Source of the DNA: Tetradesmus obliquus
Taxonomy: Eukaryota > Chlorophyta > Chlorophyceae > Sphaeropleales > Scenedesmaceae
NCBI GenBank assembly: GCA_030272155.1
Contig: CP126191.1
Span: forward strand, 3,494,501-3,558,500
Direction of reading: 5' to 3'
DNA: 64,000 bases
In this document: positions 1 through 64,000 of the stretch, piece by piece
How positions within the stretch are numbered: position 1 is the first letter of the stretch
Layout: every line of letters begins with the position of its first letter
The notes under the pieces: model-generated
What the model was told of the DNA's origin: nothing
Seen by the model: the letters and a program-made list of their open reading frames with translations, nothing else
The model's database searches: none
Translations under genes and position numbers: made by a program

Positions 1-769
1 TTTGCTGGCAGCTGAGCTGATGTGACGTCCTACCAGGACGGGGTAATACCTGCTGCTGCAGCAGCAGCAGAGTGTGGCTGCCGTTGCTCCTCACATTGCG
101 GTACTTGCTGCGCTGGCTGCACTTCGCTGTGCACCCCAGCCCTCTGCAACAGCCGCAGCAAGCGCTGCCGCTGATTTGGCGCACTGCGCTGCAGATTTGC
201 CCACCCTGGGTTTCAAAACTGACCTGTCCGCACAGCCAGGGCCCCGTTCCTGAAACGTTGGGCCTGTCAAACATGCCCCCATCACGCTGCCTGAAGTTGC
301 TGAAGTGATAGGCCTCTGCTGCCAACAGCACACCTGCTGTTGCTTCCTCTGCGGGGTGTGCAGCCTGACAGCTGCTCCAGCTGGAGCTCACTCCAGGAAG
401 GGTAGAGTGTAACGATCGGCTGCTACCAAATTACTTTGCTTCTGCATCTGCGCAGCGGCCCAGCTCATACACAGAAATCACAGTTTGCACCCCCATACTA
501 TGAGTAGTACACATGCCTCGTTGCCTCCACAGCCGTCACGGTTACGGTAACCCCATCAGCTACTTTGTCACAAACACTGTCTGTACGGCTGGCTGCCGTA
601 CATCTGCTGGTCTACACTCTCCGCTGCCCCTGTTGTGCTTGCTACTGCGCGGCACTAGACAGTTCCTGCCATGCCTGCAAACAGCAGCGACTCACACCCG
701 CTACACCCTCAGCACCGACAGCAACAACTATCATCGCCCTCACACGGCCACCAGCGCAGCACACCAAGC

Positions 770-794
770 AATACAATACAATACAATACAATAC
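770..794. repeat. AATAC pentanucleotide microsatellite, 5 copies
   Basis: Five perfect consecutive copies of AATAC. It stands out because most simple repeats in the window are CAG/CTG triplets. It lies outside any called gene. Confidence 0.9.
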
Positions 795-2940
795 ACTTTC
801 GGGACTGAACCCGCCCCCAGGCACTAGCCCAGCGAGCCGCTAATCCGCTCATGGGGGGTAGTAGTAATTGTACCCAGTCTTTCCTTCGTTGTTTGGGCAA
901 TACATCAACCACATCGGAAGTTGATACAGAAAGACGTGCAGCATATGTTTCAAAATGCCTTGCAGCCCCTGCAATAGCAGATGCTGGCAACTCTGAAAGC
1001 AGCAGGTGCACTTGCAGCTACACGTACAGGGCGGCTAGCAAGTGCAGCTCTGCCACAGCTAGTTTCTCTACATAGTTGCACCAGTAGCTGCTAGTATGTC
1101 TGGATGGTGATCTGTTTTGCTGTATGTGCATGCAGCACGGAATGGTTTGTCTTGCCTGCTGCTTGCACTGGTGCACATGTCGTCACTCACAGTTGCAGGG
1201 TACTACCCTGCATAGTATGCTTGCGCCAGCTGGTGCGGGTATGCTTGCACCAGCTGGTGCTGCAGCTGCTGCTGTGCCAAACCAGCACTGTGAGACTGCT
1301 AGCTTATGCAGAAAGCGGAGGCCACTTACAAAACGAATTACTATCTTCGCTGTTAGGCACCAGTCCTTGCGTTGAATACCACAAAACTAGTCCTGGCCAG
1401 CCCAAAGCAGTCTGTGAAGTCTGTGTCAGCAGCAGCCTGCTACACCATGTTTCACCACAAAAGCTGCCTCGTGCAGCTGATCCAGCTTCTCGAAGGTGTT
1501 TTTATGAATTTCGTAACCAATGTGTTGTTGCACGCACTGTTTCGTGGTACACATATTCGCGCCTAAAGTATGACGTGGCGGACTCATGATGGTGAAGTAA
1601 CACCCACCCCTGCTCGCCAGGGTACATCAGTTCGTCCCGCAATCATGTGGTTGCAGTTGCGGGGGAGCTGTACACTGCTTCACTGACTTCAACCCCTGCC
1701 TGTCGAATCCTTGGACGCGCCCAATGCTCGCTTGCGAGCTGCGGGAGTTGCGCCCCTGCCGCAAATGCGCCCTAAGTCCAGTCCCCGTGTGGACTGGATG
1801 GGAAAAGAGGTCAAGGCCTCAGGTGCAAATGCCGTGGGCGGAGGGTAATTGTTATTGCTGGACCGCACATGACTAAGAGTTCTGGAGAAGCTTGCTGCTG
1901 TTGCCCCTTGTGGACCTAGCAGTTTCCCTGCTAAGCTCTCGATCTGTACGCTATACACACGGTAGCCCTTGTCATTATTGTTTTTGTGCAGCACCGGCGG
2001 GGCGTCCTTTGAAGTTGCTGTTCCATCAGGTCATGTCAGAAATTCAGCCAACAAACTGCAGCACCACGTTGCAAGCCAGGACTGCCACCTCACTGCTCGG
2101 ATATCTTGCTTTACCGCATTGCTGCCAACAATAGCACTGTGTGGTCCACATCAGAATAAGAAAGCACATTGTGCTGCCAGCAGCAGCAGGTGCATGTTTC
2201 CTGAGCCACGTGCGCTGCCACCTGCCTGCTAGCCGTGCGTGGGCTGCCACCTGCCTGCAAGCCGTGCCACGAGCAGTGCTCTCAACAGTGCTACACAGCA
2301 CTACACGCGGTCACCTACTCAGCAGTAGTCCTACTACTATCACTGCCTACTGCATCCTGCACAGTATGATGGATGCTTCCACAGGCTCTTACAGGGCAGG
2401 CGTGCAACTTGCCACGATCAAGTATCGCAGGGACACACTTCTGCACACATGCATGTGGCCCCTTGCTGGCAGACAAGCCCCACGGACATGGATCATCTCC
2501 ATGTGTACACTCGCAGGGCAGGCGTGCAACACCACAGCCCATTGTGCACAGCTGCGCAGGCTACTGGACTGCAGTTTAGATGCTGCTGCTGTTGCTGCTG
2601 CTGCTCCTGCATCGCGTGCTCAGCTGCAGCAGCAGCAATCACCTGCTGCTTGGTGTCTGTGTTGCTGCTTGCTCATGCAAAAATATGCCTTGAGGTGCAA
2701 GCATCTACTTCAGCTGAATGCAAGCCCTGGGCACCAGATCAAGAAAACCGCTGTAGTTTCCAGAGCTTCAGAAGGGAAGCTTTGGCAGAGAAAGCACTGG
2801 GTGACTTGGACACAGCACGACGCGCCCGAAATTGGTGCGCAAACAAAAGGACACCGGCCTCCTTCATCACAAAGATGATGAAAAATGCAACTGCACATGC
2901 CAGCAAATTCAATGCCCAACATCCCATGTATAACTACCTG

Positions 2941-2986
2941 GTCATAGATCACGTAACTTCGTAACTGTCATAGATCACGTAACTTC
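2941..2986 (+). repeat. 20-bp direct repeat pair
   Basis: Two identical 20-bp copies of gtcatagatcacgtaacttc at 2941-2960 and 2967-2986, separated by 6 bp. This is a short tandem duplication in a non-coding stretch. Confidence 0.9.
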
Positions 2987-3765
2987 TACCTGTTCTGCTA
3001 CCTGCCGGTCATCTTTGTGTAATGCTGCAACAGTTGTGGGACGTACAGGAAACCTCTTCTGCATACACAACACAAGCCACTGGCTGACAAAACTGCTTGC
3101 CAAACCAGCTGCTCAAAGCTTGACTGAGGACTGACATTTGTAGAGACTCATCGTCAAAAGCCCTTTCACACAGCATGATTAAAAACTGATCTATTTGTCC
3201 GATCGCCACAGACCCTGTTATATTTGGCATTGTACACCTAGTAGCCCATCAACAGGCCTGCCTGGCTTGACAGCCTGGCAGGCTCTTGAATTGCATCCCT
3301 TGCTGCAATGCTGTGTTGTGCAAGGTACTCAATTTTGCAAATTGCTGTACCCACACAGAACGAAAGCCTGGTCCGATTGCACATAACAACCATGGCTGCA
3401 CGCAACCAAAGTTCAGTCATGGTACAGCTTGACCCAGAATTAAATCTGCAATAGATGTAACTACAGTGATGGCAGTGTGGCATCAGGAGTCAGTGACATT
3501 CAGAAGTAGAAACATCCCTGCAACACAAATGATAAGCAAGGCAAAAAGGGCTGCACAAACATTTCTGTGCTGCTGCTGTTGCAGCTGCGAAGCAGGCGCT
3601 GCAGGTGCACAGTACCCGGCTGCTGCTTGCTGCTTAGAAGTGGTGTTCAAACTTCTGTTCTGCCTGCCACATCCGCAGCCATCGCTTCTTGGGCGCTGCT
3701 GCTGCACCCGCTTCCGGCCCCGCTGCCAGCTGCAGCAGTGCTGCAGCAGCCTGCGGCATTTCAAA

Positions 3766-5107
3766 TCAACCAAGGCGCTGCTCCTGCTTCATGTTTACTA
3801 GCACCCCTGCAGCAGCCGGCTTGCTGAGGCAGAAGGCACTGCCAGGCAGCATGCTGATGCTGCCTAGCGCTGTCTTCTGCCTCAGCCTGCCGCCCTTCTT
3901 TGCGGGCAGCTCCTGTTTTGGCTGCTGCCTGATGCGGCTGCGCTTGCTGTCCTGCGCCTTGCGCTCGTTCCTGGCAAGCAGAGCGCGCGCCAGCATGTCC
4001 GCCCCTGAAGCTTCATCCACTGCCGCTGGCTCCTCAAAGCAGTCATCATACCTCTCGTAGTCAGCCGCCCGCAGCGCTGTGTTGGTGCTGCTGCTGGTGC
4101 TGCTGCTACGCTGGCGGGGCCTTGCCGGCATAAATCTGCTGGCAGGCGCGAATGCTGCTGCTCCTGCTGCCGCTGGCGCCGCTGCTGCTGCTGCTGTTGG
4201 CGAGGGTGATGATGTGGGCTGCTGGAGGATTGCGTTGGGGTAGAGCGACTTGACATTTGTCAGACAGGATAGGTCACGCAAAGGGCCAAACTTGTGTGTG
4301 CCTGCCGCAAGCTTGCGGCGACTTGGCAGCTGTGGGGCGCTCTCCTTGTTGCAACCGGGGCGCTTGTCGGCACTGGTGTTGGTGCCTCCTGCATGCGGTA
4401 GAAGTTGCAGTAGTAGCAGCACTAGACAAAGAATTCTACAGCAGCTTTGGGTATGAGTCACACATGCTGTGCACAGTGCTAGCAGCGTACGTATGCTGCT
4501 AGCACTGTGAGTACACACACAGTGCTAGAAGTGCGTCTGAGTCCTACTTATCACTGCCCTTGCTCAATGCCTGCTCAAAGTGATATGGTGCCAGGCCATA
4601 CCAGGCCATGCTGCCAGTACAACGAGCTTCCTGCATGCTGAGTTGTTGCACTGCAAAGATGCTGTCTCATGCCTGAGTTTGATGCAGTTCGCAGTGACTC
4701 TCACCAGCTTGGGTTTTACTGACATTGCAAGCTCCTGCAATCAGCGCATTCTCTCCGAGTCGGAGGCCACTGCCAGGGAAAGCGGCCTCAGCTGACTTCA
4801 AAGAGTTCGTGGAGTTGGAAGTAGGTTGGTTGTAGCCACTCTTTATGTCTCCTCTCAGCTTGTCCTGAGGGGTCATGCAATGAACACCAAGAGCAGTCAA
4901 TGGGGCAGACACTAGCCAGTACACAATCACTGCTTTACTTGCCGCAGGCTGAAGCGGCGTCTCTGGCAGCTGCTTGGCTTTTGCATTGATGGAAGCTCTG
5001 CCCAACGTCAAGCAAGTTAATAATTTGTCAGCTGCTGCGTAGTACACCAGTAGCGTTGTTGACTTGATTCCGTAACATGGCAGGCACTTGACAGAGCCAA
5101 GCACCAT
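3766..5107 (-). CDS. Candidate two-exon orphan protein (341 aa)
   Basis: I do not recognise this gene. The proposed model joins exon 1 (5107-4705, ATG start) to exon 2 (4388-3766, TGA stop). The donor CTG|GTGAGA and the acceptor CATGCAG|GA agree in phase, giving 341 residues. Exon 1 has one hydrophobic stretch (AVIVYWLVSAPLTALGV). Exon 2 encodes a low-complexity Ala/Pro/Ser segment, then a charged segment (ADYERYDDCFEEP, ARALLARNERKAQDSKRSR) and a basic C-terminus. Exon 2 is also open upstream through a Leu-rich stretch without an ATG, so an alternative start there is possible. The intron contains a strong hairpin (4472-4509), and exon 2 contains an imperfect inverted repeat (3824-3885). No homology is claimed; cDNA evidence would decide. 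Confidence 0.35.
3824..3885. repeat. Imperfect inverted repeat, 29-bp arms
   Basis: The arms at 3824-3852 and 3857-3885 match at 25 of 29 positions around a 4-base centre. Both arms begin with CTGAGGCAGAAG when read inward. The repeat lies within the proposed second exon of the orphan gene, near its 3' end, and could fold into a hairpin in RNA from either strand. Confidence 0.8.
4472..4509. repeat. Perfect inverted repeat (15-bp arms, 8-nt loop)
   Basis: The left arm CACAGTGCTAGCAGC (4472-4486) is the exact reverse complement of 4495-4509, with an 8-nt loop between them. A third partial copy of the arm (cacagtgctag) follows at about 4518-4528 in direct orientation. The hairpin sits inside the proposed intron of the orphan gene. 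Confidence 0.9.
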
Positions 5108-6477
5108 GCTTTGCTACTGCTGCAACAGGTCTAGCTCCACTCACATGCTCCATTGCAGTGCTGCTATAGAAAATCCAAAGCAGGCTGTAGAGATATGTAG
5201 TCTTGAAGCCTGCGCAGGAAGGATGAGCGCCAGTCTTACGTGTTGCTGTCCCACTAGCTGCCACGACAGATGCATGTGTCGCTACGCTGCGGGACTGACC
5301 CGGTTCTTCTGTTACAGCCTTAAAATCCAATAAAATGCACACCTTTAGCATTCTGCTTCTCTTCAGCCTCTATAAGCCGGCGACAGCGATGATTTTGCAG
5401 CAAACGTCCACAAACCCTCGCTGGCGCCGCTAGTGCCGGTAGACGCAGCAAATGAACACTAAAACCACATCATTCGTTTGGAATGGGATGATGTAGTCTG
5501 GTCAACCTTTTATAGCCCTCATGGAGACTGGAAGTAGTATGACAGCTTTTTAGCCAAGTGCACTTGTTGCGTGCAACACTACTCTAGAAGCCCCATGAAC
5601 TAGTGTGCTGTCTAAGTAGAACTACGTAGATGGACTTTGATCCTTCGGGCATGTTACTCTGAGTCTTAGGGTACATGTTCGTTGGTACGTAGGCAGGGCA
5701 GGCCATGTTAACGGGCCTTCGTCCCCAAGTCCAGGATTCTTACACCAGCCCAGCTTGCCCAGCGCAAGAGCACTGGCCAAACAATAGAAGCTTACTTGAA
5801 TTGACAATGTAAGGACCCAACAATAGTCCACAGTTGCTTCAACTGGCGTAGCTTTGCTGTCTGGCAGCCTCATGCACATGCTTGCAACAATTGTTGGCTC
5901 TGGCGCCGGCGGTTGACAACCCTAGCAACCAATCCAAGCTCCTGGAAATCGGACGGTCTGATGGCATTCACATGCAAACCACAAACATAAGGAAGATGTC
6001 GGACCCGCTTGTAATAATACAAAGTCTCTAACATATATTATGCAAGTGCTGCTTTGAAGCGGCACTGTGCAGACTTGCAGCGGTCACCCTGAAAGCCTCC
6101 CGTCACTTGAGCCACTGTGTGACACACTGAGTGGCTGCTGGATGGTCAAGGCGTTGCGAAGGCATGCAGCACAGAGCAGCAGACTGCCTGGTCGCAAGCG
6201 GTGTCATCTTTTTTTACTATTCCAGGGCACTTTTAGTACACTCTAGTGTCACCGGGGCAGTCAGGACAGTTGAACAAACCTGCTCCTGCACCGCTCTGGT
6301 ATGACAACGTTTGAACGAGCGCACCCTATTGAGATTGAGGCGGACTTTACCTGCCCTGCCATACTGTGGTGGTTGGTTGGTTTCATGTCGTACTCAGTAC
6401 GCCTTTGCTGAATCCCACCAAGATGCTAGTTGCAGCACACACCATGCAGCATAGCAGGGGACACCAATGATGGGATC
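5108..6477. other. Intergenic region upstream of PIG-O and the orphan candidate
   Basis: No coding exon is supported here. The segment separates the divergent starts of the orphan candidate (5107, -) and PIG-O (6478, +), so it should hold the PIG-O promoter. Short AT-rich motifs (ctataag near 5371, tttata near 5509) could be core promoter elements but are far from the ATG. No RNA gene was recognised. Confidence 0.4.
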
Positions 6478-9400
6478 ATGGCTGCACAACTCTGGTTGAG
6501 GCTGTGTATACTGGCAGCTCTGCACGTGTTAGTTGCGGTTGTATTCCTCAAAGGTTTTCTTTTAACACGTGTAGAGCTGCCAGACATCTCCAGCTGCACT
6601 GCTGTGTCCTGCAGCAGCAGGCCAGCTTACTCGAAAGCAGTCGTATTGATCGTGGATGCGCTGCGATATGACTTCGTTTGCGACGATGGTTCATCCAAAG
6701 CATCGTTTCGAGGCAGATTCCCCAAAACACTGGGCTTTGTTGGCGCAGCAGTGAGTGGGGTGCAGGTGCTGCTGTACAACAGTTGGCAGTTGATACTGCT
6801 GGTTTGAAGACACCCACAGCATAGCTCCAATTGCACATGCAACAGCAGCACCAGAACTTGATACTCATTTCAGACTGATTAACGGCTTGCAGCTCTAGTG
6901 CGAGAAAACAGGGTTGTGTGCTCTTGAGCAGCAGCTGGCCAGACACATCAGCTCCATCAGCCATGTCTTGAAGCGCAACAACAACAGCCCAGCAATGTGT
7001 TGTGCTGCAACAGTTTGTTGTCTGGCGTGCATGCAGGGCGATGGCGCTGTTGTGGCGCGCTTTGTGGCAGACACGCCAACCATCACCATGAGCAGGCTCA
7101 AGGCCCTGCTGACTGTAAGTGGCCAGTGCTGCTGCCGGCACTAGTTGACTCACCAAACTGCACCAGCAATTGCAAATCTGGCAGCTGGCACTTCAGGGGG
7201 GGGATGCAAATATTGAGTGAATGCTCAGCAGGGCGTTTTCCAGCTGCTCACAACAGCTGCCTCTGACCGATGTTTCATCTGCCGCTCAAACGCCATAATT
7301 GATCCAGCCGCTAGGCGCTGCCAGCAGCAGAAAGAGCAGTCCTGCAATTGCTCACAACTGCAGTCCATGCTGCTAAGCTGCTGCTGATCATGCGACCATA
7401 AGCGCCCATCTACAGTAGGCCAAAATAATCACGCCATTAAAACACGTGCTGTCCTGCAGGGGGGCCTGCCCACCTTCCTGGATGTCGGCCAGAGCTTCTC
7501 AGCTTCTGCACTGAGTGAGGACAACCTGCTGCAGCAGCTGCAGGCACAGGGCAAGAGAATGGTGCGCAGCGTTGCTTGCAGGCTTCCCCTGTCGCTGCTA
7601 ATGTTGTGGCATGTGGTGTTCAGCGGCTTGCAGGACATTTTAAATGCTGTACACAACCAGTCGCCGCAGCCATCTCTGCCAGCTTCTTGCATCCTTTGGG
7701 GATTTGAATGGTATCAGGTGGCCAAACACAGCCGCAGCTGCAGAAACTGAATTCATTACGTAGTGCGAACTTGGCAAATACCACTGGCAAGCGCTACCAT
7801 GAGCTATTACAAACACATGCCCCATATGCTGCCGCATGTGTACAGGTGTTCATGGGTGATGACACCTGGATGCAGCTGGCTAAGGACGCCTTTGTTGAGG
7901 CGCACCCCTACCCGTCATTTGACGTGCATGACCTGCACACTGTCGATGATGGCGTGTGGGAGGTGAGCTCATGCACAGGCAGCAGGTGCCATGCAGTCTA
8001 CTCACAACACTGCATATTCGCACTGCACAGCAGCGGTTGCAAGCACATCTAAACAGCTTACACACCACTGCCAGCACCCATAGCTATGCATGCGCACAAA
8101 AGACGCCTCTGTTCAGCTGCCCTCTGATGTGTCCCTCAAGCTCAAGTCAGCCAACAACAAGGAGCCACATGCCCATCAACAAACTTTATCAAGTTGTACA
8201 CACGGCACTTCACACCTGTCTCCCCTGCTGCTGCCCCTGCGCCCCTGCAGCACCTGCTGCCGCTGCTGGCCAGCCCCAGCTCCTGGGATGTACTGATTGG
8301 TCACTACCTTGGTGTGGACCACGCAGGCCACAGCCACGGCGTGGCCAGCGGCCAGATGGAGGCAAAGCTGGGCCAGATGGATGACCAGGTCAGCCAGGTG
8401 CTAGGTAAGCCGCTGCATGGTGCCTGCAGAAGATGACCAGCTGCCCACAAGTTCTGCTCTTTGTGTCGTTGTTATGATAATCAATGGGTGCGCAACATGC
8501 CTTGGTCGTTGGTGACACACCCTTGTTGTGTTGTGCACTGCACATGAACCCTTGTCACTTTGCAGCCAACGTGGCAAGTGCCTGTGGTCCGAGATGGGGG
8601 TCTGCGACACCTGCTGACTGCTGCATGCTGCCGTGTTGCTTTGCTGTCGGGCTTTGATGCAGAGTCCTTGGTAGCTCAGGCTGGCCCAGATGGCCCCTAC
8701 GCAGACACGCTGCTGCTGGTGCTGAGCGACCATGGCCAGACACTTGGTGGTGACCACGGCGGCGGCACGCCTGACGAAACAGACAGCGTGTTACTCGCTG
8801 TCAGCCTGCGCAAGATGCACCAGGCACTGCAGCAGCAGCAGCAGCAGGCGCAGCAAGCGCGTGTGGCTGCAGCAGGCGCAGCTGCTGAGCCTGCGTCGCC
8901 TCTGACGTTGAGCAGTAAGCCACAGCACTACTGCGAGCACGGCACGCCTGCTAGCGGGCAGCCTGACAGCAGCTGCCCTATCCTGCGCCGCCTCATGCAC
9001 ACTGGCGGCTACCTGCCCAGCAATGATGATGCACAAACTCTGGATTCTGACAGCAGCAGCAGCAGCAGCAATGGTACTGGGGCTATTGCCAGCTGCTTGC
9101 AGCAGTGCTGGCCGTGGCTGTGCAGCAGCAGCATGAGCCAAATCGACCTCACGCCTACTGTGGCACACCTGCTGGGTGTGCCGATTCCGTTTGGCAACTT
9201 GGGCAAGCTGCCGCCACACCTCTTTGCGGCTCTGGCAGTTGATAGCAGCACAGGCGGCGCTGGTCCAGCCGCAGGTAGCAGTGCAGAGGCCTGGCTGGCG
9301 CAGTATGCAGCTGCACTGCATGCCAACGCTGAGCAGGTGATGCTTTATGTTGTTGTCCTTTGGTTTCCGTTGCTGTACTCCGGTGTGTGTTGCATTCCTT

Positions 9401-12040
9401 TGGTTCTGGTGCATGTGGTTCCATTGGTGTTAGGTTGCAGGCTCCTGTTGCTTTCCTTTGGCTGTGTGTTGGGGATGCGCTTGCTGAGACTTGTTCAACG
9501 CATGTGAGTAGGCATCTGCTGCCTGCAGTGGACTGTTGCTAAATATGAGGCCAATCAGCACCCTGTGGCCTATCTGACAGTCAAACTTCTCGCCTCTGGT
9601 GTTGCCTGTGTTTTCATGCGTCCAGGTGCATGCCTACCTGAACCGCTACGCTGCTGTGGGAGGCCTGCCATCAGCTGACCTGTCCAGTGTCAACACGCTG
9701 TACCAGCACGCACAGCAGCTGTGGCAGGCCAACCAGCAGGCTGCAGCAGCAACCCCTGCAACTCCTGCAGCCGCAGCCAGCAAGGCAGCCCAGCCGGCAG
9801 ACCCTGCTGCAGCTGGTAGCCAAGCAAACGCAGAGCGAGGCGTTGCAGATGATGCTACAGAGCAGCTGATCGGTGCCCAGATGGCGTTTTTGAATGCTGG
9901 GGTTGACCTGGCGCGCCGCCGCTTCACACTGTTCCAGCAAGGCCCCATCTGGGCTGGCTGTGCGATGGGTGTGGTGGTGCTTGTGCTGCAGCTGGCGTAC
10001 TGCTGGTGAGTGCCCTGACGTTCAACGAAGCAAGTTGCTTCCTTGCGTGCATAGCTGACACTAACACTGCTGGTGTTATGTCAGCCCAGACACAGGGCCG
10101 CCATTGGCATGTCGTTGCGCTGCGTGTGTTTGCAGCGCAAAGACATGCAAAGTACTTGGGTCAGCGATGCGCCCTGCTAGTCATTGTCAACCAGCATAAG
10201 TTGTATTTGCTGCTGCTGTTGCTGCTGCAGGCAAGCCGTACGCAGCTTGTCATCTGGTGGGCAGGATAGCACAGAACGCAGCACCATCCTGCTGTTTGCT
10301 GCCCTGGCAGCATTCCATGCCCTGGGGCTCTTCTCTGTCGGCCTGCTGATGGGAGAAGGCAGGCTGCAGTGTGTGCTGCTGGCTGCAGCCACGCTGCTGC
10401 TGCTGCGTGCTGTGCTGGCTGCCGTGCTGCGGGCACGCAGTGCTCGGGCCACCGCTGATGCAGCAACCAAGTTAACATGCACAGCTGGCTGCGATGCCAA
10501 TGGCAGCATTGCAGCAGTAAAACAGCAAGTTAGCGTGCAAAGGAGCGAGGCAGATGCAGCACCTGACACGGGCGCGAGTGACACCCACTGCTACAGCTGG
10601 CAGCACATAGCGACTGCTGTGGCTGCAGCCGCGGTCATGCTGGCGTGCAACGTGCTGCTGCAGGCAATGGGGCTGATAGACAGGGCTGGCCAGGACCCGC
10701 ATGACAAGACACAGCCCTCTGGGGACTTGTTAGTTGGGCCAGGTGCTACGCTGCAGCAAGCGCTGCTGCTGTGCTTTGTTCTGGGGCCCCTGGTGTGCAT
10801 GTGGCTGCTGCTGTCTTGGTGGGGCGCTTGGATGGGCAGGGCCTGTTTGAAGAGTAATCCAGCTGCTGCGCGTGATCTGGAAAGGGAAGAGGGTTGGATT
10901 GTGGGTGTGCTGGCGATTGTGCTGAAGCTTGCATGTGGGGTGCAATTGATTGCAGTGGGTGCGTTCTGGGTGGCGCAGTTGTTCGGTGTGAATGACATGA
11001 CTGCGCCCGTAGCTGCAGAAGCAGCCTGGATGCAGGTGCAGCAGTTAGGCACAAAATGTGAAGCACTGGGCAGGGCTAGTGCTCTGCTGCTGACCTGTTT
11101 GTCGAGTGTGGTTGATCTCAGTTCTGTACATGGGGTGCTGCAGGCTGTTGTGAGCAGCTTGCCGCTGGGTGCATTGGTGAGCCTGCCTTTGCGCCTGCTG
11201 CTACCTCGTGTGGTGTATGCTGTTGCTGTGGCCGCCTTTTGTGGCGCAGCGTTGGCAGTATGCCTGATGATTGGCTTTAAAGCACTATCAAGGCGGAATG
11301 CATCAAAGCCTTGCAGCACTGGGATTGCACGGCAGCACACAACAGCAGCAGGCTGCCGGCTGCTCATCTGGCTATGTGCTGTCTTTTCAGCTGCCCTGGT
11401 GATGGTACTGGGCTACAAAGGGCCTGCCACTATGCTGCTGGCGATGGTGCAGGCTGGCTGCTGCTGTGCACTGCTGCGTCTGCATGCTGCAGCAACAAGA
11501 GCTGCTGACGATGAGGCGTCAGACCGCACACCTTTGCAGCAGCAAGCAAATGCAAGCAGCAGCATGCAGAGCGTGGTAGGCGGCGGCTTGTGGGGCATGA
11601 TGGGCCTGCAGCTCTTCTTTTGCAGCAGCCACTTCTGTGAGTTTTCCGGGCTGCAGTATGCTTCTGCATTCATTGGCTTTGACAGCATGGTCTGGTACAC
11701 ATCAGGCAGCCTGCTGCTGCTCAATACATGCGGCTTCTTGGTGCTCGCTGTGTTGAGCTTGCCTGCCTTCATAGGGGCCTGCACGCTTGTAGCAGATCCG
11801 ATGCAGCGGCAAGCGCAGTCAGCAGAGCATGCAAGGCAGCAGCTGGCATGCAGCATGCTGCTGCTGAACAGCATGCGCTTTGCGGCGCTGGTGGTGTGCA
11901 TGGTCAGTGCAGCAGTGCAGCAGCAGCACATCCTGCTGTGGGCCATCTTTGCTCCTAAGCTTTGCTTTGAGCTGTGGTTCATGGCGGTCACTGATGTTGG
12001 GCAGCTGCTCGTGTCTGCGCTGGCAGGGGCTGTGCTGTGA
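6478..12040 (+). CDS. PIGO: GPI ethanolamine phosphate transferase 3 (PIG-O)
   Basis: PIG-O acts in the ER membrane, adding ethanolamine phosphate to the third mannose of the GPI precursor, the group later joined to protein; in known systems it works with PIG-F. Eight exons: 6478-6750, 7037-7114, 7460-7561, 7846-7962, 8251-8404, 8663-9336, 9626-10005, 10231-12040 (1,195 aa; human about 1,090). The N-terminus has a signal anchor and the family motif GFLLTRVEL. The alkaline-phosphatase-type domain shows VDALRYDF, DTPTITMSRLKAL (nucleophile Thr region), FMGDDTW, FDVHDLHTVDDG, GVDHAGHSHG and SDHGQTLGGDHGGG, so the metal-binding set looks intact. An insertion with Gln and Ser runs precedes the conserved GVPIPFGNLGKLPP segment. 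Exon 8 encodes the long polytopic C-terminal domain. The start is the ATG right before the anchor. The exon 1-2 junction is slightly short relative to animal proteins, so a missed microexon is possible. Confidence 0.93.
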
Positions 12041-13030
12041 CCAAAGCTCTTGTTGAAGCTGCTTCTGTATTGTCTGAGAAGGGGAAGCCAAGTGAGTTTG
12101 TGTTTTGTGGGGTTCCGCAACCTTGGTAACGGTCTGGTGGCTGCGCGTCCTTCTGCAGCTAGTACGTACACGGGAAGTCACTTCGGTACCGTTGACCCAG
12201 ATGTAGATTCTGTCAACTTGACAGGCAAGTTGCCTTGAGTCAACCTGTCTACTGCGCACCGGCAACGGCCGTACAGTGCAGCCGGCATGCCTGTGTCAAC
12301 CTGGTGTCAACTGTAATGTTACACAGCATGCTCATGCAGATTGCAACGTGCCCTGCCTGTCAGCGGCAACCATGCACAGCCAAGTGCAAAACATGCTGCA
12401 CTGACGCAGTGGAACTTTCTGTTTCCGCCGCAGTCAGGCGCAGGGTAGCGGCACCGGTGCGCAACAACGAGCCATGCTGAAAGGACACGGCTCTGCATGC
12501 ATGTAACGCCTAAGCAGGTGCAACATCCAAAAGACACATATGTGTGTCCGCCCCCTTCTAAAGCTGCTGCTTACGTGCACGTTTGCCGTCCGCATGGCTT
12601 GAAAGAAGATTATGCATGCAGGCCCTAGGTTGTGCATGCCTATATGCATGCCAAAGAGCACCCATGCAACTTGCCAAATGCAACATGCCTCAACATGCCC
12701 GACAATAGCGCTGCAACCAACAACGCAGACCGCTGTGCTGAACACTTTGGCATAAGCCAAGCAGCCCCAGTGCGTTGTTGAACAGCAAGCTAGGTAACTG
12801 TATTATGTACACGAATGCTAGCAACAGCAGGGACCTCCCCATACAATGCCATAGGTTCACAGCTGCAGGTCACTGCTCAGGCTGCTGCTGTAGGGAGCAA
12901 CAGCCGTTCACAGCGACCCAGCAAAATGCTACGCAACATCAGCTTTACCTGCAGCTACAGCTGGCTTGCCGCCGCCTAGCTTGCTCTGGCCAACACGCAT
13001 GGCCTCCCAGCTGCTGCTGCTGCTGCTGCA
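12041..13030. other. Convergent intergenic region PIG-O / ASF1
   Basis: Holds the 3' UTRs of PIG-O (+) and ASF1 (-). No gene was found. The only evident processing element is the paired TGTAA signal annotated separately. Several GCATGC/TGCATGCA palindromes occur between about 12490 and 12660. Confidence 0.5.
12312..12323. terminator. Back-to-back poly(A) signals (TGTAA / TTACA)
   Basis: The sequence TGTAATGTTACA places a plus-strand TGTAA (12312-12316) two bases from a minus-strand TGTAA (12319-12323). TGTAA is the usual chlorophyte poly(A) signal. It is the first one downstream of PIG-O on the plus strand and the first downstream of ASF1 on the minus strand, so the two 3' UTRs probably overlap by a few tens of bases. 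Confidence 0.6.
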
Positions 13031-14610
13031 TCATCCCATCTGCATGTCTGTGTCCATGTCTGCTGCCTGCTGCTGCTGCGACTGCTGCTTCCCCTGCACG
13101 GTGAACCCGGTGAACCCCGAGCCCGCACTAAACGTAACGCTGCTGCCGTTCACCTGCGGCTGCACATTCTCCACATCCACATCCACCTCCCCATCCCCTG
13201 ACAGCTCATCGTCCTCCTCTTCCTCCTCATCCTCGTCATTGTCATTGTCACCCAGCACGTCATCGTCTGCCATGTCCTCCACCTGCTGCTCGGGCATCTG
13301 CTCCGGCTCGTTGTCAAAGTCGTGAGGGAACTTGGTCACGCGCGGGTGGTCCGCCATGATGTTGCGCTGCACGGCAGCAAGCAGCAGCAGACGATGATGA
13401 TGGGCATGTGTTTCGGGTTGGTGCTCAAGGCTTTACAGAAGCTGCGCATGCACTTGAGCAACATGCAGAGTGCGTAGTGAGCAACCACCACTTGTGGCAG
13501 GAGCCATTGCATGCCGACATAATCGCATCAGTTTGAAGCCCGCGCCTATTCGCCTGTACCTGTCACTGCCTGCTGCCATGCTACACCCACTGACAAGCAG
13601 AAATAGTCAATCCTGGGTGCTGCAACAACAACCAACAAGCGCTGCAGCAGCCAGCACCACCTGGCTCGCAACACCCATCTGCCACACATTTGTCACATGT
13701 TTACCGCATTATCACAAACACACCTGCAGCTTGTCGATGATGGGCGGGTTGGGTGGCGGCCGCTCCGGGTCCAGCAGCTCGGGGTCTGTGTACTCCACGT
13801 TGACGTAGTAGCCCACGCGCACAAACTCCTTGCCCTTGTAGGAGCACGTCAGCAGCAGCGCAGTCACGCCCAGCAGGTCGTTGGGAGGGATCCTGCAGCG
13901 CATGATCACACCAGGTGTTAGAAGCAGGAGCGGAGAGCGTTGAGGTCAGTGGTGAATGGTGAAGGAATGCAGGTGCAGTGCCAAATGGCAAAGAGTGCCC
14001 ATAGGCACTGGGGAGAGAAGCAGGTGCAACACTGCTGCTGCTGCTACTGCTGCTGATCCAGTGCTTCTGTTGCAGGCTTGGATTGCTGCTGCACAACCTG
14101 AACCTTGACTGGTTGCAGTGCTACATGCTTGCAGGAACTGTTAAAATCGGCTCTGGTTCATTACAACGGTGTGCAGACTGCAGGCATCAACTGACAGAAG
14201 TTGGTATGCAACATAGGGATGTTCTGCCGCAGATGCATGTGCTGCAGCTGATGCTCATCATCCACATCTGATCCTTTGCTGCTGCTCTGACACATCAACA
14301 AACATGCTGTTGGTGACCTTCAAGCGTGGTAATCAAAGCACCAGTGCTGCTGTTGGACTCACTTGCTGGGATCTGGTGCTGGCGCCTCCATGCGAAATTT
14401 GAAAGTGCCTTGCTGCACAGGCCCCACCAGCGCAGAGTCTAGGATTTGGTCATACTGGTCTGACTCTGCTGAGCCCACGTAGTTTATCCGCCACTCCAAA
14501 TCGTCCTGCAGGCTGCTGAGGCATTCATACTGCACCTCAAGCACTATGGGGTCTGTGTAGGGGGCAGGGTTGTTGAGCACCTGCACTGAGGTGATGCTGC
14601 ACTCTGCCAT
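13031..14610 (-). CDS. ASF1: Histone chaperone ASF1
   Basis: ASF1 binds the histone H3-H4 dimer and hands it to CAF-1 or HIRA in nucleosome assembly. Three exons: 14610-14363, 13892-13724, 13366-13031 (250 aa). Exon 1 gives the start of the immunoglobulin-like core ([17 protein letters not shown], then [17 protein letters not shown]). Exon 2 gives [20 protein letters not shown] and [13 protein letters not shown], and exon 3 begins [13 protein letters not shown]. Together these make a complete core of about 155 residues, highly similar to the family. An acidic tail follows (EDEEEEEDD near residues 175-190), with a Gln-rich C-terminus. The acidic C-terminal region is typical of the fungal form. 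The start ATG gives the conserved N-terminus with no extra residues. Confidence 0.95.
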
Positions 14611-15349
14611 CGTGGCTCAACAGCCGGTACTACACGCAGAAGTATTTAAAAAAGATATTGAGCGGTCCAGCGGGGGATGCAAAGCGCCGTTGATGATTGC
14701 ACAGCACGGCAAAGCAGCAAATGGTGGTGAAGCTTGTCCTGGCAGCAAATGGAGCTGACGACTGGCAGAAGTGAAACGCGTTGGTTTAGGCAAGGCGTTC
14801 TGTTGCTGATTCGGTCATTGGCTGGCCGTGTTTCATATGGTGCAACAGGTTTAGGGCTGGACGCGAGAGTTTGAATCGAAACAAATTTGGAGCACGCAAA
14901 AAAGCCTGGTCTTCTTTTGTTTCTGGCAAACTACATACCAAATGCTTTTTTCAGCCCTTCTACTGCTATCGCAGCGTTCCTGCGCTTCACCCGCCATGCA
15001 GTGGCAGGACACTTGTGGCATGAACAACACCATATTCAAGTAGCGTGCTGCACCACATAGTTGAGCCGATCTTTGTATTGCTCAGTAAACTGTTGAGATC
15101 TTATACTTCCATCCCTAATTGATAGAGTGAGTTCTGTACACAGTGACATCCCAGCCTGCAGGCTACCTACCCAACTTGTCGCCCATCAGTAACCTGTGCA
15201 CACCAACACTGCCGGGCAATGGTGGATAAGCTCGCCCCAGTTCATGCTGAGCTGGAGATAGACGCAACATATTTCAGTTGCAATCCTTGGTTGGTTACCA
15301 ATATGCAGTCATGATGCACAGAGACATGTACACACTCACAAGTTCACTT
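14611..15349. other. Intergenic region upstream of ASF1
   Basis: No coding exon is supported. The part next to 14610 should hold the ASF1 promoter; an AT-rich stretch at about 14640-14658 (tatttaaaaaagatattg) is the only core-promoter-like element seen. The distal part is the 3' flank of the sulfotransferase-like gene. No obvious TGTAA on the minus strand was found there. Confidence 0.4.
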
Positions 15350-15965
15350 TCAAAACCGCAGCAGCTTTTGTGCCTGTTCACTGGATGGTATGATGCCTGC
15401 AAACCCACACGCTGTGTATGTCGCAGACACGCGGGTAAGCTTGCGCCGGTAGTGTGGGTGCGCCAGCATAGCACGAATCCACACAGCATCCAGGTCAAGC
15501 ATCAGATCTGCCAGCTTGAAGATCTCCGAGTCAATGCGCGTCAACCGCTCCAAACGCCGCATATCTTGATCCACAAATGCAAAGTCATGCCGTGGAAAAG
15601 CATGCCACGCCTCTTCACTGCCATTGAAGCCCACGATTACTATGTGTGCCCCATGCTGGCTGCGCTCTGGCTGGTGCTCCAAGTGCGGATCGTGCAGCGC
15701 CCCAGCAGCAGCAGCGAGCGTGGCATTGTGGAAGCCCAGCAGCCGCGCCTGCCGCTCCAGCCAGCTGGCACGCACCAGTGCCACAGCTGCGTGCACCTCC
15801 AGCACCTCTGGCGGCAGTTCTGGCGGCGGCGGCTCATCAAACGGCTGGTCAAACTGCGCCGCTGCTTGCTCGAAGGCCATGTGCGCTGCGTTGAACTGCT
15901 CGTCACCATCCTCGTCATCGTCATCCTCTTCTTCCATGCCAAATATGACACTGCTGCCCACCTCA

Positions 15966-15998
<33 letters not shown>

Positions 15999-18246
15999 GC
16001 TGGCATCCCGCTGCCCTGCAGGTCCCGCCCCTGCACCTGCCCAACCGCTTCTGCCAGCGCACCTACTCCCAAAGCCCCGCCAGCGCCATTGCTGCCTCCA
16101 GCTGCTGCTGCAGCCGCCAGCATCGCTGCTCCCTCTGCTTTCAGCCGCCGCAGCGACAGCCCCAGCGTCGGTGGCGCAGACGGCTGTGCCACTGTGCGCA
16201 CGCGCTTTGCTGGCTGCCCGCTGAACTTCCGTGCTGGCCAGCCCAGCAGCGACGACACCAGCAGGTCAATCTCTGTTGCCCTGTGCAGCGTCATCACCAT
16301 ATCAAAGCCCAGCAGTGCATCCGCAGCCTTATCCAGCTCGACGCTGCTCATGTTTGCTGCGCTGCGGCAGAAGCTCTCGCGCCCGATCAGCGTGCGCGTT
16401 GCGTAATTGCCGACCAGCGCAGGGCCCAGGGCTTCCCACCAGGTGAGGTTCCAGGCGGGCGGCGTCCAGCTGGTGATGTTTTTGATCTGCAGCTGCCGCG
16501 TGTAGCGGAACTTGACCTCCGCTAGCAGGCTGATGGCGTGCGGCACTGGCTGCCGCAGCACGATGGCGTTCATGAAGTCGGGACACACCTGCAGCCCAGG
16601 ACAAACACAGGGGAGCAAGGCGCACGTCAGAGAGGCTAGCCGCTTTGCGCTGCTGCACCGGACATGCCGTTTATTTCTGCTTGTCAGTTCTGGCGGGCAG
16701 AAACAGGCGCTGCCACTGCCGCAGGAGCTGGTGCACAAGCTGCGGATGATTGGTGACTGCTGCTGCTGCAGCCGTGCAGGAGCCATGCTGCACTGCAGGC
16801 TAAGCTGCTTGCTGCATAGCACACCCACCTGCGCCCTGTTGAGCTCCTCTGCAGAGCGCGCCTGCATGTCACTGAAGGAGACCCCACCCAGCGCTGATAA
16901 TGTGCGCTCGTTGGCCATGAACGTTGTGCCAGAGTTGCGCACATCCAGCATGCGCGACTGGCAGGTGTATCGCCGCCCATTCAGCAGGTGTGGGCAGGCA
17001 TACATCAGCCACATGCTCAGCTGCGGCTCGGTAGCATGCTCGTTCCTGTTGAAGTTGGTTGGGTCTATCGGGTGGCTGGGTGTGACATCCAGCACGCCTC
17101 TCCTGGTGTCCGGGAAAGCACCTGACGCATTGACGTGGTGGGACACCATCCACACAGGGCTGTCCAGCCTGCAGTGCCGTACAGTGCAACAGAGTGTTAC
17201 ACGGATTGATTGAGATGTAGACGATAATCATCGCTGCTGACCGTTTGCTGAGAAACAATTGTGGCAAACGCCAGCGCAGTCGCTGTGTTGGCGTCACACA
17301 CTTGTGCAGCGTGAGTCATGCTCAGCTACTGCCTGTAGCTTGCATCCGCTGGCTGGTAGAATGGCAGCACGCTGCTGCGTGCAATCGCTTGCATATGGCT
17401 CAACATGAGCCTCTCTTTGGCTGCTGTTTGTGCGCACCTGTCGTCCATGACGCAATTCTTCTCAATGGTCAGGTGCGGGTTGCTGCATCTGTTGGTAGCT
17501 GCCAGCTGGCACATGGTGGTGCCACCACACTTGCTGATGTGGTGGAAGCTGATGGTACGGCCTTGGGCCCTCGTCACATGGTGTAGGTACATCCTGCAAG
17601 CACATTCATCACACACCTGTGTACTGAGCAGTGATGGTAAGTCATAACAGTGGCAGGGCGAGATTGCTGCTGCTTTGTTCTGACACAACCAGTGTTCCTG
17701 CAAGCGCTGCTAGTGCTCAGACTGCCATGCTCATGTACTGCATGCAGCACCACATAGCAGTACACAGCACAGTTGCGCAGCTGTTGGCTAGCTGCTGCCA
17801 GCTACTTGCCTCAACATAGTGCCAAGAGCATTGCTGTCCAGGTGCGTGGTCTGCCAGACGAACATCTTGGAACGCTGAAGTAGCCAGATGGCTGCGACAT
17901 AGCTGCGCCTGATGGCAGGGTAGTATACATCGTTTTTGTCCTCCTCAAGAATTTGCCGCACGCTCTTGCTCATGCTGCGCACCAATGCCACTGCTTGGAA
18001 GTAATCTATGCAGCGTGTGCAGACTGGGTGCAGCAGTACTTGCAACTGCTCCACAAATGCTTCCAGCGGGCTGCTGTGCGTCTCCCTTGCCTTGCTTCCA
18101 AGCCATCTAACTGCATGCTGCAAGAAGTGCTCAAGCTGTGCATCTGAGAGCGGTTGCACATCAGGCAGCTTGCCCAGTGACTGTGCAAGAGTTGGCTGGG
18201 AGAGCAACAGCACCAGGGCCGCAGCAATCACTAGTGGTCGCAGCAT
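15350..18246 (-). CDS. Sulfotransferase-like secretory protein (PAPS-binding motifs)
   Basis: Probable Golgi or secreted sulfotransferase transferring sulfate from PAPS to a glycan or protein; the acceptor is unknown. Four exons: 18246-17810, 17593-17438, 17168-16829, 16588-15350 (723 aa). The N-terminus is a signal peptide or anchor (LRPLVIAAALVLLLSQPTLAQ). Residues of about 155-165 read FHHISKCGGTTMC, the P-loop-like 5'-phosphosulfate-binding motif. FMNAIVLRQPVPHAISLL in exon 4 matches the 3'-phosphate-binding motif (R-x-P...S). The rest of exon 4 holds low-complexity Ser, Ala and acidic runs (EEEDDDDED), then a charged C-terminal domain. Intron 1 is ambiguous: a GC donor (AG|GCAAGT) with acceptor at 17594, or a GT donor after 17806 with acceptor at 17617. 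Both keep frame (723 or 732 aa). Not a close relative of the tandem sulfotransferases near 50 kb. Confidence 0.75.
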
Positions 18247-18968
18247 ATCCACATCGCAATTGCTGAGGTTATAGTTTCATTATAAAAGAAATAGTGCCAC
18301 ACCTGATGGAGCTCTTGACAAATCACAGTCGGTTAGCAGCTGATGTCGAGCACCCAGATTGATGATGCGTGTCAGACGAGTATACGCAGGCATCGGAACG
18401 CTTCATTTTAGATACTGACAGTGTGACGTGGTGGTTGAGCACCCATGTTACAAATGATGCAGTTCGTTTGTCATACAAGGTTGCGTACTTCAGGCGGGAG
18501 GCAGACGGCACTACACCGCCGTGATGAGTCCCAAGGCAGCACTTGGCTTCGAGGATGCCTTGAGGTGTACAATGACAGTGGGCATGGCAGTTTTCAGCTC
18601 TGCTGCTGCAATGGCTGCTGCTGCTGCTGCTGCGTGTCCTAGGCTGCAACGCATCTGCCCATGGGCCCCTGGCCAGGAACTGTGCTCAAACAGGATGAAG
18701 AGGAGAGGCAAAGTAGGTTAGCCAAATGAACATCGATATCGTTTGTTCTTACACCAACAATAGCAGCTGTAAGGTATTCCATGCTGCATGCCAGCAACGA
18801 CAGCTCATTGTCTCTGCATCACCACCCCAGACAAGGTTGTACGTGCCTATCTACACCAACATAACAGCCAGGACTCCACTGCACGCGCACACCACACATG
18901 TTACATGGCATGTGCTATGATGCAGTGGTTGTGCACTCACATGTGCCGCATAAACCGTGGCTGGCCAC
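18247..18968. other. Intergenic region between two minus-strand genes
   Basis: No coding exon is supported. The end next to 18246 holds the sulfotransferase-like promoter; an AT-rich TATA-like patch lies at about 18279-18288. Next to 18968 is the 3' UTR of the propeller gene, with a minus-strand TGTAA (read as TTACA at 18901-18905) 64 bases past the stop. Confidence 0.45.
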
Positions 18969-19391
18969 CTAAGGCCATGGCTTGCAGTCCTTGTCAACAT
19001 CTATGCCAACTACTTCAAAAGCATGCTTGGGGCATGGCAGGAATGGGAAACATGTGTCCAGATGCGCATTGACTGCCCACAAAAGCCCCTGCTGGTATGC
19101 CAGCGTAGTGGGCACACCAAGCACAGGGTTCTGGAACAAGCAGGACAGCCTCATACCACTCAAGCTGCCCTCAATGGCTAGGCCCCACACACGGTTGTTG
19201 TAATTGTCTGCAACGTATGCCATGGAGCTATTGCTCACCCAGACACCATCAAGCAGCAGCCGGTCACTTGTTTTGCCACCTTGTATTGTTGGCAACGCAA
19301 ACTCCTTCACCTCAGCTGCTGGGCCCTGCTGTCCATGCAGCAGCAGCAGCTGGTCCAGCAGGCCTTGTGCTGGAGCAGCTGCTCCTGGCCG

Positions 19392-19465
<74 letters not shown>

Positions 19466-20360
19466 TTATGCTACTTGCATCTGCTGCTTTGGGTACCACA
19501 GCACTGTACATGTTGCCAGTGTGAGTGTTGGCCACCAGCAGTGTGTCTGCAGTGTCATTGCTGGCATACACAGCAAGGCCATTTGCACGGAATTGTCCCA
19601 GCTGTGTGGCAAAGTAGCCTCCAGTCAAGTGGCGCAGCACAGGCCTTGCTATTGCAGGGCCGCCACTGCTGTTGCTGCTGCTGGTACTGCTGCCAGTGCT
19701 GGCTGTTGATGGTGAAGCAGCTGCAAACCTGGGGATGGAGTAGATCCCTGCCCTGAAGCTGTCAGTGAAGTAGGCGCGGTCGTTGCTGAGTGCGACATCG
19801 TTGATGTAGCTCACAGCAGGCTTAGCAAGCTGCACAACCTCCTTCCGTGTCACTACATACTGCTGCTGCTGGGCACTGCTGCTGCTGCTGCTGCTGCTGC
19901 CTGTCTTCTGCACGTGGAAGATGAAGCCCTTGCCTGACAGGCTTCCTGCTGCAAACAGGGCCTGCTGCTGCGGGCAGAACTTGGCCCCTGACAGGGCCAC
20001 CCCTGGCTCATGGTGCACTATGCGCGAGGTGTTGCTGGCGAGGTCAACGTGCACAACCGCGCCACTCAGGCAGGCAACCCACAGGTCATTGTCACTGCCT
20101 GCGGACACCAAGCCAGCAGCACAGGAAAAGTCACATATTTAATGGAACAGTGAATGTTGCAACCAGTTCCCAGGCGCCTTGCAACGCGGCATCGCCAAGA
20201 AGCACAGACATGGCTTGCCATTCCTGCAGTGACACTTGCCTGCTGTCACTCCCTCCGGCTGCACTCCATCTGGCAGTGGCACCAGCTTATAGCAATGCGA
20301 TAGTGTGATGTAGGCTACCAGCAGCAGCAAGGTTGCCCATGCCTTGCTGGTGCCAAGCAT
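18969..20360 (-). CDS. Secreted SMP-30/NHL-type six-bladed beta-propeller protein
   Basis: Two exons, 20360-20240 and 20098-18969 (416 aa). The start is the first in-frame ATG, which gives a signal peptide (MLGTSKAWATLLLLVAYITL). Exon 1 ends in LPDGVQPEGVTAG and exon 2 continues SDNDLWVACLSGAVVHVDL; joined, they form the blade signature of SMP-30/gluconolactonase-like propellers (LPDG..PEG......W...L.GAV..VDL). Later blades show INDVALSNDRAYFTDSF, GLAVYASNDTADTLLVAN and DGVWVSNSSMAYVADNYNNR. Function is uncertain: relatives include lactonases and Ca-dependent hydrolases, and the metal ligands cannot be assigned by eye. The intron has a GC donor (AG|GCAAGT); the nearby GT fails in phase. A run of 22 Ser interrupts the middle of the protein. 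Confidence 0.8.
19396..19461 (+). repeat. (CTG)22 tract encoding poly-Ser on the minus strand
   Basis: Twenty-two uninterrupted CTG units on the plus strand are read as AGC on the coding strand of the propeller gene, giving an uninterrupted Ser run. It is the longest triplet tract in the window and likely length-variable. Confidence 0.95.
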
Positions 20361-20772
20361 ATGGTGCCCCAGTGCTGCTAGTGCTGCTGTAGGACTGCCG
20401 TCATCCAACAGGTGGCTGAAACTGAATCAACAATGTATTTTAGATGTATCGACGAGTTGTGCTGCACAGCTGTTTAGTGCGAGGCCAGAGTTCTTCTTAG
20501 ATGTGACCGCGCAACTTTTGGCGCGCTTCTTTTGATTGTGTCCGTCTTGCTGCTGGCTTCTGCTTATGTTACGTGATCTCTGGCTTTCAGCCTAACGTTA
20601 ATCAGTTTGTTTGGCACGTCACACTTAGCCGCGTAGTGGCATACAGCGAGCTACTGCAGTACACATGGCGACAAGGCCGATCCTCCTAGTACCAAAGTCG
20701 CGTGTTTCGATGCCATAAACTTGGAGCATCCAAAAACGTTACATCTGAGCCACACTCGCTCGACCATTGAGG
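20361..20772. other. Intergenic region
   Basis: Promoter side of the propeller gene and 3' flank of the minus-strand FUSC/ALMT gene. A minus-strand TGTAA (TTACA at 20739-20743) lies 30 bases past the transporter stop. No gene is seen. Confidence 0.5.
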
Positions 20773-22548
20773 TCATACAGTGGCCTCACCACCAGCTATC
20801 ACACCCTTGCTGGCCATCTGCTGCGGCGCGCCAGGCAGCACTGGCAGCAGCGCATTCAGGCTTTGCGTGAGGCCCCTCAGTGCTTTGCCCAGCTGCCTGC
20901 TCAGAACCAGCAGCGTGCACCAGCGTGCTGTCTGCGCCTCGTCGCTTGTGACTGCTTCTGCCAGCAGTCTCCCAAAGGCAGCAGCAATGCGGTCTGCCTT
21001 GTTGCCGAGCCCTGCTGGCGAGCCAGCTGCTGCTGCAGCTGCCTCGCGCCACTTGCTGCCTGGGCCAGATGCCACAGCAGCAGCAGACCCTGCAGCAGCA
21101 GGCCCGGCAGCAGCATCGCTGCTGCTGTCTGCTGCTGTATCTTGGCTGGATTGGCTGTCGAGCGTTGCTGCAATGAGCTGCTTCAAACTGTTGGCAAATG
21201 CTGACAGGTTGTTGGACTGCACTGCAGCAGCAGCAGGTCCCGCGGGTGGCAGGCTGTCCGACAGATCCTGCAGCACACACAGCAGACAATCGCATGTCGT
21301 TTGCTTGACATATTAGTGTTGCTTGGCAAGATCTACCTCTGGCGTCAAACTACTGGCTGGTAAGGCCAAGATACAGCCAGCAGGAAACGACAGGCGCCAC
21401 CATACGGAAAACCACTGCTGCCCATCAAACTCCCATTATTCATGGTCAGACAGCACAGACAGGGCAACATGGCAGCAGCAGCAGCAGCAAACTGAGTCGG
21501 CTCTCATGCCAGCAGCCCCACCTTGAGCGCTGCTACAGCGCTGGTTGCCAGTGGCTTCAAAAGCTCCCTGCGGCTGGCAGCAACCAGCTGCACAGGCGGC
21601 GCCCGCTGCACCACTGGCACGCTGCCAAACTCCTCCATTATGGTCAGCAGCGCACGAAGCACCTGAGGCAACATAACAACACACAGGATAGGCGCAAGGC
21701 CAAGAAAGGGGGCATGCACACCAATGGACATGCAAGGGTGATGGAACTGCTGCCAAGGCATATAATTGTTTTGCGGATGTTTTGCACAGATCAGGGGCAC
21801 CTGCAGTACAGGCACCGCTGGCTGCATACCTGGCTTGCGCTGAATATTGCTGCCAGCACTTTGCTGTCATCAAAGCTGCTGCTGCCGACAGCAGGGACGT
21901 AGCACCTGCAGCCGCAGTCAACAAGGCATATCAGCAAGCTCTTGTCAGACAAGCGTTGGCTCATGTGCCAGTGCTGGGTGCAGCCTGTCTGACTGTGCTG
22001 CTGTTTGAAGTTTGCTGCTCAGCAGTTAGAAGGCAGCAAGCTGCATACAACGAATGTGTTTCATTACATGATTGAGTATGAGCTGTGGCGCTGTGTTGGC
22101 TTTGTGATCATGGGTGCAGGAGCAGCGGTGCATGAGCTGAGATGGCAGCGTCTGGTGATGTTTGCTGGGCAGCAGACACACTGCTCATATCATCACACCA
22201 AGGAAGCGCCATATGCAAACTCTGCTACACTTGATATCTGCTGAACCCAGGCTGCTGCTGCTGCATGTATGCATGACGCTGCATATGTTACCATGCTGCG
22301 CAGCATGCTGGCTCACCTGCAGCTCCCCATGCTGCCGACGTACTTCTCCTTAGCCACTGCAGGCAGCAGCTGCGTCACTGTATGAAGATGATGCGCAGCC
22401 TCCGCAGCCAGCAGTTCAGCCTTACTGTACGCAGCCGCCTTGGCTTTGCCAGGCTTGGCTACTGCCGCAGCCCCTGCTGCTGCTGCTTCGGGTGCTGGAC
22501 TGATTACATCCTTTGCGTCCAGAGCATTGTCAGCTGCATTGCCTGGCA

Positions 22549-22582
<34 letters not shown>

Positions 22583-23029
22583 GGCTGCGTTGTCAGAGCC
22601 GCTCTGCTGCGGCTTGCTGTTGCCGGTGATGAGCAGCACCTCAGCCAGGCTGTGCAGTGCAGCCAGGGCGTCAGACAGCGCGCAGATCACCTGCACAATC
22701 AAGCGACAAGGACCGTGAGATAAGCACAGCTGAGCAAATAGAGTCTTCTGGTGCAGGTGCCTGTTTGACAGCTGTATGCCAGCCCAATTAAGCTGCACAC
22801 CCTGCTGCAGTTGCGGCACACTAGCTCTCCAGTGCGGTAGGCGCACGACACATGCTGCAGCAGCACATGAGGCTTCTGCATGAGCCGCGCACCTGCTGTG
22901 TTGCGGTCTGGGGGACGAACACCATAGCTGCCACAGTGTAGACGATGATGGCAGCAGAGATGGCCACTGTCTTGGTGGCTGTGTTGATGAAGGCCTGGTC
23001 CACGGTGTCAAAGTTCACAGCAACTGCAG

Positions 23030-23084
<55 letters not shown>

Positions 23085-24059
23085 GAAGAGTACAAGGTCG
23101 TTTTCAAACAGGGATATGTGTTGTGTACAATATGTACACAGCGCAGCTGTACAAAGGTGAGAAGCCGTCCGGGGTGTCTGCCATGCAGCAGTCCTGCAAC
23201 ACGAGCACCTCCCAAGCTTGGTCCTGCGCCCGCCAGCAATGGCTTGCTCCTGGCTGTGCCTGTTGGCTGCCTTCCTGCACAAAACTGTGCGGCCTTCGCT
23301 CCTCGCACTCTACCTAGCCAACACCATGAGCACCGTCAACCGCAACCACTTTGCTCGCCCGCATACAAGCAAGATGCAATATCTCTGCCAGCAGCTGCCT
23401 TTTCTGCAGCTCACCAATGAACGCTGTGATGAGCGCGACTGGTGACAGGTACTGCTGCCCAGTCAACAGGAAGCTCAGTGCCACCAAAGTAAAGGCCCAT
23501 GCAGCAAGGCACAGCACCAGGAACCACCAGGCCTGGCAGCTGGCATACAGCGCATAGAACAGCCAGCCGCCTGCCATGACTCCAGCGATGCGCTGCACTG
23601 CCTTTGTGAAGCTCTTGCCTAGGGTTGGTACGGCAAGGATGCTGATGGTGATCATGGCCATCTGCAGCAATGTGAACTTCAGGTTATTAGGTAACAATGG
23701 ATTGACTATGAAACTATGAAACAATGTAGGTTATGTGGTGCAGGTTGTTGGTCGGTGCGCCGCTTATGCATGGCACCAGCAGCAGGCTGCCAAAGAGATA
23801 GAGTATGCACAGTAGGCAAGGCGGCAGCAGCACACATCCTCACCTGTGTGCCTGTGTGCACAATGCTGGTCCATTTGTGTTTGGGTCCCAATGAGTGGGT
23901 TACTGCCACGTTGATGATTGCGAACACAAGGATGCTGAATGTTGCCGTGAAGCCAATGTGCAGTGCTGAAGGCAGTGCCCTCTGAAAGCTCCTCTTTGGT
24001 GGCTTCAGTAGAGCTGGAACCTGCCGATACAAGTATTCAGGGGGTTTGGTTGTGCCCAT
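20773..24059 (-). CDS. FUSC/ALMT-like membrane transporter (559 aa)
   Basis: Putative anion or aromatic-acid transporter of the FUSC superfamily, which includes plant aluminium-activated malate transporters; the substrate is unknown. Seven exons: 24059-23844, 23661-23415, 23023-22893, 22690-22317, 21905-21830, 21662-21522, 21267-20773. Five or six hydrophobic helices lie in the first 220 residues (HIGFTATFSILVFAIINVAV; MAMITISILAVPTLG; WWFLVLCLAAWAFTLVALSF; AISAAIIVYTVAAMVFVP). GKSFTKAVQRIAGVMAGG matches the position and pattern of the ALMT motif after helix 2. The soluble C-terminal half is helical and contains a poly-Ala run, an Ala/Gly linker and RGLTQSLNALL. All phases agree. It is divergent from a second family member at 24574. 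Intron 2 ends in a (CTG)17 tract. Confidence 0.82.
23031..23081 (+). repeat. (CAG)17 tract abutting a 3' splice site
   Basis: Seventeen CAG units on the plus strand read as CTG in the sense of the minus-strand transporter gene and end about 8 bases before the acceptor of its third exon. They take the place of a normal polypyrimidine tract. Confidence 0.9.
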
Positions 24060-24573
24060 GCTGTCTCCTGTTCACTGGCGAGACTGGGACAAGCAGTAGG
24101 CACAGCAAAGCCGATCACCGACACATTAGCTGTCCAAGACCCTTGCAGCACGCGTAAATTCTACTCTTCGAGCTAACTTGTTGCATCGTCATGCCAACAG
24201 TGGAAAGATAGAGCAGCTGACATACATAAACCCCCTGCCGCAACGGACAGGTGATTAACCAACTGTCGGGTGACTCTCCGGCACCGCCATCGCACATGAG
24301 AGCGAGCTCGCAACTCATTGAGGCGCCGATACATACGTCTGACCATGTGCGTGGCTTGAATGCGGCTTGACGACGATCACCTGGTGTCGCAACCTCGAAA
24401 AAAGCAAATGGTGTGCAGAAGCATGGCTGCACTAGAGCTGAGCAGCTGCTAATTATGTGTAGATGTAATAGTTCATTGAACAGCGGCTGAAGCTCTACGG
24501 AGTTGAGCAAAACACTCACAGGTGCAGGAGCAGCAGCAGCACCAGCAGCAGGTAGCAGCAGCACACACAAACC
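24060..24573. promoter_or_regulatory. Bidirectional promoter region between divergent FUSC-like genes
   Basis: These 514 bp separate the ATG codons of two divergent FUSC/ALMT-superfamily genes (24059, - and 24574, +). No coding exon is present. A shared control region is inferred from the geometry; no specific factor site was recognised. Confidence 0.5.
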
Positions 24574-27500
24574 ATGGAGGTGGATTCAGCGAAGGTGCAG
24601 CATGTGTCAACCTCCAAGACCATATCACACAAAAGCGTGCCACGCTGGCTGCGCATGTCGATTCGTACGGCACTGCTGGTGGGCGTGATTGCCATCCCAG
24701 CCCTAGCAGTGAAGGACCCAGCCTTCGGAGCACTCAACAAATACAAAGCCTACAGGTGAGCGCATGAGCAAAGGCGCTGTCGCAGTTGCAGTAGCTTTGT
24801 TGATTGCATCTGCATCTACAGTGGCTTACGACTGTGATGCCATTCGTAACGTGACTGGCTTTCAGCAGTGAGCGTGATGTGCGGTAGTTCTGCTCCCATC
24901 AAGCGCCTGCAAACCGGCAGCCAGCGCTTCACTCCTATCAAGATAACGAAAATTAGATCAAGAGAATTAGTATCAGCAGCACCGCAGGGCATCTCCAGCA
25001 CAAAAAACTGCCTGCAGAGGGCTGACAGCCAGCTCGCTGGCTAATTAGCCAGTTTATAAACTCCAGCCAACTCTGCATCATTGCTGTCAATGCCGCCCCC
25101 GCAGCATCGCGTTCATGGTGCTGGGAACCATGGTACTGCCCATATGGGAGCCCAACCTGGGCCAGGTGGTGGTAATCTTCACGCTGCTCATACCCAGTGC
25201 GTGGCTGAGCTACATCATGTAGCATGATGCATCCGACTAGGAATGATTTGGCAATGTGCAGCTGGCATCTTCACGCTGCTCATACCCAGTGAGGCAAAAA
25301 GGATTCGGCTGCATGCATCTGACTGTTGCATGACTCGGCACGATTAGGCAGTGTGCAGTCCATCAAGCAGTAGACAGTCGCCGAGTTGGTGGTCATCTTC
25401 ACGCTGCTCATACCCAGTGCGTGGCTGAGCTGCATGCACTTGACCAGGCATGACTAGGCAGGTTGCAGTTGTCATCAAGCAGTTCAAACAACAAGTGATG
25501 AAAATCACGCTGTTCAGTTTGATCGACGCCTAGCTGGATTGGAGGAACAAATCGCTCTGGCAGCTGCTACTGCCGCGGGGTCGACAGCGGCCGTCAGCAG
25601 TGCAGCAAGCGGCATCACTGAGCAGCTCAAAACTCACACTGCGGCAGCAGCAAAGCGCAGCAAATCAAACATAAGCTCTGCTGTTGAAGCTGACCAGGCG
25701 CATGCGGTGCTGTGCTGTGCTGCGCTGCTGTTGCAGTGGCGTGTGCGTCCATCTGGCTTGCGTACGGGCTGTTCTTGGGCCTGCCCAGCCTCATCTTCAT
25801 GATGGCTGCGTGTGTGGTGGTCACCTTTGTGGTGCTCTTCACCGCAGAGCTGCTGAGCTTCGTAAGCAACACCCACTTGTGTTGACACTAATAAGCAGGG
25901 GTCAAGATCATATTCTGCTTGATTGTGCAGTTGTCCTGTTCATGGTACTCATCACCCAGAGCTGCTGAACTTATTGAGTAGGGTGTTCATTCGGAAACAG
26001 CAGCGAAGTGCTAAAATGCTGCCGTCACAGCCGCCATCTGCCTACTTGTGCAGTCAGCCTGCGTGCGCCAGCAGGCGTGCGGTGAAGACTGCACCACAGC
26101 ACAGAGTGTGTGACACATGCTGTTACTGCCTGCTCGCAGTGTGCAATGGCACACCTAAAACTGTCATTTGTGCTTTTACCATGCTCAAAACTTTCATTTA
26201 ACACCTGCTGGCTGTCACGCGCGCTGCAAGATCAGACCCACCCAAAGCCACCCTTGCACTGCTGTGTGACTTGCCAGGCGTACGCGCATGCTCTAGCCAT
26301 CAATTTGCAATTGCAATGTGCTCTAATGAAGCTTCTGCTGCTGCTGCTGCTGCTGCTGCCGCTTGCAGCCTGCAGGCCTGCTGAGCGTGTTCGTCACACT
26401 TTTCGTCGCGTGCGCCAACGTGTTCACATCAGCGCCGCGCATGGCGCACATGGCCTCCAGCCTGCTGAGCGTGCTGCTGATGGTGGCGGCATTCCTGGCC
26501 ACGCTGGTGTGCTGGCTGGTGTTCCCAGAGTACTGCGTGGATGAGGTGCGGCAGATGCTGCAGCGCTTGCGTTGTTGTTTGATACTTGTTCAAGAAATGC
26601 CACTTGTTTGTGATGCACCAGGGGATCAAGCACGTGCCGCCGCACTGTTCAGCTGCTCACCAGCAGTTTGGCAAGCGTGGATGTGTACAAAACATGCTGC
26701 ACCTTGACTCCTTGTTACTGCGCTGGTCGCACCCATGTTGCTGCACGTGCTGGCCCGCTGCTCCTTCACAACCCTGCACACAGTGAATTCTTTTTTAATA
26801 CTCCTGCAGGTCATCAGGTACCACCATGAGGGCTTAGAGCATCTGCTGCACCTAGCCCACTACGCATTCAACAGCAAGCCGCCGCCGCTGCTGAAGCGCA
26901 TGGCAGACTCATCCGCAGCCGCATTCGGCGAAGGCAGCGAGTGGCGCAAGGTGTTCAGCGCAGCAGATGAGCAGGCAGCAGCTGCAGGCGTGTACCCGCC
27001 GCTGCTGCAGCGGGGCCAATCTGGCATAGGGGTTGGCGCAGGGGTGTATGGGCTTGAGGAGGAGGCTGCGCGGTCACATGCTGTTGAGCGCAGCTGGCAG
27101 CGCGTGCACATGGCGCTGCAGGCTGCAAACAAGGCGCAGGTGGGGGCCAAGGCGGAGGTAGTGCTGGCGGCTGTTGGGCACAAGCGGTGAGCAGGGCTTC
27201 CTTTCGAAAAACTCTCATCATCACTGCTGCAGCATTTGTGCATCTGTGCTTTCCAAGGATTGTTGCGTAGGCGTGCTTATGTTATCGTGTTCGCAGGAGT
27301 TGTGCAGCTGCACTTGCGTTTCAGGTGCAATGTTCCACAACTCTGAGTTCACGGCATGCGCACGACATGTATGCACTTCAAGCTTCAAGAATAGGCATAG
27401 AGGCCATCAGTAAACAGTCTCTGCGCTGGCACTGCTCATTTATTCCGCCCTGCATGTGTTCCATCTGCGCTGACTGAGCAAACGTGGTGTTTCCGCCCTG

Positions 27501-28200
27501 CAGCATCATTATACCATGCGTGCCGCTCATCCCCTGCGCTAAAGGCCAACTGGACGGCGCTGCGCTGAAGGCGCTGCAGCACGTGGCAGTAGCAACCAGC
27601 CTGCACATCTACAAGCTCTACAGCGCCTTCAGCCCCTTGGATGAGGGCACTGAGCAGCTGATGCACAGCCTGATGAGCAGCGAGCAGTGGAACAGCATGC
27701 GTGCTACGCTGCTGGCAAGCCTCCAGGAGTTGCTGGACTCGTTTCCAATGGATTACTACCCGGCAGCAGCGCCAGATGCGCGGCACTTGGCTGCTTTCCA
27801 GACAGCAGTCGAGCGCTTGGCGGTTGCTTGGGGCAGCGACCAGCTCGCACACAAAGCAGCAGCAGGAGCAGCAGCAGCAGCGCCTGGGAGCCGCGGCGGC
27901 GCCAGCGCTGGCCTGGCAGGTGACAGCAGCCACCTTGATCAGCATGCCGTGACAATCACACCACAAGCAGCAGCAGCATCAGCAGCAGATGAGGCGGCAG
28001 GCGATGCGGCAGCATTACCGGTGGGTGATGTGTTTGGTGATCCGCTGGTGCCTGCCGGCAGCGCTGCTGCTGGCGTGCTGGCGCGGCTGCACATGGCGAT
28101 GCTGGTGCGTATGCTCAAGGAGCTGGCTGAGCTGCTGCAGCAGCTGTATGAGATCGCCACTGCGGTCTCTGACAGCATGCTGAGGTTCAAGTGCTGCTGA
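24574..28200 (+). CDS. FUSC-superfamily membrane protein (549 aa)
   Basis: Second transporter-like gene of the divergent pair; substrate unknown. Six exons: 24574-24755, 25105-25196, 25737-25861, 26369-26545, 26810-27186, 27504-28200. The hydrophobic segments are IRTALLVGVIAIPALAV, IAFMVLGTMVLPIW, VVVIFTLLIPMACASIWLAYG, LIFMMAACVVVTFVVLFTAE, LLSVFVTLFVACANVF and LLSVLLMVAAFLATLVCWLV, six helices in the first half, as expected for FUSC/ArAE-type proteins. The soluble C-terminal half is helical with Ala-rich linkers and ends near LKELAELLQQLYEIAT. It is only distantly similar to the neighbour at 20773-24059. Introns 2 and 3 contain partial copies of the preceding exon ends with donor-like sites (25167-25435; 25831-25980), so alternative donor use is possible. 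The exon 2 donor (A|GTGCGT) was chosen because it is the only one in phase with exon 3. Confidence 0.78.
25167..25435 (+). repeat. Three-copy duplication of exon 2 end plus 5' splice site
   Basis: Copy 1 (25167-25215) is the real end of exon 2 and its donor. Copy 3 (25387-25435) matches it over 49 bases with 2 differences. Copy 2 shares a 25-base identical core at 25267-25291. All three carry the donor context CCCA|GTG. Sequence between copies is also related (for example gcatgactcggcacgattaggcag and gcatgactaggcagg), so the unit is roughly 97-120 bp. Confidence 0.9.
25831..25980 (+). repeat. Diverged copy of exon 3 end within intron 3
   Basis: The end of exon 3 with its donor (25831-25867, ggtgctcttcaccgcagag onward) reappears at 25944-25980 as ggtactcatcacccagag onward, a spacing of 113 bp. 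The copy has lost the GT at the equivalent donor position. Confidence 0.75.
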
Positions 28201-29749
28201 GGGTCACCCTCCCTTAACACGGTGTTGTACTACTGTGAGATGCTGACACATGCAATGAAAAGGACAGGTCGCTGGTCTTGGTTGAGCAGAGCATGCTGTG
28301 CAGGGGTTCGGGATGTGTCTTGATGCAGATGGTCATGCCACAATGGGCTGAGTGTGACAGCAGTCGTCGCTGTGCATAGCATGCGCTGTTGACAGATCCA
28401 TCTGCTTTACATGCTAAACAACTCTGAAAACTCCATGTTAACAGAGAATTTGCATATATGCTGTGCACTGGCAGGGCCCTGTCTTCGACGGCACGCCGCA
28501 GACCTTTGGCGCCACTGTACACCTTGTCATGAGCATGCACACCGCCATGTGCAGCCGAACGCATGAGTGTGGTAAAGACACTGAACGCATCATTGAAGTG
28601 CACGGGAATGCAAGCAAGAGCCCAAGACACCAGCAACATCCATGCGATGCGCATATGCGCATGCATCATGATGGGCTTGAGCAGTGCATGGACTGCTTGA
28701 ACACAAACGATTTAGTGGTGCCACCACCCAGTGGGTGAGCACGACATTGAAGCAAGCGTGAGCTGCTCGCCTGATATGCACTGCTGGTGGTGGTGCTGGT
28801 GGCACCATTGCCATAGCTTGATCGGTAACATTATGCTGATGACATTGTGTTCTGCCGGTGAAGGCAGTGGTGGTAGCTGCCATACAGAGGTGGCGATGGT
28901 GGTGCTGGCGCTTTGCAGGAACATGCAGTGCAGGTGTCACTGACACAGTGCGCCCAGCATTGCAACAAACCACACGCTGCTGTGATGACATTGCGGACCC
29001 TTGCTGTGCTGCTGCGCACAAGGTGCATAGCAGGGCCAGCGGTTCTGCTGCTGAATGTCGCCACTGTACCAATGGACAGTGGCACTGTCAGGCCCAGCCT
29101 GGCACTGCACCATACAACACACATCTGTGTCCAGCCCAATAGGCCCTGCTGACAACCAACTTCATCGATACAAGTACTTGCATGTATAAACATGCATCTT
29201 AAAGATAGATGGCTAGCTGATGATTAGGGTGAAGGGCTAGCCTGTTGCAAGTAGCCTGGTATGGCTGTTCCAGGCTTGGCTGGTAGCCATGCCTCCCTAG
29301 CTGTAGTAAACGCATGACATAGAGTACAAGGATCGACCATAAAGTCATAACGGCCAAAAATCGACCCGTAGCGCCCCAAGATTCCGTCGAAACGCCTACT
29401 GCCATGATCACGGGCCTGAGCACGCACATCAGCTGCATGATAAACGGTCTTCATACAGTACTTGCACGTTCTGTATAGCATGGTAGTTCCCAATGCGTGG
29501 CTGCAACTGTCGAAAAAGTCGAGCAAGCCCTTCCTGATGGCAACTCCTTTGTGCGCTTGCATGCATTGCTGATCTGAAAGCAAATCAAACAAGCAGAAAT
29601 GCATGCAAGCGACAACGTGGCCCTACATGGATGCCGCAAGTGTAACGACGGTTCCGATGCCCAAGCTCTTTTCACGGTCTATAGTGTGCAGCCCAGCCAT
29701 GCACCTACACCTTTAGCAGCTGTGACATTACGCAGCGCTATCCGGCACC
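28201..29749. other. Intergenic region upstream of transketolase
   Basis: No exon could be supported on either strand; the ORFs present are short, overlapping and without family resemblance. The distal part is the 3' flank of the FUSC gene, and the last few hundred bases should hold the transketolase promoter and 5' UTR. A loose CTGGTGG-type repeat lies at about 28780-28915. Confidence 0.45.
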
Positions 29750-32700
29750 ATGAACGCCACAATGCAGAAGCAGCAGGCTCGCCTGCAGGCCCCCAAGGCC
29801 GCAGCCCACCCTCGTGTGCAGTCTGTGCGCGCACCTGCAAGGCGCTCAGTCGTGCCCAGGGCCGCTGCCGTGGAGGCCCCAGCCAAGGTACCTTTTGGGG
29901 ATTGCGAGCTTGCAGCGGAATTGGAGGAGCAGGAGCAGAGCAGAGCAGCAGTCGGGTGGAGCAGTGCTAGGGCACACTGCCCATTCCCGAGCAGCAGAGA
30001 AGCAGGGACGGCAGTGCAGTGCTTGCATTGGGCTAAGCAACACCTGATCAAATGATCTTGTGCAGTATCAGGGCTTTTTGCACCTTCAGTTGGGAGGGGG
30101 TGCTGCGATTCCTGCGATGGCTTGCCTCAGCGCGCCAGCAGCATCGCTAACGGGCAGCTGCTGCGTTTATTATCGCTGTACAGGTGTCCCAGGAGACCGT
30201 GGACAAGTGCGTGAACGCAATCCGCTTCCTGGCCATCGACGCCGTGAACAAGGCCAAGTCCGGTCACCCTGGTCTGCCCATGGGCGCTGCCCCCATGAGC
30301 TATGTGCTGTTCAACGAGGCCATGAAGTACAACCCCAAGAACCCCGCGTGGGCCAACCGCGATCGCTTCGTGCTGTCTGCTGGCCACGGCTCCATGCTGC
30401 AGTACGCCCTGATGCACCTGGTTGGCTACGACAGCGTCACCGTGAGTGGCCTACTGGAGCTCAAGCGCATCTTGTCCTGTTATTCCATGCTGCACAGTGT
30501 CAGGGTCGCTGCAGGCCGGCTTGGGAGTGCTCCTGCCAGCAGCAGCATGCGCGACCAGCGGAGCACCTGACTGGCTGCCTTATTCTGCTGCTTCTGTTGT
30601 TGTTGCAAACAGATGGATGACATCAAGTCCTTCCGCCAGTGGGACTCCAGGACTCCCGGCCACCCTGAGAACTTCCTGACCACGGGTGTGGAGGTGACCA
30701 CCGGTGAGTGTGAAGTTCTGCATGCATACACCTCGAGAAGTGCGATGTTTTGCCACGTGGCGGTTGTAACAAGGACGCGGTTGCCGTGCTGCGTTCATCT
30801 GTAGGGTCCTGTGCGCAGCACACATATGCCATACACCTCAGCTGCTTGGGCCTGCTGCTGACGCTGTGTATGCATGCACGTGCTGCTGTTGTGTGCAGGC
30901 CCCCTGGGCCAGGGCATCGGCAATGCTGTGGGTCTGGCAGCTGCTGAGGCTCACCTGGCAGCCCGCTTCAACAAGCCCGATGCCAAGGTCATCGACCACT
31001 ACACGTGAGCACACAAGATGCAAACAAACTAACAGCTGGCTCTGTGCAGGCTACAGCGGATGCTGGCAGCTCCTGCATCCATCATCACACAATCGTGCGC
31101 AAATCATGAGCCAGTGGATGCAGAGTGAAGTGCTGCAGCAGCAGGCATTGTCTGTGGCAGCTGCATGCAGTAACAAGTGCCCCTGCTTCCATGTAGGATT
31201 CCCACAGATATAACTGGCGAAGCTTGCCTGTCAGGAATGTGCTGCCAGCAGCCACTTCGTCGTGGAGCGTCACCATCAGCAACCAGCTTTCGGCTTGAAC
31301 GTACAGTTGGCCCAAACTCTCAACTACGCATCTCATACGTCTGATCCCTTTCCTTCCCGTATCCCCGCAGCTACTGCATTCTGGGTGACGGCTGCATGAT
31401 GGAGGGCATCTCCAACGAGGCCTGCTCCCTGGCGGGCCACTGGGGCCTGGGCAAGCTCATCGCGCTGTACGACGACAACAACATCTCCATCGACGGCCAC
31501 ACAGAGATCTCCTTCACCGAGGACGTGGCGGCACGCTTTGAGGCGCTGGGCTGGCACGTGCAGCACGTGAAGGACGGCAACACCGACTTCGACGGCCTGC
31601 GCAAGGTGCGTGTGTAGGTGTTTATGCAGCAGCAGGAGCAGTGCGTGCAGTAGGGCGTGCAGCGGGTGCAGGGGTTGTGTGGCGGGTGTGATGGCATGTA
31701 TCGGCGGGATGGGAAGGGGGGTGATCTGGAGAGGCAGCACCTGCTGCTGCTTAAGGTTGCGGCATGCACAGGTGATGGATTGGAGCAGCAGAGTGAGGGG
31801 TGCTATCCCAGCAGCAGTAGGCATGGAGAGAATCTGGCAGTCGCACCAGCAGCAACGGGGTGTAACAGTCAGCAGCCGTGCTGCTTGCGTATGTTGGCTG
31901 GTGTGTGTAGCGCCAAGCAGCTGCCCCATGGTTTTATCTCCAACAAACCACTAAACCACTATATACTCCTGCCACGCATCCTCGCAGGCTGTGGCCAACG
32001 CCAAGGCTGTGACCGACAAGCCCAGCCTGATCAAGGTGTCCACTCTGATCGGCTACGGCTCACCCAACAAGGCCGACACCCACGACGTCCACGGTGCGCC
32101 CCTGGGCCCCGATGAGACCGCCGCCACCCGCGACAACCTGAAGTGGCCATACGGCGAGTTCGAGGTGCCTCAGGAGGTGTACGATGTGATGCGCAGCTCC
32201 TGCACCAAGGGCGCCGCTGCTGAGGAGGAGTGGAACGCTGCCTTTGCTGCCTACAAGAGCAAGTACCCCAAGGAGGCTGAGGAGCTGGAGGGCCTGCTGA
32301 GGTGAGGCTGGCACTGCTGCTGCTGCTGCTGCTGCTCGTGTGTGTTGTGTTGCAGCGTCTGTGATGGGCATTAGAGTGCCTGCTGCTTAGGGCAGCTGAA
32401 GTGTGCAGTAGGGCAGGCAGAAAGGGGGTGTGTCGACATGCAGTTGCAGCAGAGGGCGCGCAAATGTTTCAGTACGCGCAGAACAGCAGTGTGCTGCTTG
32501 CATCTAGCAGCAGACAACAGCTGCTGCATGCCTTACTTTGTCACAGTCCCCCGACCGCCACCTACCCGCCAATGCTCACCGCACCTGCCACCCTGCCCTG
32601 CCCTGTGCCATTCATAAACACCCTCCTCCCGCAGCAACAAGCTGCCCGCCGGCTGGGAGAACGCTCTGCCCAGCTACACGCCCGAGGACAAGGGCCTGGC

Positions 32701-34379
32701 CACGCGCCAGTACAGCCAGATCATGCTCAACGCGCTGGCCCCAGTGCTGCCTGGCCTCATCGGTGGCTCCGCTGACCTGGCGCCCTCCAACCTGACGCTG
32801 ATGAAGATGTTCGGCGACTTCCAGAAGGGCAGCTACGAGGAGCGCAACATGAGGTGAGCAAAGAGCAAGCGTGCTTGGTACAGTGTGTTCCTGCAAAGTG
32901 TTACAGTAACGGCAGCTGCTGCCAGGTCATGCGGCTGCGGCGGCGCGGGGATGAGGCTAAGGCATAGCTGCTGTTATGGGTGCAGCGTCACCATGACAGC
33001 ATGTCTTCTGCAACTCTGCATTTTTCAAACAGCCCAATATACAGACAGTCACAAAACGTACGATGTGCTGCTGCTGCTGCCGCAGGTTTGGCGTGCGTGA
33101 GCACGCCATGGGTGCCATCGTGAACGGCGTTGCGCTGCACAACACCGGCCTGATCCCATACTGCGCCACCTTCTACATCTTCACAGACTACATGCGCAGC
33201 GCCATGCGCATGAGCGCACTCAGCGAGGTGCGAATGGGGCCCTGAGTTTGCTGCAGCAGTTGGATGCAAGCGTCGCATGTCATGACGTCCAGCAGCTAGC
33301 AACGCCCTGAGCCAGTTACTGATCCAGCGCAGCTGCGCTTGAAATGGTGCGTCTGCTGTTTGTTCCCGCTTCCCTCACATGGGGTACTAAGGTCTTCTCG
33401 CTGCTGTCACCTGCTGCTGTTGCTGTCTTCTGCTGTGTGCACCTTGATATCAACAGGTGGGCGTGATCTACGTGATGACGCACGACTCCATCGGCCTGGG
33501 TGAGGACGGCCCCACCCACCAGCCCATCGAGCACCTGGCCAGCTTCCGCGCCATGCCCAACATGAACATGTTCAGGCCTTGCGGCGGTAACGAGACTGCC
33601 GGCGCCTACAAGGTGGCTGTGTCCAGCCGCAAGCGCCCCAGCACCATCGCGCTGTCCCGCCAGGGCATGCTCAACCTGCCCGGCTGCAGCGTCGACGGCG
33701 TGGCCAAGGGCGCGTACGTGATCCACGGCGGCGAGGGCACGCCCGATGCCATCATCATCGGCACCGGCTCTGAGCTGCCCATGGCAGTGGAGGCCGCCAA
33801 GAAGCTGGAGGCTGAGGGCAAGAAGGTGAGCGAGGAGAATAGCGATTAGTTATTCTTGTGCTGCGCTTTTGTGATTCTTGCAGGCGTATGCGGTGTTTTT
33901 GTTTTACGGGCGCAGCTTGTCGCAGCTGCAGCTGGCTGGATGCATCATGTGGCGAATGCCTCTGCTCCCGCAATCGGATCGGCATTTTCAGGCTAGCGTG
34001 GCAGCATCCGCATTCATTTGCTGGTTTCGTGGTGCATCCACAGGGTGTGTACAAGCTACACTATAGCTCCGACGTGCTGACTGGCTGTGCCTGTGCTGCT
34101 GCTGCTATGTCCTGGCAGGTGCGCGTGGTGTCCATGCCCTGCTGGGAGCTGTTTGCCGAGCAGAGCGCAGAGTACAAGGAGAGCGTGCTGCCCAAGGCTG
34201 TCACTGTCCGCGTGGCTGTGGAGGCTGGCAGCAGCTTCGGCTGGGAGCGTTACATCGGCCAGAACGGCAAGTTCATCGGCATTGATGACTTTGGTGCATC
34301 TGCCCCCGCTGACATCCTGTACGCCAAGTTTGGCATCACTGTGGACGCTGTGGTGGCTGCCGCCAAGGCCCAGATGTAA
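29750..34379 (+). CDS. TKL: Transketolase, plastid
   Basis: Thiamine-diphosphate enzyme moving two-carbon units between sugar phosphates in the Calvin cycle and pentose phosphate pathway. Ten exons: 29750-29887, 30184-30441, 30613-30703, 30899-31004, 31371-31605, 31988-32301, 32635-32853, 33086-33227, 33457-33825, 34119-34379 (710 aa, normal for algal and plant plastid forms). The first 46 residues are rich in Ala, Arg, Gln, Pro and Val ([20 protein letters not shown], then [13 protein letters not shown]), as in chlorophyte transit peptides. Conserved segments include [39 protein letters not shown] with the following NNISIDG (TPP/metal site), [28 protein letters not shown] and [10 protein letters not shown]. 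No key residue is missing. The exons use almost only C- or G-ending codons, as expected of a highly expressed gene. A TGTAA at 34917-34921 is a likely poly(A) signal. Confidence 0.97.
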
Positions 34380-35657
34380 GCTGCTGTGTATAATTTATAC
34401 AGCGGTGCAGCATTAGGCTTTGGGTGCTGGAGCGAGTTGCTCTGCGCCGACCCAATGGCAGGTGCTGGCAGCTTGAGCTGCTGCCAGTGAGCAGGATGGT
34501 GGGCTGGCTGGCGGTGGCAGCTGTGGCGGGGGTGTGAACGTGCGTCCCCGTGCTGCTGCGACTGCTATGTGGGATGGGCCAGTGACGCGCATGCTTGTAG
34601 CTGTATGTGTGTGGACGGGGTGCTTGCGCTTAGCGTGGCGCTGGGGTGCCTTTTTGCAGCTGGGAGCCGCTGTTGGTCATGTTCTGGTCCCTGTGCGCGT
34701 GCGTAGCAGCTGCCGGGCATCTGTCGATGCACATACTGCGGTTGGATGGGTTGATTCGACCCCTTACATTACCTTGTGAAGTAGCGCTGTGCCTTACTGT
34801 ACAGAGAACGAATTAAGAGCAGCTGCAGCCAGGGGCAGTGCTGCGCAGTGGCAGGTGGCGCCTGGTTTGCGGCTTGGAACATGGCGCTAGCAGCTGCTGC
34901 GCACATGTGTTTTGAGTGTAAAAAACAAGAACGGCAACTGATGGGAGGACAGCCATGAGCGCGACAGGGTGTTATCTCTACTCCAAAATTCACCCGGGTC
35001 TTGATTGGTCAGCCTGACCGAGTCCATGATCCTGCACAGCCCAGTGTCTGAAGTTGAAGCAGTCATGGTGGCGGGGGCCTTCTAGGAATGTGAGTGAGCA
35101 ATATGTTGCACTCAGCTACTGCAAAATGTATCTCCTGCAACTTTTAACCCTGCACAACCCAGTGAAGAAATTTCTTGCCTGCAGGACCTCACAGCCTGAG
35201 ATGTGAGATGGAGTCAACTGCCGCGCCTTTTGCCACGTACAGCGCATGCTCGGAAATCTTCATTGCAGTGTTACTGGTGGCTGCACCCTCGTGCTCAGCT
35301 GCACCTTCCGCATGGGATGCAAAAGGGCGCAGCACGCCGGCTTACGGTCCGCCCTCCCTGCAGGGCGACCAGGATGAAGTGGGTGTAGCAACCACAAGGG
35401 TGTGATGACTCACGACCAGTACTTTAACTGTAAGGCAGATCAGCACCTTGGCTGTTAGCAAGTCGGTAAACATCTACGTGGCTTGGCTGGTTGCCTGCGC
35501 CTCGGTATATAGACCCGCCATGCACCACGTTCCTTGAAGTGCTGATTGTTTGAAAGTACTCATAGGGTATTATGAAACAATAATTCTCAAGCCTTTTCGG
35601 GGTGATGTTGTTGGGGTGGGGAATAGGCACGTGTGGAACGGCGAAGCTTGAACAGCG
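34380..35657. other. Intergenic region transketolase / PP2C
   Basis: 3' UTR of transketolase (TGTAA at 34917-34921) and upstream region of the PP2C gene. A TATA-like element, TATATA at 35506-35511, lies about 150 bases before the PP2C ATG. No coding exon is seen. Confidence 0.5.
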
Positions 35658-38140
35658 ATGAAAGACGGAACTTCGACTAGCACCTGCATTTCTGGCAGTA
35701 GAGCGGGGTCCTTGAAGCGCAGCAGAGGGACCAGCTCCTGCCCAGCCTTCTCGACAGCAGCTGCAGACGCGCAGCAGGCTATCAGGCCGCCCGCATACGG
35801 GAAATGTGTAATAGCAAGGGAGAGTTCATGCAGCGAGGACCACTGGGTGCAGGAGACCTGCGTCTTGGGCCCGCTGCGAGAGCCCGTCAGCATCTTTGCG
35901 GTCTTTGATGGTCATGGTGGAGACGGTGCTAGCAAACACTCTGTTCAACGGTTGATCCATCACCTGCAGCAGCACATAGCTGAGCAGCTAGACGGCCTAG
36001 GAGCTCCTGGAGCAGCAACAGCCCCTGCTGATGCCTTCATTGAGCAGGCACTGCATGCGGCCTTCCATCAGACAGACAGGGAGCTGACAGACACTCTGGC
36101 TGCGAACTGCGGCACCACTGCAACCGTTGCTGTGGTCACCAGGCGCAAGATTTTCCTGGCATGGGCAGGTGAGCAGTGCTGTTGGGCGTTGGAATGGTTG
36201 CATGCACAGCTCGAGTGTGGTGCGCATGCATGGTCAGCTTTGGTTCCTGCAGCTGACCTGCATGCATGTGCATGCAGTGCAGCTGCTGTGGGACAGGTGT
36301 GTTGCCGCTGCCGGGCAGCTGGCATTGCAAATGCTCCTGTGCTGCGTGTGTACGTGTTTGCACTGAGCAAGGTCGTCCCTTTTTGCTGTGCCAGCTCAGC
36401 AAGCAGCAGCTTCTGCATGGTGGCGGCGGGGTGGCTGCAGTGCAAGTTTGCATGTCGTGAATATGCAACGTAGCACCCGGTAGTGTGCAGCAGCTGCGTT
36501 TGATAAGCTGCACCCGCTTGTTGTCAGCATGCAGGGTAGTGCTGAGCTGTTTTGCCTGCTTCTGCAGCAGCAAGGGCAGCGTAAGTCTGCATTCGACATG
36601 CATGTGCCCACTGGCAAGCTTGACTGCCGTGCACTAGACGGTATCAAGTATTGGCGCTGTGCTGTTGCTGTTCCTGCAGGAGACTCGCGCGCTGTGGTGC
36701 TGGCTGGTGGCAGGGTCGTGGCGCACACAGAAGAGCACAGAGCGCACCGCGAGGATGAGCAGGTCAGCAGGCAGGGCAGCAGCAGCAGCGCAGGCAGCAG
36801 CATAGTTCCTGCAAGGCTTGGCGGGGTGGATGCGCCTTCTGTCAGCTGTGCCGTCTAGTTGCATGGTGCATGGCGCAGCAGAGGCACACCCATGACACTG
36901 CACAGGCACAGCTGACTCAGCAGCTGCTACGCTGAGGCGCTCATGCATGGGGCAGTGGGCATGCGCATTGTGCAGCCATGCATGTAGTGCATTCAGCAGA
37001 AGCGCATACTACATTATCTCCTCATTCAAGCTGCTGACGCTGCAGCCCTTCCTGTGCCTCCACTCCGCTGCTCCGTTTGCGCCTTGTCTTTATAGGAGCG
37101 GCTGGCTGCTGCTGGCGGGCGCGTCATCTTCAACAGCGGGCTGCGCGTGATGGGCATCCTGGCCACCACGCGTGCCATCGGGGACCACGACCTGCGGCCG
37201 TATGGCGTGGTGGCCACGCCTGATGTGCTGGAGCTGCCACGCGCTGCTGAGCAGGAGTTCCTGGCGCTGGGCTCTGACGGGCTGTGGGACGTGCTCAACA
37301 ACCAGGTAGGCCTGCGCACATGGGTTCTATATATGTATGTATGTAAGGGACTGCATGAAGCAGATGGCAGTGTGACAGTGCTAGGTGTTGTGGGGCAAGT
37401 GGCAGCAGGAGCCTGTAGCAAAGAGGCATGCAGCAGCAATGCTCCTGACTTGATGTTGATGGCTTGCTGACCACGTGTTGCCGCTGCCTGCCCTGCATCC
37501 GTGTGTGCTTTATCTCGCGCTTGCCACGCGCGCAGGAGGTGTACGACTACGCATCGCGCACGCTGCGAAAGATGCAGGAGAAGTTCCCCTCTGGCACCAC
37601 CGACAAGGGCCTGTGCTGCGCCTGCCAGGCGGCAGGCTGCGCCTCTCAGGCGCTGGCACGCGCCGCGCGGGAGCAGCGCAACAGCAGGGACGACATCACA
37701 GTGCTGCTGGTGCGTGTGCTGCGCACTGCATGGCAGGGGCTGTGTGGGAGATGGCAATGCATGCGCTTAAAGGGGGCGCCACAGCCCATCTCCCACCCGC
37801 ATGCCAGCGCTGCTGCGTTCGTCAGTCAGAGCACGTGTGCATGCACTGGGTTCTTACATCAGCTGTGTATGCCTCTATCGGTGGCATGGGGTTTGACGAA
37901 GATGGGGCTGCTGTTCTAATATTCATCTTAGTGTGAGACATGTCAACAGTAGCATGACCTCAATGTCTGCTACCTGCTGCGTCATGCTGCTTGCAGGTCA
38001 ACCTCAAGACACCCTGCACGTGCGCCAATGTGCTGGGGCCGCACTACACGCACAACAGCTCGCTGCTGCGCAGAGTGCCTGCGCAGCTGCGGCGCACGGG
38101 CGGTTTGCTCGGCAGCAGCAGCGCTGACCAGGCGCAGCCG

Positions 38141-38174
<34 letters not shown>

Positions 38175-38857
38175 GAGAGGCTGCAGGCAGCCCCTCACAG
38201 CAGCACAGGAAAGAGCAGCGGCTAGCTTCTGGCAGCGTGGGTGGCAGCAGCCACAGCAGCTACAATGCGCTGCAGCTGCAGCCGCTGCAGCACGCGAGCC
38301 AGGATGTGCCTGCAGGCAGTGCAGCGCTGGTAGTACAGCCATCTGTGTGTCCTTCTGCTGCTGCTGGCCCTGAGCGGCGGCAGCAGCTGGCAGCAGCAGC
38401 ACACATGGCTCACATGCACGCTGCGCCGCCAGTGTCAGACCTGGTCATGTCGTCACCTTTTGCTGGCATGCTGTCGTCGGCGCCTTCGGGCAGGGCTTTG
38501 GCAGCTGCAGCTGCCTCGCCTGCTGGGCCTAGCGAGTGCTGCCCACACAGCGGCGATGGGATGGCAGCAGCTTCCGGCTCTGCGCCGGCCTCCACTGCCA
38601 CCACGCCCAAGAGCAGTGACGACCCAGTGTGGAGCAGCAGTAGCGGCGAGGTGACTGTGGTGCCTGCTGCGCGACAGGTCGGCAGTGCACCGCCTGACAT
38701 GTTGGACTCGCTGGGTGGCGGGGGCGATGGCGGCAGGTTTGCTGGCACACTGTCTGTGGGGCTAGCGCTGGGTGGGAGCGGCAGGGCTTGCGCACTGCTC
38801 AACAGCGCGTCACTGAACTCACTGGGTTCAACTGAGCTGCCGGTCGCGGTGGGGTGA
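35658..38857 (+). CDS. PP2C-family (PPM) Ser/Thr protein phosphatase with long C-terminal tail
   Basis: Mn/Mg-dependent Ser/Thr phosphatase; the substrate is unknown. Five exons: 35658-36168, 36680-36762, 37096-37305, 37536-37709, 37997-38857 (612 aa). PP2C motifs in order: SCSEDHW (metal Glu/Asp), IFAVFDGHGGDGAS, CGTTATVAVV, AWAGDSRAVVL, HRAHREDEQ (variant of DHKP..E..RI), ILATTRAIGDHDLRP, LGSDGLWDVLNNQ and NSRDDITVLLV. The metal-binding Asp residues are all present, so the domain (about residues 45-325) should be active. Exon 5 encodes a tail of about 285 residues with poly-Gln, Ser and Ala runs and no recognised domain, probably disordered. The ATG at 35658 is the first in frame and gives a short N-terminal extension. 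A TATATA element at 35506 may be its TATA box. Confidence 0.92.
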
Positions 38858-40631
38858 ATGTGGCGTGCTGCTAGGTGTTTGTGTTGGTGACATGACGTGA
38901 CGTACATATGATGACCCTGACAGTTTGTGACTTGACGCGATATGGCTGTCTGTGCATGCTTCTTTGTGTGGCGCCACACACAATTAGTGGCCGTTGGGCG
39001 CTGGGCGCTGCAATATCATTGTACATAGTGCGCTCGATGGGCTGCTGCAACAGCACCACCCCTCCTGTGTGTGTTGTCGACTCAGGCCTGGCATGCTAGG
39101 CGCATACATCGCATCGTGGCGTCGCACAGCGACAGTGTTGGGCCATCCGTTTGGGTACTGCCTGCCGGCTGTGTTCAGCCATAACTGCAGCATTTCAGCC
39201 CTGGCAAAGTGCGCCCGGCTGCACCTGTCGTGTTACTTCCTCTGCACAGGCCGCTCGTGCCTGTTGCGACACTCCTGCACTGTTACATGGTCACAGTGTT
39301 GTAAGTGGTTATGGTTGGCAGCAGTCTGCGCTGCTTGGGAAAGAGCGCTGCATGGCTGTAACGCATGCTTTACATTGCTCAAATGGCATACGGTGTGCCA
39401 GTTGCTTGATGTGTTGTTTATTTGTAATTTGGAGCAAGGTTACAAAGAACTGCGCCGTTTGGTGGCGGGTAAGCATGTGGTGCATTGCCAAGCAATCTTT
39501 TTCGCACGAGGTGTTGCTGCAGTGCTTGTACCAGCTGGTGCATGGCACTGGAGCTGCGTGGAAAGGGGGAGCAGGCAAATGTGGGACTGCTATTGAAAGT
39601 AGCACAGTATGATGTTGTGTGCGGGGTACAGGGTACAGTAAGTATGGCTGGTCAGCAACACATTTCGTTGCATGCTCCGTTGCTGTGTTAAAGAGGTGGT
39701 GCGCACGCTGGACCCTGCCAGCCACTGTTGGCATTGACACGTCTGTCGTACTGCAGTATCTGCAGCAGCAGACTGGTGCTGCTGTTGTGGCTGTGCTGCA
39801 TGTCATGTAGATGCATCATATGAGTAAACCGTCATCTGGATATGGCGGGTGTTTTGTCAGGCACAGGTGGCGGTGTTGTTCAGCTATGTATGGCGCCAGT
39901 TGCATCCTGCATGTTAGTGTGCTGGAGTGTTGCGGTGCATGGGGTGCCTGCTTTTGGTGGGCAGCTTCAAATGGTGTGGTGCGTCACGCACGGTGCTGGT
40001 GTGTGTCAAGCTGGGAAGCCCTGACATCCAGGCCCTTACATATGCACACGTTTCGTGCAAAGTAGGGTGGGAGGATGGGTGCTAGTGCCTTCACTGGCGC
40101 TCGTTTTCGTAATCTTACAGCAGATTGATGCAACTAATCCGTGTCTGCGATCTGGCTTTGCATACAGGTGAAGGTGAAGGGATTGTTAAGACAGTGTAAT
40201 GCCGACATTCATGCGATCTTCAACCCAGCCCCAGCACACCAGAAATTGTATTTATGGTTAATGGTGTCTGTGAAGCTGAGCGTGGGCCACGTGATGCGGT
40301 GATCAGCTAATCCCAGCACCGCTTCTGTCATGCTCGATTTGCTGCCTTCCCGCCCGATCGGCTCGCACCAGCCAGGTAGCTAAAGAAGCTGTCTGGTGCT
40401 TTGCTGTGACATTGGTGTCTCGAAAAGGAAGAAGTTTCCTTAAGCCGCGCAAAGAGCTTGTGCAAGCGAGCAATCACTGAGTTCCTCTTGCTGAAGATAG
40501 ACACGCAAGTCAAGTGGGCGAGACCAGCACTTCCAGCGCTCACTAGCATCTAAAAAAATCCTTTGTGAAGCCAATTAATACATCTGCATTTCCATCTCAT
40601 TAGCACCTGTGCAGGGTGTTTAGCCAAAAAG
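38858..40631. other. Intergenic region PP2C / Cys-rich protein
   Basis: No gene is supported. Several TGTAA motifs follow PP2C (39299-39303, 39357-39361 and near 39427), any of which could end its transcript. A long frame at 38994-39596 starts at TTG and is dominated by Cys, Trp and His; I judge it non-coding. Confidence 0.45.
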
Positions 40632-42698
40632 ATGGGCGGGATGTCAGCCTTTCCCGCACATGCCGCGGTGCTGGTGCTGCTGCTATGCTGCCAAGGAGCT
40701 GCAGCTGGATTGGATTGTTCGAATCTATCGGGCTGCATGGCATGCACGCAGCAGCAGCCACAGCCCAGCAGGCCAAAGTTGCCTACAGGCTACAGGATCA
40801 GCCCACTGCTGCTGGCTCCCCGGCCTCCTGCAGGCCCAGCAAAGCCCTCTGGATCACTAACCATTGCTGCAGCAAGCAGCAGCAACAATACCAGCATCAG
40901 CGCTGGCAGTAGTAGCAGCAGCAGCACAGATGCAGCTGGCAGCAGCAAGCTGGGAGCAGCCCTGGCAGCACTAGCCAGCAAGGCCCGCGGCCTGCTGCAG
41001 GCGTCGCCGCTGTCGTCGGCATATCTGGGGTTGCCTTCATCTGCAGGCTCCAGCACCCAGGGCTACGGCAGCAGTGTGCAAGCGCCGCAGCAGCTGATTC
41101 CTCAGTTGCAGCAGGCATCCAACCCAGGCAGCGCTCTGGGACCCACCCAAGCCAGTTTCAACAGCAACAGCCAGCAGTTTGTGCCAGCAGCTGGCATGCC
41201 TGTAGCCCCATCTGGGCAGCAGCAGCAGCAGCAGCAACAGCAGCTTACTGGCATGCCCATCATCATGGCGCCACCAGCAGCAGCAGCAGGCATGAATGGC
41301 ATGCCCATGGGCGTGCCCCTGGCCTTCCCCACCGTCCCAAAGGAGTCCCTGAGCATCCTTGTCACAGACCCACGCAACTTCACAGGCCCACACCCCTGGG
41401 ATGTGCTGCTGTTCAAGACCAACCAATTCAACACCAGCAAGCCAGCCTACAGGATGGGAGGCCTAGGGCTGATGCTGATGACAGACTTCAACAAGAGCCA
41501 TCCGCTCACTGACTGGCACATCCTGCGGAAGGAGGAGCCTAGCCAGCGTGCTCAGGTGTTTGACAAGTGGAACTTTGTGAAGGACTTTGGCAGCAGCGGC
41601 GATAAGATGACTTTTACGTCCAGCAGCAGCAGCAGCGATGGCAGCAGCAGCAGCACAAGCAGCAGCAATGGAGCCGCGGCGCCGTCCCCAGCTGCTGCTG
41701 GCGCTGCTCCCCTGTTTGGGTTTGGAGGGCTGATGTCCAAGAACCCGCTTCTGAGCTTTGGCAGCAGCGGCAAGGAGACGACACCACGCTTCAGCTCCCT
41801 GTTCAAGCTGCCGCAGCTGGCCGCTGGCGCATCGCTGGATGCAGTGGGTGTTGCATCTGCGCCTGCAGCATCAGCAGCAGCGGAGGCGCAGGTAGCGGCA
41901 GGCGGCAGTGTGCGGCTGTGGTGCACTGCCTGCCAGGCGCCTGCCTACTTTCTGTCAGCCTACGGCTACTGTGGTGAGTGTGTAAGCAAGTGCTGCGGGG
42001 TGGGGTTCAACCAGCATTGGGGCTCAGGATCTGGGGTTCATTCTGAGCTCTGTGCATGTGTGTCGCCTTCCCTTCTAGCTGACCAACAGCATGCAGTATG
42101 CTGTTCTGGATGCACCCATGCCAGGCTTGGTGTGTGCATTACGAAGCCTTATTCAAAGGCACACCCAGTATTTCCCTGATGCCCTGCCTGACGCAACTGT
42201 GGTGCCACCTCCTGCAGCTTGCTCTCCTGGGTATGGTAGAATCATCGATTCCAAGACGCCCTATGCATGCAGCAAATGTCCTGCAGGCCAGGTGTCTGTG
42301 GTGGCGTCCCTAGGAGCTCAGCAGCAGCAGCAGCAGCAGTCAGGGAAGCCTTCTGAGATTCGGCTAGCTGCTCCCTATGATGCAGCAGCAGCAGTAGCAG
42401 CAGTGCCTGCTGACAAGCCTGTGCTGGCTGTGTGCCAGGCATGTCCCAAAGGGACTGTGTCAAACGCAATTCAGACAGCATGCGGTGAGTGGGTGTTAAT
42501 TTGCATCCAGGGCAGTGGCGTTTGCCACACGCATGGTGCATTTACTGTGGCTGCTGCTGGATAGGGGCTGCAGCACCCAAACATAGCATGCCGACAGCAA
42601 CAATGCAACAGGTGCACATCACTTGTTGCATAGCTTGACAGTGCTTTGGTGCAGATGTGCGCTGTGCTGTTGTGTGTCCAGTAGCACCGCCTCCATGA
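40632..42698 (+). CDS. Secreted Cys-rich protein with low-complexity N-terminal half
   Basis: Not recognised as a known family. Exons 40632-41973 and 42218-42484 are well supported; the last exon (tentatively 42655-42698, ending ...CPVAPPP) is weak. The start gives a clear signal peptide (AAVLVLLLCCQGAAAG) followed by CSNLSGCMAC. Residues of about 60-220 are Ser/Gln/Gly-rich. A compact segment follows (ILVTDPRNFTGPHPWDVLLF, RMGGLGLMLMTDFNKSHPL), then another Ser/Ala linker, then Cys pairs (WCTACQAPAYFLSAYGYC, ACSPGYGR, ACSKCPAG, VCQACPKGTVSNAIQTAC). This Cys spacing resembles ephrin-receptor/GCC2-GCC3 type repeats and suggests an extracellular or cell-wall role. The gene could extend further with exons I did not resolve (42700-42895 has Cys-rich open frames out of phase). 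Confidence 0.62.
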
Positions 42699-43915
42699 GG
42701 CTGCATATTCCATTTGTTTGTTGCTCGGTGCGACTGACGCCACCTGCTACTGCCTGATTGCTTGTGCCATGCAGTTGCCCCTTGAGAGACGCCGTGTACA
42801 TACACGCTTGCCAGCATAACAGATGCCAGCCGGACAGGGGTGGCATTGCTTGCAATCAGATGCTGGAGGCGTTGGTGGCCCATCTGGCTGCCTAATCTTC
42901 AGCTTGTGATGTTCAAAGAGGATATTATCATGGTACTCCAGTACTACCAGAGAGCTGCAGAGGCTGCAGGGAGCTTACCGAGTCTGTACCATAGCTGTGT
43001 AGATTGATGGCAGAGTGTTAAAAGGACATATGCTAACTGACAGCGCAACACAAACGGAGGTGATGGAGTTGGTGTTGATGACCTGTTCAGCACCACCCTC
43101 AACTCTGGCAACTTGCCAGATTCACCTTGCTGGAGCTGGCTGGAGCTCGTACATGTCAGGCCCAATAATATGTATTATAATGTTACTACGCTGCCCGTAT
43201 GAGAGCCATTCAGGCTTGCAGGCCTGGCAGCGGTGTGACGGCACTTTTCTGGTCACTGTTAGAGTGATGCTGTATGACATTGACCTAGATATGTGAAATT
43301 AGTGTTTGGGGCCATTCCCCTGCTGCAGAAGCAGGTGTTTTGAGCCCCAGTAGTTGAGCGCTGTGGGTGAGCCACTGAGTGCCACTAGCAGAACCCTAAT
43401 CCTATCAGTGGCCCTGCAAATGGTCCCGGCTGAAATTGTAGCGTCTCTTCATGCGATTCTCTGCATAGAATGTGTGTAGATTATGCCGGCTGGGATTAAG
43501 CGACCACGCTGTTGGCTGGCTTCCCCTGCAAATGTAGGTGCACCTGCCGGTGCGTGACAGTAAGTCTAGATGTCGACTGTTGGCTCTGAAGGGTTGCTAC
43601 AGGGCAAATAGGTAACATATGGACTGCCATGCAGAGCTGAAGGTAGCCATAAACCACAGGCAGTTGCAGTAGCACACCACGCGTGTTGTCTTGAAGCCTG
43701 ACATGATGACTGTCATTGTCAGACGCGTTGCCAAACCCTGCCAGCTGCAGGAAGCTAAGCAGCAAACCCCCACACGATCAGATGATGGTGTGAGTGCTGT
43801 TGACCGTCCACAAAGTCGAGACACGATTCCCAGATACCTGCTGCATAAGAGGTTGGACACATCACCTTGCTGACTTCACAGCCCCACCATGTTGTGCTAT
43901 TAGTCAGCAGTCACT
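42699..43915. other. Intergenic region
   Basis: No confident exon. The first 200 bases contain Cys-rich open frames that might belong to the preceding secreted protein, but no phase-consistent splice was found. The remainder is the upstream region of the TMEM184 gene; nothing else was recognised. Confidence 0.4.
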
Positions 43916-46900
43916 ATGGCTTGGCCATTTAGGCGTGTATTTCGCGTGTGCTGGTGGCTGCTGTGCACTGCCACGTTGTGTGCCTTGCCTCTCACGATAT
44001 GGGAGTTCAAGAATCAGGGCTGGAGCCCGCACTACCAAGGTATGCGATTCAGAAACTCGAAGAAAACTTACAGCACCAAGATCCGCAGCTGTCCACATCG
44101 TTCACCTGCGTGACCTTCCTGTGTTCCTGCTGTGTGCTGTCTCTGCACTGCAGGATGGTTCATAGGGGGCATCTTCGTTATCCTCACCACGCCTATCGCT
44201 GTATACGAGGTGTGACTCCTCCCACCAGCGTATACATGGCTGCAGGATGCCTGATAATCAGCTACATGCAGCACAGCGGGACCGCTGCAGTGCTGGGACT
44301 GTGGCAACAGCACAGCTGAGCAGGTTGAGCAGGTGCCAACATTCAGCAACGTAGCTCATTGCAACCTAGAGTTGAGCAGCTTCTCATGATGCTCACCGCA
44401 GTGTTGTAAACTTTCCCTGCAAGCATGCACTCTACCTCTCTCACACAGGGCTTGCACCCCAGCCAATGCATGCAGTGCACATTTCAGCAGGCCAACACCT
44501 ACCACACCTGCTGTGCCGCGCCGCCTTTTACTGCACCCTGCAGGTGGCCATGCACACCGAGTACTACACGCGTCCGCGCCTGCAGCGCCACGTCATACGC
44601 ATCCTATGGATGGTGCCCATCTACTCCCTGGACGCCTGGCTCGCGCTGCGCTTCAAAGATGCACGCGCATACTTAGATCCCGTGCGCGAGATCTATGAAG
44701 CATACGTCATCTACAACTTCTACGCCTACCTCATGAACTATCTGGAAGACGAGCTGGGGCTGGTAGATGAGCATTTGGCGAAAAAGGCGCCCATTGGCCA
44801 CATCTGGTGAGGCAGCGTGTTGGGCAGCAGCGGTTGTATGGTTCAGCACACACTGGATGCGGGGGGGCGTGCTCAGCAGGGTGGAGCATTTCAAGCGGAA
44901 CGATTGCTGGGCACAGCAGCTGCAGCAGCAGCGGCAGCAATACCAACAGCAGCAGCTGCAGCAACGGCGCGAGCCGCAGCATTTGCAGCAGCAGAGGCAA
45001 CAGCAATGCGTGCCAGGGATGCAGCAGTGCTGTGCTGTGCAGCGTGGTAGAGGTGTATGACACCCTCGCTCGCCGCTGCTTGCCTGTGTGAGTGCTGATC
45101 ATGCCACAATGTGGTGATTGCATGCCTGCAGGCCGTTCAACCACTGCCTAGCGCCTTGGCGCATGGGCCAGGAGTACATCTGGGAGACCAAAAAGGTGCA
45201 GTGGGTGCCAGGCGTTTCAGCATGGCGGACAGCAGCCATGTAACACCCGTCAGCAGCACCACGTTTGATTTGCCGTTACAGCTGCTGTGGGCTGGCATGT
45301 CACGTGTAGCAGCCACTGTCGAGTTGACTGCCGTTGTGGTGCATCACTGAGCATGCGCAGTGGCAGTCACCATCAGCCAGACAGCTCAGCTGCTGCTGGC
45401 GTGTGCCGCTTCGGTTGGAGCTGCACTGCTGCTCCTGCCGCTTTACGCTTCAGCGTCTGCTGTGCTTGCGTTGCTGCAGGGCGTGACGAGTTACGTCATC
45501 ATCCGCCCGCTGTGCACAGCACTGGCGCTCATCACGAGTCAGTTTGGCGCGTACAGTGAGGGCAGCTGGCGGCCCAACAACTCCTACCCATACCTGGCCA
45601 TGGCCACAAACCTGTCTCAGGTGCGCGCAGCAGCTGCAAGCACGGCTGAGGGTGCAGGCTGCTGCAGCAATGGTGTTATGAGTTGTTTGAGTGCAGCAGC
45701 AACGACTCATACCCATACTTGGCCATGGCTACAACTTGTCGCAGGTCAGCGGTGCGCGAGTAGGTGTCTTGGCCGGCGCTGCAGAACATGTGTGTGGGAG
45801 TGTTGCTGTGGGCGACCTTCCTGGGGTGCTCAAACCGCGGCCATTGAATCAGCTGGCCTGGCCCAAGTGCTAAACCCATTTGCTGGTCTTGTGGTAGCAC
45901 ATGTTGGAGAAGCATGTGTTATCACAAGACAAGCAAACGGTTGCAGCACTTGCGCAGGCCAGCGAATACGTTTGGTACGGCTTGTGACAAAGACTAATGG
46001 ATATGTACACCGGCCAATAGTCGGCCAGCAGAGCTAGGAGACATGAGGTCCATAATGCAGCTGATGCAGGGTAGCGGTCCGAGCAGCAACAGTGTTCAGA
46101 GTATGTGGCGACAGCAACAAGAGTGGCTGCAGCCGCAGCAGCAGCAGCAGTGGGCAGCGCACCTTTGTTCTGCTGTAGTGCACAGCATCTGCTCAACGTC
46201 CACACCTTCTGCTGATGTGCTGTGGTAAGCAGGGCACGCCTACTGCCCTTGCTGCCGACTGCTCAACCTCCTGCGCTGCGCCTGTCCTGCTTCTGCTGCT
46301 GCTGCTGCTGCTGCCAGATGTGGGCGCTGTACTGCCTGGTCATGTTCTACCACGCCTTCAAGGACGAGCTGCAGCCCATCCGGCCGCTGAGCAAGTTTTT
46401 GTGCATCAAGGCGGTGGTGTTCCTCACCTTCTGGCAGGGGCTCAGCCTCAACATACTGGTGGCAGTGGGCGCGATCAAGGTGCGGTGTGGCAAGAACGAA
46501 TGAGTGGCAGGCTGTGTGTTGGTGGGGCATTATAGCATGGAGGCTGTGTGCTGACCCTTGAAATGTGTGCTTACACGTTGCACTGCAACCCCTGCTGGGC
46601 TTGCATCCTTTCATGTGCTTGGTGTGTGAGATGTGCTGAAGTGCTGCTGCTGCTGCTGCTTGCGTTCTGCAGGTGAACGAGCAGTTCACAACGTACACGG
46701 CTGCTGACGTGGCGGAGGGGCTGCAGGACTTCCTCATCTGCATTGAGATGTTCCTGGCTGCGCTGGCGCATGCCTACGCCTTCCCGCCACGGGTGAGGGG
46801 CGCAGCAGCTACAAACAGCTTGCGGGGGCAGACAGCGGCACAGCATGCAGTGCAATGGGCAGTACACTGCAAAGGACACTGGCGTGTGCACTTGACTCTG

Positions 46901-47964
46901 CAGTAACACCATAACACCATCACAGCAGCACCTGATGCATGACAGCAGTGTGCTTTGCAGCCACTATTTAGCTCAGCCACCACTGCATCCTGTTTCCTGT
47001 TTACTGTGGTGCAAGTGATGGACATGCTGTCAACATGCACATTGTGTGCGCCTGCAGTTTGTTGTACGTACACAGCCGCTCACCTGTTCCACTGCTCTGC
47101 CACTGCTGCTGCTGCTGCCAGGACTACATGGACCCCAACATCCCCACCAAGGGCTTCTTCACCAACGTGCGCTACATGTTTGACCTGCGGGACGTGGTGG
47201 TGGACGTGCAGGGTGAGGCCACGCTATTGTTGTTGCGTTTCTTTCGTCAGGCAGCAACATTGCAGCCTGGCTGCTGTGCACTACAATGTCTGTGCGATGC
47301 ATTGTCAGGAACAGCGGAGCCGTGCAGCTTCTCTGCAGGGTGTAGCCACTTGCAGTGCCCAGCATGGCCACTTAGGACTGCTGTACTTTGCGCGCACCTG
47401 TCTGTTAGGCTGGTGGGTAGCAAAGTACTTTGCTCATCGTTTGTACAAGGATGCAATTTCAACGTACATTCAAAGCTGCGCATCTTCAAGCAACTCTGGA
47501 CCAGAGACCCCCGCCCAAAGCCTCCTGTGTTGGTCACTCGCTGCAGGTGTGCTGGAGGAGCACCTTCAGACCACTGCAGAGACAGGCAAGGCTGCTCTGG
47601 TCAAGACGGCGCAGGGCATCGCGCAGACGCCAGGCCAGATCTACCAGATGCTGGGAGGACAGGCAGGGTGAGCTTGCAAGTCAGACAGGCACACACTTGT
47701 AGCTCTTGGGAGAAAGGCAGCAGTGGTTTGAGCTGCTGGCTTGAGCTGCTGGGGATGCCAGCAACCCGTGGTGTGCAAGTATGTGCAGTGGCAGGTGGTG
47801 GGTCGCGTGTTGAGCATCGTGCAGTAGTAGGCGTCACCTGCACGTGTGTGTGCTGGCGCTGCACTTTTGAGCTGTCTGGTGATGATATGTCTGCGGTTTT
47901 CCAGAAGCTGCCGTGGCTGATGCAATGCATTGCTTGCCATGTGCTGCTGATGATGGTGCTAGTA

Positions 47965-48013
<49 letters not shown>

Positions 48014-48190
48014 AGGAGCCGCACGCACAACCCGCTGCCGACCAGTGACCCTGACGAGGACCACATGACTGGCTCGCTGCTGGCTTCAGAGCACGGCCCC
48101 GCTGCTGCTGTCAGCGGGCGGGGGCTGCACTACAGGTCGAGCAGCAGCTCAGAGCTACAGCTGCAGCAGCAGCAGCCTGCACCCACTTAG
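43916..48190 (+). CDS. TMEM184/DUF300 (OST-alpha/LAZ1-like) seven-helix membrane protein
   Basis: Member of the TMEM184/organic solute transporter alpha family. Plant LAZ1 proteins of this family act at the vacuolar membrane; the transported substrate here is unknown. Ten exons: 43916-44039, 44154-44209, 44544-44806, 45132-45195, 45480-45620, 46318-46479, 46673-46792, 47122-47212, 47547-47667, 48016-48190 (438 aa; all phases agree). Family hallmarks: [116 protein letters not shown] and FPPR. The C-terminal tail is hydrophilic, with Ser and Gln runs. The start ATG immediately precedes the first helix. Intron 5 holds a degenerate copy of the exon 5 end, and intron 9 ends in (CTG)15. A TGTAA at 48565-48569 is a likely poly(A) signal. 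Confidence 0.93.
45581..45760 (+). repeat. Copy of exon 5 end plus donor inside intron 5 (TMEM184 gene)
   Basis: The end of exon 5 and its donor (about 45581-45627: ctcctacccatacctggcc, then ctgtctcag|gtgcgc) reappears 125 bp downstream at about 45706-45752 (ctcatacccatacttggcc, then cttgtcgcag|gtcagc). The copy is diverged but keeps CAG|GT. Confidence 0.85.
47968..48012 (+). repeat. (CTG)15 tract ending at a 3' splice site
   Basis: Fifteen CTG units run directly into CAG|GAGCC, the acceptor of the last TMEM184 exon. The same arrangement in shorter form precedes exon 6 (about 46292-46314) and exon 7. Confidence 0.95.
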
Positions 48191-48814
48191 GCAGATCCTT
48201 CCACAAACTCAGTAGTAACTTTGGGAGGGTCCCTTAGGGCTGCGCTGCAGCAAGTATAGCAAGTGCAAGTTGGCTTGTGCTGTATATCGGCCTTGGGGTG
48301 TGTGGCAGTTGCATGCATTGAGTTGTAGAAGGCTGGTGTTGGCACCCACAGCCTGCACTGGTTGTCAGCAGCGTTGTACAGCTCTACGTGTGGGTATTTC
48401 ATCTGTGCATTCATGTAGGATACTCTGTACAGTAGTGTTGTGTCAGCACGTGGCTGTATTTTCAACTAGAAGGGTGGTGTACGTCAGCTCCTGGACATAT
48501 TGCCTTCTCAAGTTCTGCCTGCAGGCAGCCCTGCAGCTGGCGGGCTGGCGTGGCGAACTGTCACTGTAACACTCAGTAAGCTGTTGCACGAATCCTAAAA
48601 TGAGAGGTTACACGTGTTGAATGACTGTTTGTTGCTTTCAACCTTGCGACAGGCCATGCCCTGTACTGCCGCGCCAAAGAGGACAGCCAGGGGGTCATGC
48701 AACCGCGGTGCAATTTGTCCAGCTGATCGATTGTAGCTTTCAACCATCAATTTTGCAACATCGCAATCGAATGCAGCAACAATCGTTTCCGCTTTGAACT
48801 TTGGCGGTTTGGCC
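48191..48814. other. Intergenic region TMEM184 / sulfotransferase A
   Basis: TMEM184 3' UTR (TGTAA 48565-48569) and the promoter side of sulfotransferase A. A minus-strand ORF at 48595-48861 overlaps the sulfotransferase start and has no family resemblance. Confidence 0.5.
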
Positions 48815-51358
48815 ATGTCTGTCCTGCGCAGGCCGGAACAGGGGCCCCTGCTAGTGTACACGCAGCGATTAAAAGCATGGGAAAAGAGGAACTCTCGGGT
48901 AGCAGCAGTAATACACTATGTGGTTGCCATGGCCTTCACGGGCCTGTTTGCGTATCGCCTGCTGCTGCTGTCACAGCATTGGGCAGCAGGGCCACTTAGC
49001 AGGCACTTCAAGTCATCTGGCAGTTTAGCAGCAGCCATGCATGACCCTTGGCTCCCCAGCCCCTGGGTGGGGCAGCCAACACCACTAGACCCGCTGGCAT
49101 GCACGCCGCAGCTGCTGATCATCGGGGCCATGAAGGGTGGCACCACAGCGCTGTTCCACTACCTGAACGGCTCGCAGCCAGCCATCCACTACCCCAACGG
49201 CAGCAAGTCACATGTGGACTTCAAGCCCAGGTGCGGGGCTGGCAGCAGCAGCAGCACGTGGTTGCTGGCAGCCTCTAGAGGAAAGCACGGCAGCTAGCAG
49301 CTAGCAGAGCTGGCAGCGCATGCCTGTCCACAGACTGCCACAGCCCTTTGTGTGCTTTGTCTGCTGATGTTGACTGCAGGTATCATCCCAGCATCATTGG
49401 TACACATGTAACAAAGGAGCTGCACTTTTTTGACAAGCAGCCCGTCAGGACGCAGACGCCGCTGTACCAGCAGCAGTACTTTGCCAGCTTCCCTGGCGTG
49501 GATGCATTGGCAGACCAGCCCCTGGCGGGCAGGTGCAGCTACCCGGCACAGCTGGGGCTGAGCAGCAGCAGCAAGCCGGCGCTGGTGCGCATGGAGGCCA
49601 CAGCCATGTACCTGGCGCACCCCTCAGCAGCGGCGAACGTGCAGCGGCTGCTGCCACAGGTGCGGATGGCAGGGATAGATGGCAGCAACAGCAGCAAGGC
49701 TGAGTGCTTTGCATGAGAAGACCTGCAGACCTTTACAATAGTGTGCTTGTACGTCGTGGTTCAAGTCAGCAGAAGCAACAGGATCGCAAGCGAGGCACTG
49801 CAGCCAGCTCCAAGTCTCCGCTTGAGCAACTGCATTGTGCAGCAGAGGTGGAGCAGCAGCTGTTTGGATGCTCTGAGCGCCAACTGCCGTGCACTTGTGG
49901 TGCGCTCACACAGGTGCGCATGGTGGCGCTGTTGCGTGAGCCTGTCAGCAGAGCCCTGAGCAGCGTCAACATGCTGTTCCAGCGGTCCCCAGAGTACGCC
50001 CAGCTGAAGCCCCTGACTCCGGAGTACACGGCTGCCTGGAAAGCACATGTGGTCACAGAGCTGCGCAGGTGAAACACGTCTGGAGAGCATGACAATAGCA
50101 GATGCAGCTGCCTGGGTTGCATCCAGGTGTCTTTGTGCTGTGACAAACCAGCAGTTGAAGCATGCTGCCATAGTCCTTGCTGTTCTGTCCAGCGTGTATC
50201 AGCAGCAATAAGGCACACTGCATGTGCCTTGTTTATGCCAATTGGCCTTTGACATTGCGGCTGCCGGTGCTGACTTTGATGCTGTTGCAGGCAGCTTGGC
50301 ATACTGTCAGATTGCTTTGCCAAGCTCACCACGGGTCGGCCAGTACATGAGCAGATAGACCAGTGCGTGATCACCCCCACAGGCACACTGGCAGGGTAAG
50401 CAGCTGATGTAGGACACAGCGGCGGTGTTAGGTGCTTGTGACTGTCTGGACAGATGCTGCGGCCAGCTCCTGCTGCTGCATCGGTGCAGTAGTGGTATCA
50501 CACGCTTGTGTAGATCAGCAGTGCAGCTACAAGTTCAAAAACAAGGCAGTAACGGGCTGACAGTTGAACAGCTGGATCTGTGGCAGCTGCAAGACTGGGG
50601 AGTTCGACCAGGCTTGCAAATGAGCTGTTGGCTCTCAGAGGTTGAAATGGCCTGGACCGCTGCTGCTGCTGCTGCTGCTGCTGCATCCTGCGGCTCGATT
50701 TTTGCATCCCTGCAGGGTGCTGCACGTCCATGTGGGGCTGTACGCGGTGCACCTGGAGCGCTGGCTGAGCCACTTTGCACCCGAGCAGCTGCTGATCTGG
50801 GTGAGCCGCTGAGCGCACTTTGCTGCAGCGCACTGCTTGCTCTCCTGACACAACATCATCCAAAACACTCCTGCTTGTATGACTGTAATAAGCAACCAGC
50901 AAGTTATGATGTGAACCACATGTGTTGGCTAGCACTCAACACCCAATCCTTCTTTCTCACCTCTACACCTCAGTGCAACTGTTTGCTCTCTGCTTCTGTG
51001 CATAACCCTTGTGGTTATGCAGTCCTCCAATGCCTTTGATGAGCGGCCGCAGCAGCACATGGACCAGCTGGTGCACTGGCTAGGCCTGGACCCAGCCCTC
51101 ACAAACAGCAACAGCAGCAGTTTTGAAAAGCTGCACGAGCGCAGCTACCCGACAGGCTCCCTGCCTGCCGCTCTGTTCCAAGAGCTGGTGGCGTTCTTCC
51201 AGCCGCACAACGAGCGAGTGTTTGCGCTGCTGCAACGGAACGGTTATGGAGGCCTGGTGCAGCAGCTGCGCAGGGCCTGGCAGCTAGAGCTGGCAGAGAC
51301 CATCAGGACACTACAAGACCCTGCTGGCGATGTGTCAGATGTGCTGCCTGTGATGTAG
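48815..51358 (+). CDS. Type II membrane carbohydrate sulfotransferase A
   Basis: Golgi-type sulfotransferase, PAPS-dependent, probably acting on an extracellular polysaccharide. Six exons: 48815-49230, 49380-49659, 49914-50068, 50291-50395, 50716-50800, 51023-51358 (458 aa). After a basic N-terminus lies a signal anchor (AAVIHYVVAMAFTGLFAYRL). LLIIGAMKGGTTALFHYL is the 5'-phosphosulfate-binding loop, KELHFFD matches the KE..FF motif of heparan-type sulfotransferases, and ALLREPVSRALSSVNMLF is the 3'-phosphate-binding segment. The C-terminal part shows AVHLERWLSHFAPEQLLIW and LVHWLGLDPAL. In heparan N- and 3-O-sulfotransferases the Lys and Glu near these motifs are catalytic. The start at 48815 is the first in-frame ATG before the anchor. 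It is the upstream copy of a tandem pair with the same exon phases. Confidence 0.9.
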
Positions 51359-52063
51359 CTGCGTGCCTAGAAAATAGCATCTGTTGCAAGGCAGCTTGGA
51401 GATTTCGGTCCCTTGGCGGCTGAAAAAGCTGGGTAACACCTTATCATTGCGAGGTTGAATCAACTTGATGTTGCAGGAAGTCCGTTGTGCACTGCAAGGT
51501 ATAGATCACATGAGGTGCAGCCAACCTGTGCAGCAAGCTCTGTATCGGAGGTGGGAGGGCGCAGCCAGTCAGCATTATGACAAAAATGCGGCATGAAGGC
51601 TAGTTCTATGTTGTATGCCGTGCCTGGCACGATGTTTCAGTACAACAAAGTTAACTGGCGGGCTCCCCGCGCTGTGCAAACAGCTGGTTCTCCTTGCCGC
51701 TGTCTTGAAACCAGTCGACACTTGTTGCTTATCAAAAGCTGACATTCTATAGTGGTTGAAGAAGTCAGGACCGATGGACGGCGAGATATGCAAATCTGCC
51801 GGGCAGTGCCTGCTGAAATGACAAATGTTGACACCATGCCTTCTCCCCAAATTCGATGCAAGCTGAGCCGTCACACTGCAAAAAATTGTGATCGATTGTT
51901 TGTGTCCACCTTTGTGCTTGCTTTACTGTAATCGCACATCCATTGTTTCGAATCATGCGGGACACCCGCGCCACCAAAATCACCAGCACACCAGCTGACA
52001 AGCACTCATTCTCGGACAATAAAATGCACCAGTAAATTGTTATTGATTTGTAACATCTGCAGC
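51359..52063. other. Intergenic region between tandem sulfotransferases
   Basis: 3' flank of copy A (TGTAA at 51927-51931) and upstream region of copy B. No exon and no visible remnant of a third copy were found. Confidence 0.5.
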
Positions 52064-54859
52064 ATGACCAGGCCTTCTCTGAGTTGCTGCTGCGACACAG
52101 CCTCGACTCCCAGGCACAAGGGGGCAGCATCACAACCGAATCGCCCAGCAGCTGCCCTATGCAGACTCTTCCTATTATGGCTGCTACTGTTTTGGGCCAA
52201 ACAATGGCTGCATCCAACCTCCAGCCAGAAGCATGCTTCACATGCGGCACCGGCGCTTGCTCACAGCACAACAACAGCAGCAGCAGCAGCAGCAGCCGTG
52301 GATATCCAGTGGCTCCCCAGCCCCTGGGTGGGGCAGCCAATACCACTAGACCCGCTGGCATGCACGCCGCAGCTGCTGATCATCGGGGCCATGAAGGGCG
52401 GCACCACGGCGCTGTTCCACTACCTGAACGGCTCACAGCCAGCCATCCACTACCCCAACGGCAGCAAGTCACATGTGGACTTCAAGCCCAGGTGCGACGG
52501 TGGCAGCAGCAGCAGCAGCACAGGCTCAAGACGGCTGTGACAGCTGCTTGGTGTGCTGCTGAGATTGACGTCAGGAAATGGGATCTCGTGCACGCCCTCT
52601 GATGAGTTCGTCTGATAACTGAATGAGCATGGGCAGGTGGTTGCAGCACATGCGAGCAGTGCCCACATGTCGAAGTGACAGGGGCGGCAGCAGCAGCAGC
52701 AGCAGCGCGTTGAGTGCCTGAACTGTTCTTGTATGCTCAGTAGTCCCCGTGCTGCTCTGCTTGTCACAGGTATCACCCAGGCATCATTGGCGCTCATGCC
52801 ACTAAGGAAGTCAACTTCTTCAACAAACGCCCCAGCAAGATAGCCAACGCAACGCTGCAGCAGCAGTACTTTGCCAGCTTCCCTGGCGTGGATGCATTGG
52901 TGGACCAGCCCCTGGCGGGCAGGTGCAGCTACCCGGCACAGCTGGGGCTGAGCAGCAGCAGCAGGCCGGCGCTGGTGCGCATGGAGGCCACAGCCATGTA
53001 CCTGGCACATCCCACAGCAGCAGCAAACGTGCAGCGGCTGCTGCCACAGGTGCGGGTGGCATCCTGTCAAGAGAAGTCAGCGCTGTGTGCTGACACCAGT
53101 TGCGTGGTAAAGAGCAAGCTGCAAGCTGCACAATGCGCGCTGTTGCACTGCTTACGTATATCATTTGTCCGTGTCCTGCAGGTGCGCCTGTTGGCGCTGT
53201 TGCGTGAGCCTGTCAGCAGAGCCCTGAGCAGCGTCAACATGCTCTTCCAGAACCAGCATGTACACCTGGAGCAGGCCAGCCCAGCATACCAGCAGGCGTG
53301 GCAGGTTTATGTGATTACAGAGCTTCGCAGGTGAGCACAGGTTGCGGACTTTTTCTTGCAAGGAGTGTGATCACCTGTAGCACGTTACACTCGCAGATGG
53401 GGCTCAGCTGCTGGTGGCAGCGCTGTAAAGAAAGCCATGCCACTGCCTGGTGTTGGTTCAGTGCTGCTGCTGCAACCAGGCTTACAACACTGGTGTTTGC
53501 GTACCTGGCATTGCAGAAGTATGGGTGCAACATGAACATCTTGCTGAGACGGCTTGAAGCATGGTCTGTCGCGTGATGCTGCTTGATGCTGCCTAATGCT
53601 GCTTGATGGTGCTTAATGCTGCTTGTTGTGCGCACTGCAGGCAGCTTCAGGTGCTTAGGGGCTGCTATGCCAAGGTTGCACTGGGCCTTACTGTCCACCG
53701 GCAGGTTGATGACTGCGTGTTCGCCCCCAATCAAACACTGACAGGGTAGGATCCTGCCCTGGCTCCTAGGAGCCTCTGCACACTGGTTACAGCAGCAGCT
53801 GCTGCTGCCACTCATCATGCTGCAGCATCTGTAGCATCTGTGCGCATGCACCAGTTGGTTGCTCGGGCTGCACACCACATGCCACACCCTGCAGTTTGGG
53901 CGCAACAGCATGCCATCGTTTTAGTGGTTTGGAGGTGCTGCAAAGACTCTGCATTTCAGCATCAGATGGGACATTTACGTTATCAACACTGCCTGCCCAT
54001 CGTCGTAGCCAGATTCCCACTGCAGCATTGCTGCTCATCCCACAGCCCTCCTGCGCACAAGCCTTCGTCACAGCATCATACTTTTGCTCAATTCTTCTTG
54101 CATCCCTGTAGGGTGCTGCACGTCCATGTGGGGCTGTACGCGGTGCACCTGGAGCGCTGGCTGAGCCACTTTGCACCACAGCAGCTGCTGATCTGGGTGA
54201 GCCGCCAACGCTGCAAGCATTGGCACACCATTGCCGCCAGCTCAGCACATGCTGCAGCCATGGGGCACACCCATGCTTGCTTTGCCACTTCAACTGACAT
54301 CAAGTGTGTGACCAGCGTCGCTCATTGCTCAAGGCTGGTGCGCGTGTGGTGGGTAGTTCTGCAGGCCAGCGAGACAGACCATAGATCCAGGACATGGTGC
54401 ATGCATGTGTCCAAGCTTGACAGTGATACACACAGACACTGCAACTCACACTACACATCATTTGTCAGTGACCAAGTAGCACTCGCTGAACTTTGCCTGC
54501 TGTCCCTGCCTGCCGTGCAGTCTTCTCATGCCTTTGATGAAGCTCCTGCTCAGCACATGGACCAGCTGGTGCACTGGCTAGGCCTGGACCCAGCCCTCAC
54601 CTGGCACAACAGCACAACCTTCACACGCATGCACAAGCGCAGCTACCCGGCAGGCTCCCTGCCTGCTGCGCTGCTGCAAGAGCTGGTTGCATTCTTCCAG
54701 CCGCACAACGAGCGCGTGTTTGCGCTGCTGCAGCGGCACGGCTTGGGGAGTTTGGTGCAGCAGCTGCGCAGGGCCTGGCAGCTGGAGCTGGCAGAGACCA
54801 TCAGCAAGCTGCAGCAGAAGCCTGCTGCGCATGGTAGGCAGACACAGGTACAGCCCTAA
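52064..54859 (+). CDS. Type II membrane carbohydrate sulfotransferase B (tandem paralogue)
   Basis: Six exons: 52064-52491, 52770-53049, 53182-53330, 53641-53745, 54112-54196, 54521-54859 (461 aa). The phases match copy A at every junction, and exons 2, 4 and 5 have the same lengths as in copy A. It shares LLIIGAMKGGTTALFHYL and LLREPVSRALSSVNMLF, with KEVNFFNK in place of KELHFFDK. From WLPSPWVGQP to the end of exon 1 the DNA is nearly identical to copy A. The N-terminal 85 or so residues are unrelated: a Cys/Arg-rich start, a short hydrophobic anchor (CRLFLLWLLLFWA) and a Thr/Ala-rich stem. Exons 3 and 4 are clearly more diverged, notably after the first ten residues of exon 4. Substrate preference may therefore differ. 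The start is the first in-frame ATG; a longer frame opens upstream only with TTG. Confidence 0.88.
53574..53625 (+). repeat. Decameric minisatellite (gatgctgctt-type), about 5 copies
   Basis: Imperfect repeats of gatgctgctt/taatgctgct lie in intron 3 of sulfotransferase B, just before the acceptor of exon 4. Copy A has no equivalent tract. Confidence 0.8.
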
Positions 54860-55660
54860 CTGTGTGCTGGCAGCTGTGCTCCGTGGTGCACCTTGGTGCT
54901 AGGTGCTGCAATTGTTGCTTACGAGACTGAAGAGTCGGGAAACTTTACCGCGAGTGGAACCCTGCACTTGTTGCCATGAGCGTGTTACCGCTCTAGCGCC
55001 ACATTGATGTGTTTTAACATCAGCTTGTTTGCTGTTGCGCTGTTCCTGTTCCGAAGCAGTGCGTTACTTGACCCACAGCTTGGCCCCATATAATTTCGTC
55101 GTTGCCCGCCGGGCAACCGGGTCCGGGTCACATTTATGACAGTCTGCATAGATGCTTTGGGTGGGGCGCTGTGCTATGCACAGTTGTGGGTGCCAGCCTC
55201 GACTTGCAGCAGCTAGCTTAGGAACCACTGACTGCATGGTTGATAGTGATCTGTACAACTCAACTCATAGCTGAACTTTCTGCTCAGGGCATGGAGCATG
55301 GGGCTGTTTTCAGCACCGCTTTGTTGACCTGTCTTGTGTGGCACTTCGGCACACCTTACTTAGACAACATTGACCTTGTGGGTGCCGGCCATCCCGTGCC
55401 GGTGACATGCACTGCAGCTCCGACATTGTGTGAGAGGTTTATAAATGATTATGCCAGTATATGTTGTGTTCACTGGCTATGTAACGTGCGCAGGATCTGT
55501 GACTTAACGCTACCCCCCGGCGCACATTGCTACCAGGCGGCCGCGCATGTGGTACGGCTAACCTTGGAGGCGCCTTAATGTGCTTTCATTTCGCCTGCTT
55601 GCATGTCGGGAATATTCCGCCTGCTTGCATGCATCCAGATGCGGCTCCTTGTGGGAAAGC

Positions 55661-55682
55661 TGTTGGAAAAGCTTTTCCAACA
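55661..55682. repeat. 22-bp perfect palindrome
   Basis: A self-complementary 22-bp stretch with no loop, centred on TTGGAAAAGCTTTTCCAA. It lies in the 3' flank between convergent genes and could be a dimeric protein-binding site or an RNA hairpin near the transcript end. Confidence 0.9.
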
Positions 55683-55821
55683 CGTGTCCAGCCTTGTGCA
55701 TTGCTCCAGGTGGCATGTCGGCAGAGTCTTCAGCCCGCGGCAGCCTGCATCTGGTTTGCTATAGCTGATGTACAAACGCAACCACTGGCAGGGTATCAAA
55801 CAGGATGCGCACACTCAGGCT

Positions 55822-55838
55822 TGTAATTTGCCGTTACA
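55822..55838. terminator. Opposed TGTAA / TTACA poly(A) signals
   Basis: TGTAATTTGCCGTTACA holds a plus-strand TGTAA (55822-55826) and a minus-strand TGTAA (55834-55838). The minus-strand motif is the first one found downstream of the XRN stop codon. The arrangement repeats that between PIG-O and ASF1. Confidence 0.5.
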
Positions 55839-56193
55839 ATCGTATTTGCACAGTCTTCAATGCACTGTTGCACCAGGAGGTGATTCAGAGGTCACACTTG
55901 TAAGGACGGTGTGACTGGCACCCACGCAGCAGAACCAGATGCTCAGCTCACCATACCAGGAGGCAAAACCGCTTGTACACACGAAAGGAACACACCGCAC
56001 CCATGCACGCACATGTTGGCACCAAACATGTGTCAGCATGCCCTGGTCAACCAGCAAGGGATCCTGATGTCTTCAACTGCCACACATGCAGCAGAGCACG
56101 CTGGAGCATGCGAGTCAAGGTGTCAGCTACAACACATAAAACCTGGTCAACCACAACGAACAGAACACAAGCGATCCACCACGCAGCGCAGCT

Positions 56194-56268
56194 AGCTGCC
56201 GAAAAGCAGCCACGCAGTGCTAGTACAAGCAGCTGCCAAAAAGCAGCACGGTAGCGCTAGTACACAAG
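56194..56268 (+). repeat. Tandem direct repeat, unit about 37 bp
   Basis: Two adjacent imperfect copies, 56194-56230 and 56231-56268, both beginning agctgcc and containing gctagtac. Confidence 0.85.
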
Positions 56269-56624
56269 AACATCAAGGCTCAGAAGCCTGAGTAGCCAAC
56301 ATCCATTTCAACGAGCACACGTTACTGGCGCTCGCACGCCATGGCACCCCGGTCGCATGCCAAAACAGTGCCGTGTCCGTTCGCATCATCGGCAAAGGCA
56401 TGACTGCATGTCAACACTGTGGGAGGGCACCAATCCAAACCGCCAAGCTATCTGTGCCACAAACACAGCTGCTGAGCGCAGCTCAACACCAACAACACCC
56501 AACAACCACCGTTTGCACATACAGCAGCTGCCACGCAACACAATGCGTACCAGCAGTAACGGCCGCCTGCACAAGCGCATGCGTCGACGACAAAAGCATG
56601 CAGTCAGCTTACTATATCAGTAGC

Positions 56625-57820
56625 TCAATAGCCGCGCCCGCCGCGGCCCCTGGGGTCGCGCTGCAGCGGCGCGAACCTGTTGTTAGGCGGCCCACCCTGC
56701 TGCTGCTGCTGCTGCTGGCCAGCCCAGGGCGCAGGCGCCAGGGCCAGGCCTGCACCCGGCTGCTGCTGCAGATAGCCGTCAGCCACCTGCTGCGGCTGCA
56801 GCTGCAGCTGCTGGAACTGCTGGTGTGGCTGGTGATACTGCTGGCCCTGCACCTGCACAGCACCATACCCAACAGGCTGCTGCACCTGCACTACATAGCC
56901 ACCCCTGCCTGCAGCCATCGGTGCGCCATACTGCTGCTGCTGCTGCTGCTGCCCTCCTTGCGGCCGCATGCTGTCATAGAACGAGCCGCCACCCCTCCCA
57001 CCCACCGCAGGCCCCCTGCCTGGTGCCGCATACGCTACAGGAGCGCCGCCGCCGCCATACGCAGCAACCGACATCATCGGCCGCGCACCCGGCTGCTGCA
57101 GGGGTGCGCCGTATGGCTGTGCCACGAACCCTCCAGCGACCGGCTGCTGCTGGTAGTAACCGCCGCCACCGCCAGGTGGCGCAGCTGCACCCCCTGGTGC
57201 CCCCAGTTGCGGCAGATGATGCCCTAAAACACGCTGCCAGGGCCCCTGCTGCTGCTGCTGCTGCTGCTGCGGAGGGCCGCCATAGCCGCCCCTGCCCCCA
57301 GGCGGCCCGCCCCTGCCTGCTGCTGCATACACACCACCAGCCTGGCCATACATTCCAGGCTGCGCAACGCCAGGCGGCCCACCATACCCGCCCCTGCCAC
57401 CTCTCCCGCCTCCATAATCATTGTAGCCACCGCCTCTCCCGCCGTACCCACCATCACCACCACCATATCCATCATTATACCCGCCGCCCCGGCCGCCGCC
57501 GTTGTCATATCCGCCTCTTCCGCCGTACCCACCCCTACCGCCGAATCCCCTGCCCCTGCCGCCGCCCCTGCCACCCCTCTCCATGTGCCACAGCGTCTTC
57601 TCAGGTGGCAAGTCCTCCACTTTAATGCTGGCCTCAGGCAGCACTGTACCCTCCATGAGCCTGCACTGGTGCTGCCGGTGCTGTGGGAGCTTGTAGGTGG
57701 CTGCCAGCACTGCATTGGTGGTGACGTCAGAGCCGAGGCTGAAGGGCGCAGGGATGACAGCAGGGCAGGCCTCGCCAGCCACAGCCAGCAGGAAGCCTGC
57801 AGGCAGGCAGGGGGAGGGAT

Positions 57821-57870
<50 letters not shown>

Positions 57871-59512
57871 GTTGATGTACGTGCAGCTGACATGGCCTCT
57901 CCAGCAACAGCCAGCAGGAAGCCTGGCAGCAGGCAGAAGACAGGTAGCAGCAGCAGCAGAGACAGCATATTAACACGAGTGCAGCTGATGATAATGTACA
58001 GCCATGCAACACTTGCACACAAAACATACCCAGTAACCGCCCTGGTTAACTGCTGCGTAGTTCTTGCACAGCAGTTACCAGCCAGCAGTGTGGCCGTTCT
58101 TTTAGCCGAAACACTGCTGCCACCCACCAGACATGCCGTTGCTGACTGCCGTGTCAATGGCCTCGCCCGCTGCTGCTGCGCGCTCCTCAGGACTCAGGCC
58201 GGCAGCAGCCTCTGCAATCTTCAGGATGGCAGCAGCCAGGCTGTGGCTGTTGTGCACATACAGCACCTCCATGCGGTGGCTATTCCTGTGGGGCGCAGCG
58301 CCGTGCATTTGGCGGGTGTGCGTCATGGCGGGAGTGGCAGGCAGCAGTACAGGCAGCAGGGTCAGCAGATGCGGCCTGCAGGATAACAAAGAGTGCGTCG
58401 CAACTGCGGGGCGCCTGCACGAGCCAAGCATCGCCTGCACAGCCGACAGTGGCCACAAAGCAGGACTGCACTGCAGGACATAAGCCACCTGTTCCTTGTG
58501 TCCGCCCTCCTCAACAGCTAGCCTCCTTCCGACAAAACAAGTTCTCCGCCGGACTTCACACCAACTTCCCACCACACTCCCCAACAGCCTCACATGAACT
58601 TCTGCTCCGGGCTGAGCTGGTCCAGCAGCGCGCCCGTGGCCTCCAGCAGCCGGTCCTGCTCGATGAAGGGCAGCAGCGCCACGCCCTGCCACGCGTAGCG
58701 CTTGCCGTTCATGTCCACCGCAAACTTCTTGGGGTAGAAGTCCAGGATGGGCGACTCGGGGTCGTCAAACAGCCACCTGCGGGGGTGAGTGGCACAGCAA
58801 CAGTTGTTTGAAGTCCCGTCCAGCGCACGCATGCTGCGTCTATTGGCTGCTGTGGAGTAACCACAGACAGTCAGCAGCATGTCAAACAGCCACCTGCGGG
58901 GGAGAGGCACGCAGCAGCAGCAGTCAGTGTACGCTTATCAGTGTACGCTTATCAGTGTACGCTTATCAAACAGCAGCCTGCAGGGATCACTTGAGAGGCA
59001 GGGGAGTTTGAACGAGTGTCCAGCCCGCACATGCTGAGCCTATTCACTGCTGTGGAGTCACCTCACACTGTCAGCAGCATGCCTCTGCATGCAGCGCCTT
59101 AAGGCACCTGCCACATCCCCGCCAAACTTTAAGCTGTTGCTGGCCGCGCCGCCGCACCTGAAGCACTCTGGCAGCGCGTGCTTGCTGGCTGCCGGCAGCA
59201 CGCCCATGAGCTGGTTGAAGGGGCTGAAGGGCCGCCCGATGCTGAAGCTGATGTCCAGGCTGGCCAGGTTGACCAGGTCGGAGGCAAAGGGCGCGTAGTG
59301 GTAGGGGTAGAACCTGCGGCAGGAATGAGGTAAGTGTTGGTGAGCATGCGGGGTAACGAAGTGTGCATGAGAATGGTCATGACATCAAGAACAACGCAGC
59401 AACACCCAGCCAGTGACCAAAAAAGTGTCGACCAGCCATCACACTAGCCAGCTCAACTCACACACAGATACATATGAATTTGTTGCAGAAAACAGCACGC
59501 CTATTACGCTGT

Positions 59513-59552
<40 letters not shown>

Positions 59553-62500
59553 CGGCTCACCACTCCCAGCTGGCCACGCCCTCATAGTAGTAGCTCATCA
59601 CCCAGCACAGGCCCTCCACGTAGCTCTTCACAATGGCGGCAATCACGGGCGCCTGCTGCTCAGGAGCCACGCCCATCTTCTCCTGGTAGTACCTGGCAGC
59701 CAGCAGCAGCAGCAGCAGCAGCAGCAGACGGGGCAGCAGCAGCACGTCAGGACGTGTCATGGAGCAGGTTGCCCCAACCAACGGCAGCATTGCTGTCAGC
59801 GCCCTCACCCCATAACAGCACACCTCCACCCAAGCTGCCTCTCTCGTCACACATCCCTTGCCAAACCCTACCCCTGCACAGCACGCCTCTCCTCCCTGCA
59901 CCCCCCGCCAAGCCCCATACCTCCCCGCTGCTTCCAGCCCTCCTCCCCCAGCCGGATCTTCTCCTCCTGCTGCGAGCCACCCCAGCCCTGCACAGCACAA
60001 CCCCTGCTCCTGCAACCATAGCCCTGCCAGCCCTGCTCACCGCTGCTTCCAGCCCCCTCCTCCCCGAACCGGTTCTTCTCCTCCTGCTGCGCGCCACGCG
60101 CAAATCACCCCCACCCCTGCAAAGCACAACCCGCAGCTCCTGCACTTCAACCACTGCCCCGCTCACCGCTGCTTCCAGCCCTCCTCCCGGGGCCGGACTG
60201 AATCTCTTCCTCCTGCTGCGCGCCACCCCACCCCACCCCTTCAAAGCACAATCCCTGCTCCCGCAACCCCAGCCCAGCCCCAGCCTGCTCACCGCTGCTT
60301 CCAGCCCTCCTCCCCCAGCCTGATCTTCTCCTCCTGCTGCGCAGACTCCTCCAGCTTGTCGCTCCGGCTCTTGAGCAAATCTTCAATGTGCTCCTTGAAC
60401 TCCGCCAGCGCCGTGTCATCAGCAGCAGCCAGGGCCGTGCCATCAGGGCCTAGTGGCAGCAGCGCCCCGCTGCCCAGGTGCTTCAGCGCAGCAGCATCTG
60501 CAACGTCTGGCTCTGCATCGATGTCGTCGTCAACGTCCTCCTCAAGCTCCTCGTCTTCTGCTGCTGCTGCTGGGGCGTCGCCGTCCGCAGCTTCCATGAC
60601 CTGCGTGGCGGGTCAGCAGCAGAGAGAGCTGAGCAACAAGGCCGCTGTGCCGAGGCAGTGTAAACAGTGGACAGCTGTAGTAATTGTTACGGGCTCCTCG
60701 TCTTCTGCTGCTGCTGGTGCATCGTCGCCGTCCGCAGCTTCCATGACCTGGGATGGCAAGAAAAGCCAGCAGCGGCAGCAGCGGGCGGCAACCACACGGC
60801 TGTGTCATGGCACTGCGTGCGCAAGATAAGCATCATCAACCGCCACACACATATTTACTTTGACTGCAGCCAAAGAGCCAAACTACATGCCGCACAGCCT
60901 CTCACTGTCAGACACAAGCCAACCATCCCACTCACCTCATCTGGCTGGCCAGCAGCAGCAGCAGCATCCGCAGCCTCAGCCATCTCCCCATCAGGCTCAG
61001 CAGTCCTGGCACGCTTGGGGCTGGGCTCCCCAGGGGTGGCAGAACTCTCCCCGCCGCTGCCATTGCCAGCAGCACCATTGGCGCCATTCGCAGCCATTGC
61101 AGCTGGGGGCGACGCTGTGCCGCCTGCACCCGCTGCTGCTGCAGGCTCCTCTTCTGCCGGTGCTGCTGCTGCTGCTGCTGCATCGCTGCTGCTGCCGCCG
61201 CCCTTCATCAGCCGCTCGCGCAGCAGCTGAGCAGCCGACTTGTTGCTGGCCTTTGCAGCAGCTGCTGCATCGCCGTCAGCAGCTGACTGGTCAGCAGCCG
61301 CACCTTCAGCAGCCCCTGCTTCATCAAACCTGATATGCTGGGGCTGCTTCGCACCACCTGCTGCTGCTGCAGCTGCCTTAGCTGCTGCCCCAGTGAAGTC
61401 CAGCTTGTGCTTTGCAAAGCTGCTGACAGGCTTGATGTCGCCTGCTGCTGATGCCTTCTCTATAAATGCTGCGCTGGGCGCTGCCTCGCTGGCGATGTAC
61501 TTGCGCTTGGTCTGCGCCTTGCGCGCCTTGTCAGCAGCCACCTGGTACTTCACACGCTCGCGCTGCCTGCATGGCGGGCAGCGCAATAAAGATGTACATG
61601 TGGTTAACAGGTGCATAACCATCTGCATACAAGAAACTGGCATGAAGAATGGCCAGGTATGCTACCAATACGTGCAGTTCCTGATGCCTTGCAAGCACAA
61701 CACGTTGTTCAAGTACTCAGCCCCTGTTCAGTAGCCTCAGGGTTCTGTTATTCTGCACGCACCGCGCCAGCAGCCGCATGCGCTTCTGGAAGATGACGTC
61801 CTCGAAGCTGCCGATGCGCTGGATGAACTTCTCTACCTTGGCCAGGTCCACCTGCGCACCGCGTGTGAGGTAGCCGCCCAGGCTGGGCAGCATCTGCTTG
61901 TACACAGACATCATGAGATCGATGGCGCCCTGCGGTCGGTGTGACGAGGCGGGTGAATCAAACGGTTGAGACGTTGCGCGGATGGGGTCAGCGGAGACAA
62001 CAATACGTGCGTGTAGCAGTTGACGATCACGTCGAGTGGCAGAGGACAAGTAAAGCAGCTTATCTGGCCATGGCAATGGCACGACATGCAGCAGGTCCTT
62101 ACGCCTGTGCCACGTGTTACTGCACAAGAAGCACCACATGCCCAACCAGCGCCAGAATCACCTCCCTGATCTCCAGCTGGGCATGTGTGGCAAAAGCTCC
62201 TTGCCCCTGCTACTCTTATGTCAGCATCTTACTTCAAACCCAACTCAAACCAACTCAAGCCCCGTTCCTGCACGCAGCAGCCGGCTCTCACCTCCCTGAT
62301 CTCCAGCGTGGGCATGTGTGGCAGGAAGTCGTTGCCCACAAAGAAGCACAGGAACACAAAGTCATCCAGCACGCGCTCCCGGTCAAACGGGAACGGCAGA
62401 TGCGGGATCCTGAACTCCAGCGCGAGGTACTCCCGCAGCAGCGAGACGCTCAGGAACTGGAACGGCTTGCGCGCAAAGTCGGGCGTGTCGTCTGCGTCCT

Positions 62501-63767
62501 TGTCGGCGGCCAGGCCGGTGGTGCGTAGCGCGGAGGTAGGGTCATTGCCGGCAGAGGCGAGCATGGCAGCCACGTTGGGCTTGTTGTCTGGCGGCGCGTT
62601 GTTCTGGAAGATGACCTGTGTGTGCAAGGACGGCAGAAGGGCGTGTCAGCGGCGGGCATCAATGAAAGCAACCTTGCAAGCTGCAGCAGCGCATGCCATT
62701 ACCACCTGAACACATGTAAAACAACTGTGTTATACCGCTGCGGTTCATGAAGGTGCAGCATAACTAGAACATGTGGCACAGCCTGATGAACGCAACACCT
62801 GCTCAAGAGCTTGCCAACCAGTGCTGTGGCCTGTACAAGCTTTGTCGCAGAGCCGAGGCGTGCTCTCGCGCTCACCTCACGCAGAACCGTGACGGTGCGG
62901 CTGTTGCATAGCCGGCGCCAGCATGATGCGGTCATAACATGCTTGTCACGGTGTGTGACCTCCCAACAGACCCAGAGCCACGCTCCGAAACAGACCCGCC
63001 GAGGAGAATGTCAAACAAAACTATGGCCGCTGTTTGGTTGGTGTTGGTTGCTCATTGCACTTGTAGTCCCCAGCAACAATAGCACACTCCCACAGTGTAC
63101 AACACACGCACCTCGCGCAGGATGGTGAAGTGCGGCTCGTGCGTGGCCAGCGCCAGCATGATGAGGTCCGCATCCAGCCCATACATCACGTGGCGCGTGT
63201 TGGGGTTCCAGCCCGGCTGCCCGCGCTGCTCGCGCACAAAGGCCATGGCCTTGTGCTCGCCCTCGCCTGGCACGTTGGCGTCAGACAGCACCACCTGGCG
63301 GCAGGAGTGATTGAAAACAGCAGGCAGCGGTGAGGACTCAAACAGGAGCAACAGAGGTACTGCTGTGAGCAACGTTAGGGTGTGCATGATGCGGTGGAGG
63401 CTTGTCGCAGCACGCACCTGCACCACCCACAGTCAAATAGCATCCCAACCTGTCCCGTGTATGCACGGTTTAGTGCATCACCTCTCATCTCCGTTGACTG
63501 CAAGGTACATTTGACACTTGATAACCTATGTAACATAATCTGGCACCTTCCTCAGGCCCACACACGCAGCCGCACCTCGATGTCGCGCCATCCCGGGTCG
63601 CTGTTCAGCCGCAGGTGCACGTAGTACTGCAGCGCGATGGACAGCCGGTGCATGAAGGGCGTGCCGGGCGTGATGGTGTTGGAGTCGAAGATCTCGCTGC
63701 GCTGCTTCTTGGGCACGTGGATGCCCTGCTTGATGAACTCCTGGCGCAGACGCTCCTCCTCAGCCTC
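56625..63767 (-). CDS. XRN: XRN-family 5'-3' exoribonuclease (Rat1/XRN2/4-like), 5' partial
   Basis: Degrades 5'-monophosphate RNA in the nucleus or cytoplasm. Visible exons: 63767-63576, 63294-63112, 62615-62292, 61929-61763, 61566-60936, 60600-60293, 59692-59561, 59313-59158, 58776-58594, 58285-58128, 57796-56625 (1,201 codons after the first visible exon; the N-terminus lies beyond 64000). Family blocks: [34 protein letters not shown] and [19 protein letters not shown] (catalytic acidic residues present), [56 protein letters not shown] and [19 protein letters not shown]. The order and spacing match nuclear-type XRN2/Rat1. No CCHC zinc knuckle is seen after [13 protein letters not shown]. 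The last exon encodes a tail of RGG/GGYGG repeats, then a Gln-rich segment. Six introns carry copies of adjacent exon ends. Confidence 0.93.
57769..57935 (-). repeat. Copy of acceptor plus start of the last XRN exon, 126 bp upstream
   Basis: The real acceptor and exon start (GCAG|GCTTCCTGCTGGCTG at 57799-57782, through GGCGAGGCC ending at 57769) is matched by CCAG|GCTTCCTGCTGGCTG through GGAGAGGCC ending at 57895, inside the preceding intron. A (CAG)14 tract (57826-57867) lies between the copies. Confidence 0.88.
57826..57867 (+). repeat. (CAG)14 tract in an XRN intron
   Basis: In the sense of the gene this reads (CTG)14 and lies just upstream of the pyrimidine-rich acceptor of the last exon. 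Confidence 0.95.
58764..59081 (-). repeat. Three-unit tandem duplication across an XRN 3' splice site (~116 bp)
   Basis: Unit 1 (about 58764-58879) includes the real acceptor and exon start encoding RWLFDD. Unit 2 (about 58880-58965) repeats acceptor and RWLFD, and a 14-bp minisatellite (agtgtacgcttatc, three copies) follows. Unit 3 (about 58966-59081) keeps the flanking gctgctgtggagt and cagtcagcagcat-type sequence and a decayed acceptor. Confidence 0.88.
59515..59550 (+). repeat. (CAG)12 tract just inside an XRN intron
   Basis: In gene sense this is (CTG)12, starting about 10 bases after the donor of the exon ending at 59561. A second tract, (CAG)9 at 59701-59727, flanks the acceptor on the other side of the same exon. 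Confidence 0.9.
59921..60345 (-). repeat. Four-copy 126-bp array of an XRN exon end with its donor
   Basis: The true exon end (60345-60293, encoding [16 protein letters not shown] before GTGAGC) is followed in the intron by copies whose donor-side edges lie at plus-strand positions 60161 and 60035 (period 126 bp), and about 59921 (about 114-122 bp further). Copies 2 and 3 retain GTGAGC at the donor position; copy 4 has lost it. The intervening intron sequence (tgcacagcacaacccctgctcc-type) is repeated too, so the whole exon-intron junction was amplified. Confidence 0.92.
60546..60750 (-). repeat. Duplicate of acceptor and exon start (VMEAADGD), 147 bp upstream
   Basis: The exon starting at 60600 (CAG|GTCATGGAAGCTGCGG, encoding [18 protein letters not shown]) has a near copy at 60747-60691 with CCCAG|GTCATGGAAGC. 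The copy is in frame, encodes [19 protein letters not shown] and is followed by GTAACA, so it could be a cassette exon of 57 bases. Confidence 0.88.
62158..62340 (-). repeat. Copy of exon end plus donor in an XRN intron (130 bp away)
   Basis: The exon end encoding [10 protein letters not shown] with its donor (about 62288-62335) is matched at 62158-62205 (tcacctccctgatctccag, then gggcatgtgtggc). The copy retains the GTGA donor start. Confidence 0.9.
62874..63172 (-). repeat. Diverged copy of exon end (ADLIML...LRE) in the next XRN intron
   Basis: The exon end at 63112-63172 (read on plus: acctcgcgcag, then gccagcgccagcatgatga) recurs 236 bp away at 62874-62932 (acctcacgcag, then gccggcgccagcatgatgc). 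The copy ends in GAG|GTGAGC, a better donor consensus than the real GAG|GTGCGT, but its frame is broken. The spacing is about twice that of the other loci. Confidence 0.82.
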
Positions 63768-64000
63768 CTGCAGTTTGTGCGAGGGTGTTGTGGTGTGAGA
63801 GTGCAGAGCAAAGGAGCAAAGGAGTGAGGGAATGTGGCAAAAGTGTAAGAGGCGGGTGAGGGGTAGACGTGTGAGGAAGCGTGAGGGCAGTGTGACGGTG
63901 TTGTGGTGAGTAAGTGCAGAGCAACACTCTAAGTCATGCAAAGCTGCCGATGATGCAAACTGCACGAGTCGAACACTGTGCTAAAGGCTGTACTAAGTAC
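63768..64000. other. XRN intron or 5' region at the window edge
   Basis: This stretch lies upstream of the first visible XRN exon. It contains no recognisable XRN N-terminal coding sequence, so the missing N-terminal exons (about the first 150-200 residues of the nuclease domain) must lie outside the window. Confidence 0.6.

Follow-up and report, generated by a model that had tools for sequence, protein, structure and literature searches.

Exon ends repeated within introns of Tetradesmus obliquus: a possible record of recombination between diverged alleles

The window, the whole 64-kb stretch of DNA presented here, contains nine loci at which the edge of an exon is directly repeated across its splice junction (Table 1). 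The original prediction listed these junction-straddling loci, the ninth only as likely, and all of them are confirmed as direct copies, by blastn and by searches for exact repeats and junction copies. A blastn self-comparison of the window at a score of at least 46 returned 16 direct pairs with lags of 90-300 bp, some of them overlapping rows of the same array, and not one inverted pair up to 2 kb apart. At a score of at least 38 it recovers eight loci (25167, 25831, 45581, 58764, 59921, 60546, 62158 and 62874), with 25831 barely entering the list; the ninth, 57769, is an exact repeat that the junction search also finds, at junction 57796. Lags in the window run from 92 to 147 bp, plus 220 for a third copy (25164/25384) and 236 (62873), and the array at 59921 has internal lags of about 115 to 367. 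The real donors (six, given by first intron base) and the real acceptors (three, ending at minus-strand exon starts) were placed by sequence reading together with predicted exons; as had been predicted, donor-side copies lie downstream and acceptor-side copies upstream. Rfam, at the gathering threshold, gave no match anywhere in the window.

Table 1. Real exon edges and their intronic copies in the window, in window coordinates
Feature	Position	Strand	Details
Real exon, end repeated downstream	25105..25196	+	Repeated 3' end 25175-25196; donor GTGCGT at 25197; frame, as read from the sequence, joins exon at 25737
First intronic copy of 25196 exon end	25267..25291	+	25/25 identical, lag 92; GTGAGG donor-like site
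Second intronic copy of 25196 exon end	25384..25435	+	94% over 52 bases, lag 220; GTGCGT donor-like site
Real exon end	25830..25861	+	Donor GTAAGC at 25862
Intronic copy of 25861 exon end	25943..25972	+	87% over 31, score 38; GT lost; weakest of nine
Real exon end	45575..45620	+	Donor at 45621
Intronic copy of 45620 exon end	45700..45746	+	85% over 48; one-base gap, GT kept
Real exon start	57781..57796	-	Acceptor at 57797
Acceptor-side copy, intron upstream of 57796 exon	57907..57925	-	19-base exact match, lag 126
Real exon start	58764..58776	-	Acceptor GCAG
Acceptor-side copy, intron upstream of 58776 exon	58881..58920	-	85% over 40, lag 117
Further degenerate copy, 58776 unit	58966..59081	-	73.5% over 117 to 58765-58881
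XRN third, most distal intronic copy	59925..59974	-	49/50 identical to real exon end
XRN second intronic copy	60032..60097	-	Sequence repeats
XRN first intronic copy, 129-bp-period array	60161..60221	-	Sequence repeats
XRN gene real exon end	60293..60342	-	Encodes [12 protein letters not shown]; donor first base 60292
Real exon start	60546..60600	-	Acceptor CAG
Acceptor-side intronic copy of 60600 exon start	60693..60750	-	54/58 identical, lag 147
Intronic copy of LEIRE exon end	62158..62206	-	88% over 50, lag 130; one-base deletion
Real exon end (LEIRE)	62292..62337	-	Donor first base 62291
Intronic copy of 63112 exon end, most diverged	62873..62933	-	80% over 61, lag 236
Real exon end	63112..63168	-	Donor first base 63111

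In the XRN protein, the residues encoded by the real exon end lead directly into YYQEKMG. Because solved XRN homologues align continuously across this point, the three further copies ([16 protein letters not shown]) lie in an intron. Homology thus indicates that the extra copies of this array are intronic and would be spliced out, and the same is presumed of copies elsewhere.

The analysis was extended to 304 kb of the 104.7-Mb, 17-contig genome, comprising the window, a 200-kb block on the same contig 2.3 Mb away, and four 10-kb samples, one from each of four other contigs. Gene models came from a custom HMM seeded with nine open-reading-frame stretches of the window and re-estimated on the 304 kb; the gene finder fuses genes, adds tiny exons and calls many intronic copies exons. 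As a check on the models, Pfam families were obtained for eight of nine predicted protein pieces searched. Low complexity removed 11 of 243 pairs and 132 of 1013 junctions, leaving 881 testable; junctions with fewer than 30 coding bases, or with a copy on the far side too, were also excluded from the junction test.

Of the 881 testable predicted junctions, 132 (about 15%) have one or more copies in the adjoining intron, 64 of them donor-side and 68 acceptor-side. Lags peak at 100-150 bp, and direct copies outnumber inverted ones by 219 to 2 (40-450 bp, simple repeats masked); this inverted control and the masking exclude chance or low complexity as the source of the repeats. Merging gave 118 loci: 7 in the window, 92 in the C1 block and 0, 1, 9 and 9 in the C3, C7, C11 and C15 samples. 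The shared mechanism originally proposed is upheld to the extent that one recurrent process, direct in orientation, narrow in lag and hidden by splicing, appears on four of five sampled contigs. Triplet-repeat joints were rejected as an origin (15 of 61 near CAG/CTG runs versus 0.19 expected, p 0.33), and spacers are not enriched in triplets. Predicted introns that contain a duplication show no excess length (median 134 versus 172 for the others), which offers no support for intron growth, a comparison taken as uninformative because the gene finder calls copies exons and thereby splits introns.

Exon/intron loci make up 97 of the 118, versus 39.5 (sd 5.0) under a shift null, with 8 intron/intron (null 43.7), 8 exon/exon (18.7), 0 intergenic/intergenic (6.3), 4 exon/intergenic (4.1) and 1 intron/intergenic (5.7); at identity of at least 0.95, 17 of 21 loci are exon/intron versus 6.7 expected. 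The scan suggested with the original prediction, run here in 304 kb, therefore finds an excess of junction-spanning copies. The splice-site focus itself stands for multi-copy arrays, where it is real: exon/intron loci account for 36 of the 42 with multiple pairs and intron-only loci for 1, and in families of at least three copies the intron part can be detected by itself in 33 of 46. For two-copy loci it is not supported. Likeness over the whole unit is present in some arrays, while in two-copy loci the intron part is detectable alone in only 4 of 60, which predicts about 4.8 intron-only loci, against 7 seen; a second measure (10 of 75) leads to an expectation of about 9. Because the intron parts are too diverged for intron-only duplications to show, the focus of two-copy loci is largely one of visibility, and after this calibration a mechanistic focus common to all loci was dropped. 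One intron-internal duplication spans C1b 165786-166089.

The differences between copies and exons resemble those between coding sequences. Between exon and intronic copy, dS is 0.18, dN 0.039 and dN/dS 0.21 (CI 0.17-0.26, 132 families), with the 111 codons carrying more than one change left out; between intronic copies, dN/dS is 0.22 (CI 0.16-0.30, 54 families), or 0.32 in the Pfam-backed subset (CI up to 0.56). In simulations run through the same pipeline, dN/dS is 0.43 when one copy is neutral and 0.81 when both are, 0.09 when both are constrained and 0.17 when long constraint gives way to a short neutral phase; set against the first two values, the hidden copies are not decaying neutrally. 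Per 1000 opportunities, synonymous transitions and transversions number 72.9 and 45.4, and missense ones 20.0 and 9.0; stop changes are 6 in 1212. Stops occur in 9 and frameshift gaps in 31 of 236 copies, affecting 15% at most. In 78 one-copy families the synonymous counts are fit by a single dS of 0.19 (chi2/df 1.09).

Outside the exon part, the intron flanks of copies are mostly unalignable, and high-identity blocks (identity at least 0.94) span a median of only 0.28-0.44 of the lag, long lags included, on which ground simple full-unit tandem duplication was rejected as the sole origin. Of the 53 single-pair loci left once 8 of 61 with spacers shorter than 25 nt had been set aside, 16 have a spacer that is related, in register, to intron sequence past the copy (chance expectation 2.7), and 6 have one related to the exon side. 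Where the lag is below 200, a longer exon extent tends to go with a shorter intron extent (rho -0.42, n 48), the pattern expected of a tract of fixed length. The plain tandem duplication of the original prediction implies a neutral hidden copy, at odds with both the dN/dS of 0.21 and the flanks. A related possibility is that ordinary neutral duplications are tolerated in introns, with the constrained real exon keeping the exon part recognisable for longer. Direct orientation, the existence of intron-internal cases and the visibility of two-copy loci all accord with it, as does the subset with significant intron homology, which selects the most alike loci and whose 60-nt windows can overrun block ends: exon divergence there is 0.19 and 0.19 versus 0.16 and 0.20 in the intron for copies called intron, and 0.08 and 0.10 versus 0.20 and 0.18 for copies called exon, together close to the neutral expectation. 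Nevertheless, the observed dN/dS values, the short blocks and the 36-to-1 composition of arrays make neutral duplication very unlikely as an explanation.

A coding-like divergence could also mean that the copies are used in transcripts as alternative exons or splice sites and kept by selection. The splice dinucleotide is kept in 86-94% of copies, depending on class, and 36 of 210 copies extend across to the opposite end of the predicted exon. Use of the copy's splice site would, however, cause a frameshift in 137 of 210 cases and a stop in 56, so that 193 are broken and 17 open; lags modulo 3 are near flat (60, 74 and 54 for 0, 1 and 2), and the frameshift gaps point the same way. The copies were accordingly dropped as used coding sequence, the seeding of new exons envisaged originally finds little room, and we give functional use barely any credence. 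Since dN/dS is coding-like and yet use of the copies' splice sites would mostly disrupt the frame or run into a stop, most of the divergence probably arose before joining, while both copies were working exons, likely as alleles.

Our preferred reading, held tentatively at a little under an even chance, is that diverged alleles recombined to give the junction copies, which then expanded with the exon as anchor. Each feature is a direct duplication of about 100-150 bp across an exon-intron boundary, with the extra copy in the intron; on this reading the two copies would come from different chromosomes and not from one. During repair or unequal recombination between such alleles, exons would be alike enough to pair and introns would not. 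Synthesis starting in the exon would enter the other allele's intron, fail to re-anneal and join the broken end, placing one allele's exon end and intron head beside the exon end of the other. The shared exon block, roughly 40-75 nt, could then permit unequal exchange and thus arrays, and the hidden copy would decay slowly after joining, as the rare stops and frameshifts support; intron lengthening would be a by-product. In favour of this reading are the coding-like dN/dS, the single common dS, the frames that would be broken by use of the copies, the kept splice dinucleotides, the spacer relations and the trade-off between exon and intron extents, as well as one eight-copy array in which two spacer types flank a single exon block. 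Among Scenedesmus relatives, one strain is described in PMC7955037 as likely diploid with a 103.4-Mb haploid size, and one assembly is almost twice the size of another (PMC5552973). Several observations count against the allelic proposal: 17 families have zero synonymous changes where 10.9 are expected, the introns look more diverged than a dS of 0.18 would imply, the intron-homology subset lies close to neutrality, the Pfam-backed ratio between intronic copies is 0.32 with a CI reaching 0.56, and the roughly constant offset of about 120 bp is left unaccounted for. Moreover, 54 of the 132 families comprise at least three copies in total, and 22 of these 54 show at least three third-position classes, so that two alleles would not suffice.

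The same signature might also be an assembly artefact, produced where a contig passes from one diverged haplotype to the other and retains a short overlap in which only exons align. Two haplotypes would be expected to give uniform dS, differences of coding type, flanks that do not align and similarity confined to exons, and related strains may be diploid. Such an artefact is nonetheless improbable, given the families of three or more copies and their third-position classes, periodic arrays with common spacers, lags that are broad and not of one k-mer length, the stops and frameshifts in some copies, and a genome in 17 contigs.

Another candidate, to which the arrays are relevant, is in-place tandem duplication with concerted evolution: copies made on a single chromosome would diverge freely in their intron parts, while their exon parts would be kept similar, and damaged copies removed, by gene conversion or unequal exchange with the real exon. 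One array has a 118-bp period and 4.6 units with near-identical spacers; some copies share exon variants with one unit and the spacer with another; units one and three of a kinase array are near-identical over about 80 exon bases with visibly different spacers; and the kept splice sites also fit. Conversion alone, however, cannot bring dN/dS below about the 0.43 of the simulated neutral copy, and 0.21 would need selection able to see the copies through recombination. Exponential ages should also over-disperse the synonymous counts (an argued, not simulated, expectation), against the chi2/df seen, and stops and frameshift gaps persist. Concerted evolution is rather unlikely.

Returning to the allelic reading, a broader and somewhat more doubtful claim is that intron-embedded exon ends could be fossils of past recombination between alleles that had diverged strongly, with exons as homology islands in unalignable introns, misjoining at exon edges, the second allele's exon end stored in the intron and introns growing genome-wide. 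If the allelic reading is true, one genome keeps readable traces of other alleles and offers a testable route to longer introns in species with very diverged haplotypes. Even under duplication with conversion, hidden coding-like copies at about 15% of tested junctions bear on gene prediction, splice-site evolution and tests that assume neutral introns; if the assembly is at fault, the pattern flags a haplotype error that mimics biology.

Introner elements, in which one sequence is common to many loci, alter intron content genome-wide. Intron content is changed here too, whereas whole-unit matches are local in the queries tested. The XRN unit has four matches in this assembly, all local, with no other copy, and no match in a plasmid collection; kinase and branching-enzyme region queries return themselves plus short matches at relatives. 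The same sequence was not found at many unrelated loci for these three, and the query with the Clp region, which makes four in all, gave 244 matches swamped by triplet runs and is uninformative. The original view that no named element explains the copies holds insofar as no shared element was found among the regions queried. When an intron is gained through AGGT tandem duplication, one copy's donor lies opposite the other copy's acceptor. There, as here, duplicated exon sequence ends in an intron, but in 19 examples inspected by eye the splice sites of the two copies are of one kind and no donor-to-acceptor alignment between copies was found.

Intron gain by this route is also covered in PMC4974935, which describes a tandem duplication across an intron-exon boundary in a potato RdRp gene. 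As in our loci, that duplication spans the splice junction and inherits its splicing signals from the parental junction; it is one recent case, in which an intron was created and part of the first copy stays exon. Unlike in the potato case, at least 132 junctions are involved in 304 kb, the extra copy sits concealed within an intron already present, and divergence is allele-like. Among the open-licence PMC matches listed, no genome-wide set of junction-straddling copies was found, which does not imply absence from print. Small tandem duplications also arise in break repair, through 53BP1-Shieldin-CST-Pol alpha fill-in with end joining or through Pol theta, as outlined in PMC8355091. They are likewise short, direct and independent of any element. 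That route, as outlined there, copies one molecule, so its copies start identical, whereas two-copy loci here are mostly without full-unit identity and their differences are coding-like.

The nine junction duplications of the original prediction are all direct repeats spanning a splice junction, and six of them lie in a single predicted gene, an XRN-type exoribonuclease with Pfam matches to XRN_N and XRN_M. Because solved XRN homologues are uninterrupted across the position of the copy array in this gene, the extra copies of that array are intronic. Other features recorded in the window and elsewhere are listed in the table.

Features located in the window, in the second block of contig C1 (C1b) and on two further contigs
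Location	Strand	Feature	Lag or distance	Identity
Window 30613-34375		Transketolase gene; Pfam match of one piece, Transketolase_N
Window 48737-49297		Near-identical reading LLIIGAMKGGTTALFHYLNGSQPAIHYPNGSKSHVDFKPR, shared with next row; looks like a tandem gene pair, presumably sulfotransferase-like	~3.2 kb
Window 51932-52540		Second member of the pair
Window 56625-57700	minus	In-frame RGG-like tail rich in glycine, arginine and tyrosine, 3' end of predicted XRN gene
Window 63777-63924		Extra direct pair, no junction assigned, absent from the original prediction	113	86% over 35 bases
C1b 165786-166089 (L021)		Rare duplication of 152 bases, both ends in intron calls	151	87%
C1b 193608-194391 (L024)		Eight-copy acceptor-side array
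C16:3736731-3736936		Branching-enzyme relative; branching-enzyme exon match twice	~137 bp
C8:124988-125163		Branching-enzyme exon match twice	~137 bp

The genome comprises 17 contigs (104.66 Mb; GC ~57%, 56.7% in the control block). Genes were modeled, without annotation, across 304 kb (the window, the 200-kb block C1b, and 10 kb each from C3, C7, C11 and C15) by a small purpose-built gene finder seeded by window ORFs and re-estimated on this sample, which learned GTG-type donors and TGCAG acceptors. Of the predicted junctions, 1013 have 30 or more coding bases and 881 of those remain after low-complexity removal; 132 outermost junctions among the 881 have at least one copy in the adjoining intron, forming families with one copy (78) or two to six (54). 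The proposed spacing preference is borne out at 242 separately tallied junctions that have an intron-direction copy, some of these copies being called as exons: the lag between copies peaks at 100-150 bp and rises again at 200-250. Loci occur on C1, C7, C11 and C15, with none in the 10 kb sampled from C3, and are clustered (variance/mean 2.2 for counts per 10 kb). C16 and C8, with their doubled exon matches, probably carry such duplications too.

The splice-site focus originally proposed is seen overall and holds in arrays. Among 118 merged loci, 97 have one end in exon and the other in intron, against 39.5 (sd 5.0) under a shift null, whereas intron-only (8 vs 43.7), exon-only (8 vs 18.7) and intergenic loci (0 vs 6.3) are depleted; the excess persists under other masking and at identity of at least 0.95 (17/21). 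For two-copy loci the focus is largely an effect of detectability, as their intron parts are detectable by themselves in 4 of 60 cases (another measure gives 10 of 75): after correction for detectability, the 7 intron-only events seen are close to the ~5, or ~9, expected. Array growth, however, seems to need exon sequence, since 33 of 46 families of at least three copies have detectable intron parts and yet just 1 of 42 multi-pair loci is intron-only, 36 being exon/intron.

The 61 single-pair exon/intron loci have a median shared block of 61 nt, a lag of 130 and a spacer of 73. Mean identity drops sharply at the splice consensus, near donor base +6 and acceptor base -4. Predicted junctions are biased toward copies with good splice sites, but the dinucleotide is mostly retained in copies called intron as well (GT, 91%, n=34; AG, 86%, n=35). 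Spacers show a weak but clear in-register relation to the intron beyond the copy (16/53 at rank <0.05, 2.7 expected) and a far weaker one to the exon side (6/53, 2.7 expected). Exon and intron extents are anticorrelated at lags below 200 (rho -0.42, n=48), as if a fixed-length tract landed variably across the junction, but show no such trade-off over all 62 (rho -0.11). CAG/CTG triplet runs are very frequent in window exons and introns, and no association with duplication joints was found.

The divergence of the copies is coding-like. Observed dN/dS is 0.21 between exon and intronic copy (CI 0.17-0.26, 132 families) and 0.22 between intronic copies (CI 0.16-0.30, 54 families), whereas the same pipeline gave ~0.43 for an exon against a freely decaying copy and ~0.81 between two such hidden copies in simulation. 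Pfam-backed genes gave 0.22 (48 families) and 0.32 (CI 0.19-0.56, 21 families), respectively. Synonymous changes exceed missense changes in both transitions and transversions, and stops are rarer than missense but occur (6 single-change, 3 in multiply changed codons). Copies are nevertheless unable to act as coding sequence at their present location: used in situ, 137 of 210 cause a frameshift, 56 a stop, and 17 remain open. A simulated two-stage history, with long coding selection and a short neutral phase, yields 0.17 and fits the observed values. In one-copy families, synonymous counts are consistent with a single common divergence (chi2/df 1.09), and 17 families have no synonymous change against 10.9 expected.

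Because this coding-like divergence sits where coding is impossible, it is most simply explained if each copy accumulated its changes at another place, in a working allele, before the two were brought together. Exons of diverged alleles would be able to pair and their introns would not; repair synthesis passing from exon into a foreign intron might then fail to re-anneal and be joined instead, which would leave the splice junction in duplicate and make the exon block a substrate for unequal exchange. The eight-copy array L024 has two intronic spacer types around one exon block, and their order might document how two alleles exchanged sequence. PMC7955037 reports that a related strain is likely diploid, its haploid size being 103.4 Mb, and one related assembly is nearly double the size of another (PMC5552973). 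Assembly mosaicism would mimic two-copy loci, but not arrays. Against an allelic origin, introns appear more diverged than dS would imply; where intron homology remains significant, divergences appear close to the neutral proportion. Such an origin also requires several alleles, since 22 of 54 multi-copy families hold at least three third-position classes. Exchange between units is active in some arrays, and its contribution may be larger than credited here.

Among the matches listed in open-licence PMC literature, none was seen to describe junction-straddling copies as a genome-wide set. PMC8355091 sets out how break repair can give rise to small tandem duplications, and PMC4974935 describes a single potato gene in which tandem duplication over a junction created an intron.
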